Positions 1 through 64,000 of a DNA stretch of 64,000 bases are shown here, one piece after another (position 1 is the stretch's first letter; every line of letters starts with the position of its first letter). The position numbers were made by a program, and so were the translations under genes. Under the pieces are notes generated by a model. It saw only the letters and a program-made list of their open reading frames with translations. It did not search any database and was not told the DNA's origin. Source of the DNA: Asterochloris sp. CNOR1 (Eukaryota; Chlorophyta; Trebouxiophyceae; Trebouxiales; Trebouxiaceae); contig OZ017750.1 of the NCBI GenBank assembly GCA_963969365.1, positions 744,001 to 808,000 on the forward strand. The letters are read 5' to 3'.

Positions 1-2086
1 CTCAGCTATCCGCTCAAAAGCCTGGCAGGTCTCAGGGTGTTCCTCATCTTCATAACTGCAGGCAGGGGGCGCAGCAGTCAAGCACTTGCAGGAGCAGCAG
101 CATCTCAGGTGTCCTAGAAGCATGTGCGAGAATACAGCATTGGCCTTGGCATTTGCATGTGAGTGATGAACAACATTTGAGACAGCAGGCTCACCCTGTC
201 TTGAGCAGCTCAGGTGCCTTCAGGTCCCACAACACCTTCTTGCCAGCTGCTGACTCTGCCTGCAGCAGCAACACAGCCCAGATGGTGAGTACCAAAGTGC
301 CATAGGCCACTGCTGCCTGGCAGCGCACAGCATGTAGCAGGGCACGCCACTTTCAGCAGCAGCCCAGCTTGAGATGCTGGCAGGAAATGCCTCTGCAAGG
401 CCCAGGCATAGCAGTGGCTCCCCGTCTGCCAGGCCCCTCGCTTGTGCACAATTGCAGCCGCTCACCAGCATGAGCACAGCCTCTGCCAGCGCCTGCCTCA
501 CAGACTCATCAGCATCCTTTGGTCCCCTGGTGCCGCAGAGAGCATCCAGGACCTTCGTGATCAGCTCCCTGTGCTGCAGGATGCCTTCCAGGGTGCCATC
601 CTCCTGCAAAGCGCTGGAGTGCACCTCATCTGTACACATTTGGTGGCACACGTTTGCTGCTGCACCATGTTCGTGCTGTCTAGCTGCACCATCAATGCAA
701 CCCCTGCTCCAGTGACGATACATGTCTCTGCTGTCAGGCAGAATCCAAGCCTGTGCCAGCAACATGCAATCCACAGCAAAGCAGCGCAGGCAACGGGACT
801 CACCTCTGCGCTGAAGCAGCAGTTTCTAAAGGCACTGGCACAACCTTGCCGCCGCGGTACGCTTGCGCTGCCCAGCTGTGCAATGAGAGCCTGCATGAAC
901 CCCCTGCCCGGCTCCAGCAGCATCTCTCGCCCCTTGCGCTGGCGGGTCACATTATTGAGAATGGCTGCAATGTGCTCAAACTGGTCGTCTGAAGCAGGGC
1001 TGCCGGCGCTGTCCATGAACAGCTTCAAAAGGACTGCACTGCACCAGGGAGCCTATGATTACGGCTTACATGGAAGCGTCAAGAAGGGCATTGGGGGTCT
1101 TGCGCAGCAGTTCAGACCGCCACTCATGCAGAAGCTGCTGTACAGCGCCTGGACAGCTTACTCCAGTGAGGCGCCGTGTCCAGCATTATTCTCAGAAAGT
1201 GAAGCTCAGCAGCGCTGCCAGAGTCATGGGTTTGTACCATGAAGCAGAATACCAGCATCATGTCACAGGCCTTCCATGCTGCACACAAGCGCATTTGACA
1301 GTGCATGCTCGCACTGGCCGACAAAGCGTGCTTATGCTCCAAGCACGGCAGCCAGGCCAGGTTGCATGCTCACACATTGAAGCCCTCCAGGTTGCCCTGC
1401 CCCAGCTGCAGCAGCTGCTCGGCGCCTGCCTCCAGTATAGTCAGGTTGGCCAACAGCATGGTCAGCAGGGGCTGCCGGGGGGCCTGCTCAGTCTCGCGCA
1501 CCAGGTCCATGCTGAGAGGCACCATGCGGGCCTCCACCAGCTGCTGGGCTGTGTCTGGGTCCTAGCAGCAGGAGGGATCTAAATCTGGCATTTTGAGACA
1601 ATTAGTATACAGGATGGCAAAGCGCATCATGCTTCAGTACAAGGCGTTGCTCACCTCGCGTTCCCCAGTCAAGGTGAGGCTGAAAAGTCAAGCATTCTCT
1701 TTCAGCAAGCATGGGCTCTTCTCCATGGCTATCTGATAGACATGGCAGATCAAGTCCACCTGCTAGCATGTAGCCCCAATCCAGCCCTGTTGCTCACCTG
1801 CGACAGGTTGACCAGGGCTGTGAGGGCAGCTTTTCCGCTGCCATCCCGCTCAGCCACCAGGCGCTGCAGGGCGGGCAAGAGGACGCCGCGGTGCTGCTGC
1901 AGCTTCTGAGAGCCCTCCACTGAGCCTGTCAAGCCAGAGATGAGCTCAGCTGCAGGGGTTCTCACCTGTAGGCAGGCAGGAATCTCTGTCATCAAGCCTG
2001 CGCATGTGATGTCAAACGTGTCAACTTTGGACACCCACCTGCGAATTGCCGAGCAGGCCAATCAGCTCCGGCACCTCATCTGCCAT
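1..2086 (-). CDS. HGH1: HGH1/FAM203-like armadillo-repeat protein, C-terminus cut by the window edge
   Basis: HGH1 is a cytosolic chaperone-like protein needed for eEF2 folding (family knowledge). Reading the minus strand, seven exons join in frame: 2086-2039, 1965-1798, 1561-1376, 1022-804, 603-466, 259-195 and 55 to beyond position 1. They give the family landmarks ELISGLTGS, AALTALVNLSQ, HIAAILNNVTR and FRNCCF, then an ALAEAVLML helix and, near the end, LWDLKAPELLKTGYE followed by HPETCQAFERIAE. Introns have GT donors and mostly CTGCAG acceptors. The ATG at 2086 begins MADEVPELIGLLGN and is the first in frame, but a further upstream exon cannot be excluded. The junction between exons 3 and 4 is the least certain. 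A family segment rich in LPL between exons 4 and 5 is not obvious, so a small exon may be missed. The protein continues past the left edge. Confidence 0.85.
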
Positions 2087-3014
2087 GTCCAGATCCCAGG
2101 GGACCTATAGTCGGCTGTGTCACACGCCTTTCTTCAAGTATCAAGTAACTTGGGAGGCCCGGGACGAAGCATGTGAAGCCTTGAACACAGCAGAAAGCAG
2201 CGATTCGTGACAATACAACCCTGGCGTGAGGCAGGCGCGCCAGTCGGGGGCAACAGGCTTTATCTCTTCCATAAGGATACAGCACTGTTGACAAGAGCCT
2301 CGTTGAAAAGCTCATCTTGCAGAATTAAGGCTGCACGCTGTTGGTGGCTGCAATGACACAGCCTGCTTTTGTGTGTCCAACTTTGTAGGATACAGCCTGG
2401 TCCCAGGCTCAGCCTGGCACGCCTGCCTGTGCACTGAGGCATTTCACTGCAGCCCGCTCAGTCCAGGCAGCAAAGTTAAGCCCCCTCAGCTGCTGGTGTC
2501 TGGGACGTTGTGTATTCTTGACCATCTGCTCTGGGGGCAGCCAATGGCCACACTTGTCCCTAGCACCAGGCTGGTCACTGGCATGAGGAGATGCCAGCTG
2601 ATGGGATCCACTGAGCTTTGTACGTCAACAGAAGCAAACTCTTCAGGTGCCTCCTTGACAACCAGGGCATCATGCCACAGCTTGCAGATCTGCCAGAATG
2701 TCTAGCTGGTTGAGGTGCAGCAGGCAGTCTGCAGAGGCCAACTTACCAGCTGAAAGCTGAGCTCCTCCTGGGGGATTACAACTGAGCCAGAACACTGGCC
2801 TTTAGCTCAGTGAGAAGGTCCATGTTGCATGGGCAGAGGCCCCTTATAGAGCCCCTTCCATCAGACCTCTGCCTTCAACCACTTGGTGTGAGCAAGATCC
2901 GGACCTATCTGTGTAATGTTGAACAGGCTTTCAAGCTGCAATTGAGTGCAAGTGGGCCATGCGTGCAAGTGGGCATAGAGCTTAGCTGACATCAGGCAAT
3001 GAATGCTAAGCCCA
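2087..3014. other. Spacer between HGH1 and tandem copy 1, with one minus-strand open stretch
   Basis: Both flanking genes are on the minus strand. I see no confident gene here. On the minus strand about 2490-2710 stays open for roughly 65 codons and includes FWQICKLWHDALVV. This has a coding-like composition and resembles in a general way the Trp-rich FWSWAL/FWKWVL exon of the adjacent paralogs. It may be a remnant of that family or a 3' exon not joined by me. The rest shows no recognisable feature. Confidence 0.3.
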
Positions 3015-6000
3015 TCAGGCAATCCTGATCAAATACATCCTTGGGTCCTTGCTGGAGAGAAGGCCGTCCAGCCTGCCCTTCTTGTCCCAGTACGTGTAAA
3101 GAGTGCTGCAGGGGAGCAATGCACTGCCGGGTTTGGTGTTTTGAGCAGTGATGGAGAGCGACAAACATTGCAGGTGTGAGGAATGAGGTACTGCATGGCA
3201 CTGCTTAGCAGAACAGCAGCAATGGCAGGTAGAGGACAGGCATCAGCCCCATGCCGCATGCTGCGCAAAAGCCACCCACCTGGTGCAATTGAAGGTGGGG
3301 TCCTCTCCAGGCAGCTGCTTCAGGGCCCAGCTCCAGAACTTGAAGGCATCTGTGACGTCTCGCATGCCAGCCTCCACATGCAGCTCTGCAATTAGAAGGT
3401 TGCTTGTCATGTCAGGAGTCGCTGACGCCACAGGCAGGCCGCAGCATACCAAGGACTTGGCGGGCAGCACTGAACAGCTGGCAGGCACAGCTTTGAATAC
3501 TTGGCAGGCACAGTAGTTGACAGATGCCTGGGAAACAGGCAATAGCTGCTGTTCATATCATGCCACAACACCACAGGACCCACCTGATGGAGCAGGCTGC
3601 ATTTCATTTAGCGTCATGTCAATGCAGGGCCTGGCGGCATCCTTGCCATGTGCATCCCCGCAGCTGTCATCATGCTTGTGCTTCCTGATGTCTGGGGTCA
3701 GGCTGTGCTCCAGACTCCTGCAGGGAGACACGAGAAGTCTTGCACCTTAGTGAGCATACGCACATTCTTCAGCAGTGCAGACAGTGCAGCAATGTCAGCC
3801 TGGCAGGGAGGTGACCAGCACTGCAGCACAAGCAGTGATCTGTACTTTGCAGCGGGAGGCACATCATGGCTGGCTGCTTAGTGTCAAGCTTGCCAGGGCA
3901 GAGGTCCTTGGCATCCTGCCTGACCTGTGCAGGTCACGGCAGCCTAGCAAAGCTGGAGTCTCATTTCTCCCTGCTGCATACAGCAGAGCAGCCGCAGCTG
4001 ACTACTAGAGATGCACATACACCGCTCAGGCCAGCAGGGTAGGTCCTCAAAGCCAAGTGTGGAACTGGGAGCAGCATCTACCCATGTGTGCCACAGCAGT
4101 TGCTTGGTGGGCGAGTCCAAGCCGGCTGTAGCCAGATGTATGCCTTGGCAGAGAACATCGCCAATGCGTGAAACCGCCCCCTGCGGGGCGGGTGCAGCCA
4201 CGCAACAACCAAGTCTTGCGCTCAGAACCACACTCGCCCACCTGCGAGGCACCTCAAGGCCTGCAGCGACCGAGGCTAGGGGGATGAAGTAGTGCAGCTG
4301 CTGGTCGCAGGACAGGCCCGCTTTGGCAGTGCCCCTGCTCTGTATGGCCTGCAGCAGGTCCGATGCGATGACCCAGATGTCCTCAGAGGTCAGCTCGTGG
4401 TGCAGAGCCGGCCTGTCAAAGGTGCCTGTCACCTCCTGCAAACGCCAGAGGCATTGATTCAGGTTGTCATCAGGTCCTGATCAAACCTGTCAGCTATCAG
4501 CTGACTGCTGTGCCTCTGGCAGCTGAGGTGTGTGCCAAATTCAGACATGCCTTGAGCGTCTGCAGGTCGTCACGAGAGACTGCTGACTGCTGCCATGCAG
4601 AGGCAGGGACGGAGCAGGGAGATGCATGCTGAGGATGCAAGAGCACAGCTGCTTGAGGACACCGCCTGACATGGCAGGTGGCCTGCTCAGAACAGCGAGT
4701 GAAGGTGCAGCAGGGGCGGAGGCCCATGACAAGCACAGTGATCACACCTTTGGAGGCTGTCTGGTGTCACACAGGTCCAGGTTCATCAACCTGCTTGCAC
4801 ATCAGGCCAGTGCCCCACCTTGCAGGATCCCTTGGGTGTGGTGTGCTCCTCCAGGTCTGGCAGAGGCTTGCCGACAGTCCCGTCCAGCCAGCGCGAGGTC
4901 CCCAACACGTCAGTGACCTCCCCAGCCAGGGCCTGCACGCAACGTGAGCAGCCTCAGCTTGGCTTTGCGCAGGTCAAAGCTGGCTGAGCTTGCGAAACAC
5001 ATGCAACAGCATTGCAAACCCTTGAGGCTTGAGCCACTCAAATGCCCAGACTGGGCAGTCACATCATGACGCCTGAGCAGTCATAGTGCACATTCCTGCA
5101 GCAACTGCCTGCTGCCCTAACCTTCTGCACAGGAACTGCAGCCCCCAGCAAAGCAATGCGTGACAAGGCATACTTGTGTCCAACAGAGGCTCCCTTCATC
5201 TGGATCACAGCAGCCCTCGGCGCAGTACATTTGATGCACTGGCGCTTACCCTTCTGCACAGCAGCACAGCATCCCTCGACGCAGCAGCAGCCTCACCTGG
5301 TGGATTTGTGGCACCCTGCACAACACCAGTAGCAGGCGCCATCATTGCACTAGCCTACCCAACCCATCCTTGGCATGCTGTGCAGCATCCCACCCATACC
5401 ATTGCCGCAGCAGCTCATCGTCCTGACTCCTGACGCTCTGCGCACCAGGTAATGCAACCCCAGCGCTGCAGCAACACCTCTTCACGCCGCCACAAGGTGA
5501 CTGCAGGTGTCATTATGGTTGCTCGCTGTCCTGAGCAACATCCACCTTTGCAGCGCCCCAGGCGCCCTCACCGACATGAAAAGCAGCAAAGCAGGGGGAG
5601 TAAAAACTCCCCTAGAGCTGCAGCAGCAGGCCCACCTTGAAATCTCCCGTGGGTGTGTCGTCTGCCTCGAGACTGCCCTCTTCCAGCACCATGTCCCACT
5701 CTTCCTGCTGCGCCAACGTGACAGCTGCCCGCAGGAACTTGAGCCACACCTCCTCCTGCAGTATGGGGGGCAGTGGTCAGCTTGGCTGCTTATCAAACGG
5801 GGTTCGCTGAGATGTTGGCTGCTGCAGTGGGGGCAGCAAAAACCACTTCAAGTATGTTCTATGAGCCAAGAGATGGGCAGGTTCTGGACACCCAAGCTGA
5901 ACCCCAGTTGGTCAAAGGGAAGGGAGCAGTGCTTCGCATAGCTGCGCACCTTTGAGCCACAGGTGGCCCTGCACTGAGGACTGTTGAGGCAGTCTAATGC

Positions 6001-7655
6001 TTGTAGGTACATTGTATCATGCCTGCCAGCTGAAGCTCCTCAGCATTGGGACGCAGTTGCCAGCTTGGCTGCACCCTTACGGATTGCACAGCAGGCTGGT
6101 GCCTGACGCTCCAAATGCTGGCCAGAGCCAACTATGCCGCAGCAGCACAGCATTGAGTGCTCAGCGAGGGCGCATGGCAAGCATTGCACAGGTACTGCTC
6201 GACCATTACAAGACTAGGCCTGCACTTACTGCAGTGCCAAAGCATTGTGGGCTGTTGCAAAAGCCAGTGAGCGCCTACACATACGAACATTAGCCAACAG
6301 CATATTTCCACCCACAGTCACTGACAGCCAACCTCATTGTCCGCATACACCAGTAGTACAGAACCGCATGAGGCGGAAGGCTGTGCTCTTTGTGGCACAA
6401 CTACAGCCATTGCTGAGCAAGGGGCTGCCCTATTGATGCACTGAATTGCATGAGTACCCGATTGATTGAGTCCATCAGCAAGTACTGCAAAGCCATGGTG
6501 TCCATGCCCCAGATGTCCAGCAGCGCAGCGTCGGGCTGCCGCGCCAGGGTATTGGCCACATCGGCGGCGCTGCGCAGGCTGACAGGCATGAGCCCAGTTG
6601 TGGGGGTGTTGGGGCGCCTGTCACGGGCATACTCCCCTAAGGTGCGCCTCAGCTGGTGCAGGGACTCTGCCTTTGCAGCGCACCTGCACAGCAGAACACA
6701 CAAGTCGCTCTGGCTTTGCCTCGAATGTGGCAGGGACACTGCATTGAGGCTGTTTTGCTGTACTGTCTATAGCTGGCGCAGGAAGCATGCCTTTGCAGCA
6801 CATCTGCAAAGCTTTGCAAACAGAATTCTTTGGTGAGGTGTTCACAGTGCACCTCAGCAGGTTTGGCAGCTCCTGCCTTGCTGCAGCTTTAGGGTTCCTC
6901 TGCAGAGAGCAGGCTGTAGTGGGTATCTGTGCAGCACTTGTGTGCCTCCAGAGTGTCTGGTGTACATTATGCAGGTCACCCGTCCTGACATGGCACCTAT
7001 GCATGCAGGGATTGGCATGGGCTGGAATAGTCAAAGCGACTTGAACATCAGCAATGTTGGTCAGCACAGCTCACTGCCAGATGCCCAATTGTGTGCCTCC
7101 CACCCTGCAGCAAGGCAGGCAAGCCATATTGGGGCTGCCCACTCCTGTGCACTCCCCAAGTGAGAGCTTGAGGGAGCTGAGCCATGGCCTAAATACTGCT
7201 TGACCAAATTACCCCTGAGAAGCTGAGCTGATGCAGACATCTGGCCTTGGCGGTGCTGCTTCACAGACAGGCAGACAGGCTCATCCCAATCTGACTCAGC
7301 AAGCGATGGGACGCTGCACAGCAGCACAATTGCACAACAGACAAGGCAGTCAAGACTGCACAGCCCAAGTTCATGACAGCGCTTCCAATGCGGTGAGCTG
7401 CGCTGCAGCGACACATTACCTGCTCAAGCTCACAGGCTGTGCATCCAACACACACAGCAGTGCTGCACCGCACCTCTGCATGCAGACCTCGCCCTCCTCA
7501 TCAGATGAGGCATCCAGGTACTCACGATCTGTCGCCTCCAGCACCTCCTCTGTGCCGGGCTGCCCAGTCAGCACAGAGGATGCCCTGGCGCAGCGCTGGC
7601 AGCTCGTTGGAGCACGCAGCAGGGCCCTGGCATGCGCGGCAGCCCTGGTGAGCAT
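3015..7655 (-). CDS. Unrecognised multi-exon protein, tandem paralog copy 1
   Basis: I do not recognise this family. Coding status rests on conservation with the adjacent copy 2 (7927-11723), exon for exon on the minus strand. Exon A (7655 to about 7480) starts MLTRAAAHARALLRAP and reaches YLDASSDEEGEVCMQ. Its basic, Ala/Ser-rich start suggests an organelle transit peptide. Exon B (about 6690-6450) has SLHQLRRTLGEYAR and LRSAADVANTLARQPDAALL. Exon C (about 5757-5640) has EEVWLKFLRAAVTLAQQEE. Exon D (about 4945-4830) has DVLGTSRWLDG. Exon E (about 4440-4240) has LSCDQQLHYFIPLASVAAG. Exon F (about 3725-3600) ends IDMTLNEMQPAPSG. Exon G (to 3280) has AFKFWSWALKQLPGEDPTF. Exon H (3105-3015) has TLYTYWDKKGRLDGLL and the stop. 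Intron G/H (3106-3279) is absent from copy 2. The fold is probably helical. No catalytic motif is evident. Confidence 0.6.
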
Positions 7656-7926
7656 GCTTGATCGCTCTGGGGTGGCTGCTCCTGGCCGCGTTGTGTGAGC
7701 AGGCACGCAAGGCTGATGTTGACAGTGTCTCCAACGCCTTGTCAGCACTGCGACTAGATGCTGTGGGACACTTCTCCTGGGTAGGGCACTCCAGCCAGCA
7801 GCCAGAGAACCCGGTTGCATGGGGCTGGCTTGCTCATGAACATTTACAGTACAGGGCGAGTTTTCAGAAGTCTGCCAAGGGGTTGAACAACAGCCTTGTT
7901 GAAGCAATCTCAGCGCTTGCACACAG

Positions 7927-10900
7927 CTAAGCGACCACCCTCTGCAGCTTCACTTGGGGATTGCCCCTCTGGAGGATGCCATCTGTCAGGCAGCTCTGGT
8001 CCCACAGTGTGAACACTGTTCCATCTCCATAGCACTGCGTGTCTGTCCACAGCAGCTGCAGGACCCACTTCCAGAACTTGAAGTGGTCCATGATGTCCTG
8101 CCTTGCCCCCTCCACAATGAACCCTGCAACATGGTCGAGGGTAGCTTGGCATGAACAGGAGCTCAATCAGGCAGCTTTGCAGTCACCAGCTGGACGATGT
8201 GGCTTTGCCAGCAGCTTAAGACATACTGATGTTTGCGCAGCAGACAAAGAGGGCTTACGTGAAGGGGATGGCTGCATCTCAAAGAGGTGGATGTACACCT
8301 TCCCCTTCTTGGAGTCCTGCTGCGGCTTTGAACCATCCTCTTTGGCCTCTGAGTCGCTTGTCATGACAGGCGCAATGCTGTGCTCGAGAGCTCTGCATCA
8401 TGAAAAAGGAGCAGAAGCTGTAGGAAAGATGCTGCATCTCACATTGCACTGGCAACATTGTGTGGTGGGCCGAAAGCGCCGTGACAAACAATGGCGATGC
8501 ACACTTGGAGTCTGCAGCAAAGGTAGACTCAGCTGCCCGCTGCAGCCAGGGCGGCAGCATTAGGCACCCCAGTAGCTGCTCACAGGACAGGGCCGCAGCC
8601 TGATCAGCAAAGCTTGCAGGAGAGATAGAGGATCCCAGGGTTTGCACCGCCAGGACTCAGATGCAGCACAAGTTAGCACCATACCTGCATGGTCGCTCCA
8701 AGCCAGCTGCAGCAGAGGCCAGGGGCATGAAGCAGGTCAGCAGTTGCTCGCAGGAGAGGCCTCTGGTGTGCCGATCCCGGCGCTTGATGGCCTCAACCAC
8801 CTCATTTGCCACGTCCCAAGCCTCTGCCAGGCTGAGCTCGCTGGAAGTGGCGGATCGCACATTCATGCTGTCGTCATAGAACACATCCTGCATAACCGTG
8901 CATGCAACAAAGACCTAACTGAGTGCTCGGGCCTCTGCCAGGCTCAGCTTGGGGGAGGTGACAGGTCATCGTTTGATGCTGTTCTCATGGAACACGTCCT
9001 GCGGGGACAGTGCATTGAGACTCAGGCTCATAGATCTTGCCCTCTAGCAGGCAGCTTTGCTGCCAGTCAGCATGTCCTTCATATGTGCACAGCTGCCCTT
9101 GCTGCAGACGGGCTGCCTAGGCCTCTGCTGTGCTCGACTTGCTACAGGCAGCAGGTTGCATGATCCATCTGGGCGCTTTCAGCATGTCCTGCACAGCCGT
9201 CCTTGCTAGAGAAGGGGTAACAAGGCCTCTGTCTAGCCAGTTTGCTGACGCAGACCTGCTGCACCACAACACTGTTGCCTGAAACGCCCTGCAGGGTGGC
9301 AGCCACACATGCTGGTGCCTGCGACAACTTTGTCTCTCAAGCAGGCTGCACGTGGGCACCTGAGTACATGTCTAGCTGCTGATTCCTTGAGAGTTGAGCA
9401 CACAGGGCCACATCATGCAGGCTGCAGGCCCCAGCGCAGCTGTGTGCAGCTGGACCCATCTGTTGCTGTGCAGATGTTCCCTGAACACAAAGCATCCCAC
9501 CTCACAGAAGGCCTTGGGAACTGGGTACTCCTTCAGCGGTGGCAGGGCCTTCTGACCACTGTCTGGGTCGTCCAGCCACCGCGAGGTCGCCAACACGTCG
9601 CTTACAATGTCTGCCAGGGCCTGCACATGGGGTTCTTCAGTCAGGCTTTGGTGAGGCTGCAAGCATCCGTGTGCCGATCAATCAGAGGCCGGGCCCGAAG
9701 GACCATGTGAAGATTCGCACAGCAACCTCAACACAGCCTCGGCAGCTGCACAGCCTGCACTACCCCTGTCTGTTGCCGTCAGAAACAATTTGCAGGGATG
9801 CCAGCCCAGCAGGCCATCTCCCTGACCCAGTCAGCTCATGCCAACTGCAGACCTCTTGGGCCTGCCAGCATGCATGGAAGGTGAACCAGCTGCATCAGCC
9901 TTGGACGGAGGACAATGGCAGGGAAGCTCCATGGCCATTCTGGCAGCAGCTGCTGCAGCAGCCCGCTGTGGGGCCGTCCCGTGCCGAACTCAAACACTGG
10001 CTGCAGCGCACTCCCCTGCCCACCTCAAAGTCCTCGAGTGACACCTCACCCTCCCGCCCAGCACTGCCGCTGCCACCATTGCCGCCAGAGCTGTCTCCAT
10101 CGCTGCTGCTGTCCTCGACAGCGGCCTCCCTGGCGAGCTGCACCACCTTCCTCAGGTACCTCAACCACACCTCCTCCTGCAGGCAGGGCACAGGAGTCCC
10201 AAACAGGCTCTAGCCAGCCTGCCTCCGATGCAAGTTTCTTGGACTCATCCTCCACAGGCTGCTCGTCACACATCCTCCTACAGGCAGAAACGCAGAGTGA
10301 GCAAGAACATGCATTGCAATGCATTTCCTATGTCAGCCGCGCGCTCCCCAGGACGGTCAAAACCACATGCCCTGCTGCCGGGAATGGGCGATGGGAAACT
10401 GCTGGAGGCACCGCGTCCTACTGCAGCTGCTCTGGCTCTGGACTGACACTGCCACCGGCACATTTGCAGCAGTCGCTGGCCTTGCAAGCATCCTGACACA
10501 AATCATCTCAGCCAGGTTTGGAAGTAGCCAAACCTCCTGGACTGCTGCACAGAGATCTTGAGCAGCCGCTGGTCTCACACCAACAAAGGCTGCCAGCAGA
10601 TCGCATGATCCCTGCTCAGGTGCCCAGCTGCAAGGAGTCCCAATGTGTAGCCATGCTGGACCACAGATGCTACAACCCAGTCTTTAGACAGTGGTCTTTG
10701 CACAAGCAGGTGTTCACATCACCCTTGACGGCACTGCATCCCCTAGTGTGACTGGCTCCTACCTTGTTCGCCTCCTCCAACAACTGGTACTTGAGCTTGA
10801 GGCTGTCCACCCCCTCCCAGCTAAGCTCGTTCTGAGCCTCCAGCACGTGCACCACATCTGCGGCATCTGACACGCTGACAGGCTCCTTAGGCGCCTGCAG

Positions 10901-11723
10901 GGTCAGGAGGAGTCATCCCTTACAACCTGGAAGATCGGCCCTTGAGTGCCTTCAAACAAGCCTGAGTTGGCCCCATAAGGAGGCACGCTGCAGCAAAGGC
11001 TCCCCGACAGCCAAGCTTGAGAGAGCACAGCATGCTACATGTGTGCTGGATGTGTGGCCAGCAGCTGCTGTCATGGGCAGGCTTGCAGCACTGGCTGAGG
11101 CAGACTGCTCAGCGGCACCTGTCAGCCCAGGGATGCACACCTGAGGGGGTGGCAAACATGGCCCTCACCCAGCAAGAATTAGCACGGAGGTGCATGCACC
11201 TCTTGGGGTCGCTTATCACCAAGCCTGAGCAGCCCAGCCCAGCAGAGAGGTGTACAACAAGGGGGGGTGCAGCTGCTCACCCCATGTAAGACATCCTTGA
11301 AGGAGAGTGAGAGTCTAGAGCAGCACTGCCCTGCAGCTCACTCCATATGTGCGGGCAGGCTTTGCTGGTCACTCCATGTGACCTGCCCTTGAACCTGAAT
11401 GAATGCTGGATGCAGCACAATGCAGCGTTTCCGCTGCTCACCCCGTGCGGCAGGTCCTGCTTCCTCAGGGCGGCGCGCAGCTCGTGCAGCACGGTGACCC
11501 GGCTTGCAGCGCAGGCACCCAGCTGCATGCATCCTTCCCAGCCGTCACCACTGTGGGTGTCCTCCTCAAAGCGTGCTGACGCCGCCTGCACGGGCAGGCA
11601 GCTGGAATGGCGCCTGGCCGGCAGGCGGTGCAGGGAGGGGCGGCCAGGGGGAGCCATGCTGCGGGGTGCATGGCCTGGCAGCTGGCCCTGCAGGCAGCGG
11701 GGCTTTGCTGCGGCTGCAAACAT
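7927..11723 (-). CDS. Unrecognised multi-exon protein, tandem paralog copy 2
   Basis: This is the head-to-tail duplicate of the 3015-7655 gene, with the same exon order. The ATG at 11723 begins MFAAAAKPRCLQGQLPGHAP, which looks like a transit peptide, and exon A ends DTHSGDGWEGCMQ. The next exon carries VTVLHELRAALRKQD (about 11505-11441). Then follow VSVSDAADVVHVLEAQNEL (about 10890-10780), EEVWLRYLRKVVQLAREA with an acidic Ser/Gly tract (about 10185-10025), DVLATSRWLDD (about 9640-9520), LSCEQLLTCFMPLASAAAG (about 8890-8700) and KVYIHLFEMQPSPS (about 8400-8270). The last exon (about 8166-7927) has DHFKFWKWVLQLLW, TVFTLWDQSCLTDGIL and the stop. In copy 1 that last exon is split by an intron, while here the VTVLHEL and VSVSDAAD segments are separated by an intron that copy 1 lacks. 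The function is unknown. Similarity to copy 1 is moderate, so the duplication is not recent. Confidence 0.6.
8921..9003. repeat. Decayed copy of the neighbouring exon edge
   Basis: Positions 8930-9003 repeat 8821-8893, which is coding in tandem copy 2. Both carry GCCTCTGCCAGGCT, then a GAGGTGACAG/GAAGTGGCGG block, and end in GAACACRTCCTGC. The copy lies just upstream (minus-strand sense) of the real exon start, and its frame is broken. A weaker third copy may lie near 9180-9210 (CAGCATGTCCTGCACAGCCG). Confidence 0.65.
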
Positions 11724-12421
11724 GTTTGGGGTGAGTGCAGGTGCGCCTTGTCATCCATCCTAATAGGCAAGCTGATCCATGTGTGGTGAGCAGGGCAGCG
11801 GTCTGGGATTGGGACATGCAGAAGATGTCTGGCTCAGGACTGCAGGCTGCATAGCCGTGCGCTAGCTGCACGCTGGCAGCGCTGCATGGCAAGACTCTGA
11901 ATCTGCAGTGCCACCAAGCCCTGCGTGCAAGCATTTTGAGGTGCACCGCTGCAAAGCCTTTTTGGATGCCTTTAGGGCATACATTGCCTGGTCCAGCATT
12001 GGGATGGCGCTCTCTGCGGCAGCAGCTGGATGTTCACGCCAGGCTTTCTTGCGTGAGGCAGAAGCCCGAGGCCCCTAATGTCCTCACGGGCTCAGCACCT
12101 GCCGGTATGGGCAACCGCATGCAGTGCCTTCTTGGTCAGTCTGCACAATTCACAAGGCTCCAGAACCTCCTTCTTGGCAACCGTCAGTGTTCTGGACTGC
12201 AGCTACACTGTTGCAAGGGGCCAGCAGCTGCTCTGTTATACTGCGTTCCAGCTATCTCCCTTGTGTGGCATCTTGTGGGACAGCTGCAGCTGGTAATTAC
12301 AGAGAGGGTGAATTAATGACTGAGTGAGTTGATCAACCTGTGACCTCTGTCGCATAGGCGGATTGTCTTTTACAAAACGAGACAAACAAGTAGCCAGCTG
12401 CTCCCATATCAGAACGTAGCC
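11724..12421. promoter_or_regulatory. Divergent intergenic region between tandem copy 2 and the syntaxin gene
   Basis: About 700 bp separate two divergent start codons (11723 minus, 12422 plus), so both promoters should lie here. I see no convincing TATA box or other element, and no coding exon that joins either gene. Confidence 0.35.
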
Positions 12422-14169
12422 ATGGCATCTGGTAGGTTGAAAGAGCAAGCCTGTCCAGACTCGATATTTGGCTGGCTCACTATCTTGGATCTGTTCTCTG
12501 TCTGCAGATACAGACTCATGGCACGAGCACTTCCTTCAAGTGCAGGCCCTGGCAAACGAGGTGCTTGCCAGCATCCAGGTGAGAGAACGTCAGCTGCACC
12601 AGGCTTTGCTCAATCCGCTGTGAAGCTGACTTGACCACGCCTGGCTACAGGAGAGGGACCAGAAATTCAAGACAGGGCAGCCAGAGGCCTCACGGATGAC
12701 AGCCTTGGCACGGCGAAAGCTGGGGCAGCTCAACACGAAGCTGGACAGCCTGGCAGAGATGCTGGATGCACCAGAGTGCGCAAGCATGTGAGTGGCCGCC
12801 TGTTGCTGTGGGTCTCAGCAAGGTTGCCTTGTGCTTCTGGCCAGCTTGGCATTGGCAACCTGCTGGCCCTGATGCTGGTGTCTTGTGCCCTGCAGCTCTG
12901 AGCAGGAGAAGAATCGGCGGCGGGACCTCATCACAGCTCTCAGGAATCGCCGGGAGATGATGCTGCTCTCGCTCAAACGGGATCGCCAGCACCAGGACAG
13001 GCAAGCAGTGGACGAACAGGGCTGTGCTCAGGGCCATGCATGGCCCACGCCCCCAAGCCAGGGTGCATCTCAGTGGGCTGCAGCAAACTGGGCGGACCAG
13101 AAACATGTCTGGTGGCAGGGCGTGCCTGCTGGACGATGCCCCACCGGCAGGACTAGTCCAGCTGCAGCATGCCTTTGTGTCTCAAGCTTCAGCAGGGCCA
13201 GCTTGCTGGAGAGCTCTGTGAAGGCCCAGCTGCCCAGGCCTCGCTGCGGGTCATTGCTGCTGAACAACGCTTCTACCACCAGAGCTGCCAGCTCTAACCT
13301 GCATCTGTCTCTCAAGCTCTGAGCAGGGCCAGCTTGCAGGAGGCCCCTGCGAACGGCCAGCGCTTAGCTGCCCTCGCCTGCCTGCAGGGCATCCCTTTTG
13401 GACAATGGCTCCACCAGTGGGCCAGCTCGGGAAACCGCTGAGACAGCTGACCGGGATTTGGGGGGCGTCCTGCGTCTGCAGCAGGAAACAATGCAGCAGC
13501 AGGAACACGACCTTGAGGACATGGAGCGCCAGGTCAACAGCACAAAGGCAAGTTGTGCGGCTTGGCAGTGCAGCACTGCCGCTTATAATGGGGTGGACGT
13601 AAGTGCCAGGGAATACTGTGCATTCAAGCCTGATGGCACCACGAAGGCCAGCTTCCCAGGGCTTGTTTTTATTGTGGCAGGCAGGTTGGCCTGGTGGGGG
13701 ACAAGCAGCTTCAGTTGAAGTCAACAGGAAGGCTTGATGCTGTTCTCAAGGTGGCTGAGTACACGTGTGGCTGGGTAAGGAGCGCTCGGTCAGCAATTTC
13801 AAGCCGGCAGTGCAGCGTCTTGCCCTGCCTTTGGTGCAGCACCCCGCATCAACTACACAAGCTAGGACACCTGTTGGGCAGTGCAGCCGACACAAGCGTG
13901 CTGCAGCAGGTGCACCCTGTACAACTCATACACGCCTCCTGCTGCAGCACCTGGCGCTGACTATCAATGAAGAGTTGTCCCTGCAAGAGGGCCTGCTGGA
14001 ACGCTTTGAGGAGGAGGTGGATGTCACCCATAGCAAGCTCAGGGTGGCCCAAAAACGGATAAAGAACCTGCTGCGGAACCCTGGCGATTGCAAATGTACT
14101 CTGTTGGCAGCGCTTCTCATGTGTGTGCTCATTGTTATAGTGCTGGTGGCCTTTAAAATCATCCTATGA
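12422..14169 (+). CDS. SYP5: SYP5-type Qc-SNARE (syntaxin of plants 51/52-like)
   Basis: This endomembrane Qc-SNARE of the SYP51/52 group acts in fusion at the trans-Golgi, prevacuolar and vacuolar membranes (family knowledge). Six exons join in frame: 12422-12431, 12508-12578, 12651-12787, 12896-13000, 13388-13547 and 13948-14169. The short first exon gives MAS, joined to DTDSWHEHFLQVQALANEV. The N-terminal region has RDQKFKTGQPEASRMTALAR, then RRRDLITALRNRREMML. The SNARE motif runs from LRLQQETMQQQEHDLEDMER across the last junction to LTINEELSLQEGLLERF and KLRVAQKRIKNLLR, with the expected central Gln. A single C-terminal membrane anchor (LLAALLMCVLIVIVLVAFKI) ends the protein. Introns 4 and 5 begin with GC (GCAAGC, GCAAGT) instead of GT. 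The extent agrees with the family's usual size. Confidence 0.93.
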
Positions 14170-14477
14170 CTCCCCCTGTTTTGAGACTGTCTCGTCCTGT
14201 TGTTGTCGTGTTCTGTCATTCACTGACTCTACAGACATGCTGAAGTTTACGTTCAATGACATCGTGAAAGCATTGCAAGGGGCCAAGGACGAGAAGGTAG
14301 GCTCAGAACTTGAATCTCAAGAAAAATTGATCAACATCAGAGCCACCCTGGCAGGTGCCCAAACCCTGACTTGATGCATGGAGCACTGCAAAGGCTGGTT
14401 GAATAGCAAATGCCTGCTTAATACGGACAATCTGGGGTCTTCTCGCTGCCAACTGAGTGGGATCACAGCATGGGGCG
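14170..14477. other. Convergent spacer with an orphan exon-like stretch
   Basis: This lies between the stops of the syntaxin (+) and the P-protein (-). On the plus strand CTCTACAG at about 14225-14232 precedes an open segment with MLKFTFNDIVKALQGAKDEK (14237-14296), followed by GTAGGC. It has the form of an exon with an acceptor and a donor but has no partner exons. It could be an alternative syntaxin 3' exon or a gene remnant. Otherwise the spacer should hold both 3' UTRs. Confidence 0.3.
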
Positions 14478-17400
14478 TCAGTTGCCGCCGACTGCGACAG
14501 CGCGAGCAGTGTTGTCATCGTCACTGATGCGGGCCACCAGGTTCCTGTCACCGAACACATTGTCCACGCGAGAGGTGGTGGGCCAGAACTTGCTTTGTCG
14601 CACCCAGGCGGCGGGGAAGGCAGCCAGCTCGCGGCTGTAGGGTTTGTCCCACTTGTCGGCCAGCACCACATCGGCTGGGTGGGGGGCATTCACCAAAACA
14701 TTATCCTCCCTGCACAGCGCAGGGGGTGGGCTCAGCTTGAGGATGTGCCATGCTGCTGTGGCCAGGCCCACTGCTGCAGCGGCGTGCTCCTGCTGCTGCA
14801 GTGTCCTCTTTTGAGTTGTAGCACCGCTTCCAGCACGACTGGTGCAGGCTGAACCTAAGCTGGCAGATGCAGGGGCAAGTGCTCAACATCTTTCAGCAGA
14901 TCTGCTGTCACTCCCGCCCAATCTGCAAGGCACAGATCAGTGTGCACCCAACACCTGCCATTGTCAGGTACTCAGGCAGAAACATGCTGCAGAGCTGTGC
15001 TGGTCATGCCTGGCAGACGCACCGCACAGCTCTCCTGACATGGACAGTACAGGATTTCTTACTTGTCAGCCTTTCCATCAACAATCTCCTGGATCTCTGC
15101 CCTGATGGCAATCATGGCATTGCAGAACCTGTCCAGCTCAGCCTGCAGGAAGCAGCACGAAGCAAACAGTCAGGCGCCAGCAGAAGCAGCCTGCGGGGCA
15201 AGGCGAGGAGACAGCACACGACAGTCAGGCAGCAGTAGAAGTAGCATGCGAAATCCAATTGCAGCAGGAGGTGCCGACTGCAGTTTTGCTTAGAAGATAT
15301 GAATGCAGGTGCAGGACGTAAGCATATGCAGACTTGAAGGTGCCTGTGGGCCTCAGGGCATCTGCTGCATGCTGCAGAAGGACTTGTGCCCCACCTTGCT
15401 CTCTGACTCAGTCGGCTCAATCATGAGCGTGCCGGAGACGGGCCATGACATGGTGGGCGCATGGAAGCCATAGTCAATCAGCCTCTTGGCGATGTCCTCT
15501 GGGCCGATGCCTGCAGGCTGACACAGCGTCAGATGCAGCAGCAGTGTTCTGGGGAGAGTGACCACTTGAGCCCAGCGGCTTTCACAGTGAGTCATTGCGC
15601 AATACCAGCCACACAGTCTCTGCCCCAGACCTGATGGCCTCCGACAAGTCACCCTTGCAAACAGGCCTGGAGCGGACTGGATAGGGGCAGGGTATCAGCC
15701 TGCGCCACCCCCAACACATGGTGCCTCAACATCAGGTAGACCACTCAAGACAACACCTTATATACACCAAAGGCGCTAGCCTGGCACTCACCAGCCTTCT
15801 GCTCCAGCGGCCTGATGTCCAGGATGAACTCGTGGGCACAGGTGCCGGAACGTCCGCGGAACAGCACATTGTAGTGATCCTCCAGGCGCTTGGCCATGTA
15901 GTTAGCACCCAGGATGGCCTTCTTAGAGGCCTGCAGGGCAGTTCAGGTGGTTTTGAGGCCCTGGCAGAGGGCGCTGCACGATTGCTGGCTGCAGCCTTCT
16001 TGGAGACCTGCAACACAGACCATGGTTTGATACCTGGCAGGAGGCGCTGCACACGTGGGCTGCAGACCAGTGGCCTTCTCGGAGGCCTGCAACACAAAAC
16101 GAGTAGCACCCCATGCTCTCTTTTTGGACCCCTGGCAAGTTGCACTGCATCATTGGGCTGCCGCCCGGCGCAGCGCTCTTGAAGGCTTCTTCTCAGATGC
16201 CAACCGCTCTGGACATCAGCACCCATGGCTGCACTCTTAGACTGCTGACACAAAGGCACCTATACAGCAATGCGCTGGGCGGTCAGTGACTTACATCGGT
16301 GAGGCCATCAGAGCCCATCATGGAGATGTAGGCAAAGGAGATGGGCAAGATGAGGGCTGAGCCGTAGGGGGCGGCTGCCAGGGCGCCGCAGGACTTGCTG
16401 TCATCCTTGAAGCCGGGGAGGCCACCTGCAGGAGGGGCAGCTGCAGTTCAGCGAGCTGCAGGAAAGGGCTGCTGGTGCAGATGCCGCCAGCAGAGGCCAT
16501 CATGCACCTAAGGCAGAACCCAGATCCTTGAGCTGGGAGGCCACCTGCGGAGAGGCCATCCAGGGTCAAGCAAATGACAGACAAGGGCTGCTGGCACAGC
16601 TGCCACCAGAGACAGCCATGAACCATCATGCCCCTTGTGCAAGGCCCAGCTTGTCATGCTGAAGTCACTCATCAAGGGAAAGTCACCAAAACACTGGTGA
16701 AATGCTCTGACAGGCCCTCGGCTGCCTGCACTGCCCAAAGCAAGGCTGGGCGGTTGCCACCAAGAAGGGCATGACGCAGCCCTTGATGGCATACAGACCT
16801 GCTTCTGCACCGTGCACAGTGGTCAGGCCCTTCTGCCCAAAAATGTGCAGTTTGATGTGCATGCTGTAAGAAGAGTCACCTGTGGCGACGATGGGGTGGG
16901 TGGGCAGGAAGGGTGCCAGGTGGGCCTTCACGCCGATGGGGCCCATGCCTGGGCCACCGCCGCCGTGGGGGATGCAAAAGGTCTTGTGCAGGTTCAAGTG
17001 GCACACGTCTGCTCCAATGATGCCAGGGGCTGTCAGGCCGACCTGCAAGCAGCAGGCACCTGAGGTTGCAGCACACCCAGCGTCAAGCTTCTGCCTGTGC
17101 ATTGGGCTGCACTCAGACGGTGACAGGTAGCCAGGCCTGCTGAGTGCTTGCATAAATGGGCACAGCCCTGCCTCTTGGACAACTCCCTTTACCACCTTGC
17201 AGCATGTTGCTGTGTGCACTTATGCAGCACAACCCCCGCCAGGTGCCAATTTAGCCAGACATATGCCTCAGGGCAGCGCGGGGGCCAAGTGCATTCACAC
17301 ATCCGTGCTGATCTCAGCCTAGACCCCTACACCATGCTGCCCAGCCAGCCACCTGTGCATGCTTGTAGGCACACCAAGCGAGGCAGGCCGCCTGCCTGTG

Positions 17401-20400
17401 CACTCATGTCGGCCACAAAAGACGCCCACTGGGACGAATAATGTAAATGCGTGTTGACATTCACATGCCCACAGCAACACTGAGCGACCTCACCAAGGTG
17501 CACAGCCATGCTCCCCACCTGTGCATTCATGTTGGCGCCGTCCATGTACACCTGGCCCCCATTGTCGTGAATGATCTTACAGATCTCATCCACGCCCTCC
17601 TCGTACACTCCATGGGTGGAGGGGTATGTGATCATGAGAGCACCTAGGCTGCAGCGCAGAGGGGCCAGGCATGAAGAATAGTGTTTGTGTGGTGCACTGG
17701 GACAATGTACAACCAGCTGAAGCCCCACAGCTTTGACTGCTGCCTAGCAAGCTGAGCAAGGCAGCTGCTTGACCTTCACAAATGCAGGCAAAGCTGATGT
17801 AAGCCAGGGTAGCTGTCATGCTGCGTTCCTCCTCAGCACCCCTTGACCAGCCGCTTCAGATTTGACACACTGCATTGACTTGGAGGCAGCAGCCGCACGC
17901 CCACTGATCTGGCTCCAACCCATTGAAGCGATGTGCACCGCAGGGGCAGCATGTGGCGTGGAGTATGTGGCATGAGGCATGAGGCGTTCCGTTAAAACCA
18001 CCATAGCCAAAGCCAAGCCAAGGCCAGCACAGACTTTACAGGAAAGCCAGGAAAGCTCACTTGTCCTTGTACTGCTCCGCCTTCTTCTTCAGCTCCTCCG
18101 CATTGATGTTGCCCTGGGCATCCACACCCACAGACACCACCTTCATGCCCGCCATGACAGCCGAGGCAGGGTTGGTCCCATGGGCCGACACGGGGATGAT
18201 GCAGATGTTGCGGTTGGGGTTTCCGTTGGATTTATGGTAGCCCCGGATGGCCATCAGCCCGGCGTATTCACCAGCAGCCCCAGAGTTGGGCTGCAGGGAC
18301 ACTGCATCAAAGCCTGTGATCTCAGCCAACTGCTTGGCCAGCTCCTGCAGGCAACGGGGAAGCAGAGCTTTCAGTGGCTTCAATGGCTGGAGCAACAGTC
18401 ACTGCCTTCCAGCATAAGGGTAACATGCACACCAGATTCGACATTCATTTTGTCGGACCATGTTGGACCATGCTGCATCTGAAGAGCGTCCCAGCTGGAG
18501 GGGCCACCCAAAGCTCCCCTGCACCCTACATGTATCCAGGCACATTGCACACCTCTGAGTGGCCCTCTGCCTGTTTGTTGTGTATGCGCGCCAGCAAGGC
18601 AAGCCAAAGCAGGACCCCACCTGCCATAGGGTCAACAGATGCAGCCCCAGCACCAGAGTGATGTCTTGCCTATGCCACGAGACCTCAACACACTGCGCAA
18701 CTGCCCCTTGCCACATTGTCAGGCACCACACATAGCATTGCCCAGCCACCATCCCTCACCTCAAACATCTCGGCGTAGCCCTCCGCCTGATTAGTAGGAA
18801 CAAAGGGGTGCAGGCTGGCCAGCTCGGGCCAGGAGATGGGGATCATCTCGCTGGTCGCGTTGAGCTTCATGGTGCAGCTGCCCAGGGGGATCATGGAGTG
18901 TGCCAAGGACAGGTCCTTGTTCTCCAGGCGCTTCAGATACCGCAGCATCTCGTGCTCACTCTGCAGCACGGAGGTCGAATCCAGTCAGAAGGTCTGGAAT
19001 GGTTGAGGACAGTTGCGGTCTTGCTCTCCAGCTACCACACCACCTCATGCTTATTTAGCAGCAGCGGCAAGGGGCTGACTGAGATGTCTGCTGTTCATGG
19101 AAGCTAAGAATGCGCCTATGGGCATGATACGCTTGGTCTGCAAACAACGCAGCATCTCATGTTTACCCTGCAGCACAGGCAGGGGTGTCCTGTGAGCAGC
19201 GCTGCAGAGATCTACCCAATAATAATAGCAGGGAGCATTCCGCTTCCTCTTTTGATGGTATAGCATCCCCTGCTCACTCTGCAGCACAAGCAGGAGCGTC
19301 TTTGGAGGTCTTGTGGCGTCAGAAAGGACAGGGGAAGAATGCATGTCACCCTGCCCTCAATAGCAGACTGGCACTACCCATTGAATGCTGCACCACCAGA
19401 GGGAGAGGCCTTTGGGCTATGCAGTGGCCTGCTCTACATGAGAACAGGTGCTGCTGCGCACATCTGTTCTCTGGCATGATGCAAGCTGGGGACAGGCAAT
19501 GCTGCTCTCACCTGGTACAGGTTGAAGATGGGCTGCTGGAGGAACTTGGAGCTCCTCTTGAAGCTGCCCACCCCGGTCTCGACCTGCAGGCAGGCAGCGT
19601 GACAGTGACATCGGGCATCTTCGCGCTAGTCTGGGAGGCTCTGATTGCAACCACGCAGCCTGCTGGGGTGAAAGAGCAGCACCAGCTACACAGCATCCAC
19701 GCGGGCAGTGCGCACAGCTGCTTAGCACAAGAAGGCTCTGTGCCTTATGTCCCTGCCGAGAGGGAGGATGCAGCTAACAGTAGAGGGAGGATGCAGCCAA
19801 CAGTCAGGCAAAGCCATTGCAAACCATGTGCACACCTGCTCAGCAAGGGCCTCAGCCGTGAAGTCAGCAGCCTTGCCGCCGTTGAAGGCCTTGAACAGGT
19901 CATCAACATCCTCAATCCTGCACACAAAGGAGCACCTCTGACCATCTGTGTCCAACATGTACATCGGGTACTGCTGGGTGCCCTCATCATCAGCTCTGTC
20001 AAAAGACATTGCTGCTTGACAAGCAGCACCCTGCCAGTAACAGACCACCTCTGCCAAAGTCCATGTCGGTCAGACCCTGCAGATCCTCATAGGCTGCAGC
20101 GCACCTTGTGGTCTCGTCAAACGCCACTGTCACGCAAGATTTGTCCAGCTGGCGCAGGTTGATCCCCTGGGACTCTGCCTGCTTCACCAGCTTGCCCGCA
20201 TCCTTCACGTTGACCCTGACGGTGTCAAAGAATGGCGCATCGGCCACCTGGTGCCCCAGCTTGGCAGCGCCTGCAGACACACACAGCCCACATACAGTGC
20301 TGTGGAGAGGGCTGACAGTTTGCGAAGGCTGAGAAGAAATCGCTAACAGACAACAAGGCTCTGCCTACAGCCAGGCCTTGTTGTGTGAGGATTTACCAAC

Positions 20401-23400
20401 TGCTGCAAGCTGGTAGATTGACAGCATCTTGCTGGGGTACACTGAGCCCCAAAGTCAGGGAGAGACCTCTGCGGCATGCAGCAGCGCTCACACAGCCGTG
20501 CGATTTGAGCTCCCTACCGCAGCATGGCGCGGGAGCCCCATGCACGATTGGTCTGTCGCGACATTGAGAGTGCGGATCCAGGTGTGGCAGCTGGCCCCTG
20601 CCATGAGCCACTCTCCACAGGAATGACATGATGCTGCCAGGGTGCTCACCCTGGCACGCAGCCAGGAAGCCCCCGCCGCAAAGACGCAGGCCAGTCTCAC
20701 GGAACTGCACAGATGTGATCCTGTACAGTATGCTGTCAGGGACCACTGCCCCAGGCATGACAGCAGGCCTCCCAAGAAAGGCACCCCTGCACACACCTGC
20801 AGCAAAGACGTGGGCCAGCCCGTTGACCCGGGTAGCGATCTCGCTGAGGCCCTCAGGCCCGTGGTAGACAGCGTACATGGCAGAGATGTTGGCCAGCAGC
20901 GCCTGCGCAGTGCAGATGTTGCTGGTGGCCTTGTCTCGTCGGATGTGCTGCTCCCGGGTCTGCATGGCCATGCGCAGCGCGGGCTTGCCATTGGCATCGC
21001 GGCTCAGGCCTGCAGGCAGAGGCGGGAATGTTCATACATCAGACTATGTTTGACCTCAGGACCAGGCCGATGCACAGCATTGTCCTGGCGATACTGGAAG
21101 CATCGTACCTGTGCTGCACTCAAGGGTGCCAATGCACGGCATGTTCTGCCTGTGCCTGGAAATTGCGCAATGTAAGTGGCTCAGGTGGCTGCCCATGAGG
21201 ACTCTGCTGCTCTGCAGCACCCCAGAGTCTCGCGGCCAAGATGCAACCTGGCAGCAGGAAGTTGCGGCAGTCATGCTAGTACCGGCCTCCCATGGCAGCC
21301 AGCAGTGTGCACGCAGGGTTAGGTCCATGAGGGAGCAGGCCTGCTGGCCACACAGAAAACCTCCCTGGGCCCCAGAGTCAGTCCGTAGGGTAGTGACAAA
21401 CTGCCTCAGCACCTGCTGCGCTTGTACTGGGTGAAGGAGCATGCATCATTACTGGCTTGGGAGGCAAGACAATCAGTGCACTGCATGCAGGCGCGCTTAC
21501 CAATGATGCGCCCTGGCAGCAGGCGCTTGCTGTCCTCATGGCAGGCCAGGAAGGCTGCGTGGGGCCCGCCGTAGCCCATGGGCACGCCAAAGCGCTGTGC
21601 AGAGCCAATCACGGCATCCGCCCCCCAGCTGCCCGGCGGCTCCAGCATGGTCAGCGCCAGCAGGTCAGTGGCCACCACCACCTTGGCTTTGGCCTCTTTG
21701 GCCTTGGCCACAATGTCCTGCAGCAGCAAATGAATCGAAGGTGAGAGACTTGATTGTCCTGCCAGGCTTTGGGTGGGCGCTGATGTGGGTCAGTCACCAC
21801 TATCAACCTGGCCTTGCCCAAAGACTCCAGAAAAATGCGCAGCAGATCAGACTAAAGCTTGGAGTCTGACTCCAGCTTGACCTGCTAAGCGTTTGTCGGT
21901 GGAGTGATGGCAGCCACCACCTTGATGGTGCTCATAGCGTCCTGCAGCAGATTGCTTGCTTGGCCTGCGGTGGGTCGAGCGCCTCGAGCAAAAAACAGGC
22001 AGCCCTGCCGATGCTGTCCCCACAATAGAGGCGTATGGGCACCATGCATGGCACAAATTGGGCTGCCGCAGCCTGCAGTGGGTCTGCCAGGGCAGTGTGT
22101 GCTGCCGTGCATGGCAGATGCAGATGCTAGCCTCAGTTGGAATCCCCTCAGAAGTTGCATCCAGCATTCAAAGCATCCTGTTCATGCCTCCTTGCCGTCA
22201 CTTGAGCCGTGAAAGCAGCATACAGCTGCTGTGGTGCCACCAAGAATGCAGCATACAGCAGCTGTGATGCCGCCACCACTAGACGAGGTACTTGCAAGGC
22301 AATCTGACATAGTTAACCCGCCCTGAAGCAGTGATGATGCTCACCTTGTAGTCATGGACAGACCCATCTGTGGCCGGGTACTGAAGCAGCACGCCCGACA
22401 CGTCCTTGTCGATGTTGAAGCTCTTCTCGTCCCCAACCTCCACTGTCAGCCCCAGGCCTGAGGCTCGCGACTGCAGGACTGAGATAGTCTGGGGGTGGCA
22501 TTTGTCCTGCACAGCAGGGGCAGCTAGGTCAGAGCCGCTTCCTTGCATCTTTGCAATGGTTGAGCACCAGGCAGCAGCTTGGTCACGGTAAGCAACCAAA
22601 GCCCACCCTGCTGCTCTTGGTGTGCACCAGCAGAGCAGCAGAGCCAGTGTGACTCCTGAGAAGGAAAGCAAGTCCCCACTCCAGGGAGCACCATGCTGGC
22701 CTGGGGAATCTGCAGAGCCAGCTGCTGGTTGCCTGCCAGGCAGCGCTGAGACCCAGAGAATTTGCTGTCGCAATCTGCTGGGAACCAGGCGGCTTTCCTG
22801 CAGAATGACGCCTGCCAAACAAAGCCTGAGGCCAGCAGGGGAGCTCACCGAGACCAGGAACTTCAGCTTCTTCTGCCTGCTCTGTGCTGTGCACATGGTC
22901 ATGGCCTCTGCTGCAGCTGTGGCCTCATCCAGCAGGGAGCAGTTGGACAGGGGCATCCCTGTCAAGTCTGCCACCATCGTCTGGAAGTTCAGCAGCGACT
23001 CCAGCCTGCACCAGGCAGCATTGCCTTGCTAGTGCAGCCAAAGCGTTTCTCCACTGATCTGAATGAGCAGCGCAAAGCCTCCTGAATGATGGTGGGCCTG
23101 CCTTGCGCAGATCAGCTCATGGCTGGCCAGGTGGACGGCAGCGTCAGCCATGATCACCCCCCCTTTGAGCTGACAGAAGGGGCAGCTCTGGGCCATGCAG
23201 ACCTGTGCCCCAGGCAGCACACCCAGCATGGCTGTGTCCATCTCGTGAGCATAGCCAGCCCACAATGCAGGCAGCCCGCTCTGTGCAATCTCTGCTGGGT
23301 GTAGCAGTGCCTGGCCAGCCCTCTGTGCCACTCAGACACCACCAACAGCTACTTTCTCCCTCTGTTGTGCCAAACACAGCATCCCTGACGCAGGCAGCGT

Positions 23401-24835
23401 GGGCTCACCTGCCCTGAGCAATCTCTGCCTGGTAGGGCGTGTACTGGGTGTACCAGCCTGGGTTCTCCAGGAGGTTGCGCATGATTACCGAGGGGGTGAT
23501 CGTGTCGTAGTATCCCATGCCCAGGTAGCTCTTGAACATCTTGTTCTTGGACGCCATAGCCCTGCAGCAGGCATGGGAGGACTATGGGGACTGCTGAGAC
23601 GTTGCAAAGTCTGCTCTGCAGCTGCCAATCAGCAGGCTAAGCTGAGTAGGAAACCGCCTTCCACCCTGGAAAGCCTCTTGCAAGCACGGCACAGCTGAGC
23701 TTAGACTGCGCACGCAACAGTATGGGGGAGGGGGAGCGCCCTGTCCAGACATTGGCGGCATGGCCTGAATGCTGCACCCCACTACAGGCAACAGCAGGCA
23801 TCTGGAGACCAAGCAGCTGACTGAGCCGCAGACCCAGACATAGGGGCTTGGTCACCCACTTGAAGGTGCTCAGGAACTCCTGCTCTGTGAGGCCATCGCT
23901 GAAGCGGCCGATGTCCATCCTCTCCTTGCGCCTGATGGCGGCGGGCACTGTGGCATCGATGAGCTCATCCATGCTCTCAAACCCACAGGCCTTCACCATG
24001 TCTGCCACATCTGCGTCTGAGGTGCTGTTGTGGCGCCGCTCCAACCTGCCAGGAGTAGGCAACAGTTGCTTTCCCAAAACTGTAGCGTGTAATGGCACCC
24101 TGAACTGTTGTCCAGGCTGTGTGGGTAGCTGCTGCATCCCAACTGTGCTGCCTGCAGGCAGACGGCCTGGCCGACAAAGTGTGGGACACCTTGTACAGGC
24201 CTGGCCTTTGTGCGGTAGACTGTGCCAGGAGCAGGAATGCTGTTCCAAGGCGAGACCTTGTGCACGGACGGAAGATTTTGCCATGCAGTGTCCAGCAACT
24301 GCATCAAATGGAGAGGTTGCAGCTAGCAAGTGATGCACCCTTGATGCTAGTAGAGCTGCCTCGGCCAAAGGGCCTCTCACACCTGTCAGTTGGCTGCAGT
24401 GCCGCCAGGGAGATGTGCCTGGTGCCCCCAAGACCCTGGCCTGCCAACAGGGAGCTGCAGCCCCATGCTGCTGGCCGCAATGCTGCAGCAAAAAGGGTCA
24501 CAGCGTCTGTGAGCCATCAAAGCAGTGTCACCCACAAAAGATGGCCACACATTTTTGCACAACTGGCTAGAGTGCTGGTCAACAAGCACAAGGGGGAACA
24601 GGATGCAGTGCAATTCAGGCTGTGGACACAGATCTGCCATGCGGGACACACAGCACTTCAGGTGGTCACCTCCGAGAGTCCCGGCTCTGCTCCCAAAGCT
24701 CCTGCTGAGCACAGGACACCCCGCTGAACTGGCCTTGACATCCCAAAGCAGGGCCTTGCCGGCTGTGCTGGATCCCTCCGACAGAGCTGCGGCTGCCCGC
24801 CTGAGGAGCGAGGCTCCTTGGCTGGAGCGGCTCAT
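14478..24835 (-). CDS. GLDP: Glycine decarboxylase P-protein, mitochondrial
   Basis: This is the PLP-dependent P-protein of the glycine cleavage complex in the mitochondrial matrix. It decarboxylates glycine and passes aminomethyl to H-protein lipoyl. The minus-strand ATG at 24835 starts [20 protein letters not shown], a mitochondrial presequence. Then come [20 protein letters not shown], the [11 protein letters not shown] block, [26 protein letters not shown]-like [88 protein letters not shown] and [38 protein letters not shown] leads to the PLP-lysine segment [20 protein letters not shown] (about 17030-16940). The C-terminus has [18 protein letters not shown] and [18 protein letters not shown], with the stop at 14478-14480. 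About twenty exons span 10.4 kb. Introns hold decayed exon-edge repeats near 16.0, 19.2 and 21.9 kb. The exon 1 to 2 junction (donor near 24670) does not join in phase, so a small exon may be missed. Confidence 0.96.
15985..16205. repeat. Three decayed tandem copies of an exon acceptor edge in a P-protein intron
   Basis: The exon edge on the minus strand is CTGCAG then GCCTCTAAGAAGGCC (start about 15930). Upstream in the same intron are copies with the same order of elements: at about 15989-16015 (AGGTCTCCAAGAAGGCTGC), about 16070-16092 (AGGCCTCCGAGAAGGCC) and about 16176-16202 (GCATCTGAGAAGAAGCC). Each is flanked by a CCTGGCA...GCTGCA block, so the unit is about 75-110 bp and includes intron sequence. 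Confidence 0.75.
19141..19295. repeat. Two decayed copies of an exon acceptor edge in a P-protein intron
   Basis: The exon that starts near 18960 (minus) reads GTGCTGCAG then AGTGAGCACGAGATGCTGCG. The upstream intron repeats this at about 19148-19178 (GTGCTGCAGGGTAAACATGA, then GATGCTGCG) and at about 19260-19290 (GTGCTGCAGAGTGAGCAGGG, then GATGCTA). Both keep the acceptor, and one keeps eight matching coding bases beyond it. Downstream of the edge the reading frame is lost. Confidence 0.75.
21903..21952. repeat. Decayed copy of an exon acceptor edge in a P-protein intron
   Basis: The exon near 21725-21620 starts, on the minus strand, with [20 protein letters not shown] across the acceptor. 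At 21952-21903 the intron has a related segment that would read [16 protein letters not shown], with CTGCAGGAC/CTGCAGGACG at the same place. The copy lies about 210 bp from the parent and is not part of the conserved P-protein. Confidence 0.65.
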
Positions 24836-24990
24836 GGCTGATCAATGGGTGCACCGCGGTGGGTTTAGGTCTTTGGAGGGCACAGCCGTGGCACAATTTG
24901 AATCAAGAACATCAGAGTCCCAGTTTCAGGAAAGAGAGTTTATCAGGCCCTGTGTGCCAGGTTTAATCCAGGATCAGAATGTATCCAGGT
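24836..24990. promoter_or_regulatory. Short spacer between the cysteine synthase fusion 3' end and the P-protein 5' end
   Basis: Only 155 bp lie between the P-protein ATG (24835) and the stop of the gene upstream on the same strand (24991). The P-protein promoter must be in this spacer or overlap the 3' end of the fusion gene. No specific element is recognised. Confidence 0.3.
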
Positions 24991-27900
24991 TCAGAATGTA
25001 TTCAACTTGACCTTTGCCACTGAATCCAGCTCATGGACAGACTTGATGAAGGCAGCAACAATGTCTGCTGCAGCATCAGGATCTGGTGCTCTCTCCAGAT
25101 GAGAATCGACCCGCGAAGCAGGCCCACTCTCTGTCCAGTGCATGAGCGTGGGGATGCCTGACAACTTCAGCAAGGTGTCCTGACGGAATGGATGCGCGGG
25201 GTTCTTCCAGGTGGGCCTGTCCCCAACCTGCAGCGGGCTGGGCTTGGGCGCTGCCTTTACACCAATGCACAGCCCCGACAAGGAGCCTGCTTGCTTGGCA
25301 GCAGGCTAACAGACATGTGGACCAATTGTAGCCTCACCTCCACCTCCAGGAGGGTCCCGCCGGTAGTCTGCACTTGCTGCCGCACAGGCTCCAGGCACCT
25401 GGCGCAGTCAGGACACCAGGGGCGCCCAGTCTGAGCATCTGTGTCAGCGGTGAAGAGCACAAAGTGTGGCTTGGGGTAGGCCACCAGCCGTGCGATGCCC
25501 GAGCGCCAGTCATCCAGGTGGCAGGGCTGTGGGTCTGACTGTCCAGCCTCAGCAGTGTACAGGCCTGCATGATGAAGTGGCAGGGTGCCTACATGCTGTG
25601 GCAGGGATGAAAAGCAGCAGCAATGGGCAATGGCCTGGCAAGCAGCACTGACATCCCACAGAAGCGGTGCATGCCAAGTGCAACAACTGGGTCAAGTTCA
25701 TGCTGGCAGGTAGAGGAGGCAGCTCCACAGGCAGGCTCACCACACGCGGGCAGCAGGTGCTCACCTGTGCTGAGGTAGCGGTCGGCCCTGTCGCAGATGA
25801 TGGCCACAATGGTGGCATTCTCAACCTGTGCAGACAGCCGTAGAGCCGCACTCACAGCCCCTCCAGAAGACACACCTGCTGCGATGCCCTGCACACAGCT
25901 GGTGGTCAACCTCAGGTACTGGCTTTGCAGCTACCAGTCCCTCAGTGCCTCGCCAAGCTGAGGCAAACCTCAGCCAAGGCGGTCACTGCGGGACGGCAGT
26001 CAATGCATACAGACAATGCTGGACACCACGGCTCGAAAGGCTCAGCGCAAAGCGCTCTGAGCACAAGGCACTGCCGCAGCTGCAGGTAGATGTATGACTG
26101 ATTACACTGTCACCTCAACACGAGCCAGCGCTCGCATTGTTTCTTCTGCTTCCCGCTGGCCGATGTCCATAATGGTGTCAACTCTATCGGCCTGCAAGGC
26201 GCTGCAAACATGGAACAGGACAACACACAGGCTTGCTCAGATGGCTTTGGTCTCTTTGCTTGTGCTATACCTGAAAGCCTCACGCTGCCAAGGCCCCTAC
26301 CTGAAAGATCTTGGGCAGGTATTCTTTTGGCCATCTCCTAATGCCTGGGATTCTGGCACCCTCCTTGGGCTGCAGGCCAACAATCTGGATGTCCTTTCTC
26401 TGGCCCTTGAGGAATTTGCTGACCCCCATGATTGTGCCTGTATGCAGCAGCACAGTGTGGTCTGAGGTGTGGGAGAACCGCTGGCCAATTGTATTGGAAG
26501 CTTAAACCCCAATAGGTTTGTCACGTGCAGCATGACACACCTGTGGTTCCCATGGAGCTGATAAAGTGGGTTATTCTCCCCTGCGTCTGCTGCCACACCT
26601 CTGGCCCTGCAGCACTCGGAATGTAAGCTTGGTTGCAGCCGCTACCATGCTGCTCCAGATATAGCCAGGGACACGCCGAACCAGATTGCTGCACTCAATG
26701 CTCATGGGCTTCAGCGCAGCACCAGCTACCCTTGCAAGACTTGCCTGTGCCATTCAGGTGTGCTGTTGGGTTGTCAGGATTACTGAACTGGTCCAGCACG
26801 ATGCCCTCGCCCCTCGCCTGCAGAGGAGCTCACAAGCTGGCACTCTGTATAAGCATCACAAGCAAGCTGTCAGGCCTACACAATGCAACAGGAAGGCAGC
26901 AGAAGTAACGCAAACAAGTAAGCAAAGCTTGTGCAGCCCACAGCCATGGGCACAAAGTGAGCCGTCCATATTTGCTTCCACACTTTCCATTCTCACAATC
27001 TTTGCTGGAGCCAAAGCAAGAGGACCGGAGCGTCACACTGCCTGGCCACACCTCCATCTCATGTGCCAAATCCCTGGCTGCTTCCATGCCCCCACCATCT
27101 GCGCCAGACGGGATACTGATCAGCTCTGCCCCAAAGGCTGCCATTGCGCTCTTGCGCTCCTCGGACATGTTGGCAGGCATGATCAGCTTCATTTTGAAGC
27201 CTCGCATGGCGGCGGCCTGGGCCAGGGCGATGCCTGTGTTGCCGCTGGTGGCCTCGATCAGGGTGTCCCCCTGCTTGATGCGCCCCCTGCGCTCTGCCTC
27301 CATGATCATGCTCAGTGCAGGCCTGCAGCAGCAGAGCAAAATCAGGCCATGAGCGTGTGACCTGTCTGAGCTGTGCTGACGTAGTCATGACGAGGTTAAG
27401 CATCACCCTATCGCAGCAGTGCAGGCACGTTTGGAGTGATTGCTTGGATGTCACTCCTCAGTGCAGGCCTGCAGCAGCGGTGCAGCATGACGATGCAGGG
27501 GATGGGTTCATGATATTGTCCTGTGGCAACAGGACAACCAGCAGTGCAGCCGCTGTATGGGTGTGGGGACTAGAGCTGGCTTGTGATGTCGGAGCTCAGC
27601 ATGAGCCTGGAGCCGCCATGCAGTCAGCAGCTCCACCTGGAAACTTCTGCTGCTGTGCTCAGCATACACATGTGGCAGCACTGCAGTGCAGGGCTAGCGT
27701 GGGCTTCAAAATTTTGGCCATGCATTGTGATCACGCTCAGCATAGACCTGTGATGCGGATGAGAATGCAGTGCCGGTGCACTCCAGGCAGATGTTGCACA
27801 CAGTGCCTGACTCTCGTTGCAGCCCTGGTGCTGCATGCCGGGGTGCAGCATTGTGCCAGGCATGTCACACCGCAAGGTCATCCACGCGACACAGAGGCAA

Positions 27901-28176
27901 TGCTGCGTCAGATGACCCTGGGTGCACCTGTCCTTGACACTGCCAGCAGGGTTGTTGCCCTCAAGCTTTGCGAGAATGACATTGCTGGTCGTCCCAGGCA
28001 GCCTCTGCAGGCGAACAAGGGGGGTGCTGCCCACACAATCCTCAATGGTGGGATAGTCCACCTGCAGGAGGGCAAGGCGTTGCCTCAGTTCTGTGATAGC
28101 TTCTTTGCTGATGTGTCAATGCAAGACTTGCCTTTGAACCACGCGGTTCTGGCACAGCGTATGTGCTGACTGCCAT
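24991..28176 (-). CDS. Cysteine synthase (CysM type) fused to a Clot/TRP14 thioredoxin-like domain
   Basis: The first part is a PLP-dependent beta-substituted alanine synthase closest to CysM: CVGSTPLVRLQRLPGTTSN, then KLEGNNPAGSVKDR with the PLP lysine (exon to 28061), TLIEATSGNTGIALAQAAAM (27280-27190), ANMSEERKSAMAAFGAELI, GIVLDQFSNPDNP (26.8 kb), ITHFISSMGTTG (26.57 kb), GTIMGVSKFLKGQ with EGARIPGIRRWPKEYLPKIF (26.4-26.3 kb), ADRVDTIMDIGQREAEETMR (26.2 kb) and GVSSGGAVSAALRL with DRADRYLSTG (25.9-25.77 kb). Without a stop, the next exon continues LYTAEAGQSDP, then PHFVLFTADTD, the redox motif WCPDC and VGDRPTWKNPAHPFRQDTLL with IPTLMHW, which is typical of TXNDC17/plant Clot. The stop is at 24991-24993. 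The likely start is the ATG at 28176 (MAVSTYAVPEPRGSK), spliced over a 70 bp GC-AG intron to the GTG at 28061. The gene is probably cytosolic or plastidic. The start is less certain than the fusion. Confidence 0.9.
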
Positions 28177-28434
28177 GGTAAGGCACAGGGACAGACAGAT
28201 GCAATACAGATGCTGTTGGCTGTTCCTCCCAGAGCTCCTTCCAGGACGCTGCTGACTGGTCTGTCTAGGGAGCTTCCTTCCAAACAATGGATGTGGTTGT
28301 GTAAGCCTCAGCTGCCCTCCGTGTAGCATGCAGGTGCTGCAAGCAGGGGAGAGGCTTGCGTGAAGCAGCAAGAAAGGCATAAGATTTCAAAGTTCGACCG
28401 GATTGTCAAGCCAGGAGATTCGTTACAGGCGCCC
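28177..28434. promoter_or_regulatory. Divergent promoter region
   Basis: 258 bp separate the start of the cysteine synthase fusion (minus) from the first in-frame ATG of the LURP-like gene (plus). A shared bidirectional promoter is inferred from geometry only. No TATA box is evident. Confidence 0.35.
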
Positions 28435-31400
28435 ATGCAGGGCCCCGCAGGATGGCCGCCTCAAGGGCAGCACCTTACTCAGCAGAGTCCAGCTGGCTGG
28501 AATCCACAGGGGCAAGAAACTGGATCACAGCAAGGGGTCCACCAGGTGCAGAATTGGTCCACTCCAGGAGGAGCAGAGCAGCAGCCTGCTCAGGCACAGA
28601 TGGCGCCAGGTGGTCAGCCCGGCGCAGAGGGGCAGGCAGACGAGGTGGCACCAGGCATGCGGGAGGTAAGCCGTGTTTCTGCTGTGCATGGTCTTGATGA
28701 GCATGCGTGGAATGTGCTTGGGGCTGCCAGCAGCACCTCAGATATGGGATTGAGCCCTCTGCCATTCCAATACTCAGATGCCACACCAGGGGAGTCGCAG
28801 GCTATGTCCGAGCAGATCCCACAAGTTATCCAAGGTGACCTTGGCCTCTCAGTAAGGACCTCACAGCACTCAATGTCGAGTCCCACTTCCTGCAGGCTGG
28901 CGAGCGACTCTCCAGAGCAGGGCCGACCGAGTTGTCAAAGATCAATGACCCCAACTTCCTTCTGGAGCTTGCGGTGGGGCCGCCCATGCTGGAGCTGGTT
29001 ACGCAGCAGCCTGGCACCGGCCTGAGGCTGCAGGGGCTCTACACTGACAAGCCTCGCCGCTTCCTGTTCAAGAAGGCGCACATGAGCGCAGGTGCGGGCG
29101 CATACCTTGTGCCACTCTGGTGCCTACCTGCCTGGAAGTGCCTGCTTCTGCATTTGTGGTTGCTCATGAGACAGTGATGCTTGGCTGTTGCCTGCTCTGC
29201 CTGCATGTGCTGCACATGGCTGCTGGCGGCGCAGTGACGCAATTGTGCTTACCTTTCAGGCTCTGTGAGTTCTTGCTGCGCATGGCTGCCACTAAGACAT
29301 CTACTGCTGTCCTGCAGAGGACTTCAGGATTTTTGATCATGCCTCAGGCCACATTGTTGCTGTTTTGTCCCACCAGGCAAGACGACTGCAGCACTTATTG
29401 TCACAATTTGCTGTGGATGGCTGTCCTGATGGCTGTCCTGCTGGGACTGCTGCAGGGCAAGAACCCATATGGAGACTTGGATCCTCTGGGAATCAGCAAT
29501 CAGGCAAGACACTCTGTGCAAGCTTTTTGAGCTGCCTGCGCCAAGTCCATTTGTACTCTGGCACCAACACCCTGCCTGTTCCCAATAGGCATCCAATCAT
29601 GGGGCATATGGGGAATGGGATTCAATCTGCCATACCCAAGGTTATGAGGGCATGCCTTCCATCAAAATCAGGTGACCGACGCTCTGAAGCTGTTGCTCTG
29701 CCCATGCGTGAACTGATACCTCTTAGTGGCAAGCCACATGGGCTGTGCGGGAGCCCATTCCTGACTCTATACTGGCTGATTGCAGGCCTAAGTCACTCTC
29801 GCGTCATGGGAGGCAGTATATACAGGTGCGCTGTTTACCTTGGTAGCCTGGCTGGACAACTTATGTGCCGGTGTCCTGAGCATAATGTCGGTGTGCCAAG
29901 ATAACCCATGTTCTGATCAAGCATCCGAAGTAGGCCTGCTGAGTGCATGTCTGACTCTTGAACACGCGTTGCAGACGCCCAATGGCAATCACACCTACTT
30001 CAACATTGCAAACCAGTCCCGCCTCAAGTCCATGTCTATCCGGCACAATCTAGAAGTATGCGAAGGTGCTAACAAGTGTCCGCCGTCCTGCTGCCTTACA
30101 GCTGTCAAAATAAAGGGCAGAGCCTGATGCCAAGGGCTCAGCTGCCTGTGCCACATATATCACCCAGATGAGGCAGACTCCTGCACATTAGCTGCTGTCA
30201 GCCTTGTGTCAGCCTGTATTCTTGCAAATGCTAGCCAGAGGCAGCAGGATGCCTGCAACTCCCTCATCTCAGTACCTGCATGCTGACTCTGAATACCAAC
30301 CTGCTCTGAGCTGTGCCTGCCTGCTCATCTTAGTCGAGACCGCTGTCTGTGCTGAGCTGCCTGCAGCCAACTTGCTGTCTTGAGCAGCGCCTTCCTGCTT
30401 CCAGCAGACTCGCTGAAACCCCTGTCTGTGCTGAGCTGCACAGCTCAGCAGAAGTGCAGGTCTGTAGCCAAATACACTGCCTTCAGCTGCCCCCTCTGTA
30501 CCTGCAGCCGACTCTGAGACGCCTGCATATTCCATCCTGGTGGACATGGCGGGACGCACCATCCAGATAGTCAACACCCAGCAGCAGCGGGTGGCGATGC
30601 TGCAGAAGTCTCTGCAGACGCTGATCATGAACGCTTCCCTGGGAGCCGGCTCCGAGATGACCATTGACATTGCTCAAGGTGTTAGCATGCCTGGTAGCTG
30701 TCCGGCACCAGCCTGCCTGCCAGCTGCAGCCAGTTTGTTGCAGGGCTCAAAATGCACATTGGGCCGCACGGCTGCTGTCTTTGTCCGCAAGGTGCCCTGC
30801 CCTGGAGCTGCCTCACCGTGCTCACTGATTGTTTATGTTGTCAAACTGCAGGGGTTGACTGGACTGCCATCCTGGCAATAGTGCTTGGCATTCAACAGGT
30901 GACGCCGCTACTTGTGCTCTCATTGCATCATGACACAGGTTTGCCCTGTGAATGCCAACCGCCCAATGACTCACATGTGCATGCTGGGCCTGTCACAGTG
31001 GTACATCTGGCACAGCCCTGATCACCACTCTTTCGTTGTCTGCAGGTGGGATCTCACGCTGTGAAGGACGCTGCCTCCAATTTTGTGGCGCAGCCGCTGC
31101 AGAACTATGCGCAGGTCAGCAGCAAGCTGTGTGCCCCTTAGGCTGGAGTTTGCCCGTCCTGCTGAGCTTGCTCCGGAAAGACCAGCGACATAAGGAACTG
31201 TTCAGTCAAGGCCGTGAGGCAGCATCTGATGTAGGGCTGTCCCTGCTGTGGTGCAGAACCAGGTGCTTGAGGCCACAGGCATGCAGGGCACCTGGAACAG
31301 CGCTGGCCACATGATGGACCAGGGCTTCAACAACATGCGCTGGTAAGCAGCCACTCCTGGTACGCAGCATTTAACACAAATCCTGGTACTTTCTGGACTG

Positions 31401-31454
31401 GAGCAGCTGTCTGCCTGCAGGTTCCAGGGCCTCCAGCGCATCTACTTTCATTGA
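28435..31454 (+). CDS. LURP-one-related / tubby-C2-like protein with a Pro/Gln-rich N-terminus
   Basis: Exons: 28435-28665, 28896-29091, 29317-29376, about 29456-29503, 29975-30055, about 30509-30680, then three or four short exons to the stop at 31452-31454. The N-terminus has GWPPQGQ and GWNPQGQ repeats. The core reads NDPNFLLELAVGPPMLELV, LYTDKPRRFLFKK, DFRIFDHASGHIVAVLSHQ, KNPYGDLDPLGISNQ, TYFNIANQSRLKSMSIRHNL, PAYSILVDMAGRTIQIVN and IDIAQGVDWTAILAIVLGIQ. The repeated strand pattern and the GVDWTAILAI element are those of the tubby-C2-like superfamily (LURP-one, scramblase-like). These proteins bind membranes or phospholipids, but a specific role is not known. The tail has VGSHAVKDAASNFVAQPLQN and ends RIYFH. 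Two internal introns start with GCAAGA (GC-AG). A scramblase relative cannot be excluded. Confidence 0.75.
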
Positions 31455-31595
31455 GACAAGACTCGTTGTCCTGAACAGATGATTCTGCAACTTCAGCCGC
31501 TCCCTCTGCTTTGTGATCCCCTGGTGACTACCCACCGCAGCTGCCCTGCTGGCCAACATATCTACCACGGCCTGTCAATGTGACATCCCCAACAA

Positions 31596-31603
31596 TATAA
31601 AAA
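31596..31603 (+). promoter_or_regulatory. Candidate TATA box
   Basis: TATAAAAA lies about 50 bp upstream of the ATG at 31655, in an AT-rich patch (31590-31645) that stands out from the GC-rich surroundings. Position and sequence fit a TATA box giving a short 5' UTR. Confidence 0.45.
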
Positions 31604-31654
31604 CAGAAACCGTAAACTTATATTTCTATCTAAAATAAACACAGCAGCTTTAGC

Positions 31655-33055
31655 ATGGCTGAGAATCCAACTGCAAACGATAGAAGCAGCGATGCTGAGA
31701 GCCCGCCTCCCCCTGGACAGCCAGGGGTGCCAGCCCCTCAGCCCTCTGCATCAGATGAGCACAAGTGCTGCATCGGCCTCTTATACTTCTCCAGCACCCT
31801 GCATGAGGCCAAGAAGAACCCAGTGAGTCATCCATTTCATCAGCACATGGCGCCACCACGCAATTTGCATGCTCATCAGCCTGCCACCATGACTGCAGCG
31901 CTGTGTGGGCCTGCGGCCTCGGCGCCGCAGCTCCCTGCAGGAAGAGATGATGGCAGAGCCCCCAGAGACTGTCCCAGCTGGTGAATTTAAGGTATGACAG
32001 CCTGTCCAGCCAGTAGCATGCTCTTTGCCGCAGCCTGCTCTGTAATGGCAAAAGGGGCTGGGCTGCAAGCAGGCACTGTGGGCCTGCTGTGGCATTGCCT
32101 GCTGCATGACAGGTCAAGTGGATTAGCGCGCCGGCTGATGACTCTGTGTGCCCATCTCGGTAGCCGGTCAGCACCGTAAGGGTCACTGCTGACAACATCT
32201 ACAGCGCGAGGCTTTGATGCTGCCGCCCAGCCAAGCAACATGTGTGCCAAAGCTGTACAATGACCATCACGCCCTTGCACTGCAGTATGGCTGCCTAGGC
32301 TACAGCGTGCACCCAGATCGGAGCAAGCTGGGGGTTGCCCAGCTGCAAGCACGGGTGCCACCAGACACAGCTGAGCTGCCCTACTGCCAGGGCGTGCAGG
32401 TGGGCTCTGAGCCATGCTGCCTGTGGTTGGTGCAAGCAGTCAGCAGGAGACAGCAGTGCTCTGCACAGCACTTTTGCCGCGGCTTACAGATGTGAGGATA
32501 CAGGGCACAGCAGAGTGGGCAACCAATTTAGCGCTCTTGCTGCAGCTGAGAGAGATGCAGGTGCTGCAGGTGGTGGTAGCGGCTGAAACACAGCGAGCTC
32601 CAATTCTGCAGACAGAGGGTGCCAACGTGCAGCCAGGTGTTTGTTAAAGAGAAGCTGCGTCTTCTGTCTTGCCGCTAGCCTCTTGGCAGAGTTTCCAATT
32701 AAGTTGCGAAGCCCATCATGTAGAATTGCTTGCCTGCAGAGGCACCTCCAGCTGCACAGCAGCAGCCTGGACCCAGGCAACGTGGTCTGCTCACGCGAGC
32801 AGCATCTGCCAGAGACGATGTCCCGGACATGCAGCAGCTGACATCCAAGTGGGTGTTGCTCATTCCCTTTCCACCAGTTCGTGGCCCTCATGTTGTTGTC
32901 CTGCATTCGTCCACAATTCACTGCAACCTGCTTGCAGGTTCTTGAAGACCTCCAGCAAGGTGGTGGACAAGATGGCGAGCAATGCAACCCAGATAGTGCA
33001 GACATTCAAGGATGCTCTTGATAAACTACAAGATGGTGGCAAGGGAGGGGGCTGA
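31655..33055 (+). CDS. Small unrecognised protein
   Basis: The ATG at 31655 starts MAENPTANDRSSDAESPPPP, a Pro/Ser-rich acidic N-terminus, followed by DEHKCCIGLLYFSSTLHEAK and a GT donor. A second exon (about 31952-31990) gives EEMMAEPPETVPAGEFK. A later exon (about 32740-32855) gives PPAAQQQPGPRQRGLLTRAA and RDDVPDMQQLTSK. The last exon (about 32941-33055) gives FLKTSSKVVDKMASNATQIV and ends KLQDGGKGGG with TGA at 33053-33055. No known domain or membrane segment is seen. The C-terminal helix is amphipathic. TGTAA, the poly(A) signal described for green algae, lies at 33175-33179. One or more exons between 32.0 and 32.7 kb may be missed, and the last splice donor is weak. Confidence 0.55.
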
Positions 33056-33250
33056 CAACGCTGCACGCCAAGCTTGTGCTGATTGAAGCTTTGAACACAG
33101 ACTGTACGTGACGCTCAGGCAGGATGGCGTCAAGATGACAATCAATTAAAGATGCACAGCGCTGCAAATATGACTGTAAGCCTTTTGGTAGACTTATTAT
33201 GACTTTTGTGACAGCAAGTTACTGCAGTGCTTTGTGAACATGTGACTGCC

Positions 33251-35898
33251 TCAGTTCTTTGTCACACTCAGGCGCCCCTCCATCCACTGGATGCTGAGGT
33301 GCAGCAGTTCCTCATTGTTCTTTTCCTTGACCTGCAGGCATTACACATAGCCCAGTGTCACTGCTTACTTGAAAACCCCCCTGTCTGCATCATGTTGCCT
33401 TCAAAGCAAAGCATTTGGCTGATGGAGCAAGCTGCCAGCATTGCTGTGTGGACAATCACCCACCAAGACATGCCACATGTGGTTGACCGCCTTGAAGGTC
33501 TTGTCCTTGGTCTACAGGAATGAAGCCACAGTGAGACAGCAACGGTGGCCAGTGGCTGCTAAGGGCAGGAGCTTCCCTTACCTTGCTGCGGGCATACAAC
33601 AGTTTGCTACCATCTGGATCACACAGCGTGTCATTCTCACTGCAGCAAAGTCCAACACGCGCTCCGTTAGAGGCAGCCCCCCATACTGGAGGCATGGCGG
33701 CCACAGGTGTGGCAGGCAATTGCACATACGAGGCGCCTGAAGGTGTTCCAAGGACAGCCATGCAATTTGGTGGCTATGCTGCGGCCATGCATCCCCAGCA
33801 GCTCAGCAGAGCAGAGACAAGCTGGCCAGGGTGCCAGCAGGCAAAGTTTGGGACAGTCTGCCTGGACAGGCTAGGCTGGCCTAGATCAGCATCAGGCCAG
33901 CGTCATGTGGCAGCATGGTGTCTCATGCGCAGCTTGCCTGTGGAAGTTAAGATAAGGGAATGTAAAGGTGTCCATCTCTGCCACACAGCGCTCCGTCGCC
34001 CGGAGATACTCTGCTGCATTGCGCGCTCGCGTCTTGCCGTGCCAGCACAGTGGGTCTGCAGCGGTGCGAAGCAGGATTGCAGGGGCACAGTCAGGGACTG
34101 AGGCGGTCACAGGGCTGGCACCATACTGCATCAGCATGGCCACACCATGCAACTGACCCACCTTCATCCCACTCTGCTTGGAGCTCAGGATACATTGTGT
34201 TTTTGGAGGTCTGCAGAATAGTAACAGCTGTTCAGCACCATGCACCCTCATGGCTGGCCAGATTTGAGGCAGGAGAGAATGCTCTACACAAGATGGGCAA
34301 GAGAGCAGGTCAGCGCGAACACTCCCACCTGAACAATGGGCCAGGTGGGGAATAGGAAGCTGACTAAGTCTGCAATTGGTCTGCAGGTAGCAGGCTGCAA
34401 GTTTCAGACAGAGCATGGCCCCCCTCCCTTTCCCTCTGTCTCTGCTGTCATGTAGCATTATGACCCGTATCATATATTTTATAGCTGCATTGCAGCCATG
34501 TGCAGCACAAGGCAGCAGGTCCTATGCTGATGCCTGGAGACCCCATATGACATGCTGAGGTGACAAGCCCAGCCTGGCAGCATGTTACCACATGCAACAC
34601 TCACCTGAGATACCTATTGATGCCCTGAGATGACAAACGGATGAGGGACAGCATGGGTGCCATTAGGATGGCACCTTGGTACAGCTTAGGCTGCACAGCA
34701 CATGTACTTCACTTTAGAAGGTCAATAAAGTCGCGTGTAGCTTGGCAACACCACCAGTGCTGCTGCAGAGAGTATCCCTGAAGTATCGAATACGTGGGCT
34801 GTTTGAGCATGGCTTGAGGGCACTGCATGATCAAGCCCTAATCCATCTCAGCAGGACTCACATGGCGGTGGATGGCTGACACTGCAATGCAGCCTCCCAA
34901 CGAGCAGCCTGCCACAAAACAGGGCAGCTCAGCCTCAAAGTTTGGCGCATTGCTGGACCGCAGGTGCCTGCAGGCAATGCAAGGGCACGTCTTGGATTTC
35001 CTCGCGCTGCAGAACACAGTGTACAAGGTGCTCAAGCCTAGCTGCAGAAGGGCTGTGAACGGGACCTACACACGCATGGACATGCGAAATCAAGCCAAGC
35101 AGTCCTTCATAGAGAGACTCTGAAAGGAAAGGGGAGCAGCATGAAAGACGCGAGCCTCACCGTCTGAACTGCACAGCATCGTCTATGTAATCGTCAAAGT
35201 CCAACACAAAACACCTCAGCCCCCTCACTCCTTCTGAAAAGCCCAGCCCCTGCAGGAGTGAATGTGCGTGCTGGCCACCATGCAGGCAACCTGCACACAT
35301 CAGCACCACCAAGGCAGGTTGCAACAGTCATAGCTGGTGCATGCTGGGCGCTGTTAGGGTGAACAGGACTTTTGCAGGCCCCTCACTTGTTGATCAATCC
35401 CGCACACGCTGAATCCTGTCTTGTTCCAGGCCTCCACCCATGACCCCTTATAGATGGTGGGCTTCCCTGCCCCCTGAATAGGCAGCAGCATGATTCAGGC
35501 TGCGCCAGGGCCAAGCAGCAGTCCTCCCGCCTGCCAGCAGCATTTTAAAGACTTCAACATTTGTTTCCTCACTTGACGGGCTAGAAACTCATTCTGCAGG
35601 TGAGCCCCATGACCTGTAAAGGGACAGATGACTGTTGGGCATTGACAACATGCCAGGCGGGAATGCATGAGAAGCATTCCAGGGGAGAGCTGCATTGTCA
35701 CGGAGCTCAATCACCATGAATGATGTGGACAATCCCCTTTGCCTTGGTATGTGCAGGCCACCAGTAGGCGGCTAGCTTCAGGCCCTGCTTGTTCACAAGC
35801 ACACCCTCCCTCCCGTGTGGTCCTAGCTGATGGCTCCTGGGTGAGCCTTCAAACAGGCTTTTGTGCCTCACCCCTGTGGGCATATCAACGGGTGCCAT
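33251..35898 (-). CDS. Alpha/beta hydrolase, monoacylglycerol lipase-like
   Basis: This is a serine hydrolase of the MAGL/lysophospholipase/caffeoylshikimate esterase group, which cleaves acyl esters. Minus-strand exons give MAPVDMPTGVRHKSLF, VNKQGLKLAAYWWPA and the oxyanion segment HIIHGHGAHLQNEFLARQ (35.7-35.6 kb), KPTIYKGSWVEAWNKTGFSV with GIDQQ (35.4 kb), GFSEGVRGLRCFVLDFDDYI (35.2 kb), the nucleophile elbow GCSLGG (34.9 kb), GAILMAPMLSLIRLSSQGIN (about 34.69-34.61 kb), GVAMLMQYGASPVTASVPDC (34.1 kb), DTLCDPDGSKLLYARSK with the likely acid (33.6 kb), KAVNHMWHVLVG with the catalytic His (33.5 kb) and NNEELLHLSIQWMEGR to the stop at 33251. The Ser-Asp-His set is complete. The first in-frame ATG is at 35898. 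The open frame extends upstream to a GTG only. Confidence 0.88.
34510..34600. repeat. Possible decayed copy of the APMLSL exon in the hydrolase intron
   Basis: On the minus strand, downstream of the exon at about 34690-34606, a segment again shows CATGCTGCC, then CTTGTCACCTCAGCATGTCA, matching the exon's CATGCTGTCC and TTTGTCATCTCAGGGCATCA in order and spacing. Identity by eye is modest. Confidence 0.4.
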
Positions 35899-36060
35899 GC
35901 TGATGAATGGCTTCCACACCTCTGAGGTGTGTCGTATCCTGGACTAGGTGATGTTGATTGGGGATGTCCAGTGATATTGGATTGGGGGTGCACAGTGAGC
36001 TGCAAATGCAGACCCCAGAAGGAAAAGTTCACGCAGGCCAAGGAACACCTTGTGGGAGCA
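35899..36060. promoter_or_regulatory. Divergent promoter region
   Basis: 162 bp separate the ATGs of the hydrolase (35898, minus) and beta-MPP (36061, plus). Promoter function is inferred from the head-to-head geometry. No specific element is identified. Confidence 0.35.
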
Positions 36061-39000
36061 ATGCAGGCGCTCAGACAGTGCCTGCGCAAAGGCAGGTCTC
36101 TGCAGCAATGCAGGGGCCTGGCCTCTGCAGCGGTGGAGGTGGCACCCCCTGGGGAAGATAGCCCCTTCCTGCGCTTTGCCAGCCCCCTGCCAAGGCCTCA
36201 GGATCATACATCCGTGCTTGGAAGCATCCCAGAAACAAAGGTGAGGTCTGGTGACATACATGCTGGCCCCACTCACTGAGCTGCAGCCCAGCTCAGGGAT
36301 GGCAGAGGCTGCACAGCAAATGTGCCCCGGCCGCGATGCATGGCCTGGCATGTGTGCATGCGGCCTGCAAGCTGATCTAAGCAAACCCCTGCATGCCTTC
36401 CCCAGTCAAGACCAGGGTTGTGTATGCGCGGCTGCATCTCCGGGTGATGGAACCCCTGCAGGTGACCAGCCTGTCAAATGGAATGCGCGTGGCGTCTGAG
36501 ACCACCCCGTTCGCTGAGACTGCGTGCGTGGGGATCTGGATTGATGCTGGCAGCCGTTTTGAGAATGACAGGAACAACGGCTGCGCTCACTTCCTGGAGC
36601 ACATGTTCTTCAAAGGCACCAAGGTTGGCTACGGGCGCATCTTGTCTGCCGTGAGGGTTGAATTGAACACTAAGTTGAACATGAGCGGCCCTGCTCGCCC
36701 GCAGCTATGCCGCTGATCAGATGGTGCCATGTCTGCTGGAGCGCAATGCACAGCAATCTGCCTGAACTTATGTCCTGCTGTGCCTTCAAGAATCCTCAAC
36801 ACCACATTGCAAGTGGTCAAGTCAGGGCGTCCTGGCATTGAGGTCATATTGCGCCTTCAATAAATCATTGCAGAACCCTCTCAGCACCAACAGCAATTCA
36901 GCACCGACACCACCCTGGCCATTGTGTGGCTGGCTGCTGTTTGGGACTGACCCATACCACCCTGCCTGCAGTCGCGTACGGTACAGCAGCTGGAGCAGGA
37001 GATCGAGAATATGGGCGGCCACCTGAACGCCTACACTAGCCGGGAACAGACATGCTACTACGCAAAGGTGGGCCATGTGGCTGAGGATGCTGGTCTCAAA
37101 TTGCACTGCATGAGCAAGGCCCGCAAGAATGATGTCCAGAGTGGTGGGCAGGCCCTGCCAGAGCTGTCTGCTGCATATATGAAACGTATGTGCTGAATGC
37201 TGGCCAGCATGCAGTGGCAAGGTGCAGTGTCAGTCTGATGGCCTGCACCAGATGTGGCCTGCTTTAGCCAAGCCTCAGCCTGTGCTGCCTCCAATCTGCA
37301 GGTGGCCAAGAAGGACGTGGGCAAGGCCATCGCCATCCTGGCCGACATTCTGCAGTCCAGCAACCTGGACAACAGCGCCATTGAGCGGGAGCGGCAGGTC
37401 ATCCTCAGGGAGATGCAGGAGGTATGTGGAGGTGCATGTCTGCTGTCGGATTTGAACCCAATAGGCAGAAAGGTACAATTCTGGAGCCATAGCCTTTACC
37501 TGTTTCTCTGAGCTGGCTGTGATGGGCTGCTCAGATCTGCGTCAAGGCTGCATGCTGCCTGAGGCTGCTGGCTGTGGGCCAACTGAAGATTATGCTTCAA
37601 ATCAGCTGGAACAATCCACAGCGCAGGGGGTATGCTGGCCGCTTAAGACAGGTTGCATCTGCTCCAGCATGCACATTGAGGGCTGAGCCCCACCAGCCAC
37701 AAATGCTTTTGAGGCCCACTCCCCCTTGCCGGGCCCCGCCCCCTTCCCTGCCACAGGTTGTAAGCATGCCCCAGGAGGTCGTCCTTGACCACCTGCACGC
37801 AATGGTCTTCCAGCACAGCCCCTTCAGGCGCACCGCAGCTGCAGCTGTTGTTGAGGCCTGCACCTCGTCCCTGCCGCGCAGATCGAAGGCGTGCCCCAGG
37901 AAGTCATCTTTGACCACCTGCACGCGACGGCCTTCCAGCACAGTCCCCTGGGGCGCACCATCCTGGGCCCTGAGGACAATATCCGACACCTCACCCAGGA
38001 TGACCTGAGGCAGTACATCCGCCACCACTACACTGCGCCCCGCATGGTGAGGCCTCAGTCAGAATGAGCATGCAGCCACCATGTATGGGAAGAACCGTTT
38101 TGTGCTCGCTGGCTTTGCAGCATGGGCAAGGTCCACTCTGTGGGGCTGACCAGGTCAAACCTGGGCTGTGGAAGTCTTGAGGCTTCAAAACATGGCAGGT
38201 TGTAACGGGGAGGCTGGGCCTTTGCAGCGACCATTTTGAGACAAAAGCGCATGGCTGGCAGCAGATGTGCTTGCCTCTCACTAGCTTTGTTTTCTTTCAA
38301 ATAGCCTGTCATCTCTGCTGCTTTCTGCCAAGGTGAGGTGCCCCGCTGTGCCTTCAGGTGGTGGCTGGCGCGGGTGCTGTGGAGCACAATCAGCTGGTGG
38401 AGCTGTCGGACAAGGCTTTTGCCGGCCTCCCCACGGACCCTACAACTGGCATGGACCTGGTGAGGAAGGTGAGTCTCAGACGCTGGTGTGATGCTGCATG
38501 GAGCTTTGTAGGGCAGTAACACCTCTGGAGGACGGAGCAGTGTCTGCAGACTGCTGTGCGCCCCCTGCCGTTCAAAATCTGGCTGAGGCGTGGGCCCTTG
38601 TGCAATGTGCCTGTATACTTCAGCGCTGCAGGGGCCCAATCGTGCCTGCTTGTCCTTATTGCACTGCTGCTCCTGCAGTGTCTGTGGTGTAACAGCTGTG
38701 GTGTAACAGCAAGCTGTTGTGGCCTGAGAGCTCCTCTGGCGTGCATGGTCTTGCCGACAAGCTGTTGGGCCTATGCAGGACCCAGCCATGTTCACAGGCA
38801 GCGAAGTGCGTATCAAGGACCCGGACATGCCAACTATTGAGTTTGCGGTGGCTTTCAAGGGCGCATCGTGGACGGACCCAGACAGCGTGCCCCTCATGGT
38901 CATGCAGGCACGTCAGCTAGGCAGCCTGACTGCATGCATCAGCGTCCTTGTTTGCCACTGGCAGGCAGGCAGATTGGTCTATTGTCCAACTTATGCTGAG

Positions 39001-40262
39001 ATGGTGATTGTACTGCCCTGCAATGGTCTCCCAGGCGACTGATCGCCACTGATCCTATGCCAGAGGTTCCCATAAAGGCAGGCCTGGCATAATGCAGAGC
39101 TGGGCTGCATTCACGAGAGGTGGGAAGCTCAATGTCAAGTACTGCACCTGCACCATCTGCCAGCTGTGGCCTCACTCATGCAGACCATGCTGGGCAGCTG
39201 GGACAAGCACCTGGGGGCTGGACCTCACCTGTCGAGCCGGCTGGCGCAAAGTGTGGCCATCAATGGCATCGCCAATTCCTACATGGTGAGCTCAGGCCTG
39301 GAAATAGCAGCAATTAGACGCTTTGCTGGGACTTGCAGTGCGCATGCAGCAGCAGGGTAGAGGGCTTGGCTTGCAGGCAATGCTGGCAGATCATCCCCTG
39401 TTTCTGCCAGCATTGCCCGTCACAGTGTCAGGAGTCTCAACATTGCGCTGCTCACTGCTAGTCGTGCATCAGTCGCTTGGCAGTGCACCTTGCCTGCCCC
39501 TCACTTTGCAGGCTGCTGTATGTGGCCGTGCATGCCTGCATCATGCCTGCCCTGCACCTGCCTCTGCTATCTGTGCGACATGCCTAGAATGCTCCTAGCC
39601 AAAGTACTGGCTCCCTTTCCTGCAGGCTTTCAACACCAACTATCACGACACTGGCCTTTTTGGGGTGTACGCGACGGCAAACAGGGATGACCCTGTAGAC
39701 GACGTGGCCTGGGCCATCATGCGCGAGATCAGCCGCATGTGCTACAGCCCTGTGGAGGAAGACATCATTCGCGCTAAGAACCAGCTCAAGGCTGCCATCC
39801 TGTTCAGCCAGGATAACCTCAACGGTGAGCTTTGCTTGGTTGATGGGAATGGGCTACTTGTGGTCAGCTTCATGCGCTGGGTGTGTGCTGTTGCTCAAGG
39901 CTGCCACGTTGCTTGCTTACGTCAACTGCAATAGAGAGCATTGCTGGGCAGAAGACTTGCCCTCCCCAAGTGCAGGGCTGAGGGGTACAGGGGTCAATTT
40001 TTCTGACGCGGCTCTAAGCTTACACATGACGTGGACTGCAGGCATTGCCGAAGAGATCGGCCGACATCTGCTGGTTTACGGGCGCCGCATCCCCAAGGCC
40101 GAGCTGTTTGCTCGCATTGATGCAGTGGATGCTAGCGTAATCAAGGCAGTAGCAGACCGCTTCATCTATGACCAGGATGTTGCCATTGCTGCCCAGGGTG
40201 ACCTGCTGAATCTGCCTGACTACAACTGGTTCAGGCGCCGCACCTACTGGCTGCGGTACTAG
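36061..40262 (+). CDS. MPPB: Mitochondrial processing peptidase beta subunit / complex III core 1
   Basis: This M16 metallopeptidase removes mitochondrial presequences. In plants and algae it is also a core subunit of the cytochrome bc1 complex. Exon 1 (36061-36240) starts [20 protein letters not shown], a presequence. Exon 2 (36462-36623) gives [20 protein letters not shown] and the zinc motif HFLEH. Exon 3 (36972-37067) gives [20 protein letters not shown] with the third ligand Glu. Then come [37 protein letters not shown] (exon from 37882), [96 protein letters not shown] and [20 protein letters not shown], ending YWLRY with TAG at 40260-40262. The intact HXXEH argues for a catalytic beta subunit, not a degenerate core protein. 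Confidence 0.96.
37757..37836 (+). repeat. Well-preserved duplicate of a beta-MPP exon 5' part
   Basis: About 80 bp lying 125 bp upstream of the real exon at 37882 repeat its start with its own acceptor CCACAG. The copy reads [20 protein letters not shown] and the real exon [20 protein letters not shown]. Identity is roughly 80% by eye at the DNA level. M16 proteins have this segment once, so the copy is a partial exon duplication. It stays open over its length and could be spliced in aberrantly. Confidence 0.85.
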
Positions 40263-40499
40263 ACTGGCCCCACATCCCTTGCAGTGCGTCTCATAGCCGT
40301 TCATGAGCCGTTTAACTTCAAGATCAAAGCACCACCTCCAGAGTTCAGCAGTGGCCAGGCGGTGGTATCCAAACCTCGCTTGAGGACCTGCTTCACATTG
40401 ATGGCCTTCAGCGAACTGGAGATTGACTGAAGGTGCCTGGCAGATCTTTGGCAAGTCAGGTTGCTACCAGTTGACGAGCAGATTGAACAGCTCACCGTG
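40263..40499. other. Spacer between beta-MPP and LAZ1/TMEM184
   Basis: 237 bp lie between two plus-strand genes. It should contain the beta-MPP 3' UTR and the promoter of the membrane protein gene. I see no TGTAA-type poly(A) signal or other clear element. A 5' extension of the LAZ1 reading frame may begin near 40450. Confidence 0.3.
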
Positions 40500-43400
40500 A
40501 TGGTGGACCTGGGACTGACTGAGGCTGGACCTAAGGCCATCGCTGGCATCTGTGGTTCTCTAGCCATCATGATTTCTCTCTACCAGGCAGGGCATTGACA
40601 CCAACCCGGCAGCTGCATGGACATGCCTGTTGGCATGATCTCTGGTTAAGTAGTTTTTCTGGCTGCAGATTATGTGCCATCTGCGCAACTACACGGGACC
40701 CATCTTTCAGGTCTGCAAACAATGGAGAGCGGCAGCATTGCCCTGATTGGATTGCTGCTGAGGCTCTTCTGACCCTGGAACTGCTGCAGAGATACATTGT
40801 GCGCCTGATTTTCATGATTCCAGTCTACTCTGTGTCCTCCTTTCTCTCCTTTATCAACCCCAGCAATGCCATTTGGTATGATTCTGTCCGAGACTGGTGA
40901 GACCCCTGTGGCACAGGAGGATGCATGCTGCAAGTCCTTGAATAGCTCACCTGGCCAGCACTGCCTGCCTGGGGCAGCTTACTGGCAGCCTGCCATCGCC
41001 AAGTCAGGGCTGCAGGTGACAGCCATGTGCCCGGTGCACTGTGCTGCAGCAGCCTGCAATGATGCGGAGCATGCAGAGGCAGCATACCACTTCCGGCCTG
41101 TCAGCTGTGACTCATGCCACCCATGTGATGCTGCGGCAGAGCGCTGCACCAGTGCAGGCTGCAGAACCAGCAATTCATGGGCCAGCACAGCCCTGGGGCT
41201 TGTACTCCCACTGTGCACCTGCAACACCCCATGCTTGCACCGACATGAGGCAGCCATGAGTGCTCCATACTTGCACTGCTGCTGTGCAGCTATGAGGCCT
41301 GGGTCATCTACAACTTCCTTTCTCTCTGCCTGGCCTACGTTGGGGGGCCAGGCGCGGTCGAAGTCAAGATGAATGGCTACGTGCTGATGCCCTCTTGGAC
41401 ATACAGCACCTGCTGTCTGCCCCCGCTGCTGGTCAACGGGCGCTTTGTGCGGATGTGCAAGCGGGTGAGCAGCAACAGCGCTTGCCGCATGGCAAAGCGG
41501 ACATCTGCTTGGCCTGAGCTGATGTGTCCGGGAGCCAGTACGGCGTGCTTCTTCAGGGGGAAGCGGCCCGGCTCAAGATGCTGCACACTGACTACACTGT
41601 TTGTTCAAGCAGTGGCCATGCTGTCTGCCCCCGCGGCTGGCCAGTGGGCGCAGTGTAAGCAGGTCATCAGCAGGGTTGTGCTGGGTCACAAATTGTGCAA
41701 CGGTCGCATGCCTAGCAGCCCCACTATGCAAGACAACGTGTGCCTTCAGGCAGCCACACCATGAGACCTGGCTGCACCGCTTGTCTCCCAGAAAAGCGCC
41801 TGCATGCTGCTGCACCCATCTGCTTTTCTTAGCAATGCTGCGAGTCATCAACTGCTGCGCCTGGTTGCAGGGCACGCTGCAGTTTGTCCTGTTGAAGCCC
41901 GTCATGGCGGTCCTGACCCTGGTGCTGTACAGCCAGGGCAAGTATGAGGAGAACTGGAGCGCAAACAACGGGTGAGAAACCAGCCTGCAGCACCCGCTGG
42001 CATGCCAGCCTGCATCCGCTGCTCCAGTGGCAGCTCACAAGAGCAGAGAGCTGGGGTGGCTCCTGGGCCCTGCATCCTGTCCCTGGCTGGCAGGACACAG
42101 AGGCAGCTCGGCTGCCAGGCCGCGCCTCTGCTGCCCACTTCTCCACCAAGGAGTCTCAGCTCAGATGGAAGCCCAGCCCGCTCCCTGACTCCCAAATGGT
42201 GCTAAATACTCAATAACCTGCCCATTTTTCTATTGAGGAGTTGCAGCTCTGCTGAAGCCAGCCCGCTCCCTGGTCACCAACTGGTGCCAAATGTCCGGAT
42301 ACTTAGACACTCTCTTGGCCAGGCTTTGTGATGCAGGCAGATGCAGGCACTCGCGGGCTCCGTCCCGGGTGTCAAGCACCTCGGCTCTGGACTCCGCAGC
42401 TTGAGACCCTTGAGCATGAGTTATGGTGCATTGCCGGCCATCCAGCTCCCCACCCAAAACGCCGACTGCAAAGCCTCATTGAGCACCAACACACATTGCT
42501 GTGCTGTGGTCAGCCCACCACTGGCAGTGTGTGCCAGCCAGCCAGCTCCCTGTGCAGATGCACTGTGCTGTGTCAGCCACTCAGCTCTCCACCCAGACGT
42601 CAGCTGTGAGCTGTGCCCACTCTGCTTGCAGCTACCTGTGGATCACCATCGTCTATAACGTGACCTACACGCTGGCGCTGTATGCCCTGCTCCTGTTCTA
42701 CCTGGGCACGCATGACTTGCTGGCCCCCTTCAAGCCCATGCTGAAGTTCTTGGTGGTCAAGTCCATCGTCTTCATGACTTTCTGGCAGGTGCGGTATCTG
42801 CCCTCCATCTCCCCTCGGTGTCCATTGGCTTTGGCATCAAAGTCCTTGCCAGGCTGGGGGGAGGGGCTGCCATGCACAAGTGTGCTTGCAGCGGCAGCGC
42901 TTGCACTGCGGGGAGGGTCAAGGCTCCGGTCGGTCTGAGCCACAGCGTCTGGGAGGTACAGCTGCGCACCTTTGCAGGGGAGAGCAGCCTAGCTTGAGGT
43001 AAAGCACACTGGCTGAGCTGCTGCTGCTCCAGCACAGTAGCCGTGCAGTGTACTCATGCCAGGCGGGCTCATCACCTTCTGCAGTATGCGCAGCTGTGAG
43101 GTCTTGAGTGGTGCCGCCGCCATCTGCCTTTGCCCTGGCATCTTGCTGAGGCTTACTGCAGTCTCACATCACCCTTTGCCTGCCTGTAGAGCCTGTTCAT
43201 TGTCATCCTGACCAGCTCGGGGGCACTGGCAACCACTGATGACAATGGGAACACCACCAATGAGGGCACGCAGCTGCAGGAGCTGTTGATCTGCCTAGAA
43301 ATGCTTCCAGCAAGCATTGCCATGCTCTGGGCCTTCAACTACAAAGACTACAAAGGCACAGGCAAGGATCTAAGCACGATTGCAGTTTTGAACAGCCTGT

Positions 43401-46221
43401 TGGTAGGGCTAAGACCCGGCAGCAGGTTCTGCCTGCTTTGAGTAAAGTTTGTGGCATATTCCGGCTGATCTGGCAGAGCTGCTGTCGAAGGCCCCACCTT
43501 GCAAGCCTTCAATCGCAAAGGTGCAGGCAAGTGCAGCTCTTGCCCAGCTTCTTGCCATACCATTGTCTGCAGCAAGGCTGCCAAAGCACCCTGTGTGTTG
43601 GTTTTTCTGCTGCATGTCGCCTGTGGCCCTGGGAACCACCTGAACACGCTGGCCAGCTCTGCCAGCAATTTAAATGGTCATGGTCTTGGCTGATGCTAGC
43701 ATGAGCCTACTCTGCCCCCTGCTGGATGCTGCAGGCCCCCATACAGGGCTGGATGTGCACAATGTCACACACGCAATCAGTGTGCGGGACCTGGTGTCAG
43801 ACACGGTGCACCAGTTCGCGCCGACCTACCATGACTATGTCCTGTACAGCAACAGCGGGGCCAAGTCTGCGCCCAAGGTGACACCCTGTGCTTTCAGCTG
43901 GGGCTGAGCTGCCTCTGTGACATGGTCCTCTTTGGCAGACAGGCATCAGAGGTGCATGCAGAGATCAGCATGCTTCTCAATGTCACGTGCACATGTGGCA
44001 GCCACCAACATGGAGGAGTCCAGGGCCTGCTGCCAGGCAGGCAGGCCGGCAGGCCCTTCAGAAGTTGTGCTGGAGCAGCCCAGGGGTGCTATGGGCTCTC
44101 CCTTGCTGAGCTGCATGCATTGCTGGCAGAGGCAGTCGGCAAGATTGCAGCTGTGCTCTCTTGCAGACCCTGCAATGTGCCAGGGCCCCCCCTTGCTTGC
44201 CATGGGCTGCTGGGGGCGCAGGCTCTCTCCCTGCAGCAGAGAAGGCCAGCCACCATCTGCCCATACACGGGCCCAGAAAGCGTGTAAAGGCTCAGCCAGA
44301 CACAGCCAGCTGACATCCTGCTGAAGACTCATGCGCCACGCCTCCCTGCCAGCCACCATGCCTGCATCCGGCTGCTGCAGGCACAGGGCTCTCCCTCTGC
44401 CAGGAACGGGCAGCCATCAACGCCTGAGGTCAGAGACAGCCACCTAATGACTGTCCACATGCTGCTGCAGACGCAGCGCGCCAAGGCCATCCCGTTGCCG
44501 AAGGGCGTGGAGCTGCAGCAGGCTGGGTACAACTTCAGGGACAATGCCAACCTGCTGGCCAACATGGAGCTGGGGGTGCACCGGGAGGACTATGAGCGCG
44601 AGACAACCGACCTTGACAAAGACTCTGAGGGGACGCCGGGGGCGCAGGTGGGTCCGCAGACTGGGGTCTGCTAAACTTGACTCCTAAACGCTGAACCCCT
44701 CTCGGGTCTGCCCAGTGCTCATTTGCTCCATATGAAAGGAGGCATCCAGAGGGCCTGCCTGGGACCTGCATGCAAGCTGTGAGGTGAGCAGGCCTGGACA
44801 GGGACCTGAGGGAATGCTGGGGGCGCAGGGTCCCCTGGGGTCCTGCCTGAGCGCTGGGTATGTGCTGGGGACTCCAAGCTTCAGATCATATTGGTGTATA
44901 GCTGAGGCCTCTGCTGAGGAGGCGTGCATCCACAGAGAAACAGGGCTGCATGAATGCGGTAGAGAGACCACAGGTGGGGTTGCATGCAGGCTTTGCTGTG
45001 CCCACAGGGCACGACACAAGCACACATGACGACTGACCTGGACACAGACTTGGAGGGGGTGCCAGAGGTACAGGGTGGTTTTGGCAGCATGCCACTCGGC
45101 TGAGTTGGCGTCGGGGAGCAGGGTGTCCTGACAGCCTGCCTGGAGCTGCAGGCGTACTGTGAGGAGACAAGCCTGGCTAAGGACTCTGACAGTGCGTATT
45201 GGGCTGCACGGAGGTCCTTCAGGGAGGGACTGCTTGAATGCTGCATTGGCATGGTTGATTGCAGAAGCATGAAGGTTGGGGTGTGCCTGGGGCTGTGTGG
45301 CCGCTGGGGGCCATGCATTCCGAAGGCAGGCTCTTAACCTCTGAAGCAGCTGCAGCCTGTGCCTTTCGATCCTTCACAAGGCTGCCAGCAATTAGCTTTA
45401 CAGCCTGCGCTTGTGAGGCTCTGCAGTATTTGGGTGAGAGCACACTGGCCAGAGCTGCACATGTCTTACATGTTTTGTGGGTGATTGAGGACCTCATGGC
45501 TGCTGCACCCTCCGCCCTGCAGGCAGCTGAGCCAGGCATGGCAGCCTATCGGGAACCTCGATACACAGACCAGGACGATGACGTGTTCCAGGTAGTTGTC
45601 AGCTTTGGGGTGCTTCTTGGGGTTCTGCGCCACCCAGTTGTTGCAGTGCCCCAGCCTGTTTGTCGTGGCAACCTGATATCAGCAGCGTGCAGCCATGCAG
45701 ATATGTGCTGCCCGTCCTTGCATGCCGTGATGGGGTTTGCTCACTGGGGCCTATCGGTCCCCATTATCTCAGCTAGACCATGAATAGGAGTTGGTGCTGG
45801 TCTCAGTGCTGTCACCCCCTGCTCGCAAAGAGGCTCTGCCTGAGCTGTCACCTCTGATCACATGCACAGGTAGCCTGGCATCTGTAGGTCAGCAGGTTTT
45901 GCTGAAACAGACCAGCACTGGGCACTTCTGCCGCAGGAACGCGCGCCGCCCAAAGATGATGATGATGAAGGCATCGAGTACTACTCAGCTGATGTGAATG
46001 CACGGCGCACCACGTCAGACGATGTGGATGGGGAGGGGAAGAAGAAGAAGCATAAGAATAGGGTGCTGCGGCGAACAACCACGGACGATCTAGCGCCAGG
46101 GGACACCTCCTTGCAGATGGAGGACGATGCACCCCAGCCACCGAAGTCAGCCGAGGAGCGGCGGCGGGAGTTCCTAGCCAGGGGCTGGAGCAACGTAAAA
46201 CTTGACGACGACGATTCTTGA
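40500..46221 (+). CDS. LAZ1/TMEM184-type membrane protein (OST-alpha superfamily, DUF300)
   Basis: This is a seven-helix membrane protein. Plant LAZ1 is a tonoplast/endomembrane protein linked to brassinosteroid signalling and cell death, and animal relatives include OST-alpha transporters (family knowledge). The ATG at 40500 starts MVDLGLTEAGPKAIAGICGS, with LAIMISLYQ as helix 1. Further exons give IMCHLRNYTGPIFQ, RYIVRLIFMIPVYSVSSFLS with INPSNAIWYDSVRDCYEAW, IYNFLSLCLAYVGGPGAVEV, GTLQFVLLKPVMAVLTLVLY, YLWITIVYNVTYTLALYALL, PFKPMLKFLVVKSIVFMTFW, SLFIVILTSSGAL and CLEMLPASIAMLWAFNYKDY. The hydrophilic tail has RDLVSDTVHQFAPTYHDYVL, HREDYERETTDLDKDSEG (exon end 44647) and EIEYYSADVNARRTTSDDV-like acidic/basic blocks, with the stop at 46219-46221. 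Intron 1 appears to use a GC donor (GCAGGG). The long tail introns contain decayed exon-edge copies. Confidence 0.93.
44770..45210. repeat. Three decayed tandem copies of an exon donor edge in a LAZ1 intron
   Basis: The exon ending at 44647 reads ETTDLDKDSEGTPGAQ. The following intron holds a copy at about 44795-44835 (GACCTGAGGGAATGCTGGGG then GCGCAGG), one at about 45027-45075 that would read TTDLDTDLEGVPEVQ, and one at about 45155-45195 that would read YCEETSLAKDSD. They lie 150-250 bp apart and lose the frame between copies. Confidence 0.8.
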
Positions 46222-46510
46222 TCCCTTCCCAGCCAACCCCTGTGCGTCCAACTCCCGTTCCTCTGGCCCCCCTTTCAGAACAGACATCTGCTGCTGTGCT
46301 GCTGGAACCCAAACTAGACACTCCTAGGGACCTTCCTAGCACTGAGAGTGGGTCAGTGCTTCTGCCGCGTACCTCATATCCAGTATCGAATAGATGCGCT
46401 TCAGACCAATTATTGTGAAGTATATTGCCAGCCAGACTTACATATAGCTGGAGAATGCAGGAACGAAATTGGACCTGTCAGGAGGGGAGCAAGTATTGCA
46501 AATGCGAGCT
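46222..46510. other. Convergent 3' spacer between LAZ1 and plastid L1
   Basis: 289 bp lie between two convergent stop codons. It should hold both 3' UTRs. No gene or clear poly(A) signal is seen. Confidence 0.3.
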
Positions 46511-48620
46511 TCACTTGCTGCCCTTGACCTTAAGGTCTCTCAGCAGCGGATAGTTGACCCTGATGCCGGGACCCATGGTATTGCAGACGGTCAAGGTCTT
46601 CCAGAATACTCCCTTGGCACCTGGCGGCCTGTTTGTGTCGATCGACTCCTGCATGGAAGCATCACAATGCTCAGCAAGTGCAAGCTGCCCACCAAGACAC
46701 AGAGCCGTCGCGCAAGAACATAAACTTGTTCATGCTCAGGGGCACCAGGCCACTGCTGTCTGTCAGCGACACAGTAGCTTGGCACCAAAACTACCCAATA
46801 GAAAGACGATGGCAGAATGTACGCTGCGGAGTGGCCCTTCCAGCCTACCTGCACTGCCTTCAGGTTGGCGATGAGGTCATCGGCCTTGAAGTCTGCGCGG
46901 CCAAAGCCTACGTGGACATTGCCCTGCTTGTCGGCGCGGTACTCCACCTTGCCGCCCTTGAAGTCCTTGACAGCCTGCGACAGGGGCAGGGGGCACTCAC
47001 GCTGCAGCATATGCACTCACATGCATGCAGGGGGGCCCTGCACTGTAGCAAACGCTATTTGTAGCAGCTGCTGTCTCCCCCACAGCTGTAGCAGAATCTC
47101 AGCTGTACACATGTAAGCAGCCTCAATGGCTACCCAGGTTGTGGCAAAGAAGCATGAAGCTGCTGTCCATCTACAATGGCTCAGTGGCTGTCAAGACACC
47201 AAGCATGGAGAGGGCCAGTGAATGATAATAGCGCTGACAATGTGGCTTTGGACCCCACCACAACCCTGCCTGGCCTGACAAGAGCAGGCATTTGCTTGCG
47301 CCAGTGAACCAGATTGATGCCATTTTGCCACGAGTCAGCAGGAGGCAGCCCACTATCGACACCATACCTGGGTGACATTGGTGGTCACAGTGCCGGCCTT
47401 GGGGTTGGGCATGAGGCCCCGCGGGCCCAGCATGCGTCCCAGCTTGGCCACCTTGGGCATCATGTCGGGCGTGGCCACCAGCTTGTCGAAGTCCATCATG
47501 CCTTTTTGAATGGCATCGATCAGGTCCTCAGCCCCCACGTGGTCTGCGCCAGCCTCCTTGGCTGCCGCCAGGTTGTCGCCCTACAGGTGGGCAGGAGTGG
47601 GAGGCAGTAAAAAGAAGTGAGGCAGTGGCTGGCCAGGGGCGGGTGTGCAAACAAAAGGGTCACCATACAAGCAGGATGGCAATGACAGGCAAGCGGGTCA
47701 CCAGGGGGCAGAGCACTGTTGTGAACAGACAACCGCATGCCAGAGCACATCACATGTCCAACGCCTGAATAGACCGAGTCACTGAGATCAGGCCCTTGGC
47801 ACAGCCTGCGCTGAGACTCACCTGCGTGAGCACTGCCACCCGCAGCTCCTTACCGGTGCCGGCTGGCAGGTTGACAGTTGCCCTCAGCTGCTGATCTGCG
47901 TACTTGGGATCGATGTTCAGCTTTATGTGCACCTGCAGGGAAAGGGGCCTCCCTCAGGTTCGGAAGGTGCGAGACACAGTAGAGTCAGGCTGCACCACCT
48001 CAGATTCAGCCAGCCACAGGCTCTGCAACACCCAGGCCGGCATGAGTGCGACCAACTCCGCATTGCCAGCGCGAGGAAATGGTTGGCCGCCAGGCCCAGT
48101 GTACGTCTGAGGGGCCTCACCTCGCAGGTCTCGACGAACTTGAGGCTGGATGTTTCTGTTAGTATGGTCAGAGCCTCCATGGGCTCCAAGGGGTCAGCGG
48201 TCTTTGAAGGGACCTGTAGAGCGCAGGGACAGCTGTTCCTGAACTCCAGGCCTGAGCCTCAGTGTGCCATGGCATCGTAAGCAGAATTCGAAAGAACGGG
48301 CCACCCACCTTGGCCTTCATGGCTTTATACCGCCGGCTCCTGCCCCTGTCTGGCTTGCCTGGTAGCTGTATCTGCCTGGCAGGCGCAGAGTCCTCCTCCT
48401 CTTCTGCAGCGCTTTGCTCTAGCTCAGCCATGCTGAGTGTGCCTGCTGCTGCAGCATGTGTTTTGATGTTCAGCCGAGCCTGGCGCCTTAAGCCACAGCT
48501 GGGCCCTGTCTGCTGCCTCAGTCTGCTGCACCCCCAGCATGGTTGGGCTCGCAGCGGCTGTGCCCCAGATCGGTGCAAGCTGCAAGATGGGCCTGGCAAC
48601 TGCCTCTGAAGGACATTCAT
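46511..48620 (-). CDS. RPL1: Plastid 50S ribosomal protein L1 (uL1c)
   Basis: L1 forms the mobile L1 stalk of the plastid large ribosomal subunit near the E site. The minus-strand ATG at 48620 starts [20 protein letters not shown], a transit peptide, then [13 protein letters not shown]. Further exons give [40 protein letters not shown] with [36 protein letters not shown] with [32 protein letters not shown] (the L1 signature), [20 protein letters not shown] with [18 protein letters not shown] and finally [20 protein letters not shown], ending DLKVKGSK with TGA at 46511-46513. The presequence and bacterial-type signature indicate the plastid form. A mitochondrial L1 is the less likely alternative. 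Confidence 0.94.
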
Positions 48621-48799
48621 GCCGCTGAAGGACCACAGAGGTTGGTGTAGGTCAGAAAGCAGCCTATGTCTCGGGTCAAACTTGCCGGGCCTGTGGCTCT
48701 CTCAGCGCTGGTACAGGAGCACGGCCTCAAAAACATGAGGACGGCCCATTGGCCATCTCGAGGGGCCGTGTAACTGAACTAAGACGCGGTATTGCATAG
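48621..48799. promoter_or_regulatory. Divergent promoter region
   Basis: 179 bp separate the ATGs of plastid L1 (48620, minus) and the METTL21-like gene (48800, plus). Promoter activity is inferred from the geometry. No defined element is recognised. Confidence 0.35.
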
Positions 48800-49868
48800 A
48801 TGTCAGATGATGAGTGGAACCCATCAGCAGAACTTGCTGAGGAGGGTGCTTCCCCAAGCAACATCGGGCCCCTGAGCCTGGACGCAGAGGGCAGCTTCAG
48901 ATATGAGCCCCACAGCCCAGGTGGCATCCAGCTTAGATTGAAGGCCATGCCTGAGCAGGTCTGTCTTGATTCAGACTTGGTCTGCACAGGAGATGGTTGG
49001 GCTTCAAGTGGCCAACGTTGGCATTGGGCTGCAGGGCTTGGCCTATCAGGTGTGGCCATCTGCCCTGACTTTGTCAAATTATGCTGAGCAGCAGCATGCT
49101 CAACAGCGCTGGTGCTGGCAGGTGAGGCCTTGCTGCAGCCACAACACTGCTCAAGCCACGGTCTCACAACTCTTGATGCTGTGTGCAGGGTAAATATGTT
49201 GTTGAACTGGGTGCTGGCTGTGGACTGGTTGGCCTCGTCTTTGCCACGCTGGGGGCTCATCTGCTGCTCACTGATCTGCCACCTGTCATGGTAGGCTGCT
49301 GCAGATTGCATTACCATTTGACACCAGGCCACTGATGACCTGCTCTCTCTAGCTTTGCAGGCCCTACTGAACACCAACATCAGCCAAAATAAACCCCTGA
49401 TCGAGGCAGCCAGTGGCTCTGCACAGGCTGCTGTGCTGAGCTGGGGGCTGACAGCGCCAGCAAACCTGCCTGATGGCTTCAGGCAGCCTGACATCATTAT
49501 TGCTGCTGATGTGGTCTATCACAGGGAGATCTTTGAGCCGCTGCTGAGCACACTTACAGCCTTTGGTGACAACACAGTGTCACACAGCCTTGCAGCAGAC
49601 CTAGGTGGCAGAAATTGTTGATCGTGCTTCTCTGTGCTCTGCAGCGCACTGTGGGAGCGACGTCAGCATCCTGCTGGCACATGTGCGTCGCTGGAAGAGC
49701 GACAAGCACTTCTGGAGGATGGCAAGGAGGGTGTTTAAAATCACTGATGTCACAAGCCATAATGCGTCGGGCTATGCCAGGGTAGATTCACGCACTAAAG
49801 GGGCCATGCGACTCTTCAGACTTGAGTTGAAGGAAGACACCAAATCGCTGAAACTATGTACTAGATGA
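48800..49868 (+). CDS. METTL21-like protein lysine methyltransferase
   Basis: This is a SAM-dependent seven-beta-strand methyltransferase of family 16. Relatives methylate lysines of chaperones and translation factors, but the target here cannot be told. Exon 1 (48800-48958) starts MSDDEWNPSAELAEEGAS and has GGIQLRLKAMPEQ. Exon 2 (from about 48982) has GLAYQVWPSALTLSNYAEQQ, the family's W-x-x-A segment. Exon 3 has KYVVELGAGCGLVGLVFATL (motif I) and LLLTDLPPVM. Exon 4 has ALQALLNTNISQNKP and the post-strand motif DIIIAADVVYHREIFEPLLS. The last exon has DVSILLAHVRRWKSDKHFWR and GAMRLFRLELK, with TGA at 49866-49868. Its 3' end nearly meets that of the convergent UQCC1 gene. Confidence 0.88.
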
Positions 49869-49897
49869 AAATGAAGTCACTAACTGCTCAACCAACA

Positions 49898-51786
49898 CTA
49901 CTGCTGGAAGACATCTTCAGAAAACTTCACTCTGCCATCAAGAAGCTGCTTCGACGGTGTCTTTTTAAGACAGGCCAGCTCCCTGCAGAGCACAAGGTCT
50001 TCTCTAAGTTGCAGACCCCCAAAAGATGGTTCTCCAGCCACCTCTTGCGACCTATGTCGGTCACCTTCATGCCCTTGAGAGGGCAGAAATGATGAGCATC
50101 TGAAGCAACCAGGTCCCAGGGCGTACATACCTTTTTATGTACGCATACAAGCGCTGTGCATCTGGGCGCTTTGTCTCATCCTTGCCATAGATATTTCGGA
50201 CAAGGGCATCTACAAAGTCCTCCTCTCCTCGCAGAGCCTGCAATCCATGTGAAGCTGATCAAGGGCGGAGACTCGAAAGCAAGGCTTGCGCCTGGCACAA
50301 TTGGTACCAATCACCAGAGCCATGACCACTGGTTCTCACCTTATCGAATGAATTGCTCATGCCGTAGAACATCTGCTCCAGCTCGGTCAGCCACTTGCTG
50401 AGACGCACCTGCACCCAGTAGCTTGACATTCAGCATCAGCTTCAGAATGGTTCTCTGGGAGGGCCTGCCTTTTGCAGGGCACAGCGGGAAGGGTGCACAA
50501 GCCAACGCCACAGGATGGTCGCAGCTGGACTTGTCCCTGTTGGGGGCAGAACACCTGTGTGGCAGACCGAGGGACAGGCACTGTGACTCCATCACCTCAC
50601 GCCCCACAGCTTAGGGCTGTGCTGACCCCCAGCCACATGGTGCACGTGCTTCCCCTCAGATGGTGCTGCCTGAGCGTCCTCAGCCCACACCCAGACGGCC
50701 ACACGCCTAGTACACACCTTGCGGCACCCATAGCTGCTCTGTGTGAGCTTCCCTGAAGTGCCCCAACCACAGGCCTCGGCTCCCACACCAGATCCCGGCC
50801 ATGCCGCACCTCAAAGTCTCCCTTTCAAGATCCACATGGTGCTGCTCAGATCCCCCATGGGCCGTCAAGATCGCGCACAGACATGTTGACTCGGCCTGAT
50901 GAGTGCAGGCAACACCCACACATGCTGTGCCTGACTCAGTCAGGTCCTTAAGGCCTTCACTCCACGCCTGGAGCTGGACCTCATGCTGGCAAAAATTGCT
51001 CATCCCCAGCCACACTGTGCCTGGGAGCCCTGATCACACCCCTGCCTGCACAAATTAGCCCACACCTGGGCACTCTCAGGCCTGGCAAGTTGGGGCCCCG
51101 CCTGGACTGCAGCCCGCCTAGTTACATCCTGCCTGCTGAGCCTACCTTGACCCCCTCAGCCCGAACCCGCAGCTCCACATCATGCTGGAAGTTCTCATAA
51201 GCCATCTGGGCTATGTCACGCCCATCCTGCCCCTCCGCCCGCAGACGCACCAGCAGCATCCACATGTGGATGCACATCATGCTGTGCACGTTGGCAAAGC
51301 GCTTCTGCAGGCCAAATACTGCAGGCAGCGCAAACAGCGCAGTGAGCACACTAGCTCTTGGCTTGGCTATGTTAAATGCGCAGAGCATGCTCATAGCGTC
51401 CCAGCATGAGACAGGGCGGGGCTACCCTGTGTGCACGTTGCAATAATGCAAACACCTGTGGGCAGCATCTCACCTGAGTACAATTGCTCAAGCTCAGCCT
51501 GCTCAGTGATAGCCCTGAAAAGATTTTTGCTGCCTGCAGGGCATTTGTATCATTCGGGTCGAAGCTGTAGCAGAAATCAGCAGCAGGTAGTTCAGCACAA
51601 GGTTTCTGCAACTGCAACTGCCTTCGCTTAAGCCCTACCTCTCAACAGCTGGCTCTCCTTGCTGTAGAAGCCAGAGATGGACAACAGCAGCTGCCGGAAC
51701 TTGCTCTGCTCCACCGAAGGTCGAGGCTGCTCCACTGGCCTAGCCCACTCCAGCGATCGTGCAGGCAGTGCTCTAAAGTCGAGCCC
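49898..51786 (-). CDS. UQCC1: Ubiquinol-cytochrome c chaperone (CBP3/UQCC1), 5' end not resolved
   Basis: This mitochondrial chaperone binds newly made cytochrome b and promotes its assembly into complex III. The minus-strand exon from 51786 gives LDFRALPARSLEWARPVEQP and EQSKFRQLLLSISGFYSKES. The next joins AITEQAELEQLYS to VFGLQKRFANVHSMM. The core exon (to 51146) has CIHMWMLLVRLRAEGQDGRD and NFQHDVELRVRAEGVKV. Then RLSKWLTELEQMFYGMSNSF, LRGEEDFVDALVRNIYGKDE and RPDAQRLYAYIKR lead over a GT-AG intron (donor GTATGT at about 50130) to ELACLKKTPSKQLLDGRVKF, with TAG at 49898-49900. The start lies upstream of 51786. One candidate ATG at 51970 gives a presequence-like MAMQPCRGSGNALSSLVVMQ, but I cannot join it in phase with a good donor. 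The intron at 50.4-51.1 kb contains decayed copies of the core exon's end. Confidence 0.85.
50600..51015. repeat. Decayed tandem copies of the UQCC1 core exon donor edge
   Basis: The minus-strand exon end (51190-51146) reads NFQHDVELRVRAEGVKV. Downstream in the intron, about 51005-50940 has a copy that would read NFCQHEVQLQAWSEGLKDL, and about 50870-50800 has one with QHHVDLERETLR. A weaker copy with ATGTGGCTGGGGGTC may lie at 50640-50610. Units are about 130-170 bp apart and out of frame with each other. Confidence 0.7.
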
Positions 51787-52164
51787 CTGCAGCAGCAACA
51801 GGGGCGCAGGTAGCTGGCAGGCGCATGCTTGCTTCTGTGCACAGATCAGCCTGATTGGGATGTGTCACACCTGCTGCGCGCCTGCTTCTATTGGCTGGGC
51901 TGCCAGCCCTCTGCATGACCACAAGGCTAGAGAGGGCATTGCCACTGCCTCTGCATGGCTGCATTGCCACGACTGCACCAACTCATGCTGATGCAGGCGC
52001 AATAGCTGGGTAGCCCCTCTGCGCATGTCTACTTTGGAGATGCAACTGTACGCGGTCTGTTCAGATGGCCTTCTTCTTCCACTTTCTTGGGAGCCGGCAC
52101 AGAGATCAGCTGCTCACTGACTCTGCACAGCACCTCCCAGTTGACACCAGGGACAATCTGAAGC
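51787..52164. other. Region between UQCC1 and GPATCH4, with candidate UQCC1 first exons
   Basis: This divergent region should contain the missing UQCC1 start. Two minus-strand candidates exist: MAMQPCRGSGNALSSLVVMQ from 51970, and MLQIVPGVNWEVLCRVSEQL from 52166, which continues ISVPAPKKVEEEGHLNR to a stop after 45 codons. The second overlaps the start codon of the plus-strand G-patch gene. Neither joins the first clear UQCC1 exon with a consensus donor. Confidence 0.35.
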
Positions 52165-55114
52165 ATGAAGCTGCCCCCTGGATATGAGATAGGGCTGGGT
52201 GTGAAGCAAGCCTCAGCCTATGGAGGCTGGGGAGAGAAGATGCTCAAGAAGTTTGGCTGGGCAGACGGCCAAGGTCTTGGCAAGGAGGGCACAGGCATGA
52301 GGGAGGCCATCAAAGTACGGAAGAAAGACGACAACAAAGGGGTGAGGATGCAGGCTGAGCTGCTCCTCAGACGCCAGCATGGCTCTGCATGAAGGGGGAG
52401 CAGAGGGGCTTCCTGATGAGCATCCGCATCAAGTGGGACCATGTGCTGCCTTTGCTGCAGGTGGGCGCGTCGTTGCGGATGGAGCCTGAGGGGCGCTGGT
52501 GGGAGGACGCCTTCCAGGGAGTGATCTCCAAGCTGCAGCCCGAGGTGCGCTGCAGGGAGACTGGTTGTCAGTGTGCACCGTGCGGTATGCCTGCACGTTT
52601 CTGGCCCTCAAGGACCATGCTGAGCAACAGGATGCCAGCCTGCATGCACGTGCAAGCAGGCCAAGCTCTGGCCAGCGAGGTTTCAGCAAACAGCAGGCCA
52701 GGATCCCACCTGCCACGGACCAGTCCACCAACCTGCTCTACTGCAGGAGGGTTCCTGCACTCAGCTGTGCCAAAGTGCAAGTGGGTACCTCTTCCCTGCA
52801 GGAGGAATCGGCCTCAGATGTGTCGACGGCGGATGATTTCCCCAGCAGCAGCGGCAGGCCCCAGAACCAGGATGGCACACGATCCTCTGCTCGCGCGGAT
52901 GAGCTGCGCCTGGCAGCAGAGCTTCATAGCCAGCCTGCCTGGCACGGCGGCGGCAGATTCACCGGCAGGTGAGCATTGCATGGCCACACGCCCTCTTGCT
53001 GGAACCCCTTTTGGCAGCAGAATCTCTGATGCTTGGTGTGCATACTGTTGGCCAAGCCAGCTCAAGCAGAGGTGGCTGGGCTCTGGAGAGGCGTGCTTCG
53101 TGGTAGCCCAACTGTCAGCAGAGCCACGTGGGCCGTGAAATGAGCTCTGCGTTGTGTTAGGAGGCAGTGCTTTGTGTCAGGTGTGCTGCACAGGTCTTGC
53201 TTTGCACAGGCAGACCCCACTAGCAAGAGGTTGCTAGAGGTACGCTTCCAAAACAGAGTCGGTGCAGGGGCTGGTAGTTCACGCAAGGATGACATTGTGC
53301 ATCCCTGCTGCTGCAGGGCTGGCAAGCTGGCGCGCATCAGGCGGCAGGAGGCCGAGGCTGCCGCCAAGCTGGCAGGAAAGCTGCCTGTAGGTGAGGGCCA
53401 GCGGCAGGCGACGGCAGTGGCCACCGCTGCAGCTGCTGAGGCTGGCGTTGGTGCACAGCTAGCGCTGGGATCAGCCGGCCAGAAGCAGAAGGGCAGCAAG
53501 CGGAAAGCACCGGCGACTGCAGCGGTCACACCTGATGCCGAGGCCGATGCTGCTGCCAGCAAGGCAGCCAAAAGAAGGCGCAAGGCGGGGAAGGCTGGGA
53601 CCCAGTCCGCTGGGGATGGCAGCGAAGCTAGGGCAGCCACTGCGGCTGCAGCGGCGCCCCCCAAGAAGGCCAGGATCGTCATTGAGCCTGCCTATCAGAG
53701 CCTGCCTGGGACCCATGCAGCCTTCAAAGCCACTCCTGCAGCAGGTGGGGGGCTGCAGGCGGTGCCCGCCATCTGCAGCATGACAAAAGCCCCCACATAT
53801 TGTTGTTGTCTTTGGCTGGCTTGAGCTGCAGTGCTGCTGCTGTGAGTGCGCAATGGTGCGTTGGGTGAGCATAGCCTGTGCTCTCAGGTGACTGTCATGA
53901 GCAGTGCTTGAACGGCAGACTGTCGATGTGCAGGGTGGTGGGGTGCCAAGCGCTTCATGTCAGCCGGCTGCCTAGAGGGCCTGTCGGAGCAGAAGGACAC
54001 TGCCGCCAAGGAGAGGCAGGAGTTCAATGAGGCAGACCAAGAGGCCCTCTACAACACCACCCAGAACGCCAAGACTGAGCACAAGAAGGGGCTGGGCGCC
54101 AGTGCTCTCATTGGTGAGCTCGCTGTGCTCAAAATGCAAGGCTGAGGTTGGCAGAAATGCTTTCGCGAAGACCATGCTGCAGGTCTTATGAGCGAGACCA
54201 TGCCTTGCTTGTCAGAGCTGCTGCAGCATGAGCTGGGGACTGAGGGATTGTCTTCACTGCAGTAGCAGGCCCTTTCAGTGCTCATTGAGAACATTCTTTG
54301 TTCATCCAGACGCCTGGGTCATGACTGTGAACATGGGCTCCAGCTTTCGGTATTCCGTTCTGCAGGCGCTGGCCGCCTGGGGTGGTTGTGACAGCACTGT
54401 GAAGCAGTACGCCTCCTCTGCAGGCAAGCTGGCTGTGGTCTCAGGCTGTCTGCTTATGCTGCAGGCAAGGTGGCAGGTGCCAAGTGGACAGGTGCCAAGA
54501 TCACCTTTGATGAGGACGAGGCTCAGCCTGAGGCAGCAGGAGGACGAGCAGCCGCACAGGACACAGTTTCCCCCAAGGAGGAGAACAGGTCCCTGCCGGC
54601 AGCCCAGCTGCCGGCAAGCCTGCAGGCTGTTAAGTGGAAGAAGCTGGTCACAGCCGAGCTGCAGCAGGTGAAACATGGGCGCAACTTGGTGCATGTGTTC
54701 ACTGTCATGTGTGAGAATGTGAGGTGGCAGCCTCAGCTGAGTGCAGCGCAGCCTAGCAATGTTTTAGGAGCCACCGCCCTGGCCTAGCGCTTCAATCTTC
54801 TGCTGCAGGGCGGCTTTGCTACCCATCAGCATGGCTTATGGCTTGCATGAGGAAAGCAATTGCCCTTGATGCGACATATGACCCTGCGCTGTCGGGCTGC
54901 AGCGCCACTGACTGGCCGAACTTGCCGCCTGCAGGCGCCTGGCTGTGAGATGAAGGTCAAGGCTCTGCAGCGGAAGCTGATGGCAGGCCTCAAGGGCCGG
55001 CATGGTGACTTAACAGTCGAGGTGCAGGGGCTACTGGAAGCCGACATGTTTTCAAAGCTCTCTGCCAGCTCCAAGTTCAGGCTGTCCAGCAAGAAAGTGG
55101 CTCTTCTCAGCTGA
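52165..55114 (+). CDS. GPATCH4-like nucleolar G-patch protein
   Basis: G-patch proteins activate DEAH helicases, and the GPATCH4/PinX1 group is nucleolar and acts in ribosome biogenesis (family knowledge). The ATG at 52165 starts MKLPPGYEIGLGV, followed by the G-patch GEKMLKKFGWADGQGLGKEG with TGMREAIKVRKKDDNKG. The next exon has VGASLRMEPEGRWWEDAFQG. A Lys/Ala-rich nuclear region (53320-53740) has SKAAKRRRKAGKAG and KKARIVIEP. Then WWGAKRFMSAGCLEGL with EFNEADQEALYNTTQNAKTE and KKGLGASALI matches the conserved tail of plant GPATCH4 homologs, as does VAGAKWTGAKITFDEDE. The last exon has CEMKVKALQRKLMAGL, ending SSKKVALLS with TGA at 55112-55114. One or two exons around 52.8 and 54.3 kb are less certain. 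Confidence 0.85.
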
Positions 55115-55614
55115 CAGCTTCCACAGATGCAGGCAGGCATTTGCTATACCTGCATGCACTGCTGGTCGAGTAATTTACTGGTCTTTGTTGATCCTGAACA
55201 AATGGTCCACCTTATGCAGCCCACTTCCCGCTAACTCAACTGGCCCTGCTATAGGATAGCCTGGATCTTGTATTGTGATACTGCAAAATGCTGCAGACCA
55301 CCGTTGCTGCTGGCCCTTGGCAGCCAGCATGTCTTAAGGCACTCGCACTCCCGTAGGGTGGTGCCAATTCATTCAATATGACAGCCTTATGCATGCAAGC
55401 TCTCAGTGTGCCATACATCAAGACGCAAGGACAACTTTTGATTCATTAGCAAAGCCATGCGTGGTAGAAACAATGTATGAGAACCCCTTCTGCAGAGCAA
55501 CATGGTTGTACACAACAGTTCCTGAGCAACAGGCGGTTGTATGCATATGTGTCCAGGAAGTTCACGTGTAGGGTGGCCCCAGGCAGCGTCTGGTGTATGT
55601 ACAAAGCCGTGCTG
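55115..55614. other. Convergent 3' spacer
   Basis: 500 bp lie between the stop of the G-patch gene (+) and the stop of the Ala/Gln-rich gene (-). The base composition is less GC-rich than in exons. I see no gene, repeat or clear poly(A) signal. Confidence 0.3.
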
Positions 55615-58600
55615 TCAGTGGTGGGCTGAGTCTGGCAGCTGGGCACTCTGCTCCTCTTCCTGCTTCATTAGTGCAGCCAGCCGAGCCTCTGCCTGGGTCA
55701 GGACACTGGGAGGAATCACGCGGTTGGTAGCAAAGTTGTCAAACACTGCCAGCACGCCCTGTCCTGCAGCCCAGCCCAGAAACAGCACCTTGTGAGCTTG
55801 CAGCATGGGCCTGAACCTGCATCCCTCATGCACCTGGGCTGGGAGCTGTCACAAAGCTGACTGCTACCACAGCACAGCTTGCCCTTGCAGAGACTACATT
55901 GAGGGCATCTTTTCTGCTTGTCCAGTCCGTGCTCTTCTGACCAGTGGAGCTGGCAGTCACATGTCAAGCAAGTGGTGTGCTAGCTGACCTGATGCCTCCA
56001 TGTAGTCTTGCACCAGCTGGCCGTTGGCGTCCTTGGCCAGGTTCCACTTGTCTGCAGGTCACACACGCAGCTGCTGAGACACCACATCTTGCACTTACAA
56101 CTCAGCCCAGCACGAGCCTTTGACAGGCTCCATCCCATGCAGTCCGCCTCAGGGAACAGCCGGTAGTGAGCTGCTTGGCACCCTCATGCCAGGGCCTCTC
56201 ATGCTGCAGGCTGCCAACACAGCTGTGTCCTCATACTGCACAATGTTCACAGATTCCCAAGGGCCCTCCTGCTGCAGGGGCCCAACAAGCTAGGGGCCCT
56301 CATGCTCTGTGACGCTTAGCACAAAAGCCAAAGGTCATCCTGCTGCAGGCTGCCCACTAGCCAGGGTCTACGATGCTGCAGGCTGCTTACACAAGCCAGA
56401 GGTCTACCTGGCGACGGCTGCCATCAAGCCAGGGGCTTTCATGCATACGAGGCGCACACAGAATCCACAGGTCCTCCCGCTGCAAGGTTCCACAAGTCAA
56501 GGCACCTGATCGTGCATGCTGCACACACCATCAGGGGCGTTACCTCCATCCTTCTTCTCGTACCACGACACCAGCATCTTCCCATGCGTCAATTTCTCAA
56601 TGCGACCAGTCCTGCAGGCAGTAGGTCTCCAGTGAGGTCTACTTGCAGCTTCAGACATTTGCTTGCAGCTCTCTGAGGCATACAGCTGGCATACTACTGT
56701 CGTACGGCTGGTATCAACTCACTCTGTTTATGAAGATGCAAGCTTGACCTGAGGCCTCATTGTAGGTTACGCTCCTGAGTACTGGTGCTTGTGACAGGGC
56801 TAGAGTTCCAACCTCAGGTGCTAGGGCTGCAGCTACAGCTAAAGCTGGACAGAATCCTGGCAACAGCTAGACCACTCATCATCATAGACGTGTTCATGCC
56901 AGAAGCCCTCGATTCTAAAAATGGGTCTCACCAGCACAGCTGCTGCAGTCGCAGCCGCAGCTTGAGCTGCACAGACAGCCTGGCAAGAGCTTGAGCCCCA
57001 AGGTTAAAGAGTGAACCACCAGCACAGTAATCAGGGCTCCTACATGCACAGGAAGCCGGCAACCGCTACAGCTCAACATTCGAGATCCTCATGACTATAT
57101 TGCTAGTGCGACACCCTCGATTCAATGGGCGGGCTCACCAGCTAGCACAGCTGCCATGGCTGCAGATCCAGCGCCGGCTGGACAGCTAGCACGGCATCAG
57201 CTTGACCAGTCATCACTTGAGATATCACGCAAACCCTCTTCAAGTTAAACAATGGGCCTCACCAGCACAGCTGCCGCGGGTGCACCTCCAGGTTGGTCAG
57301 CGCGTCGGCGTGGTCAGCCGCCATGATGACCTTGCGTGAGGGCCGCAGGTCTGAGGGGTGGATGTCATTGCCCCTCCCTCCCAAGCTGCCCTGGGCAAGC
57401 TGCTGCAGCTGCTGCAGAGCGCGCTGGGCGTTGCAGCCTGTCAAGGCAACAGCAGGCCCTGGCTCTGACAACTCTGGCACTGCGAAGCTGGCATGTGGGC
57501 CTGGCTGGGGGTGACCTTGCATCTGAGCTGCCACCGAGCCAAGGCCGTACATGCCTGCCTGCTGGAGGTGGCCCTGCATTTGGGGCGCTACAGAACCGCT
57601 GGCGTATGTACTAGGCTGGGGGTGACTCTGCATCTGAGGTGCCACAGAGCCGCCAGCAACTGCACCAGGCTGCTGGTGAGCCTGTTGCTGAGCTGCCACA
57701 GACTGTGGCAGGGGCGGCACTGAGCCTGCAGGGTGGCAAGGGCCAGCCTGCATGCTGCTCTGCTCGCTGTACAGGGCTGTATGGTGGCTGGAGGGCGGAG
57801 GGTCCCCCCTGCCAGCGCTGCAAATCACTGCCATGCCTGCTGCCGAGACTCCAGCACCCTGCACGCCCGTCTGCCCGGGAGCAGCGCCTGCTTTCACGAA
57901 GCTGCCTGCTGCCTGGTGCTGCTGCTCTGGCTGCTGCGCCAGGCAAGCATCTGCCATCAAGGTGTTGGAGCCTTGTGAGGGTAGGATTGTGCTCCCAAAG
58001 GCGCCTGACATCTGTGACTGCACGTTAGCAGGGGCAGCAGCAGCAGGCCTGGCCATGTTGCTGCTGTTGGGGGCTGCCTCCCGGAGTGCTGGTGCTGCAG
58101 CTGCGGCTTGCATTGGCCTCTGTGCAGTGACCGCCTGCTGCGCTGCACCCTTGGCCCAACTTTGCAGCATCTGGGTGGCTGCGGCACTGCCTGCCTGCAT
58201 CTTCAGCGCATGATGCGATGGCCGACCTGCCATGTCTGCCTGCTGTTGCAGGGACACTGCAACCTGCGCCCACTGCTGGGCCTGGCTTGGCTGCTGAACA
58301 GCAGGCCTCAGTTGCTGTGGCTGCTGCTGCTGCAACAAAGCCTGCAGAGGGTAGCTCTGCATGGCAGACCGCAGAGACTGCAGTCCAGCACTGCCCACAG
58401 GCCACCCCTGCTGCTGCTGGTGCTGCCCATACACCAGCAGGGACTCTGGCACATATGGTGCAGCCTGCAGCTGTGCAGCTGGCCTCGCATGTAGTGGGGC
58501 AGGCTGACGCTGCTGCTGCTGCTGGCTGGCAGCCTGCTGAGAAGCCAGCAGCAGCTGCTGGCGCTGCCTCTGTGCAGCGTCCCACTGGTGGCCTGCAGTA

Positions 58601-61600
58601 GCTTGGGGCCCCTGCATGGTGTGCTGCACAGGTGCCCCTGCAGCAGCTGATGCGCCTGGGGTGGCTGCTGAGGGAGGAGCATCCCTGCTGCCCAGACCGC
58701 TGCCCACCAATGCTGGGCCTGCGAGCAACACGCACACACTCAGCTTGCTCCCGGCACCACACCCTCTGACACGTTGTGGGGCTGAAAGACAGTACTGGGA
58801 CTTCAGAACTACAAATAGCAGGCTGCAATTGGCTCCACCTGACAATGTGACGCTTGACTTCACAGGTGCAAAGTACAGCACAGTGTGCAGCTGATCCTAC
58901 CTGATGTGGCCCCAAAAGCTCCAGCTGCAAGCTGCGAGCTTGATGTAGTCTGAGTTCCCTCAGCCTGGAGGACACTGTCAGCACCTCTGGCTCCAGTGTG
59001 CATGTGAACACCAGCTCCAAGCGGCGCCCTGAGGCTTAGCTGCCCACACCATGGTGGGCGCCCAAGCTGAGCATGCAGCTGCTGTGGTACAGCCACCCCT
59101 GCAGGACAGAGAGCATCAAACTGTCACGATTTGGCTGCAGACTGCACCCCTTTTGACCAGGCAGGATACTGTACAACACCTCAGGCTGTACAACAAGTCT
59201 GGAGACAAGGTCGTGTAGAACTGGCCCTGGACTGAGCAAGATCCAGCAACCCTGCACAAGTTTCGCCAACTCACAGTTCTATGAAGCGTAAGCGAGGCAA
59301 AAACAGCGCACCATGGCGGACTTCAGTTGGAGCCAGGTAGCTGCCATGTCCACTGCACTGCATACTGGAGGCGCCTCCAGCCATGTACTGCTGCTGCTGC
59401 TGCTGGAGCCCAGCCTGCCGCTCAGCCACCATCGAAAAGGCAGAATGTGGCGCGCAGGGTCTGCCAACCCCAGTAGGCGGGCGTGAGCAGCCTGCGGGGT
59501 GGCTGGCAGCGCCTGAGAGCCTGACTGGGGCGCTGACTGGCCGGCCAGGGGGCCTGCCTGCTGCGCGAGGGGCAGAGGATGCCCTCTGCAGTGTTGCTGG
59601 CTGCTGCTGCTGCTGCTGCACAAGAGCTGGTGCAGGGTGGGAGGACTGAGCAGCAGCAGCAAAGGGGCTCTGCATGGGGGCAGGCCTGTGCACATGCAGG
59701 CGTGCTGCCCCGGCATCAGCAGCTGCAGCAGCAGCCTCTGCTGCAGCCTGCACCGCTGCAGCGGTGAAGGTGGCTCCTGGGGTTGATTGCAAGGCTGCGC
59801 TGTTTGTCCTGCTGGTGGGCGCACTGCTGGGGCGGGCCCTGGCTCTGACAGCCTGCGAAGCCTGTATGCAGACAGCCCAGGCTCCGAGAAATGTCTTATT
59901 GGCGCCTGGAGCACTGCACTTCTGCCTGGCCTCAAAGCGCAGGCACATCATGCACACACCTTGCATGCTGGGGTCCAGCCTCTGCATGCATGAGGTGGTG
60001 TTGTGTGCCAGCCCACCTGACGCTCCAGTCCAAGCCTTGCCTCAGATGAGCCGCCACCTTCCCCCCTGTGGCCCTCATCATCACTCCTGCTGCGCTTGCC
60101 CTGGGTCAGTCCTGCAATGACCTCAGCAGCAGCCTGCGCCTCAGCAGCAGCTGCCTCCGCTTCCTGCCTGCCCCTCTTGCGGGTGACCATGCGCCGCGGT
60201 GGCGACAGCAGCATGGTGTCCTGCCCCTGCCCAGCTGGCCGTGCAGACTTGGGGCGCCGTGCCAAGGTGACACTGCGAGGCGCGGCAGGTTTCTGTGCAC
60301 TCTTGGAATAAGTTCGCTCTGTGCGGGTACGCTTGCCGCGCGTCTTGCGGCCGCCACTGCCGCTGCCGGGGCGGCGCCCCACTTGTGCACTGCTGGGGCG
60401 GGCCAGCGCGGTCGCTCGCTGGTGAGCGGCCTGGTCCTGTTGTAGGCGCTGCAGCTTCTCTACAGCCTCGGCGGCCCTCCGCTTGAGCACCTGCGCCATC
60501 TGCTCTGCCTACGGCAGCCAGGGCATGACCCAGTCAGCGAGCTGCAGGCCGGTCATTCACAAAGCTAACGTTGCCCTGGCATATCACTGGCAGTGTGGGG
60601 TGGGAGCAGGCTTGGAAGCATGGCAAAGAGCAGCAGGCCCAGGACATTGGTGGTTGAGCTCTGACAAGGGCAGCTGCTGAGCCGAAGGTAAACACATCAG
60701 GTGCCCACCTCCCGGGCAGTACGCATCAAGCTGTCCCCCACCACCCTGCGACTCCTCAGTGCCTTCTCTGATGCCTCGCCGGCAGCAGCCTCAGCCTCTG
60801 CAATAGCTGCAGCCCTGGCTGCCCTGCACACAAGCATGTCAAGGTAACCAACAGAGCAGCATAGCACATGCGGTCCTGATGCCACCCACAGCATCTTGAA
60901 CTTGTTTGTGAACAACTGCTCCAGACAAACCGCCACCTGCGCACTTTGTGAGCCAGCCTCAATCAGCTAAACTGGCAGCCTGATCTGACAGGCAGAACGT
61001 TGGTTTACCTGACAGCCTCCTGCGTTGTGGGGTCTGTGCGCAGGAGCTCATTCATGTGCCACTCAATGTCCTCAGGGAGGCCTATGATGGGAGGAGCAGG
61101 GTCTAGCAGGGCAGGCTCTGGCACTGCCGGTTCCTCCACAGACAGCTGCCGGTAAAAGCTGCTGGGGGAAGGGCCAGACTTGCTGTGAGCCTGCCAAGCC
61201 CCTTTGCCGGCCTGCAAGCCTGCTGCAGGGGGCCGTCCTGCGGCTGCTGCTGCGCCTGCCAGCCCCTCGGATGATGCCTGGGTGCCATTCACACTCAGGC
61301 CCTCCTCCTCCCCCTGCAGTTGCTCCCCTGCTGCCAGCAGCTGCAGGAGGCCCTCACTGGCCTCAGCAGCTGCTGCTGCAGTCTCTGCCTCCACGTCAGA
61401 GGGTGAGCTAGGGTCACTGCCAGCACCAGCAGGGACCCGTGCTGCTTCCACTTGCGCAGCAGCAGCCGCAGGCGCCAGCACTGCATGCAGCTGAGCAGCA
61501 GCCGCCGCTGGTGCCAGTGCCGCCTCCAGCTGGGCGGCAGCAGCCGCTGCAGCATGGCCTGCCTCAGTTGCAGCGGCACTCAACGCAACCGCTGAGGCCT

Positions 61601-62066
61601 GCTGCTTGTCAGCAGTTCCAGCTTCAGCAGCAGCATGCGCCCCAGCCCTGGCGGGTGCAGAAGGGGCTGGCTGCAGCACCAGCAGACCGCCGCAAGCGCC
61701 TCCAGACACACAGACACTGCTGGGCCTGCTAGCACTTGCGAATGCCGGGGCTGCTGCATCTGCAGCTGTGGCCCTTGCGGGCTGTGCGGCATGTCTGGGG
61801 GGCAGGGGTGCAGCTGCGACTGGGCTGGCAAAGGCCTGTGCCAGGCTGGTGTTAGGGACAGGGGATGTGAGGCCTGAGCTGGTGGCCTGGCCCCGCAGTC
61901 CCCCAAGGATGGGCCCTGCTGGTGAACTGGCAGCCCGCAGCAGGGGAAGGCGTCTGGGGCTGTTCTCTGTGAGGGGGCGAGGGCTTGGTATGGCATGGCG
62001 AGCGGCTTTGGTGGCTGGCGACCTGCACAGGTCAGATAAGACTGGCAGCACGGTGGCGGCCTGCAT
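55615..62066 (-). CDS. Large Ala/Gln-rich protein of unknown function
   Basis: I do not recognise the family. The minus-strand ATG at 62066 starts MQAATVLPVLSDLCRSPATK. Exon 1 (to about 61006) is very Ala-rich and ends DIEWHMNELLRTDPTTQEAV. Exon 2 (about 60829-60715) has IAEAEAAAGEASEKALRSRR, likely coiled coil. Exon 3 (about 60512-60020) has AEQMAQVLKRRAAEAVEKLQ and basic, nuclear-type stretches (RKTRGKRTRTERTY, MVTRKRGRQE). The next has GVCMMCLRFEARQK (CxxC) and Gln runs. The largest exon (about 58715-57263) is Gln-rich and ends SRKVIMAADHADALTNLEVH. Short conserved-looking exons follow: WTGRIEKLTHGKMLVSWYEK (56.6 kb), DKWNLAKDANGQLVQDYMEA (56.0 kb), KVLFLGWAAGQGVLAVFDNF and AEARLAALMKQEEEQ, then the stop at 55615. 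RPSSAP-type motifs recur (ARPSSAP, RPVSAP, ARPSSAQ, RRPKSAR). A nuclear or cytoskeletal scaffold is possible. The region could hold two genes. Confidence 0.6.
56140..56520. repeat. Degenerate 33-70 bp tandem repeat in an intron, units ending in CTGCAG
   Basis: About eight units follow each other, each starting GCTGCC-like, then ACAAGCCAGGG, and ending in TCATGCTGCAG-like sequence (for example 56349-56380 and 56381-56415). On the minus strand each unit begins with CTGCAG, the usual acceptor here, followed by a GGCCCTGGC block similar to the start of the next exon (CTGCAG then ACAAGTGGAACCTGGCC at about 56057). The array thus looks derived from that acceptor edge. Confidence 0.65.
56915..57262. 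repeat. Tandem copies (about 90-125 bp) of an exon donor edge
   Basis: The Gln-rich exon ends at 57263 with, in plus-strand order, AATGGGCCTCACCAGCACAG then CTGCCG. The same block recurs at 56920-56943 (ATGGGTCTCACCAGCACAGC), 57013-57027 (GAACCACCAGCACAG) and 57123-57155 (CAATGGGC, then CTCACCA, then GCACAGCTGCC). The intervening parts also match, for example CCCTCGATTC before two of the copies. On the coding strand each copy keeps a GTGAGN-type donor. Confidence 0.8.
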
Positions 62067-63228
62067 TCTTTGCTGCGGTACATTGAAGAGCTGGAGGAGT
62101 TAGAATGCAGGTCAGCGCAACTGCCAGCAGGTCGTATTGGTGGCAGATAGGTCAGCCAAGAGTGTAAGCGCGTTACAGGGGCTGCCAGCACCAGGATGCA
62201 TTTTTGTGACCTGCGAGCCGATGGAGCAAGCTGGCTGCCACAGGTCCCCAGTTCTGCACATATTTCAAATCAGCAGTGTTGACAAATTTGCCGCCCACCT
62301 TAGATTTTCTTTGCCATGTGCAGAGCTCATCCTCCTGGGGCTGTGGATATCAGTCTGCAACAGCATGATGAAATGCTTGCTCTACTGGAGGCAACGCCTA
62401 TGGGTGGTGGCATTCCTCAGGCTCTTGGTTGCAGAGGCAGGCAGACAGAAGCAAGTATACAACTGAGCAAGCACAACCACAACTGCTGCGGCGTTGTACA
62501 CTGGCATTGCTGGGGCAGCACCCCTGTCTGTACACTGATTGAGCTTGTGTGGCCTCAGCAAAGTTTTTAGCCTGACCTGGCCAGCTGGCAGTGGCGAGCA
62601 TGGCTTGACTGCCTGGTTTTGAGCCTGATCATGCTCCTGCTGCTGCAATGGGAGTTGCAGCTGGTTCATGCTGACTGAGAGGCCTACAGGTCAGGTAATG
62701 TGCGGAGTTGACCATAGGGCACAGATTGGCACCATGTCAACAATGTCCTGCACATGTGCATCTGAATCATGCTCCCAGCCTGCTGGCAGATGACATGCAG
62801 TTGCGCACCGCAGGTCAGGTCAGTGCCATTTTCAAACGTCATAGGACTGCTGGGCAAGCAGGGGCTATGCTCAGTCTGCAGGCGTTCAGATATGGTCCTC
62901 ACACCTCCTCATGCTCAGTGCATTGCATCAAGACTTTCAATGCAAGGTCTGCAGTGGCGATGCTTCCCACCTTTTACGTGTGCTCAGCCATGCGTCAGCC
63001 TAACCCAAGCGATCGGTTCGCAGGGCAGCTCTTTGCTAGATCAGATTGGCGATGGAACAACCAGGCGAAAGGTCTGACCAGCATGTAACCTAGAAATGGC
63101 CAGTGGACCACTTTGACCTTGCTGTTGCTGTTGCTTGTGCTGCTTCGTTGTCCATATTCTCAATCCAGAGGTGACGAAAGCATGAGGTGAGCTTGCCCAG
63201 CAAGAGAATGTGAGAAGATAGCTGCGCC
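62067..63228. other. Region upstream of the Ala/Gln-rich gene, no confident gene
   Basis: This should contain the 5' UTR and promoter of the minus-strand gene. A minus-strand stretch just upstream of the ATG (LFNVPQQR, preceded by CTCCAG) may be the start of a spliced exon, which would put the true start further up. On the plus strand 62820-63080 is open in places (for example SAMRQPNPSDRFAGQLFARS) but lacks an identifiable partner. I see nothing else. Confidence 0.3.
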
Positions 63229-64000
63229 TCACAGAAATATCAGTGTAGCCTCAAAGAGGTCTTCATCCTCAGCAGCCAGAACTGCTACCATAGTGGACCT
63301 GGAGCGCACGGACAAGCTGGAGGTGACCTCGCCAGAGGCCAAGCAAGGATGCATGGGCATGCTTCCATCCGCCTCAGGTGGCACCCCTCATGTCATGATG
63401 CTGTTGTCTACCACCCTCAGAGTTGCTGCAGCGTTGCAACTGTTCTCATGCCCTGGTGTCTGCTGTGCCTGGCAGCAATGGGCGCACATCTCTGCGCATT
63501 CTGGATCTTGTTAAGATGCTGCAGGCCTGCAGCATCATGCACACTGATGGGTTCTTGACACTCAGCCTGTCTGTGTTAGCGACAGACGGACAGCGCTGCG
63601 AGCAAATAGGTGCAGCACATATTCACAGGGAGCATGCTGGGTGGTACGCTGCCATCTGTGCTGCGCAAGCCTGTGGCAGGCCAGCATCATGGGACATGGG
63701 TGGCCGGGGGCCTCAGTGGCAGCAAGGGCTGTTCCGATGTTTGATCAGGCGATACCACCCTGCCAACATGCCCTTTGGCAGACATCTGCTTCACTTTCAG
63801 AAACATCGTACACCGCCGACCACAGTTGTCCCGATTGCAGCCATGCACATCGTGTTGGATCCAGTGATTGGTGGATGCAGGTGAGGCTGCACGGCCTGGC
63901 CATGCAGCGGCAGTCTTGGCTCTGGCTCAGTTACTGCAGGTGGCTCTCCAGATTTAGCTGGCTGCATGCGGCACTGAAAGCTGGCCTGCAAGAGGCGCTG
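63229..64000. other. Exon-like fragments of an unidentified gene at the right edge, strand ambiguous
   Basis: Plus-strand candidates are TIVDLERTDKLEVTSPEAKQ (about 63285-63345), NGRTSLRILDLVKMLQA (63477-63530, after GGCAG) and RTPPTTVVPIAAMHIVLDPV ending in a GT donor at about 63882. On the minus strand 63400-63229 reads LASGEVTSSLSVRSRSTMVA then AAEDEDLFEATLIFL and a stop, which also looks like a protein C-terminus. Both cannot be right over 63285-63345. The gene continues beyond the window, so no function is proposed. Confidence 0.3.

Follow-up and report, generated by a model that had tools for sequence, protein, structure and literature searches.

Copies of exon edges in the introns of an Asterochloris genome and their likely origin in ordinary short tandem duplications

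Genes and exon-edge copies in the window

The window (the whole 64,000-nucleotide stretch of DNA analyzed here) covers positions 744001 to 808000 of contig C5 of an Asterochloris genome of 56.38 Mb in 21 contigs. It was analyzed together with 22 stretches of 10 kb from the 18 large contigs, and all counts refer to this 284-kb sample unless stated otherwise. The gene models are predictions, made without RNA support by a two-strand splice/coding HMM that was self-trained on the sample; training converged on sharp splice sites (donor CAG/GTGAGC-like, acceptor CTGCAG/), and 444 introns with a median length of 345 bp were predicted. Six of the seven window proteins scanned from the HMM models had Pfam matches (peptidase M16, PALP, ribosomal L1, Ostalpha, ubiquinol-cytochrome c chaperone, and DUF383). 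We take the peptidase M16 gene to be MPP-beta-like, and window gene 4 is presumably glycine decarboxylase P-protein-like. The top structure match of the ribosomal L1 gene, 4v61 (presumably a chloroplast ribosome), scored above the rest of its list. In keeping with a probable green-algal lineage, the rbcL gene was found on contig C21, with 8q04 as its best solved-structure match and 1gk8, which we take to be Chlamydomonas Rubisco, as the next.

Introns of at least 60 bp with flanking exons modeled on both sides were searched for copies of those exons' edges (411 introns in the sample; 101 introns, and hence 202 tests, in the window). In the window, 18 of the 101 introns, distributed over 8 genes on both strands, carried an edge copy that was matched by none of 309 other-locus introns, in agreement with a first-pass annotation that had reported such copies in several introns and genes. 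Some of these 309 introns could fall short of the target in length; with 400 stretches matched for length as the control, the same 18 introns emerged (0/400 as good), with ∼0.5 expected by chance over the 202 tests. The copies are listed in Table 1. In the peptidase M16 gene, the family match spans residues 2 to 150 and crosses the junction of exon 37882-38046.

Table 1. Exon-edge copies and related repeats in the window, with the number of length-matched control stretches that were as good
Position	Strand	Feature	Exon	Source	Identity	Controls
6771..6812	-	Acceptor-edge copy	6458-6683	6651-6692		0/400
8535..8591	-	Donor-side copy	8685-8887			0/400
8931..9002	-	Acceptor-edge copy	8685-8887	8820-8891		0/400
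10267..10287	-	Acceptor-edge copy	10024-10176			0/400
13158..13294	+	Copy of intron end and exon start; blast pair crosses junction	13388-13547	13288-13428	70%	14/400 (edge-only test, not significant)
15994..16091	-	Two acceptor-edge copies (∼15994-16012, 16071-16091)	15792-15930 (P-protein-like gene)			0/400 (16071-16091); without control (∼15994-16012)
16524..16556	-	Acceptor-edge copy	16295-16425			0/400
17349..17370	-	Donor-edge copy	17519-17648			0/400
19262..19287	-	Acceptor-edge copy	18760-18960	18944-18969	92%	0/400
23275..23295	-	Donor-edge copy	23409-23561			0/400
27457..27484	-	Acceptor-edge copy	27052-27322	27311-27338	93%	0/400
30268..30292	+	Acceptor-edge copy	30508-30680			0/400
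37745..37834	+	Copy of acceptor and first ∼78 nt, decayed	37882-38046 (peptidase M16)	37868-37959	80%	0/400 (also 0/309 other-locus introns)
39893..39906	+	Donor-side copy, only 14 bp	39626-39824			0/400
41619..41651	+	Donor-side copy	41277-41464	41411-41443		0/400
44205..44255	+	Acceptor-edge copy	44381-44647			0/400
44793..45189	+	Up to three donor-edge copies (44793-44829, ∼45028-45079, ∼45140-45189)	44381-44647			0/400 (44793-44829); without control (other two)
56257..56473	-	Intron-internal tandem array without exon-edge match (56.3-kb site)				
56917..57171	-	Donor-edge copies (56917-56964, ∼57123-57171)	57263-58718			0/400 (56917-56964); without control (∼57123-57171)
59388..59405	-	Short donor-side copy (18 bp) in repeat-rich sequence	59558-59755			0/400

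The nine places singled out in the first-pass annotation fared unevenly. The acceptor-side copies at 37.76, 16.0, 19.2, and 8.9 kb and the donor-side copies at 44.8 to 45.2 and 57.1 kb were recovered, whereas those at 21.9, 50.6 to 51.0, and 56.3 kb were not. Under gentler scoring, 13 of 400 and 25 of 400 control stretches were as good as the copies at 21.9 kb and at 50.6 to 51.0 kb, respectively, which is unremarkable given nine places tried; at 56.3 kb, 86 of 400 were as good, and the site is an intron-intron array.

A blastn comparison of the window with itself (E ≤ 0.01) yielded 14 direct pairs no more than 500 bp apart, 3 direct pairs at 2 to 5 kb, and none beyond 5 kb; the sole inverted match counted was a 22-bp palindrome. 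Likewise, a blind repeat scan of the sample at distances of up to 1 kb gave 212 direct and 18 inverted pairs (row sums; weakest pairs, ∼28 bits).

Matches between introns and their own exons

Across the sample, 52 of 411 introns held a copy of the edge of either flanking exon (score ≥30), compared to 2 of the same 411 introns when the reverse complement was searched. At the same threshold, the upstream exon's edge was found in its own intron in 26 of 398 cases and the downstream exon's edge in 28 of 397, so that donor-side and acceptor-side copies were equally common (26 versus 28). When the edges were instead compared with introns of other loci, the counts fell to 2 of 1,592 (upstream) and 4 of 1,588 (downstream), i.e., score 30 was reached in just 0.1 to 0.3% of other-locus introns. 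The reverse-complement control gave 0 of 398 and 2 of 397 for the two sides, and the reversed-intron control gave 0 for both. Own exons thus exceeded mismatched pairings in the way that the first reading of the window had led us to expect, and its claim of a recurrent local duplication that lengthens introns is supported by the excess of own-exon matches over controls. The exon-edge copies in introns are a real pattern that is common in the sampled genome, and they show one tangible way in which introns of this genome gained length.

Geometry, splice sites, and age of the copies

In 66 matches (score ≥28), the spacing between source and copy ranged from 58 to 418 bp, with a median of 122 bp, in keeping with the direct units of ∼75 to 250 bp described at first, and reverse-complement matches were at background level. 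Exon reach did not exceed spacing in any of the 66 matches, as tandem units require. When arrays were collapsed into independent clusters (bits ≥40; n = 63), 50 of the 63 had a spacing below 160 bp. Aligned length was close to spacing in the 20 strongest clusters (median ratios, 0.97 and 0.95; ≥0.8 in 15 of the 20) and in only 6 of the 43 weaker ones (≥0.8), whose alignments fall short because decay shortens them. The best-preserved copies are arranged head to tail, as tandem duplications without a spacer, and their units are mostly of 60 to 145 bp. A clear case is found at locus L007 (8998-9128), where a 63-bp unit lies head to tail across a donor site and the copied GT now reads TT. Spacing showed no clear bias toward multiples of 3 (22, 13, and 19 cases with remainders 0, 1, and 2). 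Two in-frame pairs lay inside exons, with spacings of 75 and 111 bp, and the independent pairs spaced by no more than 160 bp comprised 35 exon-edge and 13 intron-intron pairs.

The copied GT or AG was lost in 41 of 53 copies and intact in 12, in a count in which many alignments stop short of the junction. By this count, the donor GT was kept in 2 of 26 copies and the acceptor AG in 10 of 27 (Fisher's P = 0.019), whereas among copies that reach the junction (score ≥24) the values were 6 of 23 and 13 of 27 (19 of 50 in total), a difference that is not significant (P = 0.15). In one of two countings, therefore, copied donor GTs were lost more often than acceptor AGs, which is suggestive of selection against decoy sites, with the caveat that the gene finder may favor models lacking an intact decoy. 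The decoy splice sites proposed in the first-pass annotation thus belong mostly to the past, a minority being intact. The copies and their sources offer naturally occurring pairs of a genuine splice site and its duplicate.

Mismatches between exon and intron copies were unevenly distributed over the codon (54 matches, score ≥30), with 116/739, 84/731, and 157/732 at positions 1, 2, and 3 (15.7, 11.5, and 21.4%; P = 1.4 × 10^-6). The excess at position 3 indicates that the exon copy was under coding constraint while the intron copy drifted. That the copies were born diverged is disfavored, since the third codon position shows 1.9 times the mismatch frequency of the second. Next to the junction, the intron parts of source and copy were hardly more alike than in the control, which is expected if both sides decay, yet is no positive proof.

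Young pairs were scarce. Only 6 of 48 pairs were at least 88% identical, compared to 32% predicted by simulation at a constant rate (P = 0.0017), and 1 of 48 was at least 92% identical, compared to 21% predicted (P = 0.00018). Since a steady process should not leave fewer young pairs than old ones, the duplication rate probably fell after a past burst, a conclusion that depends on the simulation settings. Age estimates disagree, which counts against uniform placement with mostly old pairs: the mismatch level fits a t of ∼0.16 to 0.2, and matches average ∼41 bp, versus ∼63 bp simulated at that age.

Origin of the copies

We propose, with a probability of roughly three in four, that the intron copies are best explained by ordinary short tandem duplications seen through one-sided decay. 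Short head-to-tail duplications, mostly of 60 to 145 bp, would arise across the genome, most likely from error-prone repair of staggered breaks, to judge from published work. Where a duplication spans an exon-intron junction, the outer copy would stay in use, and the inner copy and its splice site would become intron. Coding selection would then freeze the exon copy, so that exon-intron pairs may be recognizable after intron-intron pairs have faded. Through this one-sided decay, introns come to look as if they were filled with the edge of the neighboring exon.

The first-pass annotation had instead placed the duplication process itself at exon-intron junctions, as might happen if, for example, splicing- or transcription-linked breaks cluster there. 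Several results point in that direction. In a position-shift test of 79 pairs (bits ≥40, arrays not collapsed), pairs between a junction-spanning segment and an intron numbered 36 versus 13.9 expected, and intergenic pairs numbered 1 versus 9.3 expected; pairs linking a purely exonic segment to an intronic one were at 14 versus 10.9, and intron-intron pairs were at 18 versus 27.1. A uniform simulation at a constant rate detected 663 exon-edge and 837 intron pairs, in comparison to the observed 35:13, so that uniform placement needs mostly old pairs. Exon reach per unit was also smaller than simulated at t values of 0.2 to 0.4 (33 matches; P = 0.05, 0.013, and 0.06), though not at 0.5.

Against anchoring, a model of uniform placement and old pairs describes the data about as well. 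At a neutral distance of 0.25, simulated detectability was 0.51 for exon-intron pairs and 0.17 for intron pairs. A joint fit of age and anchoring in three settings gave anchoring factors of 0.50, 1.41, and 0.35, with intervals from 0.25 (the grid edge) to 8 or 11, and the log-likelihood of uniform placement with one-sided decay differed from that of anchoring by 0.03 to 0.20. With intervals this wide, uniform placement is adequate and the data are weak. Long, well-kept pairs were divided into 11 junction-spanning and 7 intronic ones, which is not significant (P = 0.07 to 0.39 for uniform shares of 0.41 to 0.55); the other pairs were divided into 24 and 6. Intron-internal and in-frame exon-internal pairs also occur, and neither the donor nor the acceptor side predominates. 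Anchoring at junctions is thus not needed, as uniform duplication with one-sided decay can reproduce the exon-edge excess if the pairs are mostly old, and the first-pass claim of anchoring is not established. We consider it unlikely, albeit the strongest of the alternatives; if true, it would link mutation to splicing. Marginally less probable again is the composite scenario of a past burst of tandem duplication, concentrated two- to threefold over uniform at junctions, that built a large part of the present intron sequence and was followed by selective erasure of the copied donors. One-sided decay carries a warning of its own, namely, that even random duplication can give the appearance of introns enriched in copies of exon edges.

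It is improbable that the copies are duplicated exons retained for alternative splicing. In its favor, the AG persists in part of the copied acceptors, but the matches take in exon edges rather than whole exons, most copied splice dinucleotides are lost, and spacing is without a clear multiple-of-3 bias. Even less credit is due to the Rogers/Hellsten model, in which introns are born by tandem duplication of exon segments containing a proto-splice site. It would account for exon-derived sequence within introns, but it calls for a copy of the downstream exon at the 5′ end of the intron and a spacing equal to intron length, whereas the median ratio of spacing to intron length was 0.27, with one of 66 matches near 1 (L004, 1.07, in a doubtful gene model) and the next at 0.83; this candidate was rejected for wrong geometry in 65 of the 66 matches. 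A dispersed repeat family or introner elements would suit the fairly regular unit size but not the near absence of exon-edge matches in other-locus introns, and we regard them as the least probable source: three copy-bearing introns searched against the whole 56-Mb genome returned only self-matches, plus the own exon for one, so that a dispersed family is rejected for these three and the initial description of the copies as private to their exon held for them.

The process had been said to have no standard name, but short tandem duplication already has published names and mechanisms; exon-edge copies across algal introns were the subject of no paper among the top matches listed in our literature searches. 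The portions of the introner literature consulted (PMC9860276) describe intron sequence of traceable origin, as is the case here, with the difference that no dispersed family was seen for the three introns searched. Tandem duplication that copies exon-intron structure is treated in sections of PMC4974935 (2016) and Lehmann et al. (2010, PMC2891723); here, in contrast, existing introns grow, and at most 1 of 66 matches has the spacing expected of a new intron. Fill-in at breaks with 3′ overhangs, as set out in parts of Schimmel et al. (2021, PMC8355091), likewise yields short direct tandem duplications, whereas those in our sample are old, with unit ends, where microhomology or fill-in scars would lie, blurred by decay; the introduction of that paper refers to a break-repair model of insertions that occur naturally in humans and in plants.

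Also close in kind are the repair-mediated duplications of vertebrates, which the passages of Pace et al. (2009, PMC2671141) that we draw on describe as local, short, and able to include intron splice sites; a title cited there (Thomas et al., 2004) concerns short paired duplications. In the vertebrate set, "partial exon/intron" donors number 4 in Table 2 (824 events), compared to 52 of 411 introns here, two figures whose detection differs and whose rates are not directly comparable. On our reading, rather than by a quoted definition, the captured copy in vertebrates lands near its source without necessarily adjoining it, whereas here the best-kept pairs adjoin and the weaker ones are too decayed to judge. 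As described in the same passages, the repair-mediated duplications of primates also slowed over time.

Duplications within and around exons

Two tandem duplications were found inside exons, both of them with a spacing that keeps the reading frame. On L004, predicted 9-bp exons are surrounded by a tandem array, where either the gene model is doubtful or an intron was gained locally through duplication.

Coordinates of the individual features (L003 and L004 are sampled 10-kb stretches outside the window)
Feature	Location (strand)	Spacing
Adjacent gene pair	window 3015-7655 and 7927-11723 (-)	
Predicted PALP-thioredoxin gene	window 24991-28176 (-)	
Exon-internal duplication	window 57487-57651	111 bp
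Exon-internal duplication	L003:4937-5098	75 bp
Array surrounding predicted 9-bp exons	L004:8524-9480	

Predicted genes

The adjacent genes appear to be diverged paralogues, as judged by comparing their predicted proteins by eye. A PALP (cysteine-synthase-like) domain and a TXD17-like thioredoxin domain lie within a single predicted gene, which could represent either a true fusion or two merged genes.

Splice-site consensus

Among the predicted introns of the whole sample, acceptor sites followed a very strong consensus ahead of AG, with T at 0.94, G at 0.91 and C at 0.95, and donor position 2 was C in 6%.
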